Below the pieces are notes generated by a model. It had not been told where the DNA came from. It saw only the letters and a list, made by a program, of their open reading frames with translations, and made no database searches. From Tubulanus polymorphus (taxonomy: Eukaryota; Nemertea; Palaeonemertea; Tubulaniformes; Tubulanidae), in assembly GCF_964204645.1 (NCBI RefSeq), contig NC_134028.1, forward strand, positions 15,615,263 through 15,679,262: a stretch of DNA of 64,000 nucleotides, written 5' to 3'. Numbering within the stretch: position 1 is the stretch's first letter; every line of letters starts with the position of its first letter. The position numbers and the translations under genes are program-made. Below, in pieces: positions 1-64,000 of this stretch.

Positions 1-863
1 CTACATCAATGCTCTCGTCGTTCATTTCAATGCAGATGTTGTGTAGGATACACGCACACAAAATGCTGCCTATCATTAGTTTGAAGTCAGAAACGTCGAA
101 GTTATCTTTCAATCTTCGGAATCATCTCTTCAACTGGACAAAAGCTCTTTCTATAGCCACTCTTGCTGAACTGAGTCAACGATTGAATGCTTTTTGGCTG
201 TTGATCAAGTTCCCATAATCCTATAATATGGTGTGATCAGCCATGATTCGAGAGGATATGCTGAGTCTCCATGTAAAAAGTCGTCATCAAATAATTCGTC
301 TGAATTTCTGTAGATCATCGAATTGCGTGAGTAAACCTGAGAGGGTGTGATCGTAGATTCCTTGAAGAACCACCGAGTGGTATTTCTTTTGTTGATGTAC
401 GATGATGGATTCTTTCGTGGTGCTTTAATGGGTATATGGCATCCATCAACGCAACCAACTACGCCGGGAAATCTGCCCAAATTTCCGACACCTGCCGATA
501 TTGCCCGTTTTCTTCGTTCATCTGGCCACCTTATATAGGCCTACAGATCCATCAAATTATTCTTCATGGCTGAGAAACAGAAGAAGCTGTTTATGGCTGT
601 TCGTCGCATACCGAAATCTGTCGTAATATAGGCCTATTCTCAAACGTCGTTCTTTCTAAACGAAAATGTGACTTGAAATTGTCGAAAGAGTAGGACGGGA
701 CGGTTTCTTCAACGTAATTTTCTATTCGAGGCACCTTTGCCCAGCTGTCATTCAATAGGATCAGTGCATCACTGTTTGATAAAAGCCCGAAAGGTCTACG
801 AGAATATTGTCTCAGAAACAGCAAAAGCGCCAGAATCGTTTTTTTCTTTCTAAAAGATGCCAT
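1..863 (-). pseudogene. PIF/Harbinger (HARBI1-type) transposase, decayed, cut by left edge
   Basis: Minus-strand frames read as a DDE_Tnp_4 / HARBI1-like transposase, which would cut and paste a Harbinger DNA transposon. The N-terminal part begins at an ATG at 863 (MASFRKKK) and runs to about 594. The catalytic part (480-205) shows the first Asp in GCVDGCH and the second in LHGDSAYPL. The third acidic residue lies in VAIERAF at about 143-157, in a different frame. Breaks seen: the stretch between the two Asp motifs is shortened and out of frame, a frameshift lies near 205, and TGA codons stand where Arg is expected in the last 200 bp. It cannot make an active enzyme. The C-terminus continues to the window edge. 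The N-terminal/catalytic identification is firm; the exact shape of the ancestral gene is inferred. Confidence 0.8.
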
Positions 864-1015
864 GACACACCCGAGTAAATTCAATCCGATTCGATTTACA
901 CCCTTACTAACAACCACAGAAGTTTATTTTATGGAAACCTGCAATATACTGCCAGATTTTTATCAATCTCAATCGATACAGACTGAGCGTGTCTCTTTCT
1001 GTACTCTAATGAAAC

Positions 1016-2154
1016 GGTGTTGTCATATCGCGGAAAGACAGAATCGCGGAATTTTCCAAAAACGAGGAATTTCTTCATTTTTACTTTAAATAGTTAGTAA
1101 ACGGGTTTTCCCACGGGGATACTAACTGTCGGACAGGGCACCGGACCGATCGATGCAACGACTTAGGTTCGAATCCCATTATTTGCAGGCAATTTTATAT
1201 GGAATCATTATATTACGATACCGTTGACTGGCTGCCACCTGTAGAAGAAGTCAGAATCAAGTGAGGTGAAAGAGACCAGGCACCTAATGTCTATTTCTAC
1301 TAGGAAAACTTCGGTTATCGAAGTTCATCGACTTTTTGAGAACTTCAGAAACGAATATTATCAAATAAATATTGAGCACGTTCGTGGTGTCGGACCGTAG
1401 TTGTAGATGGTTGCAAACATGAAATCCTACGACCAAACAAGTACCGGTTCAAATTCCTTTGAAATTATTATAATTTTACGGCTGTCCAGGTCTGGTACCA
1501 ATAAGATTTTTGATCCAAATAATCAGCATAGGAACATATATGTTATAGCAGTCACAAAGTGAACATTAAAAAAACGAAACCATTTTATAATCTTTCATAT
1601 CATTTAATTCTAAAAGATAAACCACATTCTTCGCTTATAACAACAATGTAGACACACAACACGCATGAACAATCCTAAGCCAGAATGAAATATACATAAT
1701 GTCTATTTATTTTCGTCTGACATCGATCCAGTTCCACAGTTGTGAGTTACTTAGAATCAATTCATTTCCAATGTTTTAAATCCAGAGACCAGAGTCAAAT
1801 CTTAACTCTGAAGTGAGTCCTTGAGAATGACCCATGGTGTCATCACAAATCCTACGTTTACGTACCATCGATTTGTATTCCTTCAGTTAATGCAGCGATA
1901 CTCTGTATCACTGAATTCGCAAAGCACGTATTGCCTAGGTTCTGCATTATTTGGAACAGTATCGTTAAGTTGTTGACTGGCGATATAATAAATTATCAAA
2001 TACTAATTCCCGGTGTTGAAAACCTGGGTCCGGTGCCCTGTCCGATAGTGGGTATCCCCGTGGGAAAACCCGTATAGTATTTATAGTAAAAATGAAGAAA
2101 TTCCGCGTTTTTGGAAAATTCCGCGATTCTGTCTTTCCGCGATATGACAACACC
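1016..2154. repeat. Element bounded by ~130-bp inverted repeats
   Basis: The segment 1016-1147 is repeated in inverted orientation at 2027-2154 with few differences; both arms contain the block ATATCGCGGAAAGACAGAA. Together they enclose about 880 bp without a gene. This is the shape of a non-autonomous (MITE or foldback) element. It lies just upstream of the Harbinger remnant and could be part of the same family, but no target duplication or shared terminus was found. Confidence 0.7.
1383..1462 (+). repeat. Possible tRNA-derived SINE segment
   Basis: A GGTTCAAATTCC sequence at 1446-1457 resembles an RNA polymerase III B box, and a weak A-box-like stretch lies about 45 bp before it. A second B-box-like GGTTCGAATCCC is at 1166-1177, at the end of the left inverted-repeat arm. 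No cloverleaf with paired acceptor arms can be drawn, so a functional tRNA gene is unlikely. Confidence 0.3.
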
Positions 2155-2248
2155 GCTAATGAAAGTGACATAAATCTCTGAGCGATGAAAAATCTGGCCT
2201 CTGAGTGTTACCACATCGCGTTAGAAACTAGGGGTCTAGGGACACCAT

Positions 2249-4059
2249 GCCCACTTGGGAAGTGGTTTCAAATGCTCAACAATTTAACAATTTCAATACA
2301 TAACGCCCCCTAGTGAACATATACAAAAAACCAATGACCTTGAAACCACAATCATAGTACATGTTAGCAGCTATGATTTTGTAATTGATTGTGATGACAA
2401 AATATGCCTCGTTACCAATTTAATATGGAAATACTAAGTTATTCTACTATTCAACGCCCGCTGGTGACCATATGATAAACCCAATGACATTAAACCTCAA
2501 TCGTAGTACAAACAGTAAAAAACAATTGTAGTACATGTCATGAAACACAACTTTGCAATTGATCATGGTAACAAAATATGCCTAGGTATCAATCTAATAA
2601 GGAAATACTAAGCTATTCTACTATTCAATGCCCCCTGGTGACTATAGGTATGGAATAACTAATGTCCTTAAAAACTCAACACAATCATTATTGACGATGC
2701 CATGAACTACAACTTTGCAATTGATCATGGTAACAAAATATGCCTAGGTACCAATCTAATAAGGAAATACTAAGTTATTCTACTATTCAACGCCCCCTGG
2801 TGACCATAAACAATAACTAATGTCCTTAATATGACTAAGTACCAATCTAATAAGGAAATACTAAGCTATTCTACTATTCAATGCCCCCTGGTGACTATAG
2901 GTATGGAATAACTAATGTCCTTAAAAACTCAACACAATCATTATTGACGATGCCATGAACTACAACTTTGCAATTGATCATGGTAACAAAATATGCCTAG
3001 GTACCAATCTAATAAGGAAATACTAAGTTATTCTACTATTCAACGCCCCCTGGTGACCATATACTATAACTAATGTCCTTAATATGACTAAGTACCAATC
3101 TAATAAGGAAATACTAAGTCACTCTACTATTCAACGCCCCCTGGTGACTATATAGAATAACTAATGTCCTTAATATGCCTAGGTACCAATCTAATAAGGA
3201 AATACTAAGTCATTCTACTATTCAACGCTCCCTGGTGACCATATACAATAACTTATGTCATTAAAAACTCACCAAAATCATGAAAGATGTCATGAGCTAC
3301 AACTTTGCAATTGATTGTGGTAACAAAATATGCATAGGTACAAATATAATAGGCCTATAGAAATACTAATTTATTGTATTATTCAACGCCCGCTGGTGGC
3401 CACATACAAAAACCAATGACCTTAAAACTCACCCAAATCATAGAACACGTTATGGGCTACAACTTTCCAATTGAATATAGTAACACAATATGCTTAGGTA
3501 TCAATTTAATGTGGAAAAACTTTTTCCCACCTACGAATGAGTACTGATGACACCAAGATGGCCGCCAATTGTGTCATAATTGGCTGATCAAAAATACCTG
3601 TCTCAGGTATAAAACATCCCTTTCCAAAGAATACCCATCACCAATTGCAATGAGAAATGGCAAACCAGTAGGAAGCTACAGGACCTAGAATTCTGGCCAA
3701 AATTGACATTTTTGGGCACTAAAAAGGTCATAAGACAGCCATCTTGAGTCAGATCGACCCAATTTTTCTTATGCTGATTGGCCCTTGGTAGATTCAAATA
3801 TAAACTAAAGATCAAGGTAATTGATCCAAGCGTCTTTAAAATTTCCCTCAGAAACTTCGAAAATGTGTAAAAAGTGCTGATTTTGGCGAACAACAATGGC
3901 TGCCAGTCGGCCATCTTGAATCTGACAGGGCCAGTTTTTGGGCTGAAGATGTGTCTAGGGTAGATAGGCCTACATGTATAAACCAAATTCCGTCTACCGA
4001 CGCACGGACTGACGAAAAGTGAACGCAATAGCCCGCTGGGAATAAATTCCCAAGTGGGC
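2249..4059. mobile_element. Non-autonomous element with 13-bp TIRs and internal tandem array
   Basis: The ends are inverted copies of GCCCACTTGGGAA (2249-2261 and 4047-4059). The left 1.25 kb is a tandem array (see 2400-3400). The right 560 bp is unique and contains the phrases 'cctacgaatgagta' and 'aatggcaaacca'. A second, older copy of the right part and of one array unit lies at 21860-23770, showing that this is a dispersed family. No transposase-like frame is present; the open frames inside are short and unrelated to known proteins. Confidence 0.65.
2400..3400. repeat. Tandem array of alternating ~91- and ~162-bp units
   Basis: The phrase CTACTATTCAACGCC (or a close variant) recurs at about 2444, 2619, 2780, 2871, 3033, 3124, 3215 and 3377. 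The spacings are therefore near 175, 161, 91, 162, 91, 91 and 162 bp. The long unit equals the short one plus about 71 bp that includes 'aactttgcaattgat'. It is a higher-order tandem repeat with no coding potential. Confidence 0.85.
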
Positions 4060-5194
4060 TAAAAAACAAGGGAGCCAACTCTCCATCAGATCGGTCGATA
4101 GGTACGTCACTTCAACCGTTCGTAACTTCGTTATTGATAATCCAATCTGCTTCAAGTAAGACTATTCTGAAAGATAACAAATTTCTGCGTTAGACTGTGT
4201 GGTTTCAGAAAAATTTGAGTGCCTCTGAGATTGTTAAATCGTGCGATTAATCCGAAAAAAAACGGCAAAATCTGTCTGTACCGCACCAGCCTGGAAGTAA
4301 ATATGACCATGATTTTTGAAAACAAACGATGCTTTTGACCAGAAATTTTGAACCAATTTTTACAAACGAGGACTTTTTGGAAAGATTGGACCCTGAACTT
4401 ACTTCTGAATATAATTATTTCCGTTTTAATTGATAATCCTGTAAATAGGGAATATAAAACCGGGCCGAGATTGAAAACGGCTCCTCTCATTACCACGGTC
4501 GCCGCATGGTGGCGCGTGCTCATGAGTACCGCACTCAATGCTATAATGCTGTTTTCTAATCACATTTTTGCGCATTTTAAGAATAAATATAGCTGCAAAG
4601 CAGCGATAACGGGTTTTCTGCTGTCTTAGAATCCTGTTCATCGGTGGATTTCGACAAAGCATTTGATAAGGCACAACATCAGCCATAACTAACTAAACAG
4701 GCTATTAGGAAACAGTATCAATGATAGGTCGCCCAAATGGCTCAGCAGTTATCTCTGAACGAAAACGTATAGCCAAAATCAACGGAACGCCTCATCTTGG
4801 AATAAGTCGGTCTAACTAGTGGAGTCACGCTAGGTAGTATCCTAAGTTGTCTACTGTTTAATGTCCTGACAAATGACATACACAGTAATCCAAAATATAC
4901 CGCAAATCAATTGTAACAAAGTATTGATGCGAATGACCTATTTAGTTCATCGACCATGTACCGAACACTATTATTGTGCCCCAGCATTTGGGGGTCATTC
5001 TACTTGAACCCCAACATTCAATATGTCCACCAGATTCTGGTGATGATTAAGTCATTTTAATTTTTCTGCCAACTTCATTTCTTCTTTCATATTCATTTAA
5101 CATTAAACATCATTAAGTATGCGTCCCCTTATTGAAATTAGGTTAACTATCTCAATATATCGATGTAACTAGGAAGACCTCATTTTAAAATGTC

Positions 5195-6826
5195 GTGATT
5201 TTTATGTCGACTTTTTCCGATATTGTCTCAATAAATTGCCATACGTATCACGACATTTTAGGTAAAGGAGTGATAATTATGTCGACGGTACGCGGTTATG
5301 TTGAGATACAGACATCGACATTGGTGAAAGGCGTGATCCGTATAACGATTTATCGGGATATTAACACGATATATCGACTTAAATATGTCGATAAATCGCG
5401 ATATATCACGTTTGTTCGACATAATTTCGTCGTGGTAAAAGGTCGCGACGGTTTTGTACGGGTCCTATGTATACGGAAGTACGGAAGCGATAAAGGGCCT
5501 CGAGTTGTCGCGTTCCAACTCGACAAAGTCGCCATATTTATGTCGACATATCGCGATATATTGCTTCAAGTCATCACGATATGTCGACATATTCATGTCG
5601 ACTTGACGCGATATGTCTACATAAATATGACGAGTTGTCGAATTGGAACGCGACAACTCGAGGCCCTTTATCGCTTTTGACATATAAGCTTCTGTACATC
5701 TTTAGAAAAAGAAATAATATGTGATCTTTCATTAAGTAGGATCACTTGAATACGGAAGCGATAAGGGGCCTCGAGATGTCGCGTTCCAACTCGACAAGTC
5801 GTCATATTTATGTCGATATATCGCCATATATCGTGTCAAGTCGACATGAATATGTCGACATATCGTGACGTTTTCACGACAAATTTCACTTTTTCGCCCA
5901 TTTTTACGGAAGCGATAAAGGGCCTCGAGTTGTCGCGTTCAAACACAACAAGTCGCCATATTTATGTCGATATATCGCGATATATCGCGTCAAGTCGACA
6001 TGAATATGTCGACATATCGTGACGTTTTCACGACAAATTTTGCTTTTTTGTCCATTTTCCACAGGACAAGCCGTCATTTAAAGACATGTCTAAATGTAAG
6101 ATGAGGAATATGACGACTGAGTTGTTAGTCGTCACGAATATGTCGACTTGTCGCGAGGAAAGTGGTCGTGAAAACGAAATATGTCGTCAAAACGTCACGA
6201 TATATCGACATATTCATGTTGACTCGACGCGATATAGCGCGGTATGTCGACATAAATATGGCGACTTGTCGAGTTGGAACGCGACATCTCGAGGCCCTTT
6301 ATCGCTTCCGTACATTTTCCACGGGACAAGCCGTCATTTGAAGACATTTCTAAATGTAAAATGAGGACACCAGTAATATGACGACTGAGTTTCAAGTCAT
6401 CATGTATATGTCGACTTGTCGCGAGGAAAGTGGTCGAGAAAACGAAATATGTCGTCAAAACGTCATGATATATCGACATATTCATGTCGAATTGACGCGA
6501 TATATCGTGGTATATCGACATAAATATGGCGACTTGTCGAGTTGGAACACGACATCTCGAGGCCCTTTATCGCTTCCGTACATTTTCCACGGGGCAAGCG
6601 GTCATTTGAAGACATGTCTAAAAGTTAAATGAGGACACCAGTAATATGACGACTGAGTTTCAAGTCGTCATGAATATGTCGACTTGTCGCGAGGAAAGTG
6701 GTCGAGAAAATGAAATATGTCATCAAAACGTCACGATATATCGACATATTTATGTCGACTTGACGCGATATGTCGACATAATTATGGCGATTTGTCCAGT
6801 TGGAACGCGACATCTCGAGGCCCCTT
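5195..6826. repeat. Palindromic satellite built on ATGTCGACAT / CGATATATCG boxes
   Basis: The region is packed with self-complementary words (cgatatatcg, tatgtcgacata) and with the module 'aagcgataaagggcctcgag', which occurs in both orientations (near 5487, 5757 and 5910 forward; near 5660, 6290 and 6555 inverted). From 6053 it resolves into three tandem units of about 260, 268 and 246 bp, each starting with 'cattttccac'. The open frames it produces are by-products of the repeat and look unlike proteins. Confidence 0.85.
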
Positions 6827-7150
6827 AATGAATTGTCGCGGGAGATAAAAGCAAAATAATGAATTGTCGCTGGCGATAAAACCAAAATAATGAATTGTCG
6901 CTGGCGACAAAACCAAACTAATGAATTGTCGCGGGCAATAAAACCAAAATAATGAATTGCCACGGGCGATAAAACCAAAATATTGATTTATCGCGGGCGA
7001 CAGAACCAAAATAATGAATTGTCGCGGGCAATAAAACCAAAATAATGAATTATCGCGAACGATAAAACCAAAATATTGAATTGTCGCAGGCGACAAAAAC
7101 AAAATATTGAATTGCTGCGGGCGACAAAACCAAAATTATTGATTTGTCGC
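6827..7150. repeat. 31-bp tandem array, about 10 copies
   Basis: Ten units of 31 bp follow each other, each with the core 'aatgaattgtcgcgggcga' and ending 'aaaaccaaaat', plus a partial eleventh. It abuts the palindromic satellite inside the long-TIR element. There is no spacer variability of the CRISPR type, because the whole 31 bp is the repeat. Confidence 0.9.
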
Positions 7151-7974
7151 GTTATTTTAGTTTTTCGTTTGTCGTAATGTCGCCCTCATTTGCATATTCA
7201 TGTTTTTTTTACGCATGGCCCTTATCAGCCACCATACTAAAGCCTTAAGGTCGCGTAAAATACTTCAAGCGACACAGCGAATGATCTCCTTTCCCCCACA
7301 GCGAACGCATACTCCAAATGTCAAGTGTGAGTCCAGCATACGGATAGGATTGTGTTATATAGGCCTACTTGTATTTAGTAAATACCTTGTGGATTTGACA
7401 ATGATCGGTATGTACTGTAGGAAATATAGAGTATTGATGGTATTGAAATAGAGGTTGAAGCCCGCGGCCGAATAAAGTAATATATTGATCCCCGGAACAA
7501 CGATGTAGTGACACACGTCGATTCGTCGATGTTTACGGCTCGAAATTGCTTTTAAAATCTAAAGTAGTAAATTTCCAGTGTATCGGTAATATGATTTGAT
7601 GAGGAAAATGGGCTATTGTTAGAATTACTGTTTGAAAACCGCGGCTAAATGAGAAGTCTGCGGCAATAAATTAGTTCATTTATACTTGAATTGATAATCA
7701 AAGTGACAATCGGCCTGCGGTATGATTTCGGGATGACGACTCGAAAAACATGTCGCCCCATTGAATGGGGCTAAATTTTCGGTGTTTACGGCCCGACAGT
7801 GCTTTTGTAACAATGATTCGTGAAAAAACGCGCGGAGTATTTGTAGATCTCAGTGAGCTGAACGATATCATACGGATTGTATCGAGAACAGCGGCAAGGT
7901 AACAAAGCCTTAGTTCTTTTAGTGAAAATAGTGTGACATAAAATAATAATAAGAAGAAACACGCGAATCTCAAT

Positions 7975-8004
7975 AGGGTTTTCTGTGATGTAACAGAAAA
8001 CCCT
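7975..8004. other. Perfect 12-bp-stem hairpin
   Basis: AGGGTTTTCTGT and its reverse complement flank a 6-base loop. A related hairpin with the outer stem AGGGTTTTC lies at 56061-56089. The function is unknown. Confidence 0.5.
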
Positions 8005-8850
8005 AACTACAACGCGCAACAAATATTCTTAGATTAATTACATAAATGTAATATATTATGTCCAATTTGCGATGTGTTTCCGCGTCACAAGTTTTTAATT
8101 TGAATTCTCGACTTTCGTATTAAGCTCAGAGCTATGATTAATGGCTGCCATGTCGCAATTTTGAAACCCGTTTTCGATCTCGGTCAAATTTTGAGTTTGC
8201 TACGGACAGGATTATCATTTTAATCAGAAATAAATATGCAGAGGTAAGATCCGAGTCTAAGCTTTCCAAAAACCCCTCATTTGTAAAAATCGGTTCAGAA
8301 TTTCTGGTCGAAAGCGCCGTTTGTATTAAAAAATCGGTCATATTTACTTCCAGGCTGGTGCGGTACAGACGGATTTGCTGATTTTTTTGGATTTATCGAA
8401 CGATTTAACAATCTCAAAGACAAAGGCACTCAAATCTTTCTCAAACCACCCAGTCTAACGCAGAAATTCGTTATCTTTAAGAATTTAATCTTACTTGAAG
8501 GGGATTGGCCGCCTAGGCCTATCCAATAAGCTATAACGAAGTTACGAATTGTTGAAGTGACATACCTATCGACCGATCTGACGGAGAGTTGGCTCCCTTG
8601 TTTTTGTATATATAGTAGGCCTACCTAGGATACTGGGGTCAAAAGAGCGTCTATTTTACCCCTTAAAACACCATCAACTTACCTCAAACTGACTGTTCTG
8701 TAATCAGATGGAAGTTAACTATTGTTTGTGCATAAATTTGTAATCCTAAGTAGCTTTTGACGATCGTAGTAGCTCAAAACTTTTGACTAGTCACCTCAAA
8801 AAACCGTTGACAGGAGTTAACCTCTATATGATACTTTAGCGTCAGACTCG

Positions 8851-9056
8851 CTTAAGTCCAGTTGAATGAGAGAGAAAATCCTCCATTTTGTCAAATTTCT
8901 TGGATTTGAACATTGTTACCATGCCAACGCCACCCTGATTTAGTTGTTGAGACCCCACAAGAAAAATAACTTCATTTCGTAGGCATGGTGACAATGTAAA
9001 AATTCAAGAAATTTGACAAAATGGAGGATTTTCTCTCTCATTCAACTGGACTTAAG
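8851..9056. repeat. Foldback inverted repeat (~206 bp)
   Basis: CTTAAGTCCAGTTGAATGAG at 8851 is mirrored at 9037-9056. The inner arms ('ctccattttgtcaaatttct') also pair, leaving a loop around 8930-8970. It is MITE-like, with no coding capacity. The stretch 8606-8850 before it holds nothing I recognise. Confidence 0.8.
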
Positions 9057-9647
9057 GAGTCTTTTTGCCAATCCATCTAATTGGTACAGAACTGGAAATA
9101 TATCGGATATTCAGTTGTTGTCCGCGATTTTTGGCATTCTGTTAAGACATAAATGAGGTATGTACCCCAAAAATTAAGCAAAATATCCCAGAAAAACAGG
9201 TCTCATCAATTAATAAATAGACATTAGGCCTAATAGGCTAGGCCTATTTCCAGTCAAAAAAAGTCTCCAAGTGTGTTCAAAACAGCCACGCCTAGAGGCA
9301 TTACACTGATCTTAGATGTGATTTTGTACATATTTAAAGGAATAATTTTACCTTTAGTTAAAGAACTTTTAGTAAAATAACAGCAATATGAATGTGCGGT
9401 AACGGTAACCCTTGCTGATGCCCTTGACCTAGAGATAAGATGGCACCACCAGCAAGCGTGTTATTCTAAAGGATTTGCAGATCTACTTTGAACAATTCAA
9501 TCCAACTCAAACTTAATTGATCCATTGACACTATAGGGGAAAAGGGAATTTATACTACGCGGGCACAGAGAATCCGCACCGGTGTCGTATTGCGACTGGC
9601 GGGAAAGTCTTAAGTTTAGATAGGCCAATGAAAACTCCGGTTACTGA

Positions 9648-9745
9648 ACTAATGTCTATTTCAACCTGACTTGAGAGCATTCCAAGTGGCCTAGCTCGCT
9701 CATTTTTAGTAGTACATACCTGATAAAGGTCTTAGGTCAAACATC
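9648..9745 (+). repeat. Single arm of the palindromic MITE family
   Basis: The sequence beginning 'taatgtctatttcaacctga' and ending near 'cctgataaaggtctta' matches the arms of the MITE copies at 29.46-29.85, 30.4-31.9 and 33.4-33.75 kb. Here only one arm is present, directly followed by the LINE fragment. Confidence 0.65.
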
Positions 9746-10062
9746 CTATCCAAGACCATAACAAATCTTAACTATGCAGATGATATTGTTATCCTCCCCT
9801 GCACTAAAGAGGGCCTACCGCTAAACCTTAAACAACTAGCTGAATACTGTAAAAAATGGGGGCTCTCCGTGAACGCTGAAAAATCTAATATTGTAATATT
9901 CAGTAAAAGATGTAACAATAACAAACAAAACGTAAATTTTACTAAAACGATAAACGAATTAAATGTGTTAATAGCTGTAACTACCTAGGCTTCAATTTAA
10001 CAAGTAATGGAAAACTAGACCTATTACAGAGTACTGTCACAACCCAAGTGGCAATCACCCCG
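9742..10062 (+). pseudogene. LINE reverse transcriptase fragment
   Basis: A plus-strand frame without a start codon reads NYADDIVIL followed by a helix ending in EYCKKWGLSVN and AEKSNIVIF. This is the YADD catalytic core and following region of a non-LTR (jockey/CR1-like) reverse transcriptase. A frameshift near 9965 moves to a frame reading NSCNYLGFNL, the next conserved block. Only about 100 residues survive, with both ends missing. It may belong to the same family as the LINE 3' end at 32817-33402, which cannot be tested from non-overlapping parts. Confidence 0.75.
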
Positions 10063-10955
10063 TATTCAAACTATTATAAATTGAAGATTTCAAAGGTGGC
10101 ACGATGATTTGTTTGCGTCATCATCGTTCTCTCCAGGAAAAGAAGAAAAATAGTTCATGTGAAGTAGAAGATTAAGAAATTGTATAAACGGAAGCCAAAT
10201 CATTCATTACGAGCGGGTGGATCCGATTGTTTTTTGAATTTTTGCTACGCTGGGTGGCCCCGCAACCGCCAATTCGTTCGTTGGAATTAATACAATTTAT
10301 ATCTCCCAGTTATGATGTGATTGGGATTTTGAAAAATCAATCTTCTGAGAATAGAATGGTACCGGTATTAGTAGTACGTATTTAAAGTTAAAGTATCACG
10401 TAGTAATAGACTGCTTAGAGGGTGGATGCCGATATCCTCGTTAGTAAGCCTGTACCATGAAGTTCGTTATTGGGTTATCATAAAGCCGTTCTTCTAAATA
10501 ATCCAGACGGTAAATATGGACCGAACCTCAACTGCATATTAAAACACAACAAGGTGACAACTGCAGTCCTTGGTATGCCGATGTGATGAATAAATTCGAC
10601 GATCATACAAACATTTCGGGGACAAAAATTATCAGCGGTCAGATAATTTCCTAGAATTGGCATTTAAGTCCAACTTTCCCTAGTTGAATAGCTCACAGAC
10701 TTGGAATCATACCGGAAATAGCAATAGTGGAATTTATTCCTATTTCACTCGGAATAAACCGAGGAAAGATTTTGGCGTACGATGGCGATCAAGATAACTT
10801 TTGAAATCTAAGAATAGTTGATTCCTAGTCTTAGTTTCGTCAAGCGACTCCCTTTTGTTAAAATGTAATCATTCCTAGCTCACAAACGATATAAACCTCG
10901 AAAATCACTAACTATAATGATTCTAGATCTCGAGTCGGAAGTTACCAATAATCCC
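10063..10955. other. No gene recognised
   Basis: AT-rich, unique-looking sequence. Only short open frames are present, without domain-like content or convincing splice sites. Confidence 0.5.
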
Positions 10956-10959
10956 TTAA

Positions 10960-11720
10960 TGTGAAATTAAACTAGTGATGTCCAGCTCAGAGACTAGAAA
11001 TTTACACAAACACTCGTGAAAAAAGGGCGATGATTAACTCAGAAACTCAGAATGTACCTAACAAAATCACTTTTGAAATTAAAAGGGCAATGATATCAGC
11101 TCACAGTAACTCAGAATTTACCTAAAAAAAACAGTTGTGAAATTAAAAAAAAGATGATTTCAGCTCAGAAACTCAGATTTTACCTAAATCACTTGTGAAA
11201 TGCGACGATTTCACTTCAGAAATGTAGCGTTGTGACATCGCTCTCTTGATAAGAATCCATTGTTGTTCTGGTGAGTTGTGTGTGATCCCGGTTGTCACTG
11301 CGAAATTAAAAGGGCGATCATTTCGGCTCAGAAACTCGGAATTTACCTATAAGTCGCTTGCGAAATTAAAAGGGCGATCATTTCGGCTCAGAAACTCGAA
11401 ATTTACCTAAAAGTCGCTTGCGAAATTAAAAGGGCGATCATTTCAGCTCAGAAACAGGAATTTACCTAAAAAGTCGCTTGCGAAATTAAAAGGGCGATCA
11501 TTTCGGCTCAGAAACTCGGAATTTACCTAAAAGTCGCTTGCGAAATTAAAGGGCGATGATTTCGGCTCAAAAACTCGGAAAAAACCTAAAAAGTCACTTG
11601 CGAAATTAAAAGGGCGATAATTTCAGGTCAGAAACTCGGAACTACGAAGTCACTTCCGAAATTAAAAGAGCGATCATTTCAGGTCAGAAACTCGGAATTT
11701 ACCTAAAAAGTCACTTGCGA
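10960..11720. repeat. 60-bp minisatellite
   Basis: About seven regular 60-bp units occupy 11300-11720, each containing GAAATTAAAAGGGCGAT and 'ggctcagaaactcgga'. More diverged units extend left to about 10960. The array is interrupted at 11237-11298 by a piece that is not part of the unit (separate entry). Confidence 0.85.
11237..11298 (+). repeat. Fragment resembling the LTR of the second Ty3/gypsy element
   Basis: About 60 bp here ('atcgctctcttgataagaat' and following 'ctggtgagttgtgtgtgatc') match, with changes, the middle of the 231-bp LTR at 38430-38500. It is the only part of the minisatellite that is not a unit, so it may be a solo-LTR scrap captured by the array. Confidence 0.5.
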
Positions 11721-12173
11721 AACCCGAAATATTTCAGTGTTTTTAATCATTTCTTGTAGATATGGATTAAATTTTTCCGTTTACAGAAATTAATTGGAAG
11801 TCGTATAGTTTTTGGAAACGGCTGGAAATCGGAATTTTTCGAAGTCGAAGGATTTGTCTTGGTCCCAAAAGATCCAACTTACGCAAGGCTTTTAAACTTC
11901 GGATAAACCGTCGAAATCACGTTTAGTTATTCATAGCTCAGTGCACTACATGTAATATTATGATTGAAACAATAAAAATAAATTCATGCTTCAAAATATT
12001 TCGTATTGGTGCTTACGTCGAGTACTTTACTTCAGTAATTATCATTAAATGATATGATAGAATGCCAGAAAAATGTATTTGTAGGGCTGAACAGGTCATT
12101 CGTTGGGCTCTGCATCAAAGATCTGGTCTGCAGCAGCGATGCGGGGCTTCGAGATATTGCATTAGAAGCCTTG

Positions 12174-12367
12174 TGTGAAGGAATATGTCCATCAGTCGTT
12201 TTCTATGTTGTAACTGGCGGGTGCTGCCCTCTCTCTCTCGAAAATACAGAACAATAGGTGATTGTGTTAATATCTTTTGTCCGCCTTTTTACTGGTTTTT
12301 GGGCTCTCAGAGTCTATATTTGGTGGAAACTTCTACTGTGGAACAGGCAGAATAGGACCTCGTTACA
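12174..12367 (+). repeat. 5' LTR of element 1
   Basis: 194 bp, TG...CA bounded, nearly identical to 19995-20188 (7 differences). It includes a CTCTCTCTC run. Confidence 0.92.
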
Positions 12368-12368
12368 T

Positions 12369-12390
12369 CTGGTGGCAGCGTAGTGGGATT
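12369..12390 (+). other. Primer-binding site region of element 1
   Basis: Directly after the 5' LTR comes CTGGTGGCAGCGTAGTGGGA. Element 2 has almost the same string (with 'gaag') at the same place, 38575. The position is that of the tRNA primer site; I do not assign the tRNA. Confidence 0.65.
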
Positions 12391-12612
12391 TGATTGTGAA
12401 AAAACCAGTTGAAATTGAGTTGAAGCGGTGAACACGTTTTTCTCCGTTTAGTCTGTGTAAATTACGGTTACTTTTTGTGTGTACTTTACGTATTTTTTTT
12501 TACCTACTTCGTAATTCCTAGTACATATTTAGTATTATTTAAGTGCCTGTTTCCCCTAAATTTATTTGCGGTCCTGTATTTTCTGTGTCATTTATATAAA
12601 AGAATAGTAATT

Positions 12613-13735
12613 ATGACGGATGTTGAGAATGATGTGTGTGAGCCCTTGGCCTTATCTAGGCCTATGTCACCAACGGCCGTAGCTGCACATCATGACCTCC
12701 TGGTTAGTGAGGAGGGTAACCTCTCGTTAAAACCAAAACGTGGCCGTCCAACGAAGACAAAAGCTGAAAATTTGAAAACATCTGAGGATTCCATCCTCCA
12801 GCGACTGACTGAAGTGATGGAGAGGGTCGTGACGAGAGATGCACCCACCCCGAAAATGCACAATATTCCGGCACCCAAGCCCTATACCATGGGACACAAT
12901 TTCCGCGTTTGGCTCGAAAGGTTTGACGCGTTCGCTGACCTGGCACAGATTAGTTCTCGCATCAACGGGGGCGAACAGCGTAAATCACACCTGATGATGC
13001 GACTTGACCATGAGGCATACCAGGCTGTCTCGAACCTACGTCTCGACTCGAGCCTGTCGTATGATGATTTCTGTCGGCGGCTATCATCCCGTTTCCAACA
13101 AACAAAGACTGTGGATGACTTTAAGATGTTGTTGAAAGGGAGGGACCAAAAGACAACTGCATCTGTGGAACGCTATGCCGACGAGTTAGCAGAACTGGCA
13201 AGGAACGCGTACCCTGGCATTGCCTACGAGCTGCAGGATGAATTGGCCAAAGACCAATTCCTTAAAGGTAATAGCCTACCCGTCTCAGCGAAGCAGTCCA
13301 TGTATGCGGCCCAGCCAAGTTCGTTGGCTGCAGCAGTCGCTCAAGCATGGACTCTGGAAACAGCGAGACGGTTGACAGGGCACGACTCATAAACAAAAAG
13401 TATCCGTTAACCAGACCCAGCTCGACTCGACTAGTTCAGCCATAGCCAAACAACTCGACGAATTGAAATCGATGATGGGAACGCTGATGACTCGAGTAGG
13501 CCATTTGGAAGCAGTTGTCTCTGGTAATGGCAATCGTCGACCGCCCGCCGATGACAAATGTTGGCGTTGCAGGTATGCAGACCACCCCAAAAACTTGTGC
13601 CCACAAGTTAAATGCTATAATTGCGAGGGGGAGTGGTCACTATTCAAGTACCTGCCACCTACGTAAGGGAAACCAGGGAAACGAGAAGCGGGGTTTTCAG
13701 GGGGGCAGTGGAAACCCAATCAGGAAATAGTCCCC
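12613..13735 (+). pseudogene. Ty3/gypsy gag, element 1 (frameshifted)
   Basis: Capsid/nucleocapsid polyprotein of the retrotransposon. The ATG at 12613 (MTDVENDV) is preferred to upstream in-frame codons, which only add a hydrophobic stretch inside the leader. The capsid-like region includes VWLERFDAFADL and DELAKDQFLKG, both with counterparts in element 2. The first frame ends with a stop at 13390-13392; the continuation lies in another frame (from about 13395) and encodes a Cys/His-rich part CWRCRYADHPKNLC. A second frameshift near 13630 separates the final CCHC knuckle (CYNC...GHYSSTC). At least two frame breaks make it non-functional. Confidence 0.85.
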
Positions 13736-13863
13736 CTGTACCGCTGTATATACCCCCCGCAAGACGTAGGAAAAATCGGATGAATATGGCAAATGGTCTA
13801 ACGTGCGATGCAAGTAGAGATGCACCTATTGATGGTTACCATCATACTAGCCCCACCACCGTG

Positions 13864-13983
13864 AGACCATCAAGCCATATTCAAATGATATCGAGACCAT
13901 CAAACCATATTCAAATGATATCAAGACCATCAAACCATATTCAAATGATATCGAGACCATCAAACCATATGCAAACGACACCT
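13864..13983 (+). repeat. 30-bp in-frame tandem repeat (4 copies)
   Basis: Four 30-bp units encode variants of RPSNHIQMIS in the linker between the nucleocapsid and the protease. Element 2 has no such expansion. The period is a multiple of three, so the frame is kept. Confidence 0.85.
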
Positions 13984-14113
13984 CAAGATGTATATGTGGT
14001 TGCTGGCCCGGCATGTGATTCTAGTGGAGATACACCTACTGATGGTCCACATCCTACTAGAACCATCACTGTTAGACCACCACAACATACCCAAAGTATA
14101 GAAGAAAATCGAC

Positions 14114-17100
14114 GTGACCCTTCGGAGAACAGTGAGGCGTCCCAGTCCGGCTACGGAAAACACTTGTCACAAGTTGCGCGACACCAAGGTTCAAACAACA
14201 GGAACAGAACCAGCCCAGACGAGCTTAGTTACAAACATCGGAACAGTGAGGCTCCACGCCTCGGGCCTTTTCTGTGATGCCGTAGTAAATGACAATTCGA
14301 AAGCGGTGGTACTCCTGGACACTGGTGCCTCCTGCACAATCATTATTAGAGGTTCGGTATGGGACACTAGTAGCCCGACTGGTGAAGCCGCTGCACTGAG
14401 GCCAATCGAAGGAATCGTGACAACGGCTACCGGTCAGCCAATGGAGTTACGTGGATTAGCTGATGTATGTCTGAGAGTTGGAACTGAAGAATTTCATGTC
14501 CCCATGATCGTCAGCGAGGATTTGGCACAAGACTGCTTGTTTGGAAGTGATTTCTTCGAGAAATATGGCTTTTACATAGATTACCGTAACAAAGTGCTCC
14601 GCTTCGGAAGCTTCAGCGAGGTGCCTGTCCGCCAGAGCCCCAAACGCGCGAGCGCTTGCAGGGTGTTCATCAGTAAGAGCCAAATCATTCCAGCTGGATC
14701 TGGATTTCTGCACTGGGAAAACACTGGTGGTACCGGAGGCAAACCATATACCGGTTCGGCTAGCTAACTTCTCGGATGAGGCTTGTCGAGTCGACAGGGG
14801 CCAGACTATTGGTCTATTCTGCCCCCTACAGTCAGTTGACATCATGACTGTCGACGACCATGCTCAAAACCCGTCAACTCCCATCATGACTGTCGACGAC
14901 CATGCTCAAAACCCGTCAACTCCAAAAATCCAGCTGCAGGGTGGTGACAATACTGAATTCATGGACCTCTTGAGAGAATTGAAAATCGACCAGCTTGAAA
15001 TCCCCACTGACATGAAAACACAGCTTTTTCGACATCATACGGGAGCACAAGTCAGTTTTCTCGATGGGAGACTTTGACATTGGTCGAACAGATTGGCTTG
15101 AATTCGAGATCGACACCGGTGACCACCCACCGATAAAACAACATCCCCGTCGGCTACCCCCTGGTAGGAGAGCTTTTGTTGAGGGGACGACCAAGGAGCT
15201 TTTAGAACACGACTTGATCCGGCCATCCACCAGCCCGTGGTCAAGCCCAATAGTTCTAGCGAAAAAGGCCGATGGTTCCCTGCGTCTATGCTGCGATTAC
15301 CGCCGACTCAATGACGCAACAGTCAAAGACGCTCACCCATTAGGTAGAATAGACAGTACCCTAGAGGCTTTATCGGGCGCAACCTGGTTCTCGTCCCTCG
15401 ATTTGACCAGCGGATACTGGCAGGTCCCAATAAAGGAATCAGACAAACATAAGAACGCATTCACGACTGAAAACCATCTATTTGAGTGGAATGTCATGCC
15501 GTTTGTAATGCCCCGGCGTCATTCAGCAGACTGATGGCAATGGTACTGGATGATGTTGCATGGAAAACATGCCTTATCTTCCTGGATGATGTAGTGGTGT
15601 TTAGGCATGATCTACCAACCCATCTGACGCGATTACAAGAGGTATTTCGTTGCTTTCAGAAAGCCGGTCTCAAGCTAAAACCGAGAAAATGCTCGCTTTT
15701 CCAGCAGCGCCTCAAGTTTTTGGGGCATGTAGTAAGCGAGGCCGGTGTCGAAACCGACGGTGCCAAATGCGATAGAGTCAGGGATTGGCCGACCCCAACG
15801 TCAGTTACCGAACTGCGTAGTTTCCTTGGTCTTGTGACATATTACTCGCAATTCATCAAGGATTTCGCCGACTTGACAGCCCCGCTACACCGCCTTACGA
15901 GGAAAAATGAACCATTCATCTGGACATCCAAGCAACAACTAGCGTTTGACGGACTGAAAGAAAAGCTGACCAGCTCCCCTATCCTGGCATTCCCAGATTT
16001 CTCGGAGGGAGCTGGAGAGTTCATTTTGGACTGTGACGCCTCTAACTGGGCTATCGGAGGGGTGCTGTCACAGCTACGACGCGACGGTTCTGAGAGAGTG
16101 ATCGAGTACAGTAGCCGCACGCTGAAAGGTGGAGAGGAGAACTATTGTGCCACCAGGCGCGAAATGTTGGCCTTGGTTGACATGATTGACCACTTCCGCC
16201 ACCATTTACTAGGCAGGAAATTCAAAGTTCGCACAGACCACGCAGCACTCAAGTGGCTACAAACCTTCAAAAGCCCTGAGGGCCAAGTGGCTCAGTGGCT
16301 CGAACGCCTATCGGAATATGATTTCGTTATCGAACATCGAGCTGGAAGCAAACATTTGAACGCAGACGCCCTGTCTCGCATCCCTAAGAGACAGAGGAAA
16401 CATGGGGACTGCCCAACTTGTGGTGACACTGGTCCATCTATATACCAGGTGACTGCAAAACATCAGGGCGATTTGACAGCGCACTCCACTGGCTTGTCCA
16501 GGAACAAAATAATCGAGGCGCAAGTAAATGACCCCGAAATATCGGAAATTAGGGAGTTCTTGGCCAGAGATGGGGTCAAGGACAAGAAACGGCTACAACG
16601 GTGTGGTAGAACAGCGAGGAGCCTCTATAGTCTGGTTGAGCGTCTAGAGCTTTTAGATGGCATTCTTGCGCTTAAACCACTTCCGGGGGCTACCTCAACG
16701 AGACACCGAGTGGTACTACCCATTTCACTGACTGATGGAACCATAGGAGTCATACATTTGCGGGGAAACATCTCGGTACCAAAAAGACAGAGTGCAAAAT
16801 TAGGGAAAGATTCTGGGTATTAGGCCTCTCAGCTAGGATCAGGGATTTTGTTCGGGGCTGCAAAACTTGCCAAGAGTGCAAGTCCCCGTCCAAACTACCA
16901 AAAGCCCCAATGATGTCTACACCGGTAGGGCGACGCTTCCAGCGTGTACATATAGACATCGTGGGCCCATTACCGAGAACCCGCCGCGGCAACGTCTACA
17001 TTCTAGTGGCTCAAGATGCATTCACTAAGTGGCCCGAAGCATGGCCAATTCGCACGGAAAAGGCCTCCGTGGTGGCACGTGCCCTTGTGAACGAGTGGGA

Positions 17101-18334
17101 CACCCGTTATGGCTGCCCTGAATCCATCCACTCGGACAAAGGCGCGAACTTCGAGTCGAAAGTTTTCATGGAGATGTGTAGGATCTTGGCTATTGAAAAG
17201 ACCAGAACCACTGCCTACCATCCTATGGGCAATGGGCAGGTGGAAAATTTCAATAAGTCCCTGAAAGCCATGCTGACTACAGCCGTCAATGAGTGTGGAA
17301 CAAACTGGGACGAAGAACTACCTGCGTGTTTGATGGCATTTCGTTCAAGCGTCTAGCACTCCACTCTTGAAACGTCGTTCTACTTGATGTACGCCGAGGA
17401 AATGTCACTACCAATCGACATCAGCGTAGACTTGCCCGAGGACCACCAACCAAGGACTAAGTATGGCATGGACCTCTCTGACCGCCTCACTAAGTCACAC
17501 AACATTGTTCGTGATCGACTAGTGATGGCACAAAGGCGTCAGAAAATGGACTATGACCGTTTCGCAAAACGCGGGGGTTACAAGGTCGGGGATCGCGTGT
17601 GGCTGATGAGCCATTTCTTGAAAAAGGACGAGGCATCTAAGTTCCACTGGAAATGGAAAGGGCCTTACGTCGTGACCGAGAGACTATCGGAGGTGAATTA
17701 CAGGGTTGTCCTGGAACCAGGCGCCGATCCGAGGGCGGTGAAGAGAAAGCGGGTTGTGCACTTCAATGATATGAAACCGTGCTTCCTGTCTAGTGAGACC
17801 GTGACCATAGGTCATAAAAAACCGAGACAGGAACCGGTTAAAACGACCGATCCTGAGGAGCAACCAACACTCAATAACGACGAGGGGGAGGTAGATGAAG
17901 ACTGTGTCTGGACACGGTAACACCCAGAGACAACGGCGGTTATTCAAGAACCTCTTGTAACAAACCCTACCCAAAACCATCGCGAGCCTCCTACTCAAAA
18001 CCACTCCAAGGCTGGGCCTTTGAACATTACAGACACTGAGGGGCACAGAAGACTCAGGCCCAGAGTAGGGATCGGGCGCACTAGTCGGTTCGTAAACTCA
18101 TGTACAGTCAACAACGATGATTCGCTAGCCAACCAAAATAGGGCCTCAGACCCTTTGGTGAATCCAAACGGACTTATAGGACCTCCAGTCGCCTCGGACA
18201 AGATTGAGCAGAACAACATTATTTATATAGAACTGATCCAAAATTGCCAGAAATGTCGCGAAGTTCGGTCCCGGATTAACATGAGGAAAGGCTACTGGTT
18301 AGAAATGGGCCGGTACCTTAAATCAAAGGGTTAA
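14114..18334 (+). pseudogene. Ty3/gypsy pol (PR-RT-RH-IN), element 1, broken
   Basis: Enzymes in order: aspartic protease (LLDTGAS near 14320), reverse transcriptase (about 15100-15620, with LRLCCDYR and FLDD in place of the usual YxDD), RNase H (from DCDASNWAIG near 16030 to RTDHAALKW) and integrase. The integrase zinc-binding part spans about 16750-16890; the core has Asp in HIDIVGP, Asp in IHSDKGANF and Glu in GQVENFNK; a C-terminal GDRVW...WKGPYVV module follows. Breaks: frameshifts near 14710, 15060, 15520, 16770 and 17930, and an in-frame TAG at 17354-17356 just after the integrase core. The last part (18020-18334) carries a Cys pair (NCQKC) and basic tail, matched in element 2 by a similar C-terminus. 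Non-functional as it stands. Confidence 0.9.
14841..14924 (+). repeat. 42-bp tandem duplication in pol
   Basis: Two identical 42-bp copies encode MTVDDHAQNPSTPI twice, between the protease and RT domains. The duplication is in frame and looks recent. Confidence 0.85.
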
Positions 18335-18336
18335 AT

Positions 18337-18338
<2 letters not shown>

Positions 18339-18426
<88 letters not shown>
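18339..18426. repeat. (TA)n microsatellite, ~88 bp
   Basis: Uninterrupted TA dinucleotides lie just after the pol stop and before ORF3 of element 1. The length is probably variable and prone to assembly error. Confidence 0.95.
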
Positions 18427-18428
<2 letters not shown>

Positions 18429-18638
18429 CTTGTATATAACCCTGTATATATATTTACTTAGTTTTAGTAGACAGTTTATTATCATTTGTAACTGGTGGTG
18501 ACTTGGATTTCAGACCCCTTGCACCTCCTGATGGTATGCTTGGGACCACCCACCTTGCATGATTCAGGTGGTCTCTGAATGAACGGAATCTCCGCCATTT
18601 AGTCTTGTCGTTGCAGCCAACTCATGTTTTGAACTATT

Positions 18639-18650
18639 TATCGTTTCTAG
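18639..18650 (+). promoter_or_regulatory. Candidate 3' splice site before ORF3, element 1
   Basis: TATCGTTTCTAG ends one base before the ORF3 ATG at 18652. A second acceptor-like 'ttgtcgttgcag' ends at 18616. Element 2 has an equally good acceptor at the same relative place (44311-44332). ORF3 is therefore likely expressed from a spliced subgenomic RNA, as retroviral env is. This is inference from consensus and position. Confidence 0.5.
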
Positions 18651-18651
18651 C

Positions 18652-19479
18652 ATGGACTGTATCGAGTTAGACCAGTTATCTAGCCTCCACGAGGCGACAC
18701 AGACCCTTAAACGGCAGGAAAGAAGTCTGTTCCACCCTTCACAGACAGGCCAAGAACCTCAGCGAATTGAGAGCCAAGATGCATGGGCAGACTTTATAAC
18801 TCTGCCTTAGAACAGTCGTTTGTGGAGGATCCTGGTCGCATAGTAACCGGTGCGGTAGTAACCGGTCTCAAGACGACAAAGACCCGACGTTTTCGGCCGA
18901 AGATGAGCACAGCTGCATTTGAGTACATCAGCCAGGAACTAGTGAACGCCGAATGTGGTGGCGACTCCTCGCACATCTGGCCGAGACTTGAAGACTTGAA
19001 ACAGAGGGCAGTTGAGGACTTACCAATCGTGTTGCTGGGAGACTCAATGTTTACGGGGCTAAAGGCCAGCGGCGGTTTGATTCCGATTTGCCACCCTGGT
19101 GAACGACTCGGTGATTTGTTGGAGTACCTCCCACATGTATCCTTTAGGGCAAGAGCGATTGTGGTCACGCATGGTATGAACCATGCCGGCGATTATGGCA
19201 GGACGACAGAGAAGTTTGTGGAAGTTTTGGCGCTACTCAAGGGCAAGCACCCTTCTGTTCCCCTTTTCCACCTACAGACCCCTGTCCCTCCTTGCTGGCG
19301 TGGTGACCACAATCGGGTAAACAACATCAACCGGGTTTAACGTCTTCGCCCTCCGTGCCAGGTTCCAACAGGCCGACCATCCAGATATCCCGGATTATGA
19401 TTTTGTGGGGATCCACTACAAAAAGTCGGCCATGCATTATGTCTGTCGGGAAAAAATCCGTGTGGTAGATCGCGTCTGA
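18652..19479 (+). pseudogene. ORF3 of element 1: SGNH/GDSL-type hydrolase-like, frameshifted
   Basis: A third gene between pol and the 3' LTR. It starts at ATG 18652 (MDCIELDQL). A frameshift near 18800 and another at about 19340 break it. The middle frame (18783-19340) has LLGDSMFTGL (block I Ser), CHPGERLGD (block II Gly candidate) and VVTHGMNHAG (block III Asn). The last frame has DYDFVGIHY (block V His) and ends with TGA at 19477-19479. The order and spacing match the SGNH hydrolase fold. The Asp partner lies five residues before the His rather than the usual three. It is homologous along its length to the intact ORF at 44341-45189, which supports the joined gene model. The substrate is unknown. 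Esterase domains of this superfamily are known in ORF1 of CR1-type LINEs; in a Ty3/gypsy env position I know of no standard counterpart. Confidence 0.7.
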
Positions 19480-19994
19480 ATGTGTTTCCTTCGGTACCTA
19501 ACGATGGTTCACCTGGAGTCGCTTATTCTTTGTAATGTTAGTGACAAAAAGCCATTCAGTCCAAATACTACCACACGTGACCCCCCAGATGTAGCACACC
19601 CCAGTGCGAACAGTTTCTTTCCGTTTTCTTTTGATTGCATTTTTCAGCTTCCCAGGACGAGGAACAGTGGCAGAGGGGCAAGGCAAGTGCAGTGTCCATT
19701 GGCCGTATCTACCTTTTGATGGTATAGATATTTTTGGTTAGACACTACGCTTAGGTGCGCCCCGAAAACAAACCACAAACCATTTGTGGAGATCGAAAGC
19801 TGCATGTATTATCATCACTGAGATGCAACCCTAATGCGAAACAACGACTACGCCGTGTTAGATGTCTACTGTATCCAGAGCCGAGAAGTTCGGAGCTTAA
19901 TATACTATAATAAGGACTATAATTAAATTTGTGTAGATATTTTGACTATATATTCCTGTTCAAATAGGAGTTTGAACAAGTTGAAGGGGGTTGG
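19480..19994 (+). other. 3' non-coding region and polypurine tract, element 1
   Basis: About 515 bp between ORF3 and the 3' LTR without a convincing frame. It ends with a purine run GAAGGGGG at 19983-19990, a candidate plus-strand primer. Confidence 0.6.
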
Positions 19995-20188
19995 TGTGAT
20001 GGAATATGTCCATCAGTCGTTTTCTATGTTGTAACTGTAGGGTGCTGCCCTCTCTCTCTCGAAAATACAGAACAATAGGTGATTGTGTTAATATCTTTTG
20101 TCCGCCTTTTTACTGGTTTTTGGGCTCTCAGAGTCGATATTTGGAGGAAACTTCTATTGTGGAACAGGCAGAATAGGACATCGTTACA
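19995..20188 (+). repeat. 3' LTR of element 1
   Basis: 194 bp, matching 12174-12367 with 7 substitutions, followed by the CTTG target duplication. Confidence 0.92.
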
Positions 20189-20192
20189 CTTG

Positions 20193-21855
20193 GCAGTACA
20201 TAGGAATCGATCTGCAGTCTGGGCCGACCACAATTCGATATTTTTCCTTCTTTGAGATATTCGCCCAACGGTGTTGTCTTCCAGTTAAAACTATAGATGC
20301 ATAAACTACTCAACTAAAATGTTGAACTAAAACCCAATACGATAACGTGAACTTCGGAAATTGATGTCGGGGAATTTAACATATGTAGGCCCTAGTCGTA
20401 TAAGGAATCAAGTATGCTGCATCGAATCGATCCTATTCCTCTTCAGCAATGGAAACAACGCTATGGTCTTATTTGAAAATATCTTTATTGACATGTAAAT
20501 ATGCACAAAATCTGTAGAGATATGATTATTTCTCGATGACTACAACATTAATACATATGTGTCAAACCTACGATGGAGAACCGAAACATTTTTTTCTCAA
20601 CTATTTTTTCATTTTTTGACTGGTCCCCTGATGTACAACCATGGAGGACTCTTAGTAGAGACAACATGCCATGCAACAGAAATAATCTATTCTCACAATG
20701 GTTGTTACGTGTTCTGATTTTTAGCACAAAATTAATCTTTTACACAAGGGTCATTTTAAACTATGTACGATATACATGTACCTGAGGTTGATAGAAATTC
20801 CTCGAATCGAAAATAACTGAATCTACATAGGGGAAACAATATATACCTTGTAGACAAATAGCCATTTAACATCATTATCAATACATGATAACATGGTTTT
20901 CATAAAAATTGACTAATACGTAGTAATGCGTATGGTGTAGAGTATACTCAGTAGTCACACATTTCCACAGGTTTATATAACATGTGACAGTGCTAATGAT
21001 TATTGAAAATGAAGAAAATCATACATTGGATAATATAGCAGCAATATTAGACAATTGGGTGGTCACCAATTCTAATAGGGGTAGACCTCTTACCTGCTAA
21101 TACACCAGGGTCAAGGAAATCAATATAGGTTGACAGGCTGTATGGTGCCAATGAAAAATTCAAGATGGAAGACATCCTGTCATGTTGGACATATCATCTA
21201 GCTGATAGATCACCATTTTCAATATCACCTCTTCCAACTCATACACAAACTTTCAAGAAGATTTATTAAGACTTACCGGCTGTAGAGTTCTAACAAACCT
21301 TACAGGAGGGTGGTGCAGGAGGGTTAGAGATTATTACAACATTGAACATTTTGAAAGTTCAGATGAGAAACTAAGCTTCTTTCGCAAGTTATTTTGTACC
21401 AATGGAGGCACGTGTCATACATGAGCAAAAATGGACTTCAGTCAAGCAAAAGTCCATAAAAATTATACGATGCCCCTAGGAAAGGCATCAAGACAACACA
21501 TCAAAGTGTAATGAAAACGTTAAAAAGGAACCTGATTCCATCTATGGACACTCATAATCCTCAAATGGACAAAAATGTTTGAATATTCAATACAAGTTCA
21601 TACCTGCAAATGCAAATCAATTATACAAACTCACACATGGAATCTAAATTAGAAGAAGTTGCGTTGGCAGAACCATAGAAGAGAATCTTCAATGACATAA
21701 CAAAATAGAGAATATTCTTTCTTTCAGAGTACATTTTTAAAGGGGTCCAGGAACACTCTGCCTACTCGGAAAATGATATGGAATGCCCAAAAATCAGACA
21801 ATTTCTATATTCTATGCCTCTTATACAGAAACCTTTGGAATTTACCACTAGAACT
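20193..21855. other. No gene recognised
   Basis: AT-rich sequence with short unrelated open frames only, and no domain motifs or exon-like stretches. The pre-insertion sequence of element 1 resumes here. Confidence 0.5.
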
Positions 21856-22061
21856 TGTCATGAGCTACAATTTTGCAATTATTGTAACAAAATAAGCCCA
21901 GATATCAACGTAATATGAAAATACTACGTTATTTGGCTATTCAGCGCTCACTGGTGACAATATACATAACCCAATGACCTTGAACCCCACCCAAATTATA
22001 GAACAAGTCATGAGCTACAATTGATTGCGGTTACTAAATTTTTAACGGATAGGTACTAATA

Positions 22062-23205
22062 TACATGCATCTTTCCTGGAGAAACTAAATGCACTACACC
22101 CTAATCTTAAATTTACTTCAGAAATAGGGCCGTCTACACTTCCATTTCTAGATACGTATATTTCGCTCCCAGCAACGGAGCTTCTCATGTATTTAGAAAA
22201 TCAACTTACACTAGCTTGATTCTAAACTTTTCAGCTATGTGTCCTCAAAAATGGAAATTTGGTTTAATCCAATGTCTGCTCCATAGAGCATATACTATAA
22301 GCAGTAGTTGGTTTGTTTTCTCACAAGAAATTGAGTTCCTAAAAAACGTTTTCCACAAAAATGGCTACCCACAAGATTTGTTTAATTCTTGTCTTAGAAG
22401 ATTTTTGAATAGCAAATGTAGTGATGTTACTCCCGCTAGTATGGTCAGGGAAGATAAGGTCGAAACACTTTTTTTCGTTCCTTACATAGGCCTCCGTTCA
22501 ATTATATTTAGCAGAAAACTCAAGAGTCTATTCAAACAATATTACAACGTGGATATTCGTATTGTCTTTACTTCTTTCAAAATTAGGAACTACTTTTCAC
22601 TCAAGTCCCATACTCCTTCACCCTTGTTGGCCAATGTTATTTATAAATCTAAATGTTTGCGTGATGCAAACAACACATACATTGGTAAAACAATGCGACA
22701 TTTGGCCACAAGGGTAAAGGAGCATGGAACTTCACCTTCAGCAATTAAGGAACATTTACCATCATGTATAAATTGTGCATCAAATTTTTCTTTAAAAAAC
22801 AACTTTTCAATCGTTGATTCTGGAAAAAATGACTTTGAAATCACCATCAAAGAGGCATTATATATAAAATCCAAAAAACCAAGTATTAACAAACAACTTT
22901 CCACACATGGTGTCTCATTTTTACTGAACGTATTTTGATATGTTTATAATCCATTTGTACTTTGTAAACTAGGCCACTTCACGCCTGCATGATATTCTCT
23001 GTAATTAGTAACAGTATACTATACATAGTTTGTATCTTTTCATGTCATTTCTTGAAAAGGACTCGAAGAGATGAGTCGAAATCGATTGAAACGTTTGAAC
23101 ATGTAAATAAACTCATTATCATCATGAAGATTGTGATAGTTGCGTTCTTATTATTATTTAACTATCTGGACACTCTTCCGAAATTATATAAATGGACGAA
23201 TTGAA
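22062..23205 (+). mobile_element. Penelope-like element, 5'-truncated
   Basis: The coding remnant (22076-22938) plus about 270 bp of 3' sequence is embedded in a copy of the 2.2-4-kb repeat. It keeps only the end of the reverse transcriptase and the linked GIY-YIG endonuclease. The left boundary (about 22062) is where similarity to the host repeat stops; the right boundary is approximate. Confidence 0.75.
22076..22938 (+). pseudogene. Penelope RT C-terminus with GIY-YIG endonuclease
   Basis: The first part reads LNALHPNLKFT and LPFLDTYISL, a block typical of Penelope-type reverse transcriptases. A frameshift near 22170 leads into the long frame with SLILNFSAMCPQKWKFG. The C-terminal third is a GIY-YIG nuclease: VIYKSKC in the GIY position, then NTYIGKTMRHLATRVKEH and the catalytic-type Glu in IKEALYIKSK, with Cys/His residues (KEHLPSCINC) that may bind zinc. 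It nicks target DNA for retrotransposition in the family. The catalytic RT core is missing, so this copy is dead. The long frame itself is intact to its stop. Confidence 0.85.
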
Positions 23206-23789
23206 TATATTCAACAACTGCCCCTGATGGTGAGAAAAAGAACTGGGTGATCCCAATTTCACATGAGGAGATGAAACCTATGATGGTGCTAATATTATCA
23301 ATTATCAAGACTCAAATTTAACACCCGTTGAAATTTTTCCACTTACGAATGAGTATTCATCACACTAAGATGGCCACCAGCTGCAAAATATTTGACTGAT
23401 CAAAATATGTGTCTGATATGTCAAAGATCCCTTCCCTTATAATACCAATCACAAATTTCAACGAAAAATGGCAAACCATTAGGAAGCTACAGGTCTTGCA
23501 CATTCAAGCCAAAAATAACCTTTTAGCACATAGAAAGGTTACAGGATGGCCATCTTGTAACCAATTTACCCAATTCTTCTATTGCTGATGAGTACAGGGG
23601 GACACATATAGTTCAAGATAATTGATCGAATTGCTTCAAAATTTTCATGGATAAAATGTGTAAAAAGCGTTGATTGCGGCGACCGTCATCTTGATTCCAA
23701 CAGGCTCATTTTTAGGACAGTTAAGTGGATGATAAGTGAATGCAATTGCCCACGGGGACTTAAGTCCAAGTTTAGCTAAAAATGAGAAA

Positions 23790-25305
23790 ACCTTTTAACA
23801 CTTACCATTTATCATTTTTCAACATAACACTTATGGTTCCAATTAACAGTTACCATATAACAAAGGGATTATTATCAGGTCTTATCTAAATATCCGAAAC
23901 CGCATAAAATCTAATTCTATTTTGTGAAAACAATCTAATTTCAATTTTAGTAAGCGCCCTTTCAATACCTAAAAATATTCCCATGTTTGAAGTAAATGAC
24001 TGATTTTGAATACACTCTACAGAAAACAATAAACATCACATAATGATTTTCACTTGCAGCCACCTTAAACAATCATCTCCATTGCTATGAAGTTCAACCA
24101 TTTGCTCCTCGGCTTTATCATGAGTGATTCCATGAACCTCCATATATATTATAATGAGTGTCTCAGGAAGAAGCACACGAAAAACATAATCCATAGTGGC
24201 CTACTGGAAGACACAAATATATATCAAAATTTTAAAGATGATACTCATGTACATGTATTTTCCTATGATTAGTCATACGTACCTTCATGTGCATCTGACA
24301 ATATATATCAGTTACGTTTGACAATTAGGTCACACTGATTGTTGCTGTACAGTTGCGATGGTACCTGGTACGTCAAGTTCACTGTAAGAGATCCATTTAA
24401 ACATGAACATATTAGATCAAAATCTACATGTAGTTACAGGGGAACCTGGCTATAACAAACTTAGACACAACAATTCATCACATATAAAGAACTAGCAAAT
24501 GATCCTTCCAAAAATGGGCTTTATCATGATTGAATTGAAAATTTTGCTTCTTGTGGGTATTTTTTTCATCTAAAAATTGGCTCCTTTTATTCATTTAATT
24601 GGTAGATACAACATATTTTATTTGGAAGGTCAATTGAAAAAGATATCCCTAAACTACAGTGACTTATGCTGTAAGTGCAGCAGAAGTGCTATATTTTCGG
24701 GGTTTATCATGCGTGAGCAACGTAATTGTTTCATTTACCAAGATTACCTTTAGACCATTCAAACAGAAAGTTATCAACGCGCGAAGATACAAACATCAAT
24801 AAAACCTCCACTTCTGACTGGCACTGTAGTTTGGTCAAGAGATACATTCAGCAAATATGGCCCATTATTCATACTTACACCTTTTCTTTCCTCCTGCTTT
24901 ATGATCATCAAGATGTCGACATAAAATCTGAAATCATATCAAGTTTAATATAATTGCTATCGGCAATGTATACTTATAACGTGCTAAGGTGATCTCTAAT
25001 AATGTGATGTATTATTCAAAGTAATCAACAATTTTTTAAATTTTTGAGATTACAATGGATATCAATCAAATCAATCAAACACCAGTCTTTATTCAAAAGG
25101 TCCAAACCTGTCAAAATATGGAGGAACAGAAGAGAAGTACACAAAAGGTTGAGAAAAAAATAATACTTAGCTTTGGAAAATGCTGCCTAGATATCCATGA
25201 TTTTTATTTAGCAAATTAACCAAATCATCATCCTTCAACTGCGAAACCTCTCTGTAAGAAAACAGAAGAAAATCAAATATATCATTTGACTAGGAAGATG
25301 TACTA
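23790..25305. other. No gene recognised
   Basis: AT-rich sequence with only short frames, no motif-bearing translation and no repeat that I can match elsewhere in the window. Confidence 0.5.
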
Positions 25306-26970
25306 AGTATGGGCTCGCCATTTTGTGATTTTAAACAAGTGCTAGATGACCCGGAGGTAGCGACGCGACTTGGAATGGATTTGGCACCTGAACGTGTCTG
25401 GATCCACGCCACCCCTTGCCAGGAAGAAGCGTCTGAACTACCTGTTTTGGTGAGGTCATCCGAAACTAGATGCTCACTGAGAAAGGACAGGTCTGTCACA
25501 GTGCGTAAGCCTCCCGAGGCCTTGAGCTCTGTAAACAGTCTCGAGTTCCAGCCCAGAGAGGACTCGTCCGGTATCTGCTAACATGTTGTAGTAATAGTGT
25601 ACATGTTCAATTTTTTAACAATCATTTAATCTCAATTCATTTACTAGTGAAGGGAGCATATTTCTCCAATTTGGCTGTGTAATTTTGAGGTTCTTGACGA
25701 TCTCTTCCTATCGGCTGGATTTCCCTAATCAGCGAGGATCTTGCTGCCAGAATCATGTTGATTTGAGCCTGACAGCCAGTAAAAGCGAGTCACTGACCTA
25801 GGAAGTAGATAATTCTATTTAAACCGTCGATAGGTGGCTCAGCCAGAGAGAGAAACTTTCCCGGCTCGGGGGCCCTACTCCAGCGGGGGATCGGTAAACC
25901 CAGTCAGTCGGTCCTGGACCCGTATTTATCAATACACATCAACTCGGCTGCCACCACAGATGACTCGCCAAGAGCGTGAGCATCCTCCTTGGAGGCGGTA
26001 TCTGAAGCCATGCACTCAGCCTGTTCCGCGGACTTACGAGGTTTAGGCATGGTGGCGCCATGTTTGCATAAAACCTTTTGGATGAGTGTGTAGAACGGAC
26101 TATCCGCCGGTGCTGAAAAGTTAAAACTGGTAGCGAACGAGCCCGAAGGCAGTCGGTCAAACGTTAATGGTGAACAGGAAGTGGTCAATTCGGATGGTGG
26201 AATCCAAGGCGACGACTCCCTGGAACCCGGATGCGTGATGGGACCTGCCTCCAAGAAAATTCGTCGAAATCCTTGCGGTCAGGATCCGCGTGGGTAACAT
26301 CCCTGGGACTGGAGTTCTCTGACTCGAAAAACAGGGAGCGAGGGGCTCCAGAGCCGGTCGGTTTGAGGCGACCCTTTGTCGACTCTGCTCAGGGGACAAG
26401 GAGCTCCTGCGACAGCTCCTGTAAGGACATTGAGGACACTCCTACTTGAGGATCTTGACCTCGGGGAGTTGGATGAGGTCGAAGAAGACGGCGATGGAGA
26501 CTCCTACGACATGTTCCAGGGGAGCGACGAACCGGCGAGCAAGCTCTTGGCCCGGCTAGGCAACTTGACACGATATCAGACGATGCATGGGCAACCGGAG
26601 CCGGAGACGAGAGCGGCACAGACTTGGGCACTGGCTCTGTTTACTACTGGTATCTAGTACAGTAGTCGCGAGAGTGATGGGAGGTGGATGGCTGGATTTC
26701 TTATGAGAATCCCATGAGGGATCGCCGGCCTGCTCCCCTACCGATGGACGGCCAGAAGGAGAGGAGCCCGCGAATCACTCAAGGAAATCAGTATGATGTT
26801 GAAAAGGTCGACTGGACTTTCCCAAGCGAATCAAAGATGAGAAGCAAGAGTTATCGCAGAAAAACAAGAGATGCATTAGTATTGTAATTCGATTGTGCTC
26901 CAAGACAACCAATGACTTGCCTTTCGCATTGAACTTAGTTAAACTGTCGAATAACTTTAGTTACCCCCTG
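25306..26970. other. GC-richer stretch with long but unrecognised frames
   Basis: The composition shifts to clearly higher GC than its flanks. On the minus strand one frame from about 26500 to 25814 is open except for a few stops (for example TGA at 26279-26281 and the stop at 25904-25906) and contains NFSAPADSPFYTLI. On the plus strand 26376-26657 is open with an acidic run (DLGELDEVEEDGDGD). Neither resembles a family I know. It lies directly upstream of the BEL/Pao pol, so it could be that element's gag region or another retroelement's, but nothing proves it. Confidence 0.3.
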
Positions 26971-26975
26971 TGCGT

Positions 26976-28680
26976 TTAGAAGGCTAACGTAGGAAACTAA
27001 GCATAAATGAACAGTTCCGTGATCACTACCGAACTTTCATGTCGATGGCAATCAAGTCAGGTTACGCCGAACTGGTACCCCCAGATAGCGTAATAACCAA
27101 CGGCCGCGTATGGTATCTACCCCGTCACAGTGTCTGTCACCCGATGAAACCACACAAGGTTCATGTCGTTTTCGATGCCTCAGCGTAGTTCAACGGAGTG
27201 TCGTTGTTACAAGGGCCCAACCTTATCAAAATTCTTGTTTGTATACAGCATCGCTTTCACGAGGGTGAAGTACCACTGAAAGCTGATATAGAAAGGATGT
27301 TCTTTCAAGTTAGGGTGCCACCAAAAGATCGTGACTGCCTACGTTTCTTGTGGTGGACCAATGTGACAAAAGAACCAGGGTGCTACCATATGACTGTTCA
27401 CTTATTCGGAGCTGTCTCATCACCAAGCTAGGCAAACATGCCCTTGCCTCAAACGGCTATCGAAAATGCTGATGACTTCGCGGTATGAACCCTAAGTCGT
27501 CAATGATTGCTTGAAGTGTACTGCTGACCCGGCAAAATCTGTCAGTCTTACGTTTGAGTTGAAGAGTTTATGCCAACACAGAGGGTTCAACTCGAATCAG
27601 TGTAAAGATATCTCCATCATCGGCACTATCAGAGAACGACCATGCTCATGAGATGAACCAGACAGACATGAGTAACCCTGAATGTCACGTCGAGTGCTAT
27701 TTTCAGTGGTGGCATCATGTTACCCCAATGCGGTTCATGTCGCCATTAATACTTCCAGCGAAGCTCATCTTACACCGGTTAAGCTTATGCGAAGTAAAGA
27801 TAGGCTGGGACTCACCTGTACCCGAATCAGAGTCCGCTGCCTGGAAACAGTGGTTGGACGTGTCTTTGTTGAATACAATCCTAGCTCCGAGAGTCTGAAA
27901 CCGAGCAGCCGCTGTAGCATCATGTTCTGTATCATTTTTCAGATGCTTGTGTTATCGGTTAGGGCACCGCATCGTATCTGAGGCTTGTTGATACTGAAGG
28001 CCTGATAGCCTGTTCGCTGCTCCTTGGCAAATCGAGAGTCGCCCTGGTCGTTAAGAAAGTCTTAATTCCATGCTTAGAGCTCACCACAGCGACTATGGCT
28101 GTCTGGATAGATAATATGCTTCAGCAAGAAATCGACTTGAAGGTGGAAGATACCTTCGACCGGACCGACAGCACCATAGAGTTGTGTTACATGAATAATG
28201 AAATGTTGCTTACCGAACATTCATAGTGAATAGAGTAGAAATCATACGTGACAGTTCAGATGTGAGTTGCTGTAACCACATCTCCCCACAGGAGAACCAG
28301 CTGACGTCATTTCTTTCGGACTACAGTTTAAGGAGAGTCATCGTCTAGACCAGTGGCTGAGATGTCCAGACTTTCTACGCCAGACTCGTGATAATATTTG
28401 GCGTCCACCCAAGTGGAGTGGTAGTTACCGATTGAGGATCCGGAATTTAAGAGAACTAGCACTGTCTGTGCCTGCATAGTGATCGTTGATCATCCCGTTG
28501 TATATCTGCTCCAAAGCTTCTTGAGTTGGTCCGAACGAGAATGGGCGCGATTGGACTAGACGCATCAGAGAGATTTATCGTCAAGGTGTGTAATATCAGT
28601 ACTTGTCCAATGAGATTGCAGAACTGTCGAAAGGGGAGAAATGTCTGAGCAAAGCTTATCACATTGCGAAACTGGGAGCG
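26976..28680 (+). pseudogene. BEL/Pao retrotransposon pol, heavily decayed
   Basis: Plus-strand frames give BEL/Pao-type RT blocks: VWYLPRHSV, KVHVVFDASA, LLQGPNLIK, KADIERMFFQVRVP, CLRFLWW and HLFGAVSSPS (27000-27430). After breaks comes VDDCLKC-like sequence (about 27490-27520). Near 27965-28190 an RNase H-like stretch reads SYLRLVDTEG, GKSRVALVKK and LIPCLELTTATMAV. Around 28290-28400 there is PADVISFGLQ and QWLRCPDFL. Several stops and frameshifts (e.g. TAG at 27186-27188) show it is dead. No integrase core or LTRs were found; the 49-bp array begins directly after it. Confidence 0.8.
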
Positions 28681-28682
28681 AG

Positions 28683-29239
28683 GTGCTGTGTGTTGCGTGG
28701 ATTACCCTTATACAAAGTGGCTGGGATTGAGGTGCTGTGTGGCGCGTAGATTACCCTTATATAAAGTGGCTGGGATCGAGATGCTGTGTGACGCGTGGAT
28801 TACCCTTATACAAAGTGGCTGGGATCGAGGTGCTGTGTGACGCGTAGATTGCCCTTATACAAAGTTGCTGGGATCGAGATGCTGTGTGACGCGTGGATAA
28901 CCCTTATACAAAGTGGCTGGGATCGAGGTGCTGTGTGTCGGGTGGATTACCCTTATACAATGTGGCTGGGATTGAGGTGCTGTGTGACGCGTGGATTACC
29001 CTTATATAAAGTGGACGGGATCGAGGTGCTGTGTGATGCGTGGATTACCCTTATACAAAGTGGCTGGGATCGAGGGGCTGTGTGGCGCGTGGATTACCCT
29101 TATACAAAGGGGCTGGGATCGAAGGGCTGTGTGGCACGTGGATTACCCTTATATAAAGTGGCTGGGATCGAGGTGCTGTGTGTCGCGTGGATTACCCTTG
29201 TATAATATTGCTAGGATCGAGGGACAGGGTTTTCCCCTG
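28683..29239. repeat. 49-bp tandem array, 11 copies
   Basis: The anchor 'attaccctta' recurs at 28701, 28750, 28799 and every 49 bp to 29191 (a few variants). The unit contains 'tggctgggatcgaggtgctg'. Because 49 is not a multiple of three, three units read as one 49-residue protein repeat in every frame; these open frames are artefacts of the array. Confidence 0.92.
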
Positions 29240-29463
29240 GATTACCTGTGTGGCTGGATCGAGGGGCTATGAGTACTTCGGTTTGTCAGTATGTCAGTAA
29301 ACAACGCAAAGTTTGCAGCCAAATAACTCTTTGAAAGATTTTTTGTCATATGCCAGTTGGTCGGTATGTTGGTAGAAAACTGAGTGCACAACAGCCGAAT
29401 TACTCCTTTTTAAAAATATATCTTTGAGTGAACTAGTCCACGCTAACCTGGACTTGAACCGGC

Positions 29464-29850
29464 TTTATTAGGGCCAGAAAGGACTGGCAGTTGACCTAAA
29501 ACATATGATTTTTAATCCATTTTGAACTGTATTGAATGATATCAAAAAAGTCTTCATTGAATGGGTTTGAAAAGAGAAAATTGACTCGAACGTTTCCATG
29601 CCTATACACCAAACTTCAGTTGGTAGGCATGGAAACATATAGTTAAACTTTCACATCATGGAGTCTCTTTCCTCTTTTTAACCCCTTTCAACGCACACAT
29701 TTTTGGATATCCTTTGGATTTAAACTCGATGTTTTAGGTCAACTGCCAGTCCTTTCTGGTTCTAATAAGACCTTTATCAGGTCAAAGTTTTTACCAAGAC
29801 TTTACCAAAACTGACTGAACTAGGCCACCTGATGTACTCTCAAGTCAAAT
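29464..29850. mobile_element. Palindromic MITE, copy A
   Basis: Nearly the whole segment is one inverted repeat: 'aggactggcagttgacctaa' at the left is mirrored near 29730-29755, and the centre is the hairpin CATGCCTA...TAGGCATGG at about 29597-29632. The ends match copies B and C. It has no coding capacity. Confidence 0.8.
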
Positions 29851-29969
29851 TTTTAAATAGGGCAGGTGATATTTTGCCAATGGCTCGTTCTGATTGGCCG
29901 ATTGACGCTGCGCATGCGCACTGAGGTGGACGATTAGAAAATTGTAGGAAAGTGTGGAGAACAGAGCTA

Positions 29970-30065
29970 CCTAGAGAAAATATGAGCATGAGCAGGATTC
30001 AAACCCGGACTAGCAAATTGCAAGCGTAACATATTCCCACTAGACCCACCGAGGTTTTCGCAATC
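29970..30065 (-). repeat. tRNA-derived SINE head
   Basis: Read on the minus strand: GGTGGGTCTAGTGGGAATAT (A-box side), then GTCCGGGTTTGAATCCTGC, containing the B-box-like GGTTTGAATCC. The spacing fits a tRNA-derived pol III promoter. The acceptor arms do not pair, so this is a SINE or tRNA pseudogene, not a tRNA gene. Confidence 0.5.
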
Positions 30066-30089
30066 CAGCTGTAAGTTTTGAAAACATAT

Positions 30090-30195
30090 AGCCTCACCTT
30101 ACCCTAACCGTATCCCTAGGGGTAAAACACAATCCAAATAAAAACCTCACCCTAACCTGGACCCTGTAACCCTATCGAAACCCTAACCCTAACAT
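30090..30195. repeat. Degenerate telomere-like CCCTAA repeats
   Basis: Scattered 'accctaac' words end in 'gaaaccctaaccctaaca' at about 30176-30194. The run is too short and irregular to be a telomere. Confidence 0.6.
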
Positions 30196-30416
30196 AGATT
30201 ATATTTTACGTCGTATATCTTATAAGTAGGCCTATATCTTATCATATTTAGCCATTGGCGAAATATCGTTTACTAAAATAATACCGCCGCATTGGCAAAA
30301 TATCCACCTCCAACCATAGTTTTATGCTCCAACCAAAAAACTGACGATGGACTAGAGTTCACTGTTGTGTAGTCTAGTACCGTCGTTGTAGGGAACCGTA
30401 ACGACTGGTATTCAGA

Positions 30417-31902
30417 CTAATGTCTATTTCAACTCGACTTGAGAGCATATCAGGTGGCTTAGCTCAGTCAGTTTTGGTGGTCCATACCTGAAACAAGTCT
30501 TATTAGGACAAGAATACTGGCACTGGACCTAAAACATTGATTTTTAATCCATTCTTCATTTTATTGAAGGATATCCAAAAAGTCTTCACTGAAAGGGGTT
30601 AAAAAGAGAAAATTGACTCCATGACCATGATTTGAAAGTTTAACAATATGTTTCCATGCCTACACACCAAACTTCAGTTGGTAGGCATGGAAACATTTGT
30701 AAACTTTAAAATCATGCAGTCTCTTTTCTCTCATGAACCCCTTTCAATGAAGACTTTTTGGATATCCACGGGCACATCCAGACCGTATTAGCCGTATTGC
30801 CCAATACGGTCTATTATTTTTAAGTGCCCTTCAAATTTTCACCGGCGATATTTTTGACGGCATTATTTAAGTAACCGCTAATTTTGTGTCCGGAATCCGG
30901 GCATAATTATAAAATTAATCGGTAAATACTGCTGTTGAGAAATGATGAGAGATAATCATATTTGATATTAGGCCTTTAATCATGATAAATCAGAAAGGTC
31001 ACTTTCCTTTTTCAAGGGGCACTCATGCTTTAGATGAGGGCACCTTGTTCTTGCCTTTTCAGGGAGGGCTAAAGGGGCACTCGTACTTTAGAAGAGGGGA
31101 GAATGTTGAAGAAAAGGGCACTTTGCCTTTTTAAGGGGCACGCTCAGGCTTTTATTCGCGGTGAATGCTGAAAAAAGGCCCTTTTTTTGCCTAATTTTTA
31201 AAATTTTAGGGGCACTTTTGGTTTGGAATACGGCACACGACATACGGATAAATGTGAAGACGAGGCAATTTTTGCCGATTGTTAACAATGAAGGGGCACT
31301 TAGCCGTATTCTGTATAATTGTTAAGGGGCACTTTTAAAGATTATAGGGGCACTAGGGAAAATATAAAAAACAATGCCAGTGTTTTTCATGGGTGTCTTC
31401 TGTGAAATTCATTGTTGATCTTGTGGCGACAACCATTCTTTCATGGGTTCGCCAGCTTCATTTTTTATCCGCATCTGTTAAAATCTTGTCTCGGATTCGT
31501 TTATTCTGGATTGCTCTGCTAGTCTCTAGAAGCCCTCTAAAAGCCTTTAGGCCTAAATGGTACCATATTTTCAAAGTTTTCTGGGTGAGGGTCCCCAAAC
31601 CCCCCTCGAAAGACTTCGCGCCTTCGGCGCTCGCATTGACCTGGATACTGAGTGTGCCCTAAGATAAGAAACGCGCCCTTAAATTTCCTTCCAATACTGT
31701 CAACCCATCCCCCTGGATCCGCCCCTGATATCCTTCAATAAAGCGAAGAATGGATTAAAAATCAATGTTTAATTTTTAAAGTCCACTGCCAGTACTTTCT
31801 GGTCCTAATAAGACTTTTATCAGGTATGTACCACCAAAACAGACTGAGCTAGGCCACCCGATGTGGTCTCAAGTCAAAGTCAACAAGTTGCAATAGACAT
31901 TA
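30417..31902. mobile_element. Palindromic MITE, copy B, interrupted by an insertion
   Basis: The left part (30417-30767) begins 'taatgtctatttcaactcga' and contains the central hairpin of the family. The right arm resumes at 31727 and ends with the mirrored 'aatagacatta' at about 31902. A 959-bp insertion (separate entry) splits it after 'ttggatatcc'. Confidence 0.8.
30768..31726. mobile_element. Insertion with GATATCC target duplication and GGGGCAC repeats
   Basis: It is flanked on both sides by GATATCC (30761-30767 and 31727-31733), which occurs once in uninterrupted copies. The ends are imperfect inverted repeats (ACGGGCACATCCAG at the left; CTGGATCCGCCCCTG at the right). GGGGCAC recurs at least seven times between 31010 and 31350. 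A 7-8-bp duplication fits hAT-type elements. No transposase frame is visible, so it is non-autonomous. Confidence 0.65.
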
Positions 31903-32429
31903 CATTACACATTAGCCGTTGTGACGAGTGAGAGAGCACATTGGGTACTACAACCACAACATTGAATAATATTCCACTCCATGTCAAGTTTAAATATAGA
32001 ATGAATGGTGTGAATTTTAGTTAAGTAAAGATTTCATATCGATATGAGCTTACTGTTTTGATCACAGGGGCTCGTCACGATAGCTGGGGGTCCAAAATCA
32101 AAGATTTGACCCAGAATCCTAGGTACCACATATAAAAAAAGAAAAGGGAGCTAACATTTTGACATACTAGAATTGACCTTCTCATTTCAATCGCTCATAA
32201 CTTCGTAACCCATCGACCGATTCGCACGAAATTGGTTTCGTTTCATTCCTAAGAGGTTACGTTTTCGTTTGAGACCTTTCGCGACAAAATCGGATAAGAG
32301 ACGCCCGAGAAATCATGACTCAAACCCGAAAAAACGAGTCAAAATAGCCAAAGCCGGAATTACTAGGACGTCTCGGAGCAGTCGATTCCCGACGAGAAAC
32401 GATGAGTTGACGCGGTTCCCGGGCATTAA

Positions 32430-32790
32430 TCTTCACATATCATACATCGCTGGAAAGCTTATTAAAAGACGCATTTATTTGATAATCCGTTCCGATACCC
32501 GCGACTGGCGAGCTGATAATCCAGACTGATGCGATAAATACGATTTCCAAGTGTATTCCGGCCGCCATTAACTGCGTGACGTCATGAGAAATCCCAGCAT
32601 GCAACGCTAGATAATTGACATATTCAGTCGACCCATCACGTATCGCGAATTTATCAGTCCTCAGAGCCCGTGACGTCACACCCTCAATGGCGGTTCAGTG
32701 ACGCTTAAAGTGCGTATTTATCGGTTCGGTGCGTATTATCACCTCGCTTGTCGCCGGTTTCGGAACGGATTACCAAATAAATCTCTACAT
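32430..32790. repeat. Inverted repeat pair
   Basis: A stretch near 32478-32515 (plus strand 'tttgataatccgttcc') pairs with its reverse complement near 32735-32785 ('ggaacggattaccaaat') with a few mismatches. The flank at 32150-32230 shares 'cataacttcgtaac'-like wording with the arms of the 4.06-8.6-kb element, so this may be a remote relative. Confidence 0.45.
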
Positions 32791-32816
32791 CTCTAATGAT
32801 TTTTACCAAAAGTCAG

Positions 32817-33402
32817 CAATGGCTAAGTTAAGGACTAGTTCTCATAACCTCATGATTGAAAAAGGGCGGCACCTATCAATAACTACTGAAAACCGTCTGT
32901 GTATAGTATGTAACGCTATAGAGGATGAGGAACATTTCCTATTCAACTGCACTAAATTTGATGAATATAGAAAGACATACAGACTTGAAAGTCTTGATAC
33001 ACAAACTTTGACGGAAATTTTCAATTCAAATAATAACCCGAACATCCAAAAACTACTAAAATTTACCAAAGTCTGTGTGTCCCTGCTGTAAGGTCCATTA
33101 TTTAAAGTTGCCATAGCTATCTTTTTCTGTAAACAATCTATATTAATATGTGTATGTGTGTATATATGTATATATCTAAACATAACTGCCGATATAGTAT
33201 TTTTTTGTTGAAACTTTCGAGCCATGCATTTAGTCTATCGTATTACATGTATATCTGTTTTTATATCAGTGCTTGTTTAAGATGTTTATGATTTCTATTA
33301 TTTTCTTATTCCTCACTCTGTAACATGTATGTATGTATAAATGTCAGTCACAAACAGTGCAATTGTTTATACTGAATAAATATTTGAATTTGAATTTGAA
33401 TA
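32817..33402 (+). mobile_element. LINE 3' end with (TTTGAA)n tail
   Basis: The frame to the stop at 33089-33091 encodes KLRTSSHNLMIEKG and a Cys-His set C-x2-C...H-x4-C (LCIVCN, EHFLFNC), the C-terminal knuckle found after the RT of many jockey/CR1-like LINEs. About 300 bp of 3' UTR follows, containing AATAAA (33376-33381), and ends in three TTTGAA units at about 33382-33402. The 5' part is missing, as expected of 5'-truncated retroposition. It abuts MITE copy C. Confidence 0.75.
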
Positions 33403-33404
33403 GG

Positions 33405-33745
33405 AGGACAAGAAAGGACAGGCAGTCGACCTTAAACATCGTTTTTTAATCCACTTTATACTGTATTGAATGATATCCAAAAAGTCTTCACTGAAAGGGG
33501 TTAATTGAAGAGAAGTGACTCCATGATTTGAAAGTTTTTCAATATGTCTCCATGCCTACCAACTGAAGTTTGGTATGTAGGCATGGAAACATAAGCGAGC
33601 TAGGCTACTCGGAATGCTCTCAAGTTAGGTTGAACCTAACTTGAGAGCATTCCGGGTGGCCTAGCTCGCTCATTTTTGGTAGTACATACCTGATAAAGGC
33701 CTTAGTAGGACCAGAAAGTCGACCTAATCAAGAAAAGCGTGCCAA
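33405..33745. mobile_element. Palindromic MITE, copy C, rearranged
   Basis: It contains the family's left half ('ggcagtcgaccttaaacatc'), the central hairpin CATGCCTACC...GTAGGCATGG (33551-33588) and then a second, inner inverted repeat ('gctctcaagttaggttgaac' centre at about 33625) before one arm resumes. The order differs from copies A and B, so part has been duplicated or inverted. Confidence 0.7.
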
Positions 33746-34336
33746 TCCATTCTTCACACATGGCATGCTCTATATTTCCCTTTCCAGAGTAGGTACGGTC
33801 CATGATCGTGTTACAGTACTCACCCCTCAAAAACAAACCAAAAACATAGTTTACAGCGAAATATTGGTTATACTTTTTCTCTTCTTTGATATTTGTTTCT
33901 AATGCCTGACTTACAATGTAGATTTCATATCGATAAATAAATGTTATATTATTTTTATCCGCACCTTAGTGATTTATTATATTCTACCCGTCCGCAAGTA
34001 CATCTATAAAATCTAATCTTCTGACAGTTTCGAGATTTGCCTAAATCACATCTTCATATAGAAACAGTTATGAAAAAACATTGATTTTTATTTTTTCATT
34101 ACTGTTTGTCTAAAGTTGAGATTTAGTTCATTCTCGAAACTAATAAGACAAATAAATGAAAGGGATCATCAATGAAAAAGTGAATTCAGTTATTTTTTTC
34201 TGAGGCGATAAAACCGAGTATACATGTCTTCTTATTGTCAATAACCGACTGTAGATTCATTGGCTCCAGTTTTACAACACTGTACAAATGACTTTTTGAA
34301 TCAGAAGAATTAATCATAATTTCGTTCAACACACAG
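33746..34336. other. No exon recognised
   Basis: AT-rich sequence upstream of the first exon I can support for the host gene at 34337-37471; earlier exons of that gene are expected in or beyond this stretch but were not identified. Confidence 0.4.
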
Positions 34337-37300
34337 GTGACGACGCAGAAAAGACGGAGAATGGCGGTTTCATTAGTGACAATGCAAATTTCGTGAACGT
34401 GTTCTTCCATGCTAAAACATGTCGACTGACGAAAGCATCAGCTAAAGGTTTCCTTTTCGGTGAGTTTTATTTATTAACATTTTTCAAAGTTAAGGCTATG
34501 TTTACAAATGAAATGCAATCATGTTCAACCTTTCAGGCGCATTTGATTTTGAAGTCATTTTCGACGGTGACGTTTCTTATTCAAAACCTTCAGCCACATG
34601 TCGTAATCCGGCGATCGTGTTATTGGACTACAGCGTAAGTGAATCCTGCGTCTATTTGCACAGAACTGTTTGTCTCAAATGTTTGGTTAGGTTATATAAA
34701 TATTTTAAACCGTTTTTACCTCGATAATAACAATCATACTGATAACAAGTACAAGGATTATAATGATTTATCACTTATAAGCGCTTTCCATCCTAAAAAT
34801 CTCTTCGCTCTCTAAAAACAGTGTATCAATCAAAAAACTCAACACTGCTTAAACTGCTGCTTGAATTTCTACTTAAACTCTTGAAAGCTTTTTATCCTTA
34901 ACTAAAACCTCACTCATTAAACTTTTTAAACTTTTTTGTGTAGCCGGACGCTATCTGTGACACTGGTTTTACAGTGATTTCCTGAACTTCGCTGAAAAAG
35001 CTGAAACACTGAAAAGCTGAAACGCTGAAATAAAAACGCTGAAATTTCAGGGAATTTCCGAAAAACGCCGAAATTTCAGGGAATTCCCGAAAAACGCTGA
35101 AATCGTGCTAGGTACCGACAATACACGTTTTGAAATTTTTTCCGGGCCGGTGTCCGCTGACGAGTCCTGAACCGTGTTTTATGCTCTACCTTCGGTTACA
35201 GAGACATGCCTTAAGGTCGTCGTCATGATCGACTTGATCGATTGCGTGGATTGTTAGATGTGTTTTTTGCCATAGTTTTATGTGCATATACCGGTACGAT
35301 CTAACAATGAAGTTATCACTTCATTTGAATAAATTCTTAATCACAGTAATATTAATTCACAATATTTTTTCTTATGTTTCGTGATTTCTTGCAACTTATC
35401 ATTGCCAAGTCTCATACAAGTAGTAGCTGAATGAAAGTACAGTTAGGCTGAACCTGATAACCCAAATTAAGTGCTAGCATGGAACTAATGATTATTTTGA
35501 TTCTATTTTCGGTGTCATTGAAATTCGTTAAGAAAGGTTCAACCGTCATAGTATACTGTACTTAGCATTGCTACAATTGGGTGCCATATTTCTACAATTT
35601 CTACAAGGAGGAAGGAATCTTTAAGTGTCTTTGTTCCCGGGTAGGTGGTTCACTTTCTCTTTCGACTTGCCGGAGACTACTATCTGCAATGTATTGCATG
35701 CTTTGATGTGTCTGGCCTATAGGAGTCGAACGATATTTTTTTCCCATACACAGGCTTGGCTTTAGTGTAGATGAAGGCTAGGCACTGCACATTGTGGATT
35801 GACTGGAACTCTTAACTCACAAAATTAAACGAGTCAACAAGAAAGATCCAATAATTGGACATTTGTCTAACTATATTATTTAACAGCTTGAAATAAAACA
35901 TAACACATTCTGCAAGAGTATACAAAGGAAATCAGTTCTTACATTATATCAGAATCAATAGTTCGCTTAACTCTGGCTAGAATTCTGGTTCCATTGCTTC
36001 ATATTCTAATGAAATCCACTAGGCCTAGTATACCTTAGAATATCGCTTAGCTTAAGACTAAAAATTTGGTACCAGGAAACAGGGAAGAAAAGTGGGTGTA
36101 CTGTACATCCGCAATTGACTTATTTCTCTCAGGTTGAATCAAGTTATTATTGAAATAGCATTCGAATAGCCATTTTATTTTTAAAAATTGTGTCGTTCAG
36201 CTATCCTGCTGCAAATTTCGCAGTTGAAGTTTACTGGTGCCATCTGATTTCTCAGTATCTCAAAAAATTTGCACATTCTAAGCCTGAATCTAAAAATAGA
36301 AAAAGGTGCATTTTAGTCGGATATAAAAGAATAGTGGCTAATGCACCCTGGACTATATAGCCTATGGGGTGGGCCTAGTTTGAAAGCACTGAGGTCCGAG
36401 AGAACAGCACTTAGTAAATAAATACTGAAATTAAACTTACAAAACACCCAGTACTTGAGATGATGTACTTGACAAGAAGTGTCACCAGCTAAGCAAATCA
36501 ACTTTGTCTATGACTCCTCCTTTTATAGATTCAGTAGTAGTCTAAAAATAAGAATCGGTACATTTTTCTAACAGTTGGTATGTCATTTCTTCAAAAAAAC
36601 TAATTATTATCACGCCACAGCAAATAAATTATTCACAGTTGTTGAATGGTTAGCCCGATTTAGATTAATTGGTTGACGCTAATCAGTATGACCCATACGT
36701 AGGGGCCTACTGCATGCCATTGGCGTCAATCCATTCCATTCCATTCCACAGTGAATTAAAAAGAAATTTAGTTAGATCCCTTTTGTCCAAAAGCTGCATC
36801 ATTTATATAACTAGCTGTCAAATTTAATTTACCTCCTTCAGAGAATACCATAGTGACATAGTCCGTCGCCCATCAACGTGTTGACAAAAGAAAAGTTGCT
36901 GCATGTTTTATACATGAACGTTCAAATAAGATATTTTGCGTCTTGCAGGGAATATTGAGCATAGTGTTTAAGTTGGCTTGCACGGTTTGTGAATGGGTTT
37001 TCCTAATTATGCTGCCTGTATGCATTAAAAATCCGGATTTCAAGCGAATTAATTTGTCCAACAAGTGGCCCTCTAGAAATATACTCCACAAATACTGTCC
37101 ATGCATGTCTCTGTAACCGAAGGTAGAGACTAAAACACGGTTCAGGACTCGGCAGCGGACACCGGCCCGGAAAATATTTCAAAACGTGTATTGTTGGTAC
37201 CTAGCACGATTTCAGCGTTTTTCGGGAATTCCCTGAAATTTCGGCGTTTTTCGGAAATTCCCTGAAATTTCAGCGTTTTTATTTCAGCGTTTCAGCGTTT

Positions 37301-37471
37301 CAGTGATTCAGCTTTTTCAGCGAAGTTCAGGAACCGCGTAGGCACATATCGAACGTGTTTTCTGTTCAGCATTCCCATAGATCTTCGATTTTTCAGGGAG
37401 AAAATCTCGAAACAGTTGTGAACATGTTCGCACCGTTCGACGAGGTTTTAAAGATGGGACCGCAGTGGTAA
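34337..37471 (+). CDS. Host gene of unknown function, last three exons
   Basis: Three exons join with matching phases: 34337-34459, 34537-34634 and 37397-37471, the last ending in TAA (37469-37471). Splice sites are consensus (CAG before each exon; GTGAGT and GTAAGT donors). The first intron is 77 bp, the second 2762 bp. The encoded C-terminal ~97 residues include FFHAKTCRLTK, FGAFDFEVIFDGDVSYSK, CRNPAIVLLDYSGE and MFAPFDEVLKMGPQW. I do not recognise the family. No membrane segment or repeat is visible in this part, and two Cys are present. The unbroken phase across three exons argues for a real gene. Upstream exons were not found. The second intron is mostly the 2.36-kb inverted-repeat element. 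Confidence 0.65.
34979..37333. mobile_element. Inverted-repeat (foldback-like) element, 2.36 kb, in an intron
   Basis: The ends are TTCCTGAACTTCGCTGAA and its reverse complement. The arms, about 235 bp (34979-35213 and 37105-37333), pair along their length and include iterated GAAATTTCAGGGAATTCC-type words that are themselves partly palindromic. The 1.9-kb core is AT-rich with no recognised gene. It accounts for about 85% of the intron between the last two exons of the host gene. No target duplication is evident. Confidence 0.8.
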
Positions 37472-38343
37472 AATATGAGACGTGCTGGATGGACGTCTAT
37501 ACAGAGGAACCTTGTATTTCATAAACTCGACTGATATCTTGTTCAACATATCAAATGAATTCATACTTGAATTGAATAAAATGCATCAATCTATTTTGCA
37601 CGGAATTGTCTTCGTTGTTTGTTTACCAATTTCCTCACTTGAAAATATCATCAAAATGGTAATAAGCCATTTTTTGATTAAAGCAAATTTGATCCATTCG
37701 TCACATATCGTGCGATGATCAGAAGGTCATTAGATAATTCTTCAGCTGGCTATTCACAAGACACACTTTAAATAGATAATACTACGACAGGGTCAAATTT
37801 CCTCGTGCAACAGCATTATTTAAATGTAATTTGAAGTCTACGTCTTCACTGCCAATAACAGATATGAAAAGTGATTGACCACGAGCCGTAGTGATAAAAC
37901 AAAATAGTTATTTTATATACATGTATTCTGATCATAAAGAAATCTGTAAATATCAAAATTGTGTGAATCATAATCTTGTTCTTGACAATGAAAACTTATT
38001 TCATGTATGATTTACTCTTACTCGATTCAAAACGTAACTAGCAACGGCTGATATATGTTGACTACACGACTGTGACTGTGAATGACTGGATTGAGTTCGG
38101 ATTCCTTCACGGTTTAAACATTAACCGCAACTATCAACTTATGCTAAATTTGAATCTAACAAAGATATTCAACGATCGCCGATACTGAATTTCATTTGTC
38201 GACCAAAAATGCACCAGTCGACCACGTGACTGGTGCGGTCTTCTATAAATGTCACGAATCTTGCGAACGTACTCACTTGCTGTTTGGACGTCGCTGTCTT
38301 GTTCTAACGGAGTCGAATTTCTGAAGTTGTAAAACTGATTGAA
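37472..38343. other. Intergenic, no gene recognised
   Basis: This is the 3' flank of the host gene and the left flank of Ty3/gypsy element 2. On the minus strand a short frame (about 38134-38340) reads through into the insertion site and has a GTGAGT donor-like word after GTCCAAACAGCAA, but nothing supports it beyond that. Confidence 0.4.
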
Positions 38344-38574
38344 TGTAACGGTGTAACTTCCGCCTGTCATTGTATTGTAATATAGTGTATTTGTATTGGT
38401 ATTAATAAATGTTAACGATAGGTGGCATACCTATCGCTCTCTTGAAAAGAATCCTTTGTCCTGGTAAGTCGTGTGTTATCTTTTGTCCCGGTTCAAGACC
38501 CGGAACGTCCCCTACTACAGCGGCGATTACCTCTCATATTACCATTAGAATACTCCAAGACGACAATTGTTACA
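38344..38574 (+). repeat. 5' LTR of element 2
   Basis: 231 bp, TG...CA bounded, with an AATAAA at 38404-38409. It is nearly identical to 45694-45924. Confidence 0.95.
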
Positions 38575-38597
38575 CTGGTGGCAGCGAAGTGGGATTT
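38575..38597 (+). other. Primer-binding site region of element 2
   Basis: CTGGTGGCAGCGAAGTGGGA follows the LTR directly and almost equals the string at the same place in element 1. The tRNA is not assigned. Confidence 0.65.
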
Positions 38598-38934
38598 TAT
38601 TTCGATTGTCGTGTATTTTATGGTCTTTTAATGCGGCTCCACGTTGGAAACCTAGTCTGAGCGACCACGCTTACCATTATTAGTAGAAAACACTTGAAAG
38701 ACTTATAGCGGACACTCATAGCAGTTAAAACCGTTAACTTGTCCTATTCTTTATTTAATCAGAATTAGTACTAAGAGAAAATTTGCCATTGGGGAAAAAT
38801 TATTTTTATTTGCATATTATTTTATTATTGCTGGGGAGACTGAGAGCGAGACACAGACCGGTATACCAAAAACTTTTGTTCACCTTTTCTATGATATTGG
38901 ACTGTATTGAAATAACTACTGACTTGTATTTATA

Positions 38935-39942
38935 ATGTCGATGCCTGGGGAACATTCCAAACAAGATGCTAGTAATCTCGATGTCAACCAGTTCCTCATG
39001 TCTGTGACACAGTATGTGGAACATAAAATTAAAAACACTAAGTCAGAATCACCCTCTGAGCCAGCCAGACCCAGAGACCACACCAAGGTCAAGGTACCTG
39101 CACCTAAAACCTACAGTGCTGGTCACAATGTTAAAGTATGGCTCGAGAGATTTGATAGTAACTGTGACCTCATGGGGATAACTGATCCTTCAGTACAGAA
39201 GGATCATCTCTTAATGTATATGGACCATGAGTCATGACTGGCCATCAAAAATCTTCACTTGTCGGACAAACTGACCTATGATGAGTTCTCGACATCCATT
39301 AAAGACCGTATGTCCCTAACTAAATCGCCCGGCGATTACAAACTTATGCTAAAGGCACGCGAGCAAAAACAGCCCGAAAACCTCGGACGTTTCGCCGACG
39401 TATTTATGGAGCTAGCCCAAAACGCCTATCCAGACGCTGGACATACGCTACAAGACGAGCTGGCTCGTGACCAGTTTTTGACTGGAGTTAATTTGCCATT
39501 AACAGCTAGGGAACAGTTGTACGTTTCTCAGCCGAAAACCTTGTCAGAGGCTGTGTCACTGGCTAGAGGTTTTGAATCGGCTAGGCGTATAGCTGAAAAC
39601 CAGGATTCGAGGGGGAAACGTGCGATGGAAAATGAAGCCCAGGCAAAGCCCATCGAGACCGAGCTGCTTTCGGAACTGGTTAAACAGGTCCAGAGTTTAA
39701 ATCTCCGCATCGAAAATCTCGAGCGTCGAGGTCAGACAAGGCCTTCCAGGAATCCGGAACCTCCCAGAAATCCGGTGGCTGACATCTGTTGGCGCAGTCG
39801 GGTGCCAGACCACCCGGCTAGTGCATGTCCTACGGTGGTATGCCACTCGTGCACTGAGCCCGGACATTATGCTAGGAACTGTCCTAATAGTCAGGGAAAC
39901 GGGAAGATGCGTTGCTCGAGGGGCAGAGGCAAGCGCTTTTAA
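38935..39942 (+). pseudogene. Ty3/gypsy gag, element 2 (one internal TGA)
   Basis: ATG at 38935 (MSMPGEHSK). The capsid-like part has VWLERFDSNCDLMG and LQDELARDQFLTG, matching element 1. A single in-frame TGA at 39235-39237 interrupts an otherwise open frame of 335 codons. The nucleocapsid has one good CCHC knuckle (CHSCTEPGHYARNC) after a degraded one (CWRSRVPDH...C), and a basic tail. It overlaps the start of pol by 31 bp; pol is in the -1 frame relative to gag, and the gag stop lies in CGCTTTTAAAC, so a programmed frameshift is conceivable. Confidence 0.88.
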
Positions 39943-42900
39943 ACCATCGGCCCAAAGTCCCGAAATATATCCCTCCACACCGTAGACAATTAGATACCTG
40001 TATAAATGTTGTAAATACCCCTGTATATAGAACGAATGAAAATGATTATGAATACGACAACCCACAGGGTAGCTGCCCGAACTCAAGTGGTTTACAACTC
40101 GGGAAGAGCACACCTCCTGACGGTCAAAGCTCCTCTTCAAAGTACACCCCGAACTCCGAAGCAGACCTACCCACAAACAGTGACCGAGAGCCCACCCCAT
40201 TAGTTCGAAGTGTACAGAATGTAGATATCCGTGACACTGGCCTCCATTGTTCTGCTATAGTCAATAGTGTAGGAAGAATCTCTGCGCTTCTCGACACCGG
40301 CGCTGCTGTGACTATGCTCAAGACTTCTGTCTGGGTGGCGAGTAACGGGGGTGAAATGGGATGCCTGAAACCAATTGATTTTGAGTTGGTTACGGCTACC
40401 GGTCAGGATATTAAGGTTAGGGGTTCGGTCGATGTTCGCCTTAGTTTGGGGGATTGTAGTTTTATGGTTCCATTGGTGATTGCAGATGATTTGTCACAGG
40501 ATTGTCTCCTTGGTGGTGATTTCTTCCGCGACAACAACTGCGTGATTGATTACCCAAATAGAGTCATGAGCTGTGGCCTGTCTGACATACCATTGGAACA
40601 CAGGGATTCCCGACCAACTGCGTGTCGCCTATTCTTGACCGAGACTCGCATGATCCCAGCCGGACACGAAATTGTAGCTACTGCTTATTTTAGGCAGAGA
40701 TACACCCACAACAACAATTCTGTCGGGATGGTTTGTGGTAGAGCCCCGGGTCCATTCGGTATTGGTAGAACCCTGGTTACCCCGAACGATAACAAGGTGA
40801 CTGTCCGTTTGGCAAACTTTACGAACGTGACGTGCCATGTCAACCGCGGTGAATTTGTAGGGATTTTCTCTCCGTTAAACAGTATCGAAATCCTCACTAC
40901 TCAGGATAAGAGACCAGATGTCTCTGAAATCCCTACCATTAGTGAGGATCTAAACTCGTTGTTTAAGGAGCTACAGCTCGATGCCATTGACATTTCGGAC
41001 AGTGATCGCGAGGCCTTAAAGAAGGTTGTCGCTGATTACCAGGATGTGTTTTCCCGCGACGACTTTGACATAGGGAGGACCGCGTTAGTCGAATTTGAAA
41101 TAGATACGAGTGACCATCGCCCCATCAAACAACAACCTCGGCGTTTACCACCGAGTCATAGACAGTTTGTGGAGGGTCATACTGCCGAATTACACAGTCA
41201 CGACCTCATCCGACTATCACAATCTCTCTGGGCCAGCCCCATTGTCTTGGCCAAGAAGTCCGATGGTAGCCTTAGGCTGTGTTGTGATTATCGGAAGTTA
41301 AATGACGCTACGATAAATGATAGCCATCCGCTTGGGCGAACTGACTCCACACTTGAAGCTCTGTCCGGGTCATCATGGTTCTCCTCTCTTGACCTCACAA
41401 GTGAGTATCATCAAGTGCCCATACGGGAGGGAGATAAACCAAAGACAGCGTTCTGCACGGAGAATCGATTGTGGGAGTGGAACGTCATGGCGTTTGGCCT
41501 GACTAATGCCCCTGCCTGTTTTTCACGGCTTATGACTATGGCCCTGGATAAGGTCTCGTGGAAAACGGCATTAATATATCTCGATGATGTCATTGTTCAC
41601 TCAGCTGACGTTGGGTCACACATTGGTAAACTCGCTGAGGTGTTCTCATGTTTCTGGTCTGCAAACCTTAAACTGAAACCCAGAAAATGTCACCTACTGC
41701 GGAGACGGTTGAAGTTTTTGGGCCATATTGTTAGTGGGAATGGTATGGAGGCTGACCCGTCCAAAGTTGAGAAAATTATGAACTGGCCTGTTCCAACCAC
41801 AGTTTCAGAGGTCCGCAGTTTCACAGGGTTAGTGACCTATTATTCAAAGTTTATTGAGGGGTATTCCCAAATGTGTCGTCCCCTACACCAGCTTACTAAA
41901 AAGGGCCATGTCTTTGTATGGGGGATAGAGCAACAGCGAGCATTTGACGCCATAAAAAGGGCACGTACTAGCCCTCCTGTTTTGGCCTTCCCTGATTTCG
42001 AGACAGGTGCAGGCAAATTTATTATCGACTGTGACGCTAGTGACTGGGCAATTGGTGCTGTACTTTCACAGGTGCAGGCAGACTCGTCTGAACGGGTAAT
42101 CGCATATGCTGGTCGCGCACTACGGGGTGGTGAAGAGAATTACTGTGCCACCAGGCGAGAGATGCTTGCCCTGGTCGATATGATTGAACACTTCCGGCAT
42201 TACTTGTTGGGCCTGAAATTCTTGGTGCGCACTGACCATGCAGCACTTAAATGACTCCGGTCTTCAAACATTCAGTCTGGACAAGTTGCCCGCTGGAACG
42301 AACGATTGGCCGACTATGACTTTGATATTGAACACCAGCCCGGGCGTATCCACCTGAATGCGGACGCACTTTCCCGCATCCCTAAACGACTGAAGCGTCA
42401 TGGAGTCTGCCCAAGCTGTGGTCAGACCGGCGCCCCAAAATGTCAGGTTTCGGCGGTAGGTATGGGTAGTGATCATGCAGGCTTGTCGACAGTGGACATA
42501 GCGCGGTTACAGGACGAGGACGCCGACATATCTGTAGTCAAGGACCTGGTCCATCGACAACAGATTAAACCTAGTGCCGATGTGATGCGCCAATTTAGCA
42601 CCAAAACCAGAATGTTTCTTGGTGAATATGAGCGCCTAGTGATTGACAAGGACGTTCTATTTTTGAGACCCTCCCCTGGATCCAGACTTTCGAAATCGCG
42701 TGTTGTTCTGCCTTACGTGTTACTAAGGTTTTGTCACACCTTCACGACGGTATCTCCGGCAGGCACTTAGGGCGCACTAAGACAGAACGGAAGATGCGCG
42801 AACGATTTTGGTGTCCAGGTCTGACAAGAGCTGTCCATGAGTATATTCAACAGTGCCAGAAATGTCATATATGCAAAAATCCGCCCAAGCGACCGAAGGC

Positions 42901-44278
42901 ACCTTTGGTGTCAACACCAGTGGGTCGTAGAGAGCAGAGGTTGCACATTGACATAGTGGGCCCCCTACAGCGTACTAAACGCGGCAACACTTACATTATT
43001 TTTGTCCAGGACGCTTTCACTAAGTAGGTTGAGGCATGGCCAGTACGGAATGAGAAGGCCCCCACTGTGGCTCGGAAAGTCGTCGATGAATGGGTCACGA
43101 GATATGGCTGCCCAGAAAGCATTCACTCGGACCGGGGTGCCAACTTCGAGTCCAAGGTTTTTACAGAAATGTGTCGACTGTTGGGTATCGATAAGACGCG
43201 TACCACCTGTATCACCCGATGGGGAATGGTCAGGTGGAAAGCTTTAATAAATCCATCAATGCCATGCTGACCATATCCGTGAATGAAACTGTGAATGAAA
43301 TGGCACTGACTGGGATACGAAACTGTCATCATGCCTGATGGCATTTCGTTCTAGTGTTCAGGAATCCACAGGCGAAACCCCATTCTACCTGACTTTCGGT
43401 TCAGAGATGGTCTTGCCTCTAGATATCATGGTTGGACCACCAGAAGAGCAAGTGTACATCACTAAGTTTAGCCGTGATGTACACTCTTACTGGAGGCGCA
43501 CCAAAGAGTCAGGGAGAGACTGGGTAAGGCTCAGCGGTGTCAGACTGTCAATTACGACAGATTTGCTAGGCGGGGTGGGTATAACGTTGGGGATCGGGGA
43601 TGGCTCTATAGTCTTGCCATTAAGCCGGGGGAGGCGGCAAAATTCCATAAGAAGTGGAAGGGCCCCTTCATTATTATTGAGAAACTGTCGGAGGTGACGT
43701 ATCGGGTCAGACTGGAGGGGGGTCCCCCAAAGCAAAAGACTGTCCACTTCAATGATGTGAAGCCAGCGTTTGGCCAGCCGCATACCAACGTCAAGAAGGC
43801 TGTCCCCGCCAGAACTAGAAAGAGGACAGTTGAACCCCAACCTGCCCCTGAGATTGAACCTGCCCCTGAGATTGAAAATTCGAGCTCTTCAGGGAGCAAT
43901 GACGAGGAGATTGTCTGGAGGTGCCCAAACGAGCGGATTGTGGCAGTACCACCCAATGACGCCACACCAATCGAAGCGGAGGCAGAAGTCGATCCGGAAG
44001 TCGATCCCCCAGCGGGTCAGCTAGTGGAAAATGCCCAGCTGCATCCACCGGCCGACAACGGAGATCAATCTGGTCGTCTGCACCCGAGGAGAGCATTGAA
44101 TGAGCCAGCTCGATTCAGGGACTTTGTTCGTCATTGCCCCATACCGGCAACCAGTACAGCAGTTAATGGCGACTGTACCACCTGCTGTCAGCGATGGTCC
44201 AGAATCCGGGAGAAGAAAGATCTGTGGCTGAAGAAAGCGCGAAAATTGCTGCGAGACAGAGAACACCTCACCGGTTAA
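39912..44278 (+). pseudogene. Ty3/gypsy pol (PR-RT-RH-IN), element 2, broken in its 3' half
   Basis: The frame is open from 39912 to 42251. Protease LLDTGAAVTML, then RT with LRLCCDYRKL, FGLTNAP and YLDDVIVHS, then RNase H with DCDASDWAIG and RTDHAALK. A TGA at 42252-42254 replaces the Trp expected after AALK; the same frame continues to 42770. The integrase zinc-binding region (HLHDG...H, CQKCHIC) is in another frame from about 42725. The core has Asp in HIDIVGP, a TAG at 43025-43027, Asp in IHSDRGANF, then frameshifts near 43205, 43290 and 43550. The final frame (43694-44278) has VHFNDVKPAF, duplicated QPAPEIE-type wording and a Cys-containing tail (GDCTTCCQRW) comparable to that of element 1. 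Confidence 0.92.
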
Positions 44279-44310
44279 ACTATCTGCCCTCCGGCCAACT
44301 TAACGTTTTT

Positions 44311-44332
44311 CTCTCTTGCCTTCTGTTTTTAG
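44311..44332 (+). promoter_or_regulatory. Candidate 3' splice site before ORF3, element 2
   Basis: A long pyrimidine tract, CTCTCTTGCCTTCTGTTTTT, followed by AG (44331-44332), lies 8 bp before the ORF3 ATG. It is a stronger acceptor than that of element 1, at the same relative place, which suggests spliced expression of ORF3. Confidence 0.6.
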
Positions 44333-44340
44333 CTGCCAAA

Positions 44341-45189
44341 ATGTCTGATGTTCTTCAGTTGGATACGTTGAACGAAGAAACACGAGACCTGAAGAAGGCC
44401 GCTGTGCAAGATGTGCGAAAATATGTGCAAAGCTACACGAAAAGGACTGAGCCCGAATGGACTCCGGACTTCAGTGCTTTGGTAAGTTCATGTGAACGCC
44501 ATCTGTACCAACGAGGTGACATGGTCGCTGGTTCCGTAGTTGCTGGCGTCAAGGCTTTCCTGTCGTCAGCCAAGCGGTCACGGCCATCCATGTCGATGGA
44601 GAGGTTAAATCGCCTGGGGACAGAACTCAGCTGTTTGATATCCCGGCATGGGGGTAAGAGTATACGTCTCGTGGATAAGCTGGAGAAGCTTAATCGACAG
44701 CTCCGAGTCGGAGATCTACGGCGTCCAATTCTCCTGCTGAGCGACTCCATGTTTAAAGGAGTCAAGTGCAGCGATGACATGTATGTCATCGCTCACTCAG
44801 GAGAACGGATCGAGGAGGTCAGTCGGACCATACGACTGATGAGCGTCAGCTGTTCAGCTGTTGTCGTTAACCACGGGGTGAATAACGTGCGGGAATTCGG
44901 TGATACGGTCAAGGAGATATATAGCCTGGCCAACCTTATACAGCGAAAATATCCCCTTGTCCCGATTTTCCACCTTCGTGTCCCAAAAGCCCCGTGTATG
45001 AGAGGCAAGCGCGAGACGGTCATCCCGATTGACCGCATTAATGTACATTTCGAGAAGGCCGGGTTTCGTACCATCGAACATCCAGACCTTCCAGACCACG
45101 ACTACAGAGGGATCCATTATCGACCGAAGGCAGTCAATGAAGTAGCCCGTCATATTATTGCCTCCGTCAAGAGTCATTTAGAGTCCTAA
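44341..45189 (+). CDS. ORF3 of element 2: SGNH/GDSL-type hydrolase-like protein, intact
   Basis: 282 residues from the ATG at 44341 (MSDVLQLD), chosen because it follows the acceptor and the pol stop; the frame is also open upstream. The N-terminal ~125 residues are helical-looking and unassigned. The C-terminal part fits the SGNH hydrolase fold: LLLSDSMFKGV (Ser136, block I), HSGERIEEV (Gly154, block II candidate), VVVNHGVNNV (Asn181, block III) and DYRGIHYRP (His259, block V, with Asp254 five before it instead of three). No signal peptide or membrane anchor is seen, so a secreted or surface env-like role is not supported. Family members cleave esters or acetyl groups; the substrate here is unknown. 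It is the only complete gene downstream of the pol breaks. Confidence 0.72.
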   Translation: MSDVLQLDTLNEETRDLKKAAVQDVRKYVQSYTKRTEPEWTPDFSALVSSCERHLYQRGDMVAGSVVAGVKAFLSSAKRSRPSMSMERLNRLGTELSCLISRHGGKSIRLVDKLEKLNRQLRVGDLRRPILLLSDSMFKGVKCSDDMYVIAHSGERIEEVSRTIRLMSVSCSAVVVNHGVNNVREFGDTVKEIYSLANLIQRKYPLVPIFHLRVPKAPCMRGKRETVIPIDRINVHFEKAGFRTIEHPDLPDHDYRGIHYRPKAVNEVARHIIASVKSHLES

Positions 45190-45693
45190 ATTTGTAGGTG
45201 GGACACCTTACTATGGTCAATACCCACCCTACAAAACATGGCCTTTTGACTCGAGCATCCCTGCCTCAGTCCTGGTTCTGTGTGTTAGAACTTTTTCTGC
45301 TGGCCTCTTCTCTTTTACTTTTTCAGCGCTACTTTGGAGAATCGTTGTATATAAACCATCACTTGTATATAGACTGCCATGTGTATATAGACCGCAAGTT
45401 CCGTCACGTGAGTAGGTATGGGGATGGCGGGGCCAACACCAGATATCGGTAAATGGCCAGCCATCTACCCCCCGCGGTGAACCCTAGTCTACCTCCTACT
45501 TCAGGAATGGATTGAGCGGAAATGTAAATATGTAAATAATCTGACTCTTGTGTACCATGCGAACCATGGGTGTTATCGATCGTCATCGTTTTGCGATGGG
45601 AACTCGGCATACCGGTATTGGACTGTTATTGCGTCGTGAAAGTTAATTTTGGTACTGAACCGTAGTTCAGTACTCATTGTTAGGGGGGAGTTG
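45190..45693 (+). other. 3' non-coding region and polypurine tract, element 2
   Basis: No convincing frame. It contains a threefold 'tgtatatagac'-like repetition near 45347-45390 and ends with TTAGGGGGGAG (45680-45690), a good polypurine tract next to the LTR. Confidence 0.65.
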
Positions 45694-45924
45694 TGTAACG
45701 GTGTAACTCCCGCCTGTCATTGTATTGTAATATAGTGTATTTGTATTGGTATTAATAAATGTTAACGATAGGTGGCATACCTATCGCTCTCTTGAAAAGA
45801 ATCCTTTGTCCTGGTGAGTCGTGTGTTATCTTTTGTCCCGGTTCAAGACCCGGAACGTCCCCTACTACAGCGGCGATTACCTCTCATATTACCATTAGAA
45901 TACTCCAAGACGACAATTGTTACA
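45694..45924 (+). repeat. 3' LTR of element 2
   Basis: 231 bp with two differences from the 5' LTR, followed by TGAA. Confidence 0.95.
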
Positions 45925-46011
45925 TGAAGGTAACGCGTTTCATGATTTTTCGCTGTTTGATAGAATTATTCGTATTTCTCGTTTTAATCGTTTGTTTCTG
46001 CTATTTTTCAG

Positions 46012-46700
46012 ATGACCGGTTTACTCGTGGTTGTAATATCCTTACTCGGGATATGTAACATTTCTGTGGCCTGGAAAAACGATTGAGACCAACAGCTTAT
46101 AATTTCCGGTGTCATAATAATCAACACATTCAGTGGTTTAAGAGTCGACACGATAATGGTCGCGAAGATCGACTGTTTGATAAGAACTGTCGATCGGGTT
46201 ACGTCGGAACTGATTGCAGTTGGACTGGTTACCTGAATGACTGGGATAATCCCGTTAATTTCGTGTGTCCTCATAACGGCATAGTCACCGGGTTCCATAG
46301 TTTCCATGATAATCAGAGAGAGGACAGAAGATGGAAGTTGCGATGTTGCAAAGTAAGTTCACCGGATTAGCTCGACATTTAAGTTTGCCGTTTTCTAGGA
46401 ACTGGTTATAATCCGCTGTAATTCGCCTAACCTTTTATACGGGTTGCTAGACCTGGACAGTCGTATTACTGGTCTGGCTGGCTCGCTGACTGGGATCAGG
46501 AAATCGACTAGTTTCCCTAACGGAATGGTAATGACCGGCATGAAGAGTATACACGATAACGGAAAAGAGTAAGTGTATTTTCGGTCAAAATTATTCCGCG
46601 ATGATGAGAATTTCTTCCGTTATAAAAACAAAAACAAATTGTATTTTATACTTTCAGGGATCGATTGTTTGAGTTCAGAATGTGTTTTTATGATTATTGA
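46012..46700 (+). pseudogene. Dermatopontin-like gene, copy 1 (broken)
   Basis: An extracellular-matrix protein of the dermatopontin family, small and secreted. Exon 1 (46012-46352) starts with a signal peptide (MTGLLVVVISLLGICNISVA) directly after an acceptor (TTTTTCAG), implying an upstream non-coding exon. It then has the family blocks WTGYLNDWDNPVNFVCP and HDNQREDRRWKLRCC. Exon 2 (about 46439-46568) has the DWDQEID block; exon 3 (46658-46700) ends DRLFEFRMCFYDY, a typical C-terminus. Breaks: TGG to TGA and a 2-bp gain near 46083-46105, loss of the exon-2 acceptor (ACGG where copy 2 has ACAG) and a 2-bp loss giving GAC TAG in exon 2. Element 2 lies in the presumed 5' intron. Confidence 0.8.
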
Positions 46701-47238
46701 ATTCAAGAAGTTGTGGAGTTGACGACGACGATTCATTCATCGATACTTACTTTATGATGTTGTTAATTAGATTTCGGATCTTATAGAATATATAGAAGTT
46801 ATAGAATATGTGCATATGTGCATGAGTTTTCTTTAGGCATTTTGTTCTTAGACAAGCGACATTTTCCTTTTAATGGGAGGAGCTGCCAGCACATGTTCCA
46901 TCGAAGAGATCGGAAGTAGACTCGATTCACTAACTGCGGAGTCATCCGTCTGAAAAATATATTAAGACAGGATTTTAGTAACATCAAAACGACCTCAAGT
47001 TATATAGAATACGTTTCCGGCCTGGGATTCGTGCACCATCGATAATGATTTTGTTATCAGATTTCAATATGACTAAATAAGCAAATAATATAATATGAAT
47101 CTTCGTTTTTCTTTTGACAATATGTCGTTCTAAGAAATGTTCCCTTGACTAAACTCGAGGAAAAGACCAAATGATTTGACGTTTGCTTAGAAAATGTTTC
47201 ACTTTGATGGGGAATTATTGAAAGAAAAAGAAATTCAG
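46701..47238. other. Spacer between the dermatopontin-like copies
   Basis: About 540 bp, AT-rich, with no exon recognised. The last bases, AAATTCAG, form the acceptor in front of the copy-2 ATG. Confidence 0.5.
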
Positions 47239-48696
47239 ATGACCGGTTTACTCGCGGTAGTAATATCCTTACTCGGAATATGTCATACTTCTCTGGCTTG
47301 GAAAAACAGTTGGGACCGACCGCTTAGTTTCCGGTGTCCTGGTCATCAACACATCCAGTGGTTTAAAGGCTGACTTATGTCGATAAGCAGCGCGACGCCT
47401 ACCGACGCAACTGGGTTTATCGTCGATTAGCGGAGACTAGCGGCCTACGAGAGGCAGCCAGTTGCTGCTCTATCGGTTCGACATAAGCCGGCTTGCGACA
47501 GCAACCCGACGCCTACCGACTCGTCGCAAGCCGTATTCGGCTAGTTGCCCATGTTCTACTCCTGCCTACTGTAGGCGGACAGTTGCTTTCGATCGCAACC
47601 GACATAAGCTCATTTGCGACGCGACGGAACTGAGCGCAAGGGTTCCAGCCAATAAGAGACCGTATATACATAGTACAAATTATGACCGCTAGTTAGCGTC
47701 ATTCGTAGTTAGTCATACACTTTCAAATTCAAGTATTTCGAAACGTAAACCAAACCTTCAGCACGGCAGATGTCTGGACCGAAGATGTAGAAGCGAAATT
47801 GGTAGAATTATGGTGTGAGCGGCCATCTTTAAATAATGTCGCTAGCACATTGTATTCAAAACAGAATCAGAAAGATAAAGATCTTAAAGAAATAACTTTT
47901 CTAAAAGAAATATATTCCCCAATAATTCAAAATAAATCAAATTTATACTCAAAATGCTTATCACGTGACCATCTGAGCCGTTGCAGTTGCCAGTAATCGT
48001 AACCGACATAAGCAGGGAAGCAACTGGGAGGATCTCGTATCCCGATAGTCGGCCTCAGTTGCTGCGAATCGGAGCGCGGTCGACATTAGCTGGGCTGCGA
48101 TCGCGGTTGCTCTCAGTTGCGTCGGTAGGAGTCGGTAGGCGCCGCGTTGCTTGTCGACATAAGCCAGCGTTACGTCGGAACTGATTGCAGTTGGACTGGT
48201 TACCTTAATGACTGGGATAAACCCGTTAACTTCGTGTGTCCTCATAACGGCATAGTCACCGGGTTTTATAGTTACCACGATAGTGGAAAAGACGACAGAA
48301 GATGGAAGTCGCGATGTTGCAAAGTAAGTTTACCGCATTTGCAAAGTTAGCCTATTTCTAGCAAGCGTTTATAATTCGCACATTCATCTTTATACAGGCT
48401 ACCAAACCGGGACAGTCACTGGTCTGGCTGGCTCACTGACTGGGATCAGGAAATCGACTACAGTTTCCCTAACGGAATGGCAATGACCGGCATGAACAGT
48501 ATACACGATAACGGAAGAGAGTAAGTATCATTCTATCATTTTCCAAACGATTCGGTGAGAATTTAGAAAATTTTAAGGTAAAAATAGCAAATTGTTTTAT
48601 ACTTTCAGGGATCGATTTTTCCAGTTTGGAATGTTTCTTATTATAATTATTGATTTCAAGAAGTTTCTGCGTGGCGGTAACGTTAGTAAGAAGTAG
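47239..48696 (+). pseudogene. Dermatopontin-like gene, copy 2 (interrupted)
   Basis: Same three-exon plan as copy 1. Exon 1 begins at 47239 with a signal peptide (MTGLLAVVISLLGICHTSLA) and the WDRPLSFRCPGHQHIQWFK block. It is split by an 800-bp insertion (47369-48168), with about 56 bp of coding sequence missing compared with copy 1. It resumes with CSWTGYLNDWDKPVNFVCP and ends with a good donor at 48323. Exon 2 (48398-48520, acceptor ACAG) is intact and reads HWSGWLTDWDQEIDYSFPNG. Exon 3 starts at 48609 but the usual RMC ending is changed to GMFL and the frame runs on to 48696. The two copies are tandem duplicates. Confidence 0.8.
47369..48168. mobile_element. 800-bp TIR element with MADF-like remnant
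   Basis: The ends are inverted repeats: GCTGACTTATGTCGATAAGC at the left pairs with the right end (read inverted: GCTGGCTTATGTCGACAAGC). Similarity continues inwards for about 40 bp (CGCCTACCGAC), and CGACATAAGC words recur inside. The middle (about 47771-47900) encodes VWTEDVEAKLVELWCERPSL, which resembles the start of a MADF/Myb-like DNA-binding domain, the type of accessory protein found in PIF/Harbinger transposons. A TTA lies at both borders (47363-47365 and 48170-48172), matching the 3-bp Harbinger duplication, but up to 3 extra bases lie between it and the TIR. Probably an internally deleted Harbinger-type element. Confidence 0.6.
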
Positions 48697-49681
48697 ACGG
48701 CGGCTTTCAATTATTTATCGATGATAACTTTTGATTTTTCAACTTGGAATAAATAGCAAATCATAAAATATGTTATTCTATGTTCATTTTGCATTGAGGT
48801 TCTTTGACGAACTCATCTGTCCCATCAAAGGAACTGACGATACACTGACAATAATGACTACAAGATGATATAAGATGCAATGGATTTTGACTTGCTAGCA
48901 TATTGTTTCCGATTACAACACTACCCAAAAACGATGATGTTTTACAGTTCAGAACTCTATTCACCAGGTTCAGACATACGTTTAGTTTATTGAGTAGAAT
49001 CCAAAGATCCGAAAAAAATAATACATATGGGAAACCTGTTATTGAAGCGTAAACGATGTTAAGGCCTTTTTATTGCTTGCAGCACAGAATCCTGGTCTTC
49101 ACTTCTCCCCTCATTTGAATTTAACACGATTTTTAAATTTTCACGCGTTACTTCCAACATTATATAAGAAAAATACTCAAATGATAAAAGAACAATTTTC
49201 CATTTTTTTTCCTGTTTCCTTTTTATAGCGTCTGTAAAAGCGCATTTTTTTCTTTTAATCTTTAATGTATTTTCCTCCGCTTTTCCGTGTTTGCTCCAAG
49301 TAATCAAAAAGCCTTATTTAGAAATTTGGTGGTGAAAATAGATGTTTTGTCTTGAACGTAATTCGATACATTTTTCAGTTATTCTTGAAGAGAACTCTTC
49401 TATCTGGAGATGCGAAGAACAATCTGAAAAAGAAAGAAGAAAAGATTGAAGAACGGTGGGTTTTCTTTAATAGACCCCACTTTGAGCAAACCGTTCAACA
49501 GTGTGAAGGATACCCGGGATTATTTTTGGCCAAGTCTGGCCCATATAGAGAAACCCACACTGAGGCACTCGCCAACGCTTTAGGGGGCATCCAGTAATCA
49601 CCTCCACCCAGGAAGAATCTGAATTGGAAGTAAAAGGGGAAACAAGTGCCGTCAAAGAGATTTATAAGGGTTATGATTTAC
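48697..49681. other. No gene recognised
   Basis: Downstream flank of the dermatopontin copies. A plus-strand frame at 49352-49597 is open but resembles nothing I know. Further 3' exons of the minus-strand aquaporin could lie here but were not identified. Confidence 0.4.
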
Positions 49682-50169
49682 CTATAAATCAAAGCCGCGA
49701 GGACAGCTCCTAGGACAGGTCCGGCCCAATATATCTAATGATCGGCCCAAATTCCTTTGTGTTTTGAGTCAACGGTATAAGTCCAAATCGCTGGTCCAAA
49801 ACTTCTAGCTGGATTCATAGAACCACCGGTGTTGTTAATGCTATGAAATTGAAGAATTTGTGAAAAGATAACTTAAAAATTGACATAAAATAATATGTAT
49901 AGGAAGATATTGTCGGGCATTCGACATGCGACTACTCACGCGGCTAAGATACCAACAGTAACCGCAAAGCCGATTGCCAGAGGCGCGATGTTCGTTCTGC
50001 CGTCAAGATCAACGGCCGTCAGCAATACAGTAAGAACCAACAACAGCGTTATCGTAGTTTGAATGACCAGTCCACAAACCGGGTATACCCCGAGATCCAA
50101 CGAAGTGGCGCCGAAATTGATGTCCTGGGCGCGGGTAAAGTTATCGCGAATTTGGAACGACAACGCCCT
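49682..50169 (-). pseudogene. Aquaporin-like gene fragment, two exons, premature TAG
   Basis: Membrane water/glycerol channel of the MIP family. The upstream exon (50169-49940, preceded by TTTATTCAG) covers a long hydrophobic segment, CGLVIQTTITLLLVLTVLLT, then LAIGFAVTVGILAA. The downstream exon (49840-49682) has the second NPA box, TGGSMNPARSFGPA, followed by the last membrane helix AGPVLGAVLAALIY. The exons join in phase through a consensus GTGAGT donor and a TTTCATAG acceptor (Ala codon split). A TAG at 49737-49735 replaces the Trp normally found in the ADHW-YW block between NPA and the last helix. The first half of the protein, with the first NPA, was not found. Classical aquaporin rather than aquaglyceroporin is suggested but not proven. 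Confidence 0.8.
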
Positions 50170-50171
50170 CT

Positions 50172-51625
50172 GAATAAAGGGTCGTCGTTAGTTCCAAGAC
50201 GAGTTTGTCGATGACGTCATATGTAAATAATATCATCTCCACGTGCGCGAATGAATGCGGGGAGAACAAATTCAAATACAAAGACTTTATTTAACCAAAT
50301 CCGTGCTGCGAGACCTTGTTGATACGAATCTTATGGGCAAAAGTGCCAAACGGGGTTTCGTATTATCAAAAGCCTAATTGATAACCATAACCATTCTCCA
50401 AGTGTTTAAAGCGCACTGATTACAATGGTTTGTAGGCGTGCGCTATATAACAAAATAAATTATTATTATTATCATAAATATCTTAGCTGGGTGGATCGAA
50501 ATCGGTCATTGTAATAAACTGGTTTCATCAATAAAATAAACAGGTCCGTATTAACGAGGTTCAACTGTACAATCATGAAAAATCTGCTGCAATCCTCCAT
50601 AATCCTGTTGGTAATCCTTTGCTCGACTATTAAAAAGTGATGTCCACTGTTACAGTAAGAAAATATACAAAATAAATTATTTACTGAGAAGTTTATTTTC
50701 TTTCAAGACAAAATATAACATGTACGGTAAAATATACCTTCTTTCCGATTCATTGCAAAGTTTTACCTCTTCATGAAATGTACAGTGTGCAATAGGTAAC
50801 AATAATATTTTATTGAAAAAAAAACAGTTAGATAGACAGTATGTGTATCTAGGATTATCATTTATCACAAATATGTACAAAAAGCCAACTGATGACTTAC
50901 CCATTTCTAAGGCTATTTAGTAACATAGAAGTAACTTTATTATGACATTTATGACAGTTCGTATAATTCAAAATCTTGAATTGCCTCTTGAAATGCAGGG
51001 TCCGATCTAAGGAATTAAATAAACTTGCCCGGGGGCAAGCATATCAGAAATTTCACTAGCCTCCGCAAAAATATACTTGCCCTACATAGGCAGTCGGACT
51101 GGGAACACAATCATCTGTTGTATCAATAAGGAAAAAAACTTTGAAAACTTTTAAATGGACTAGCCTGGCGGACAAGTGATAATGAAAACCTACTTGCCTT
51201 AATGAGAATATACTTGTCCCGGGCAATCAGACAAGTGCTTAGACCAAACCCTGAAATGTGTAGTTTTGCAATTTTTTTTAGTACCATACCGAAGCTAGAA
51301 AGTGAGCCACTATACATGAGGAAATTGGTGCAATAGAAAGTTCCAAGTGCTATAGGAAGGTTAAGTGCACTTTAAATGTAACGTACCTCTCTTAAAGCAG
51401 TAATGAATATAAATACAAAGAGTGAGAAATATGAAGTACATACACCAAAGGAAGTTTCAAAAAGCTTACCATTTCCTATACAAACTACATCCTTCACAAG
51501 TCTCCTTTAAAATAGAAGAAAACATTTTCAGAAAAAATTATACTTGTCGACCTTGAATTCAGTCAAGTCGAACAAAAATTGCCAGCCACAATAGATCTGA
51601 CTTAGGTGCATTTTACTGTATTAAG
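50172..51625. other. No gene recognised
   Basis: AT-rich sequence between the aquaporin exons and the 3' end of the protease-like gene. The missing upstream aquaporin exons were sought here on the minus strand without success. Confidence 0.45.
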
Positions 51626-51629
51626 TCAA

Positions 51630-52811
51630 TTATAGTCTAATAGTCTGACATTTTTTACATGTAAATGATTCATCAAGTACTATTTTAGCAGCATCTGCAG
51701 CAGTAATCTTGACGCATTTAAAATAAAACCATATTTGGCAGTTATCACAGTGGCTCATCTTTGATCCAGGGATATACATATGACATGAACAATGTTTTGA
51801 TATTGTGGCCACATTGCAACAACCTCTTTCCTTCTTACAGGCAAGCACTACATGCGGAAACATTCTTATTTTACCACCAGTTAAACAGGAATGAAGGTGT
51901 TCTCTCATAGCACTCTGTATATACATAATGGAAAATGGATCTACACCTTTGACCAAAGATACCACATTTGCAACAGCAAAGAGTCCACAGTCTCTCCCAC
52001 CTCTCTGCAACTGCGGCAAGAAAAGATTAATATTCATCAAGCCATCATCTCCGTTAGCATAATTCCTATATAACTGACAGAACTGATGCCTAAGAAATGC
52101 ATTTGGTGCACGGGGTTCCATTGAATCATAAATAGATATAACACCCCCAAAACTTGTCGAAATAAGCCAGTGCTGTCCAATGTTGTGTATCTGAACAGCA
52201 TCTCCAGCGACAGGTGTATCTATGGCATTACTTGATAACAAAATAGGGTCATTTAGACCACCAATAAAGGGGAATTCTTCTTTAACTAATAACTGCGCCG
52301 CATGAATGTGTCTGTCGGAGAGCCATCCGCCTTTCCTCAAAATAACGGCATCAATGTTTGTTAACATGATAGGCTTCTTGATCCAAATACCTAAATCAGA
52401 AGAATCCGATTGATCTGGTGTCCGTACAACCTTGTCTTGAGGGGATGAAACAGGAATAGCTTGCGAAGAAATATGGTCCATTGGTGTCCGCAATGGTGAT
52501 ACAAATGTAGATTTTTGTGTCCTTACTCGATTCATAGGTGTACAAATATTTGTATTAGATGATTCCTTGGCAATTACACCACTTGAAACAGTCTTAAAAT
52601 CAACATTAATAAAGTTTTTCAATCCATCAGCTGTGACACCGAATCGTTTTTTATGGCTGTTACTTCCACTCCTTTTAGCATGTTTTTTCAGAGGATAGTA
52701 CAGAGAATCTTCAGATTTTCGTTTCCCAATTGTTTTCTTTTTGTTTTCCGGAGACTGGCCACAAACCAACTCCCCATTTCGTGGTAATTTAAGAAATGTA
52801 TCGTTTCGCAT
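51630..52811 (-). CDS. Ulp1-like cysteine protease with C-terminal PHD-like finger
   Basis: 393 residues from the ATG at 52811. The N-terminal third is basic and low in structure (KKKTIGKRK, HAKRSGSNSHKKR), perhaps nuclear targeting. The middle is a C48/Ulp1-type SUMO-protease-like domain: His in QHWLIST, Asp in ISIYDSMEP, a Gln in LPQLQRGG and Cys in GGRDCGLFAV, so the His-Asp-Gln-Cys set is present in order. The C-terminus has a Cys-rich finger: CHMYIP, HCDNCQIWFYFKCV and CKKC, resembling a PHD/zf module. The frame is continuous with the SWIM ORF upstream, separated only by one TAA and three codons, so it may be the second half of one protein or arise by reinitiation or readthrough. Confidence 0.75.
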   Translation of the reverse strand: MRNDTFLKLPRNGELVCGQSPENKKKTIGKRKSEDSLYYPLKKHAKRSGSNSHKKRFGVTADGLKNFINVDFKTVSSGVIAKESSNTNICTPMNRVRTQKSTFVSPLRTPMDHISSQAIPVSSPQDKVVRTPDQSDSSDLGIWIKKPIMLTNIDAVILRKGGWLSDRHIHAAQLLVKEEFPFIGGLNDPILLSSNAIDTPVAGDAVQIHNIGQHWLISTSFGGVISIYDSMEPRAPNAFLRHQFCQLYRNYANGDDGLMNINLFLPQLQRGGRDCGLFAVANVVSLVKGVDPFSIMYIQSAMREHLHSCLTGGKIRMFPHVVLACKKERGCCNVATISKHCSCHMYIPGSKMSHCDNCQIWFYFKCVKITAADAAKIVLDESFTCKKCQTIRL

Positions 52812-52820
52812 TGCCGTCAG

Positions 52821-55800
52821 TTATACAGCTAGTGATTCAAGGTCATTTTCGTCAAGGATATGAACATGGTCAATCATCGTTTTCAGGATGTCTAGGCATT
52901 CTCTTCGGGAATGTAGCTTATGAGACACTCTGCGTGCTGGGAGATCTAAACTATCCACGACCATGTTGTCATCATTTGCCCCACTAAAATCACCAACCGG
53001 TTCATCGGATATCCCAATTTTTTCAGAATCATTACAAATAGGCACAGAAGCATCTTCAACATGTGGGACACAAGCAGGATCGAGGCTAAAGATAGGATTT
53101 GATATGTACAAATGCCCCAAGTCATTCCAGGAACAAACTTCAACGTATTTGAATATAGCGCAGAAGTGCTTACATGGTAACATATGAATGATCCAGTCTT
53201 TAAAAGTGCATGCAGGCAAGCTATTTTCTGTACCTAAGGTCAATGTGTAAGTGCGAGCGTTGCTTACCACGTGGTAGAGACGATCGCTTACTTTGGTGAT
53301 ATCCACATTTTCTATTGAATTCTGCCAACGAGACGAAACATGATTAACGAAATTGCGAGGTCGATTTTGAAGGAAAAGAGGAATATCATTTGAATATTTT
53401 CTATATGTGCTGGATGAAAATGTATTCAGTTCCACATATCTGAAAAAAACAGCATTATAGTACAAATACGGTAATAATGGAAAATCATCAGCTTCATTTT
53501 TCTATTTTTGATTAGAAAATAAAATCAAAAATACTCATTTCATAAGAATTTACACCATGAAAATTCCTCACCTTTTATAGGAATCTGGGATATATGAATT
53601 GACAATAACATTCATCAGCTCGCTTAGAGTGCAATTTTTGTATCCAGAAACATATGTGTACTTGAGCGTCTCATTCTGACGCTCAACGCCATTTGTTGTT
53701 CTTACACATGACATCCTGTTCAGTTTCAGATATGCAGCAACCCATCTCTGCGATAAACGTATTGAAAAATTATTCAGTCAGGATATACATATCACCAGAA
53801 ATTCATAAAGACTAGTCTTTATGAATTTTCGATATCACCTATTGTCTAGAAATTGCGCTTACTTTCTTCTCAGAAATCCAAGTGCCAGTGAACCAATTTC
53901 TTAAATTTACATTGGATTTCCAAATATGTGACTGCTGTAAGACATTGTATGCTGCATTAAATTGTATTTCATCCGTAGCTGATTGAACGTTACGAAACAT
54001 CCTTTTGACATCATCTCTGTACTCTATAAATCAAAGTGTATATATGAGGTTTTATCATCATAATCAAATCAAATAGAACTAGTAATGTGATATGAAAAAG
54101 AGAGTAAGGCTGAACATACCGACAGGAACTCCATGGTTTGCCTTTGATAGCCATTCATTCCATGCCTTCTCCATGTGGAACTGGCAAAGTTTAACAGAAA
54201 CATCTGTAAAAATTGGAATCATATAATATTCATCAATATTGTTTCTCAACACATCCTATTCTTAATACTTTCCATCTTAAAGAAGTAAAATTGTTGTTTT
54301 TGTAGAAATTGACATTCGTTTAGAGTATGATTATGGAAGAAACCAATAAAACTTATACTGATAAACGTGTGTACAGTGTATTTGTGGTATAGCCCCGAGT
54401 TAAGTCTTCAATGAAAAAATAACATTTGTACTGGTATATGGGTTAGTGATCTATCGAATGAGATCATGATAAACAATTTGACAAGCCTACTAGATCATTA
54501 ACAGAACTGATAAAAAAGTTCTAGTCGCAAAACTGGAAGGTACATTTTGTTAACCAGTCAATAGCAGTGCTTACATGTACCTACCGGCAAAGGTTGATTT
54601 CTGCCAGACAGTTGCAAACTGTGCTGGTTTCCAGTCTGGATTCCACTTTTGAAATACTCTTAATGCCTCCTGTATGCTATCTGCAGATTCGTTCTCAGTA
54701 AGAAATGCCCCAACTACACTGTAGTTGACATTAGTTCTCACGCAAAGAAAAAATAATGGTAATGCATAGCGCAAAGTTCTGTATGTAGCATCCAGCAGAC
54801 AAAGATCATTGCCATAACGTGAAAGCAGCCTCCTCTGCCATGGTGATTGGTAAAATAACAAAAAGTTGTCCGCAGTGCCATCTTCTTTTAAAGCTGAAGG
54901 ACGGAAATAAACAGAGTCTCCATTTTCAATCCACTTTTCTGATTCAATTTTCAGATTTTCTTGATCATTCTGCAAAAGAAATTACAGATAATTTGCCATT
55001 CTTAATGTGTGTGGACGTGTGGAATTTTGGCAAGGAATTTGAGCACAACAATTGTCAAAATCACAAGCTCTTGTTCCTTGGTGATCGGGTATCAAATGAT
55101 AACTGAGTGCTTCTCTCTAACTAAGATATACAAACCTTGCTATGTCGATTTTCCATTTTTGCATTCATCATAATGTTTCGAATATCATCTCTTGTTGGAA
55201 AATATCTCCTCCTTAGTGGATCAGGTTTTGGTAAACCTCGAAATAATTCGTTATTGACAAAATTGTTTACAGATCTCATAGTATCAGACACTTTTCTGAA
55301 ACCTTCTCTGGTCAATTTTATGATGTAGTCTCTGACTTCACTACATACTGGTTCACGAAGCATAACGCCCTGTATTGAATAGACACATATTGATATCGGA
55401 CCAGTATACACTGAAGGCATCAATATTTTATGAAGAGTTAGATACATTTTAAATGATATAAAAGATATAAATTGTGCTTGTATCAAAAGTTTCAATAACT
55501 CTGGAATTATCAAATCAATTATTCTGCAATCACAACATAGGCAACTTACTTCACCAGAAACGGGATGATTTGTATGATCTTCAGAACTCGGGAATCGAAT
55601 AACAAACTGAACAACCCCATGCACAGAATCTATATTAGCAGACAAATCATTTCGCATGCATTCAGAAGCACTCACTTTATGCTTTCTAACATTTTCAGGT
55701 ATCTGAAAATGAAACCACATTGAAGCCTGTTATTTGAATCAAATAAAGTATGGCACTTTCAAATATGAATATTTTAAGAAGTATTTCAATGTTGCTTGAC

Positions 55801-55914
55801 TACCTTGATCAAGGGAAATCTCACTATTTGTGAAATGTATATTCTGGCATTGCAGCCAAGTTTTTTTGTGGACTGCACTAAATTTCGTCGTTTCAAAAAA
55901 ACATGGTCATCCAT
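52821..55914 (-). CDS. MULE-type transposase with SWIM finger, eight exons
   Basis: Exons 55914-55804, 55702-55550, 55369-55136, 54969-54585, 54203-54120, 54023-53863, 53747-53572 and 53439-52821 have GT-AG borders and join in one frame of 640 codons. The ATG at 55914 directly follows an acceptor, so an upstream exon is possible. N-terminus: TKKLGCNARIYI, the first zinc-binding part of MULE-like proteins. Transposase core: first Asp in LCLLDATYRTLRY, then KLCQFHMEKAWNEW, and the Glu in TTNGVERQNETLKY. The second Asp usually found before the CxFH block is not evident (the segment reads QFATVWQKSTFAG). SWIM finger: ACTFKDWIIHMLPCKHFCAIF-type spacing near 53190. An intact frame over seven introns points to a functional gene, either a domesticated or an intron-bearing MULE. 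Confidence 0.78.
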
Positions 55915-58285
55915 CTTAAATGAGAAAAAGATAGCCTAAACAATACTGGTGAAGTCGAAAGAAAATTCCATAGAACATGTTGGACAGATTTGTGTACCCA
56001 GTCCAATATTATATCGTAATCAATGATCAGAAAAAATTATCAGATGAATTTACCATTTTTAGGGTTTTCTGACTTTCGTCGAAAACCCTTTTGTAATTCT
56101 GTTGATTGTTATTATTATTATTTACATATTTTCCACTTTTTTTCGCACATAAAATTCATCTTCTATCAGATTCGACAACTAACTGCTTCTAATTGAAATG
56201 TAGAATTCTGATAGTAATATAACACGCATTCGCTCCGCGTAGATTATATCTATGCACTCTCCGTCCTATTTTAAACTTAAAATTACTTACTGAAAGATGA
56301 CACCGGATGATAGTAGCAATCGCGACTCGCCCTGTCGGGTACTCCCACTAACGATAAAAACAACGTCCTGTCCTGTGGCATGGTGGATAAGGTGTTTGAC
56401 TCCCAACTGAGAGGTCGAGGGTTCGAAGCCTAGTGAAACCATGCCTTATCACAGTACAGCGCCGGCGCGCAACCATTGTTTTATTAATGAAACAACATGG
56501 TGGATGGGTGAAATCATTTTCGGCTTAAATTTATCGCGAGTTTTAGGACTTTAATGAATTTCACGAAACCATGATTTCTAAAATGAGTCAATTGATTAAT
56601 TCTATTCGTAAATCAATTTACGTTGGCTACATTTCCTGAAGATTTCGGGGTAGCAAATGAGTAGGCCTACTCGGTGAAGCAATGATCATTGTTGGCTACT
56701 TACTTAATGCCTAGCTTTTTTAGGGGATGTGCCTAGAATAGATTAAGGCCCCTTAATATAATGGGTAGAGCCAGTCAGTGGAATGCCTTAATAGCAGCTA
56801 GTTATGGCCTGGTTTACACTGAATGTGCATGACAATTTATTTTGATTACTTTCTTTCCAGCTATTATTCGTGGAATGAACTGGGCACTACGGTCTTCAAT
56901 TCGTTTGCGGATTCTTGCAGGAATATTAAACCACAGTGCGCAAATGTACGTTTCAAATTAGGCTTTTTCGACATTGACAGCCAAAGACGTAACTTAACAC
57001 GCTAACTGAAGTGCAACTGTCTCAGATGCTGTAAGTACTTGACGTTTTGCGTAATTTCTTTTTTTTGTAATGCAATATTTGAATTAGTAATCAGTCTGCT
57101 AACGTACATGCAGAATTGGATTCATTGTAATTATGGGATGATAATTCATGGGTGTCACGAGTCCTGCGACATACCCTTGATATGAAGCTTTTTTAATGTT
57201 AATCATTGACTTGTTTTGGAGTAAACTGAATAGCCCTTAAAATACCAATGCCACGTGGCTTGGTGTCTATGCTCTACGAGACTGTAGTAATAGATTTTCA
57301 CAACAAACTCATGATTTCAAATAGTCTCCTAAGATATTTATATATTATTTCGCTCCTTACCTAAGTAATTCTTACATTTGATTGCTTAATTACAGATGGA
57401 AAGAGGTCAGATGGCATGAAAATCGACTGTGGCTGACTAATTGGCGCTAGTAACCAAAATGCTTCAATCATCAGGGGTAGACAAATTAGCCGAAGATGAA
57501 TGAAAACTTCACCTTGATGATCATCAGTTGATTTTGCTGTAATTATTTGCCTGGATATATCCTTCATTTCAAAATCTGTCTTCAGTAGAATTTCTTTCAA
57601 TAAAATATTTTGAAGATTGAATTTGAATTGATCTTAAAACCAGAGAAAGCATTCAAAAATTTAGAAAATCCTTGACTCATAATCAAATTATGTGAAGTCA
57701 GTTAAGGTCTTTTTGGTCGAATCAAGCCGAGGGCTCAGGTGACAAAACTCAATTCCTCACTGTCTTATAATGCCGAGTACGACGGAGTTTACACACTGAA
57801 ACACGTTGGGCTGTGTAAGTGTAATTTGGATAAGTCCACAATATAATGACCGCCCTGCCCCGCTGCATCTGAGACGTCAACAAGTAAGACTGTATTGCTT
57901 CGATGACAAACTTACTCCTACGCAAGATGACCATCCAATTCAAATGTAAATTAAGAAAGAAAACAACAAAACTAGTTGGGTTGATCAACAAAAATAAATC
58001 AATAGTTTATTACAATACTTCAATTTCAAAATAAGGATAGGAGAAAAGTGAACAATAAGTGTGTTTGCCATGCGTTTTTAAATATTTCCCAAGAATATAT
58101 CTTTTTCTGGCCACCACCTGCCTCGACGACATCAGACTTTTTCGAGATTTTCGCTAAAAATACGAAACAAGACAAAATTGATGGATGGGAATCATACATG
58201 CTACAATTCACTTTTACTGCGAACATTGGAATGAGCTAAAGCAATTTGCTAGGAGGAAAAATTGAGTCAAATGATGTTTCACTAG
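55915..58285. other. Intergenic, no gene recognised
   Basis: AT-rich apart from the SINE at 56371-56446 and a short hairpin at 56061-56089 (outer stem AGGGTTTTC). The open frames at 56823-57005 and 58048-58239 show no domain or splice support. Confidence 0.5.
56371..56446 (+). repeat. tRNA-derived SINE head
   Basis: GGCATGGTGGATAAGGTG (A-box-like TGGATAAGG) is followed by GAGAGGTCGAGGGTTCGAAG (B-box GGGTTCGAAGCC) at tRNA-like spacing. GGCATGGT pairs with ACCATGCC at the end, but a standard cloverleaf of normal length and anticodon stem does not form. It is probably a SINE rather than a tRNA gene. Confidence 0.55.
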
Positions 58286-58294
58286 TTATAATAT

Positions 58295-58396
58295 GATGAT
58301 AAAGATGATTCCAATGACAATAAACCTATCATACCAGAAAATAAATCAAATCATAAAGTCATTGAAACTAAATCTAAATTATTATTAATGGATTAA
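58295..58396 (+). pseudogene. C-terminal tail of a truncated Polinton ORF
   Basis: An open stretch of 33 codons, DDKDDSNDNKPIIPENK and onwards to a TAA, has the same base composition as the genes that follow. It has no start codon, and a stop lies just upstream (58289-58291). It looks like the end of a gene whose 5' part is lost at the element border. Confidence 0.4.
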
Positions 58397-58403
58397 AATA
58401 AGA

Positions 58404-59514
58404 TGAAAAAAGAACAATATTTAAGAGATTTATATTATAACCCAGAAAGTGAAGTATCATATTCTAACGTTTCAGAATTATGGAATAAATTAAATCTGAT
58501 AATGAAAATGGCGCCATACGGCACCCACACGGTGATATAGAATATAGTGAATTAAAATCATGGTTACAAAATCAACCAACATATCAAATCCACAAGAAAA
58601 TGGATAAAACTTATTTAACAAGAAAAGTTATGGTTTCATATATCGATCAACAATGGCAAGCAGATTTAATTGATATGAAGAACTTAGAGGAATACAACAA
58701 AGGATATTTCTGGATATTAAATATTATAGACATATTCAGTAGATACGCATGGTCAATTCCAATCAAAAATAAAACTGGTATAGAAGTGACAAATGCTTTT
58801 AAAAATATATTTGAAGAAGCTATTCCAGATAAGATACAATTTGATGAAGGTAAGGAATTTTATAACAAACATTTTAAAAAACTATTATCTGATAACGATG
58901 TAGATTATTTTTCAACACACTCAGATAAAAAAGCATCTATTATAGAAAGATTTAATAAAACATTGAAAACTAGAATGTGGAAATATTTTACTGCTAACGA
59001 AACATATAAATATATCGATGTATTAGATGATTTAGTGAAAGGTTATAATAATTCTAAACATAGTTCTATAAATATGAAACCTATACAAGCTAGAAAAGAA
59101 GATAATTCAGAAATAGTTTGGAATAATTTATATGGAGCATTTGTTACACATGATTTTGGAGAACCAAAATTTAAAATTGGACAACACGTTAGAATATCTA
59201 AATATAGAAACACCTTTTATAAAGGTTATACTCCAAATTTTACTGAAGAAATATTTAAAATTAAAAAGATAATATTAACTAAACCTTTTGTTTATAAATT
59301 AGAAGATCTAAAAGATGAAGAAATATTAGGTTATTTCTATGAACAAGAATTATCACTTGTACCAAACCCAGATGAAATAGAATACAAAATAGAAAAAGTA
59401 TTGAAAACAAAAACTCTTAAAGGAAAAAAGTATTCTTTGGTGAAATATAAAGGATATGATAATAAATTTAATGAATGGATTTTATCTAGTAAAATTAAAA
59501 GAATAAATGAATAA
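58404..59514 (+). pseudogene. Polinton-type integrase with C-terminal chromodomain
   Basis: rve-type DDE integrase that inserts the element. The gene probably starts at ATG 58404 (MKKEQYLRDLYY). A frame change near 58495 separates this N-terminus from the long frame, whose internal ATG is at 58600. Counting from that Met, the catalytic residues are Asp22 (ADLIDM), Asp82 (QFDEGKEF) and Glu116 (IERFNKTLK). A GQHVRISK block follows, then a chromodomain at about 257-300 (YKIEKVLKT...YSLVKYKGYDNKFNEWI), expected to bind histone tails. The 3' end overlaps the ATPase start by 8 bp. Apart from the 5' frameshift the gene is intact. Confidence 0.88.
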
Positions 59515-60118
59515 AGATTTATTTATATTTGAACCGCATAATATGTTAGTTACTGGTGTAACAAACTGTGGTAAAACACATTTCATATTAGATTTGTTAG
59601 AAACTATTTATAAGAATCATTTTGATAATATAATATTATTTTGTCCTACTTATGAAATGAATAAAACATATAATAGAGACATAGTTAAGATAAAAAAGTT
59701 TATTATATTAAATCCTAAAACAGTAAAAGAAAATTTAGATAATTGTATTAAAATAGCAATTGATACTTATAAAGGATCAAATACATTATTCATTGTAGAT
59801 GATTGCGCAAATTTACATGATTCAAAAGTGAGAGAAAGTGAGTTATGTTACTTAGCTTTCTCTGGGAGACATTTTGGGATAACAACATGGGTTTTAAATC
59901 AAAAATATAATTCAATTGTTAAAGACTTTAGGGAGAATATAAGATTTCTAGTTTTATTTTATAACAAAGATAAAAAATCTATGCAACAATCATTGGAAGA
60001 AAATCAAATTATACCTACTGAATTACATGATGAATATATGAATAAATTAAAGAATAATAAAGGTTCAAAATCATTACTGAGATTACAATTTCCCTATGAA
60101 TACAAATTTATAAAATAA
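59507..60118 (+). CDS. A32/FtsK-like DNA-packaging ATPase
   Basis: 203 residues, intact. Walker A is GVTNCGKTH (residues 17-25), Walker B is TLFIVDDCA (about 97-105), and the later motif SGRHFGITTWVLNQ matches the sensor region of the packaging ATPases of Polintons and related DNA viruses. The start ATG overlaps the end of the integrase gene, as is common in compact viral-type genomes. The length is near the usual 200-250 residues. The last ~80 bp are duplicated downstream (60285-60363). Confidence 0.88.
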   Translation: MNKDLFIFEPHNMLVTGVTNCGKTHFILDLLETIYKNHFDNIILFCPTYEMNKTYNRDIVKIKKFIILNPKTVKENLDNCIKIAIDTYKGSNTLFIVDDCANLHDSKVRESELCYLAFSGRHFGITTWVLNQKYNSIVKDFRENIRFLVLFYNKDKKSMQQSLEENQIIPTELHDEYMNKLKNNKGSKSLLRLQFPYEYKFIK

Positions 60119-60452
60119 CTATTTGTATACCTATGTATTAGATACCCTAATACCTGATACCCCATTAGATACCCTAATACCTGATACCCTATTAGATACC
60201 TTAAATACTTACAACCCCCTTTTTTAAAATAAATATTTTTTATACAATTTTCAACCAATTTATTTTTATTTTTCAACAAATATATGAATAAGTTTGAAAA
60301 TAATAAAGGTTATTTATTATTACCGAGGTTTCAATTTCCATATGAATATAAGTTTATCAAATAAGATATTTTATGTATTAGATTGTATTAGATTGTATTA
60401 GATATGTATTAGATACCTTGAATACCTTAAATACTTAAAACCCCCTTTTTAC
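60038..60452 (+). repeat. Tandem duplication of the ATPase 3' end and following spacer
   Basis: The end of the ATPase gene plus spacer (60038-60262) is repeated, diverged, at about 60283-60470. Both copies contain an AATAATAAAGGT start, TTTCC-TATGAATA and the phrase 'cttaaatactta.aaccccc'. The first spacer also has short TAATACCTGATACCC repeats (60145-60200). The region separates the plus- and minus-strand gene blocks. Confidence 0.75.
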
Positions 60453-60483
60453 TATTATTTTATACAATTTTCAACCTTTATTA

Positions 60484-61387
60484 TTATTTGATTGTTAGAT
60501 AATTAATTTCTGAATCACTTTCATCATCACTCTCCAATTCATTATCAGGCCCTAACAATTTATTCAAATGCTCTACCGTATCTTCATAAATAATTGGTTT
60601 ATTTTTATACTTATTCTTCACCCTTTTTACCGCATCATCAATAGTTTCTTCTTTATGTTTCATAGAATCTTTATTATCAATATGCTTATCTGTAACTTTA
60701 TTTTCATTATCATCTTTATTAGTGTTTGCTCCTAATATTTAATTTACAGTGTTTGAATCTAATATTTTCTTAGCATCGGTTAAATCTAATTCATCTTTAT
60801 TAGGTGTTGCTAATAAAAAATCTTCATATAATTCTTTACCATTTACTTTTTTATTTGAAACAAATTTTGTAACATATCTAAATGGGTGTTCTATAAATTC
60901 TCTTAAACCAACACGTTCTATAACATTAGTAATATGTCAATTTGTATTCATATGTTTATTCTTTACAATAATCACAATAATTTCTATTTTCACTAACATT
61001 TAATATTATTGCATTATTATATGTAGAAGGTATTACATTATTTGATGTAGAGGGTATTACATTATTAGATGTAGTAGGTATTACATTATTAGATGTAGAA
61101 GGTATTACATTATTAGATGTAGAAGGTATTAAATTATTAGATGTAGTAGGTATTACATTATTAGATGTAGTAGGTATTACATTATTAGATGTAGTAGGTA
61201 TTACATTACTTAAATTATCAACAACACCACTTTTATAATTATCGATTTCTATTAGTTTAGTTTTATAAATTTTGAAAATAGGATCAAATATCAAAGCTAT
61301 ATTACAAGGTATAACATAATACAAACCATCATTATTTTCATATGTATCGATGTATGGAATATGTTTATATACTTTACCTCCTTCCAT
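60484..61387 (-). pseudogene. Polinton protein with 8-residue repeats and Cys-His motif, broken
   Basis: Start ATG at 61387 (MEGGKVYKHIPYID). Residues around 60-125 are eight tandem copies of VIPTTSNN-like octapeptides. The first frame stops at 60956 right after NYCDYCKE. One base over, a frame carries on with HMNTN and then LREFIEHPFRYVTKF to TAA at 60484-60486, interrupted by TGA (60941-60939) and TAA (60741-60739). The CDYC pair before the shift and His residues after it suggest a zinc finger spanning the break. I do not know the function. Confidence 0.55.
61011..61205 (-). repeat. 24-bp in-frame tandem repeat, 8 copies
   Basis: Units such as 'gtagtaggtattacattatt' with 'agat' repeat every 24 bp and encode the octapeptide V-I-P-T/S-T-S-N-N. 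The frame is kept throughout. Confidence 0.92.
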
Positions 61388-61419
61388 TTATTATATGAAT
61401 TTTTATTAAAGTTAAAATT

Positions 61420-62664
61420 TTAATACATAACACTATTCAATTGAGAATTTACAATATTTAATAGCGCGTCAGATATAATATAAATGTGCATTTTGAAATT
61501 TAGGCTTCGTTTTTTCTTTGTCATGAATAATTGTATTCCATCTTTAGTGTTTTGTAATTTTTTTCCAGAACCATGTAATGAATTATCCTCTGTTGTTCTA
61601 AAATCTAACCATAATGCATATTTATTACCGGTATAATAATCAATTTGATTAATATTACAATTTTCAGATGATTTCACTTTTTCATTCATAAAATGTTTTC
61701 TAATTTCTGGCCATTGATCAATCATTCTCATTCCTTGACAAAATATTTTATTTGCTATTCCTTCGATAGTTATTTCTACTTTTGTTATTTCAGGATTATA
61801 ATACTTATCAACCTGTATTGCGCCATTAGAATATGTTGCAATGGTAAAAAATATTAATATACCTTTAATAGATCTTCTTGGGAAGTTAATATTCTCATTA
61901 ATAATTTCATCATTTGCATTAATAGTTACAGTTTTAAATTTATCAATATAATCATATAATAATGAAAATCCTTGATTGTATTGAGTTTGAATTATACTTG
62001 AAATATTTTCATCAGTAACTGTATCATATTCTAAACATATATTCGATAATTTATAACCCATATCTTTAACAACGCTAGATAATAAAATTTCATTAACAGG
62101 AGCAAATGTTATTTCGAATATAACATCTTCTTGAATTGCGTATTTATATAAAGGTGCATTATTATTTATCAATTCAAAGTCTAATGGAATTTTATATTTG
62201 CTTCCATATATACTTTTTATCAATTTATCTACAGCATTAGTTAATATTGCATTATTTGCTTCTGATCTTAATTTATTTTGGTTTTCTGATTGGATGCCTT
62301 GAAATATCATATTATTTCTATTTTCTTTAGTTAACCATAAATCTTTATAATGCATAAATAAATTATAATCATCTAATGAGAAAACTGTTTCTGGATCTTT
62401 ATAGTTAATTTTTTAATCAAATATCTTCCAACATTATCAACAACATAATTATTATTATTACCGAGTACTTTTATATCGGCTGATAAATAAATACTATTAG
62501 GAACATAAAAAAGTATTTTGTGTTAATCTAGGAATTCTAACATATAAAGTTACATCGGGATTAATATTAGAAGGATTATGAGTAATTATATGATGTGATC
62601 TTTCTGCTTTAATAGCATTAGATATTCTATGATTCTTAGAAGGATTGATATAACTCCCACTCAT
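61420..62664 (-). pseudogene. Probable Polinton major capsid protein, frameshifted
   Basis: A beta-rich, ~415-residue protein without signal or membrane segment, beginning at ATG 62664 (MSGSYINPSKNHRIS). The first frame breaks near 62510, a second segment (VPNSIYLSADIKVLG) runs to about 62400, and the third, long frame runs from 62355 (or slightly before) to TAA near 61422. Recognisable features of this Polinton-associated family are the helical LTKENRNNMIFQGIQSENQ start, the ALWLDFRTTEDNSLHGSGKK block and the C-terminal SDALLNI. Its position next to the packaging ATPase, size and composition fit a double jelly-roll capsid protein. This is a family impression, not a structural proof. Confidence 0.6.
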
Positions 62665-62704
62665 TTATTTAACAAAAAAATTAATTATTTATTTTTGATC
62701 ATGG
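62393..62704 (-). other. Spacer and capsid-gene 5' region
   Basis: It contains the frameshifted 5' third of the capsid-like gene (to 62664) and a 40-bp AT spacer to the next gene upstream. No separate gene is seen. Confidence 0.5.
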
Positions 62705-64000
62705 TTACTTGATATTTTTTGATATCATATTTACTAACCCAAAAATAATTTCACTTACAACTGTAATTAAAAATAAAATAATATGTTCAGCAGCAAAGTT
62801 AAAATTGTTTCCTGCAGATTTCAATATAAAACCAACAATTGATGCAATAATTCCTGGTAATGCTGCAGCAGATTTTTTAGATAGTTCCCATAAATATTTT
62901 GCTAATTTCTTTAAACCATCCTTAACTTTATCTTGTATAGAATTATTATCATTCGGGGGTGTATCTGGTTTATTGGGTGTAGGTGTAGATTAAAATGAAT
63001 TTGATATTGCCAAACCAATTGTTGTAAATACCATAGTTACAGCTGTTAGAATTGAAAGAATTGTTATACCTTCTAACTTAAATAATAATCTTATTCTGTC
63101 TTTTAATGATATTTTAGAATTTGGTTTAATCAACAAATCTTTAAAAATAACTTTTAATTTTTTAATATGATTAAGATCATATGATTTTAATAATATATCT
63201 CTTTCTTCTTTTTGTAATTTTATGTTATATTTTAAATCATCTATTTCTTTTACTAAAGCTAACTTTATGCTTTCATAATCAGGTTCATCTCTATTTAATT
63301 CTAATTGTTCTAATTTTTCATTTGCAATAGCTAATTCTTTTTCTAACATGGTTATTTTAGAAAATCTCATATTAATATTAGCATTTACATCAGCTGATTC
63401 TTGAATACCTTTAATTTCTCTACGTGTTTGTTCAGGAAATGCTTCTAATTCTTCATCAGTTAATTTAAGAAATCCTTTTTCTAGTAAAGATTGTATTCGA
63501 TTTATTCCAGTTTCAGTACCGGGTGTATCTAAAATATTATTCATCTCTTCTTCAGAATCTCTTAATCTATCAATTTGTTTTTCTAATGTTAATTGTAATT
63601 GACTTGAATCATTATCAATTTGTTGAATATCTCTTCTCGATGTTTCAGGTGTTGAAGATCTTAATCTATCTGATCGATCTCCATACTCTTCCATTTCCGT
63701 TTTTGAATTTTTATCGATTATTTTAAATAAGTCATCAATTCTTTGACTAAATACTCTTATATTATCATCTCTTTCTTCTTGTGTAAAATCAGTTATTTCA
63801 TTACTATTACTTATTCTCTTAATTTTATCTGAACCTAATTTTCTCAAAGTTGATTCCGCTAATATTTTATTTAGTTTTGTTCTTTGATCAGTGATATCAA
63901 TATAATAATCACCATCCAAACGATAATAATATTTACCTTTAAAAAGTTTTAATTTTTTTACTAAACGTCTGGCGCCTCTATCATTTATATTATATCCAGA
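62705..64000 (-). pseudogene. Polinton coiled-coil/membrane protein, partial at right edge
   Basis: The frame is open from the window edge to a TAA at 62992-62990, then continues in the same frame to TAA at 62707-62705. The N-terminal part in view reads LVKKLKLFKGKYYYRLDGDYYIDI. The middle is long, charged and coiled-coil-like (SQRIDDLFKIIDKNSK, KLEQLELNRDE). A hydrophobic segment, ITILSILTAVTMVFTTIGLA, lies just before the first stop, and beyond it come a Pro/Asn linker and another hydrophobic pair (ALPGIIASIVGFILKS, IILFLITVV). The homogeneous composition suggests one ~440-residue-plus protein with a nonsense codon, possibly a virion membrane or minor capsid component; unproven. Confidence 0.5.

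What the first reader, a model, noticed from the sequence alone, without database searches (positions are those of the whole stretch)
18652..45189. SGNH/GDSL-hydrolase-like ORF3 in the env position of two diverged Ty3/gypsy elements
Both LTR elements (12174-20188 and 38344-45924) carry, between pol and the 3' LTR, a ~280-codon ORF with SGNH hydrolase landmarks: GDSM or SDSM, a Gly in PGER or SGER, Asn in HGMNH or HGVNN, and His in GIHY. The copies align along their whole length although the LTRs are unrelated, so the gene is an old, inherited part of this lineage and not a chance capture in one copy. It is intact in the younger element. Esterase domains of this superfamily are known from ORF1 of CR1-like LINEs, and receptor-destroying esterases occur in some enveloped viruses. 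A hydrolase as a third gene of Ty3/gypsy elements is not a standard component I know of. It lacks a signal peptide or anchor, so an intracellular role is as likely as an envelope-related one.
Basis: partly seen in the sequence, partly recalled or inferred. Interest (0 to 1): 0.88.

Follow-up and report, generated by a model that had tools for sequence, protein, structure and literature searches.

The report
Retrotransposons carrying their own hydrolase gene
A lineage of jumping genes in what appears to be a ribbon-worm genome carries a hydrolase-type enzyme gene where retroviruses keep their envelope gene; the arrangement was known from rotifers, but here it is a different version that looks actively maintained.

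Summary

In the host genome (very probably the nemertean Tubulanus polymorphus) ORF3 follows 50 of 69 sampled reverse transcriptases of this clade and 0 of 81 others. It is under purifying selection (dN/dS down to 0.12) and does not reject the pol tree; some copies with intact ORF3 inserted very recently. A splice-acceptor-like site precedes its ATG in six of six families tested, suggesting env-like spliced expression. No signal peptide or membrane anchor was seen.

GDSL ORF3s are already published in rotifer Vesta elements (Rodriguez 2017). This is a distinct variant: no dUTPase found, GPY/F integrase, extra helical domain, missing canonical acid. The biochemical role, perhaps membrane-lipid or acyl-ester hydrolysis, is inferred only.

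The parts
12174..12367 (+). 5' LTR of element 1; TSD CTTG at 12170-12173
   Evidence: 188 of 195 positions compared match the 3' LTR
12258..12259 (+). candidate 5' splice donor (ATAG|GTGATT) in U5 of element 1
   Evidence: found by eye, no RNA data
12613..13392 (+). gag of element 1 (Retrotrans_gag, E 3.7e-4, just below Pfam's cut-off)
14102..17920 (+). pol of element 1 (protease, RT, RNase H, integrase with GPY motif), interrupted in several frames
18615..18650 (+). two candidate 3' splice acceptors (gttgcag with AG at 18615-18616; tttctag with AG at 18649-18650) before ORF3 ATG 18652
18652..19479 (+). ORF3 (SGNH hydrolase) of element 1, split over three reading frames
19995..20188 (+). 3' LTR of element 1; TSD CTTG at 20189-20192
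38344..38574 (+). 5' LTR of element 2; TSD TGAA at 38340-38343
   Evidence: 229 of 231 identical to the 3' LTR
38464..38465 (+). candidate 5' splice donor (CCTG|GTAAGT) in U5 of element 2
   Evidence: found by eye, no RNA data
38935..39942 (+). gag of element 2 (with CCHC knuckle), interrupted
39891..44278 (+). pol of element 2 (protease, RT, RNase H, integrase with GPF motif), interrupted
44331..44332 (+). predicted 3' splice acceptor AG after a polypyrimidine tract, 8 nt before the ORF3 ATG
   Evidence: score reached by 1.2% of 1550 windows
44341..45189 (+). ORF3 (SGNH hydrolase, 282 aa, intact) of element 2: helical domain residues 12-120, hydrolase domain 127-282; Ser136, Gly154, Asn181, His259
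45694..45924 (+). 3' LTR of element 2; TSD TGAA at 45925-45928

Best explanation
ORF3 is an inherited third gene of one clade of Ty3/gypsy retrotransposons. It encodes an intracellular SGNH hydrolase fused to a helical N-terminal domain. Shown by sequence or model: the fold, conserved S/G/N/H, purifying selection, linkage to one pol clade, recent insertions with intact ORF3. Strongly suggested: it is translated from a spliced subgenomic mRNA (donor in U5, acceptor just before the ATG), so it is made separately from Gag-Pol, like env. Inferred only: it hydrolyses an ester or thioester at a membrane (phospholipid, lysophospholipid or acylated protein) and so helps particle assembly, traffic or release. 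My estimates: SGNH identity 0.95; inherited under selection 0.9; spliced expression 0.75; membrane or acyl-ester role 0.35.
Against: The acid three residues before the catalytic His is absent in 12 of 12 sequences with letters there, so activity is not assured. No member scanned passes Pfam's GDSL cut-off. dN/dS is only 0.62-0.69 for the pairs of families C and E, and 1.02 (not significant) for element 1 against its sister. The pol alignment rejects ORF3's own best tree (p-AU 5e-7). 19 of 69 clade RTs have no ORF3 match nearby. The U5 donor was not found in families C, E, F or H, and G has GC in place of GT. No RNA or biochemical data.
Confidence: 0.6

Rival explanations
1. ORF3 is an Env substitute acting outside the cell or at entry, for example as a receptor-modifying esterase on particles.
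For: Env position and env-like splice layout. Env-independent cell-to-cell transfer by another accessory protein is described for Drosophila elements (PMC11952523, abstract). Sialate O-acetylesterases are among the fold matches.
Against: No signal peptide or transmembrane segment seen: the highest 19-residue hydropathy in each of 16 sequences is 0.81-1.59 (no dedicated predictor was run). The model shows helices and one alpha/beta domain, nothing fusogen-like.
Confidence: 0.1
2. ORF3 is a pseudoenzyme: an SGNH fold kept for binding lipid or RNA, as in the Oskar OSK domain (its binding role is recalled; Oskar is named as having lost activity in PMC3905857).
For: The canonical catalytic acid is missing in 12 of 12. 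Family E copy L013 has Tyr for the Asp before the Ser.
Against: Ser, Gly, Asn and His are kept while the gene is under purifying selection. The acid of a conserved His-Pro-Asp/Glu (residue 249) is kept in 12 of 12 and could serve.
Confidence: 0.15
3. ORF3 is the same gene as the rotifer Vesta ORF3, shared by descent or transfer, so nothing but the host is new.
For: Same position and same superfamily (PMC5408684).
Against: Pol differs: no dUTPase detected in the protease-RT-RNase H frame of element 2, and GPY/GPF is present in integrase (read) where Vesta1-5 have only the proline. A sequence comparison with Vesta was not possible; two profile searches returned only own-species P0001 and a 201-aa environmental protein, P0002, and those searches need shared 5-residue words.
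Confidence: 0.15
4. ORF3 is a passenger gene without function, captured once and decaying.
For: Many copies are broken.
Against: dN/dS 0.12 and 0.26 in the two strongest pairs, at least eight families, and 12 of 15 fetched D loci with an uninterrupted 277-codon frame (loci picked for long matches without stops).
Confidence: 0.02

Closest known systems
Vesta LTR retrotransposons of bdelloid rotifers with GDSL esterase/lipase ORF3 (Rodriguez et al. 2017, PMC5408684)
   Same: Retrovirus-like LTR element with an SGNH hydrolase as ORF3 after pol, S/G/N residues kept, no TM domain; the paper says ORF3s in LTR retrotransposons are typically expressed from spliced messages.
   Different: Vesta carries dUTPase and (Vesta1-5) a reduced GPY/F motif; its extra ORF3s are missing from the earliest branches, and their intragenomic variation showed no departure from neutrality. 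Here: no dUTPase found, GPY/GPF present, ORF3 in most sampled members of the clade and under purifying selection between copies, with a helical N-terminal domain and no canonical acid (neither of these last two was compared with Vesta).
Esterase domain of CR1/L2/RTEX ORF1p, e.g. zebrafish ZfL2-1 (PDB 4c1b; Schneider et al. 2013, PMC3905857)
   Same: SGNH fold in a retroelement, N-terminal helical part plus esterase, Ser/Gly/Asn/His.
   Different: Position is ORF1, not ORF3; triad Asp279-His282 and the transposon-specific His four residues before the Asn are absent here (His is three before). Profile comparison with LINE esterases of the same genome is weak (prob 37.8).
SGNH ORF of amphibian Ngaro-like elements (PMC9210276, passages)
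   Same: Extra SGNH hydrolase ORF in a retroelement, function unproven.
   Different: Tyrosine-recombinase element with split direct repeats in place of LTRs and integrase.
Cellular SGNH hydrolases: PAF-AH alpha subunits, E. coli TesA
   Different: About 13-16% identity; only residues 127-282 of ORF3 align, not the helical part; they have the catalytic Asp.

Membership tests
SGNH hydrolase superfamily | Catalytic Ser in block I (GDS-like) | tested here: met
   Ser136 in 16 of 16 aligned ORF3s
SGNH hydrolase superfamily | Oxyanion Gly in block II | tested here: met
   Gly154 in 16 of 16
SGNH hydrolase superfamily | Oxyanion Asn in block III (GxN) | tested here: met
   Asn181 in 14 of 14 with letters; 2 gaps
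SGNH hydrolase superfamily | Catalytic His in block V | tested here: met
   His259 in 12 of 13 with letters; the exception, L036, reads there in another frame than its own C-terminal match
SGNH hydrolase superfamily | Flavodoxin-like alpha/beta fold | tested here: met
   predicted model only
SGNH hydrolase superfamily | Hydrolytic activity | not testable with these tools
   the usual acid three residues before the His is absent in 12 of 12; D/E249 is kept in 12 of 12
Pfam Lipase_GDSL_2 (PF13472) | Score above the curated cut-off | tested here: not met
   4 of 9 A2 members match, best E 0.0074; the three scores tabled are 15.6-17.1 bits against 32.9
Ty3/gypsy (Metaviridae) LTR retrotransposon | Order gag, protease, RT, RNase H, integrase between LTRs with TG...CA and 4-6 bp duplication | tested here: met
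Vesta lineage of bdelloid rotifers | dUTPase domain between protease and RT | tested here: not met
   no dUTPase in the 787-aa PR-RT-RH frame of element 2 at E <= 1
Vesta lineage of bdelloid rotifers | Pol groups with Vesta in a tree | not tested
   Vesta sequences were not at hand
ZfL2-1-type non-LTR retrotransposon esterase | DxxH triad acid and transposon-specific His four residues before the Asn | tested here: not met
   acid 0 of 12; His lies three before the Asn whereas the three LINE ORF1s looked at in this genome show HxGTND
Viral envelope glycoprotein (Env) | Signal peptide and transmembrane anchor | tested here: not met
   simple hydropathy on 16 sequences: no 19-residue segment above 1.59; no dedicated predictor run

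The most novel reading that the evidence does not exclude
ORF3 is a dedicated dissemination gene: a spliced, cytosolic lipid or acyl hydrolase that replaced Env in this clade and lets capsids cross or leave host membranes without any fusion glycoprotein, an envelope-free route of spread that arose separately from the rotifer Vesta case.
Probability: 0.15. Interest if true: 0.85.

Novelty: new variant of a known kind. Interest (0 to 1): 0.52.

Why it matters
In rotifers the GDSL ORF3 was patchy and its intragenomic variation looked neutral, so it was unclear whether such enzymes matter to LTR elements. Here one pol clade has kept the gene through at least eight families, under selection about as strong as on integrase, with an env-like splice layout and very recent insertions. 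That makes the question 'what does a retroelement gain from a hydrolase' testable with one protein of about 280 residues.

Tried and rejected
Chance similarity: rejected (E 4e-34; 116 matching stretches in the own genome). Capture in a single copy: rejected. Sequence-only searches gave little: phmmer and hmmsearch against the PDB gave only weak rows (E 0.65 or worse) of other folds; Pfam stayed below cut-off; IMG/VR gave 5 pattern matches, none confirmed, in a search that reaches close relatives only; phages had no DNA match; Rfam and tRNA scans of the window were empty. Protein database searches: the single sequence found none at E 1e-3 (it missed even P0001), profile A2 found only the own-species P0001, profile A3 found P0002, a 201-aa ENA protein of unknown host on a 1,028-base contig. 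The first fold from two sequences was poor (pLDDT 56.8) and was not used. Origin from the LINE ORF1 esterases of this genome: not supported (hhalign prob 37.8; different His register). ZfL2-1 (4c1b) did not appear among the 50 rows shown by Foldseek or VIA, which excludes nothing. Troyka was considered and dropped: 3-bp duplications, CG ends and no envelope (PMC12440569, passages); ours have 4 bp and TG...CA. The Lamellibrachia LTR survey (PMC8220671, passages) has no occurrence of esterase, hydrolase, GDSL or ORF3. Descent of ORF3 from a host gene was not tested. (papers) added nothing beyond PMC6431247, whose passages repeat the membrane-penetration idea for rotifer GDSL ORFs.
Full report
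What is there. The window (G000:C4:15615263-15679262) holds two Ty3/gypsy LTR retrotransposons. Element 1 spans 12174-20188 and element 2 spans 38344-45924. Both have TG...CA LTRs, 4-bp target duplications (CTTG, TGAA), a CTGGTGGCAGCG stretch after the 5' LTR (the primer-binding position; tRNA not assigned) and a purine run before the 3' LTR (read). Pfam finds gag or its CCHC knuckle, protease, RT, RNase H and integrase. Between the two elements RT/RNase H is 63-69% identical, the integrase core 65-78% in pieces, its C-terminal part 46%, gag 40-45% and ORF3 37%, so ORF3 diverges about as fast as gag. ORF3 of element 2 is uninterrupted (44341-45189); its pol is not. Element 1 is interrupted in pol and ORF3.

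Host. A profile of ORF3s found one named protein, 'uncharacterized protein LOC141907666 [Tubulanus polymorphus]', whose longest contig has 27,379,721 bases, the exact length of our contig C4. The host is therefore very probably this palaeonemertean ribbon worm (taxonomy).

Copies. ORF3 of element 2 has 116 matching stretches in the genome, pieces of one copy counted apart. I fetched 40 loci around long matches. 34 of 40 have RT or integrase matches within the fetched flank. The misses are L028, L029, L035, L043, L046 and L047; L028 keeps a pol remnant and looks internally deleted. By ORF3 identity I count at least eight families: A (element 2), B, C, D (element 1), E, F, and two that lie far from every query, G (L036, 42% to the nearest) and H (L038, 33%). 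Of the 15 D loci, chosen for long matches without stops, 12 have an uninterrupted 277-codon ORF3. Six D copies have a 1,542-1,552-residue open frame around the RT. I fetched both LTRs of seven of the D copies for which one search listed both: four pairs are identical, and three differ by 2-3 bases, some of which may lie in the flanks.

Linkage to one pol clade. A search with the RT of element 2 scored 150 of 703 candidates. Identities fall into two groups, 58-100% (69 matches) and 39-48% (81 matches); I set the split after seeing this gap. Against 85 ORF3 places typed (rows adjoining one already listed were left out), 50 of 69 in the first group have ORF3 on the same strand within 8 kb downstream, median 2.87 kb, against 0 of 81 in the second (Fisher 2e-24). 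A weak row (C7:8624074) makes it 51 of 69 by hand. The other misses were not inspected. Because 553 candidates were not scored, this is a sample and not a census. Of the 85 ORF3 places, 53 have a scored clade RT within 9 kb upstream.

Trees. On 17 tips (thinned from 30 loci with enough pol and ORF3; family G is not among them), families A, B and C group in both the pol and ORF3 trees (support 96 and 81). The ORF3 alignment does not reject the pol tree (p-AU 0.105). The pol alignment does reject ORF3's own weakly supported tree (p-AU 5e-7). The simplest reading is co-inheritance without visible swapping.

Selection. NG86 on chosen pairs: A 0.12 (281 codons, p 1e-29), D 0.26 (p 1.6e-9), F 0.40, B 0.54, E 0.62, C 0.69 (each p < 0.05). 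Element 2 against L004 gives 0.47 (p 0.07), and element 1 against L022 gives 1.02 with only 17 changes. Medians over all pairs of a family: A 0.39, B 0.44, D 0.37, F 0.46; C and E have one pair each. In copies with both genes, ORF3 and integrase medians are A 0.20 vs 0.32 (3 pairs), B 0.55 vs 0.44 (10), C 0.69 vs 0.56 (1), D 0.39 vs 0.27 (78), F 0.52 vs 0.61 (5). Pairs share copies and are not independent; broken copies pull values towards 1.

Expression. In one representative of each of families A to F a polypyrimidine tract and AG lie 8-35 nt before the ORF3 ATG. With a scoring matrix of my own their scores are reached by 0.5-3.5% of windows in the same loci; combined p 1.2e-6 if independent. 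Of 15 copies scored, L028, a second D copy, does worst (13%). Five copies without a readable start, including those of G and H, were printed but not scored. For D there are two candidate acceptors, at -35 and -1. In the LTRs of A, B and D a donor-like site (GTAAGT, GTGAGT or GTGATT) lies 12-14 nt before a shared (A/T)TCTTTTGTYC motif; G has GCAAGT there, and C, E, F and H showed no such site. The donor was found by eye and was not scored against chance. A spliced mRNA from the 5' LTR to ORF3 follows by inference; Rodriguez et al. state that ORF3s of LTR elements are typically expressed this way, so this layout is not itself new.

Mechanism. The favoured reading is a separately expressed cytosolic hydrolase acting on ester or acyl bonds at membranes. 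It rests on the fold, the kept S/G/N/H, the lack of secretion signals and the analogy with ZfL2-1 ORF1p, whose esterase hydrolyses a model ester and binds phospholipids and liposomes (PMC3905857; abstract and sections 12, 15, 19, 20 read). Rodriguez et al. propose membrane penetration or auxiliary roles for the rotifer case (PMC5408684; abstract, Results and Discussion read). Envelope-free transfer by another accessory protein is reported in Drosophila (PMC11952523, abstract and outline seen).

Novelty. GDSL ORF3s in LTR retrotransposons are in print for bdelloid Vesta elements. In the listings of the open-access library searches I saw no report of them in nemerteans or in a dUTPase-less, GPY/F Ty3/gypsy clade; subscription papers and Repbase entries were not covered, and most listed papers were not opened. 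Relatives outside this genome: P0002 (ENA, 201 aa, E 2.2e-6) shares the SDSMFK, NSGET and NHGIN stretches (hhalign prob 97.3 over 93 columns), but its C-terminal, His-bearing part did not align. The family is probably wider than this genome.

Noticed in passing
window 58489-64000: Polinton/Maverick-like genes: integrase (rve, E 2e-9) with a chromodomain below cut-off, Pox_A32-like ATPase (E 3.7e-12), and further open frames to the window's end without Pfam match (the Polinton label is recalled).
   Followed up: partly
window 51630-55729 (-): Remnant of a MULE-like transposase unit: ZSWIM RNaseH-like match (E 4e-13), with MULE and PHD matches below cut-off.
   Followed up: partly
window 22111-22938 (+): Weak GIY-YIG match (E 7.6e-4, below cut-off), possibly the end of a Penelope-like element (the element name is recalled).
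   Followed up: no
window 46059-46367 (+): Dermatopontin-like frame (DERM, E 7.9e-23) directly beside element 2; similar DNA to 46198-46712 recurs at 48169-48665.
   Followed up: no
window 39891-44278 versus 44341-45189: Element 2 has 99% identical LTRs yet several interruptions in pol while ORF3 is intact; rapid decay, spread in trans and assembly errors are all possible.
   Followed up: no
L028:2528-4787: D-type copy with part of pol deleted but ORF3 uninterrupted, next to a B-type LTR stretch.
   Followed up: partly
L049, L051, L055: LINE-type ORF1 proteins with cysteine knuckles and an SGNH esterase (read); profile PF13472 matches 81 stretches in this genome, and the A4 profile finds ZfL2-1 4c1b (E 1.7e-5).
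   Followed up: partly
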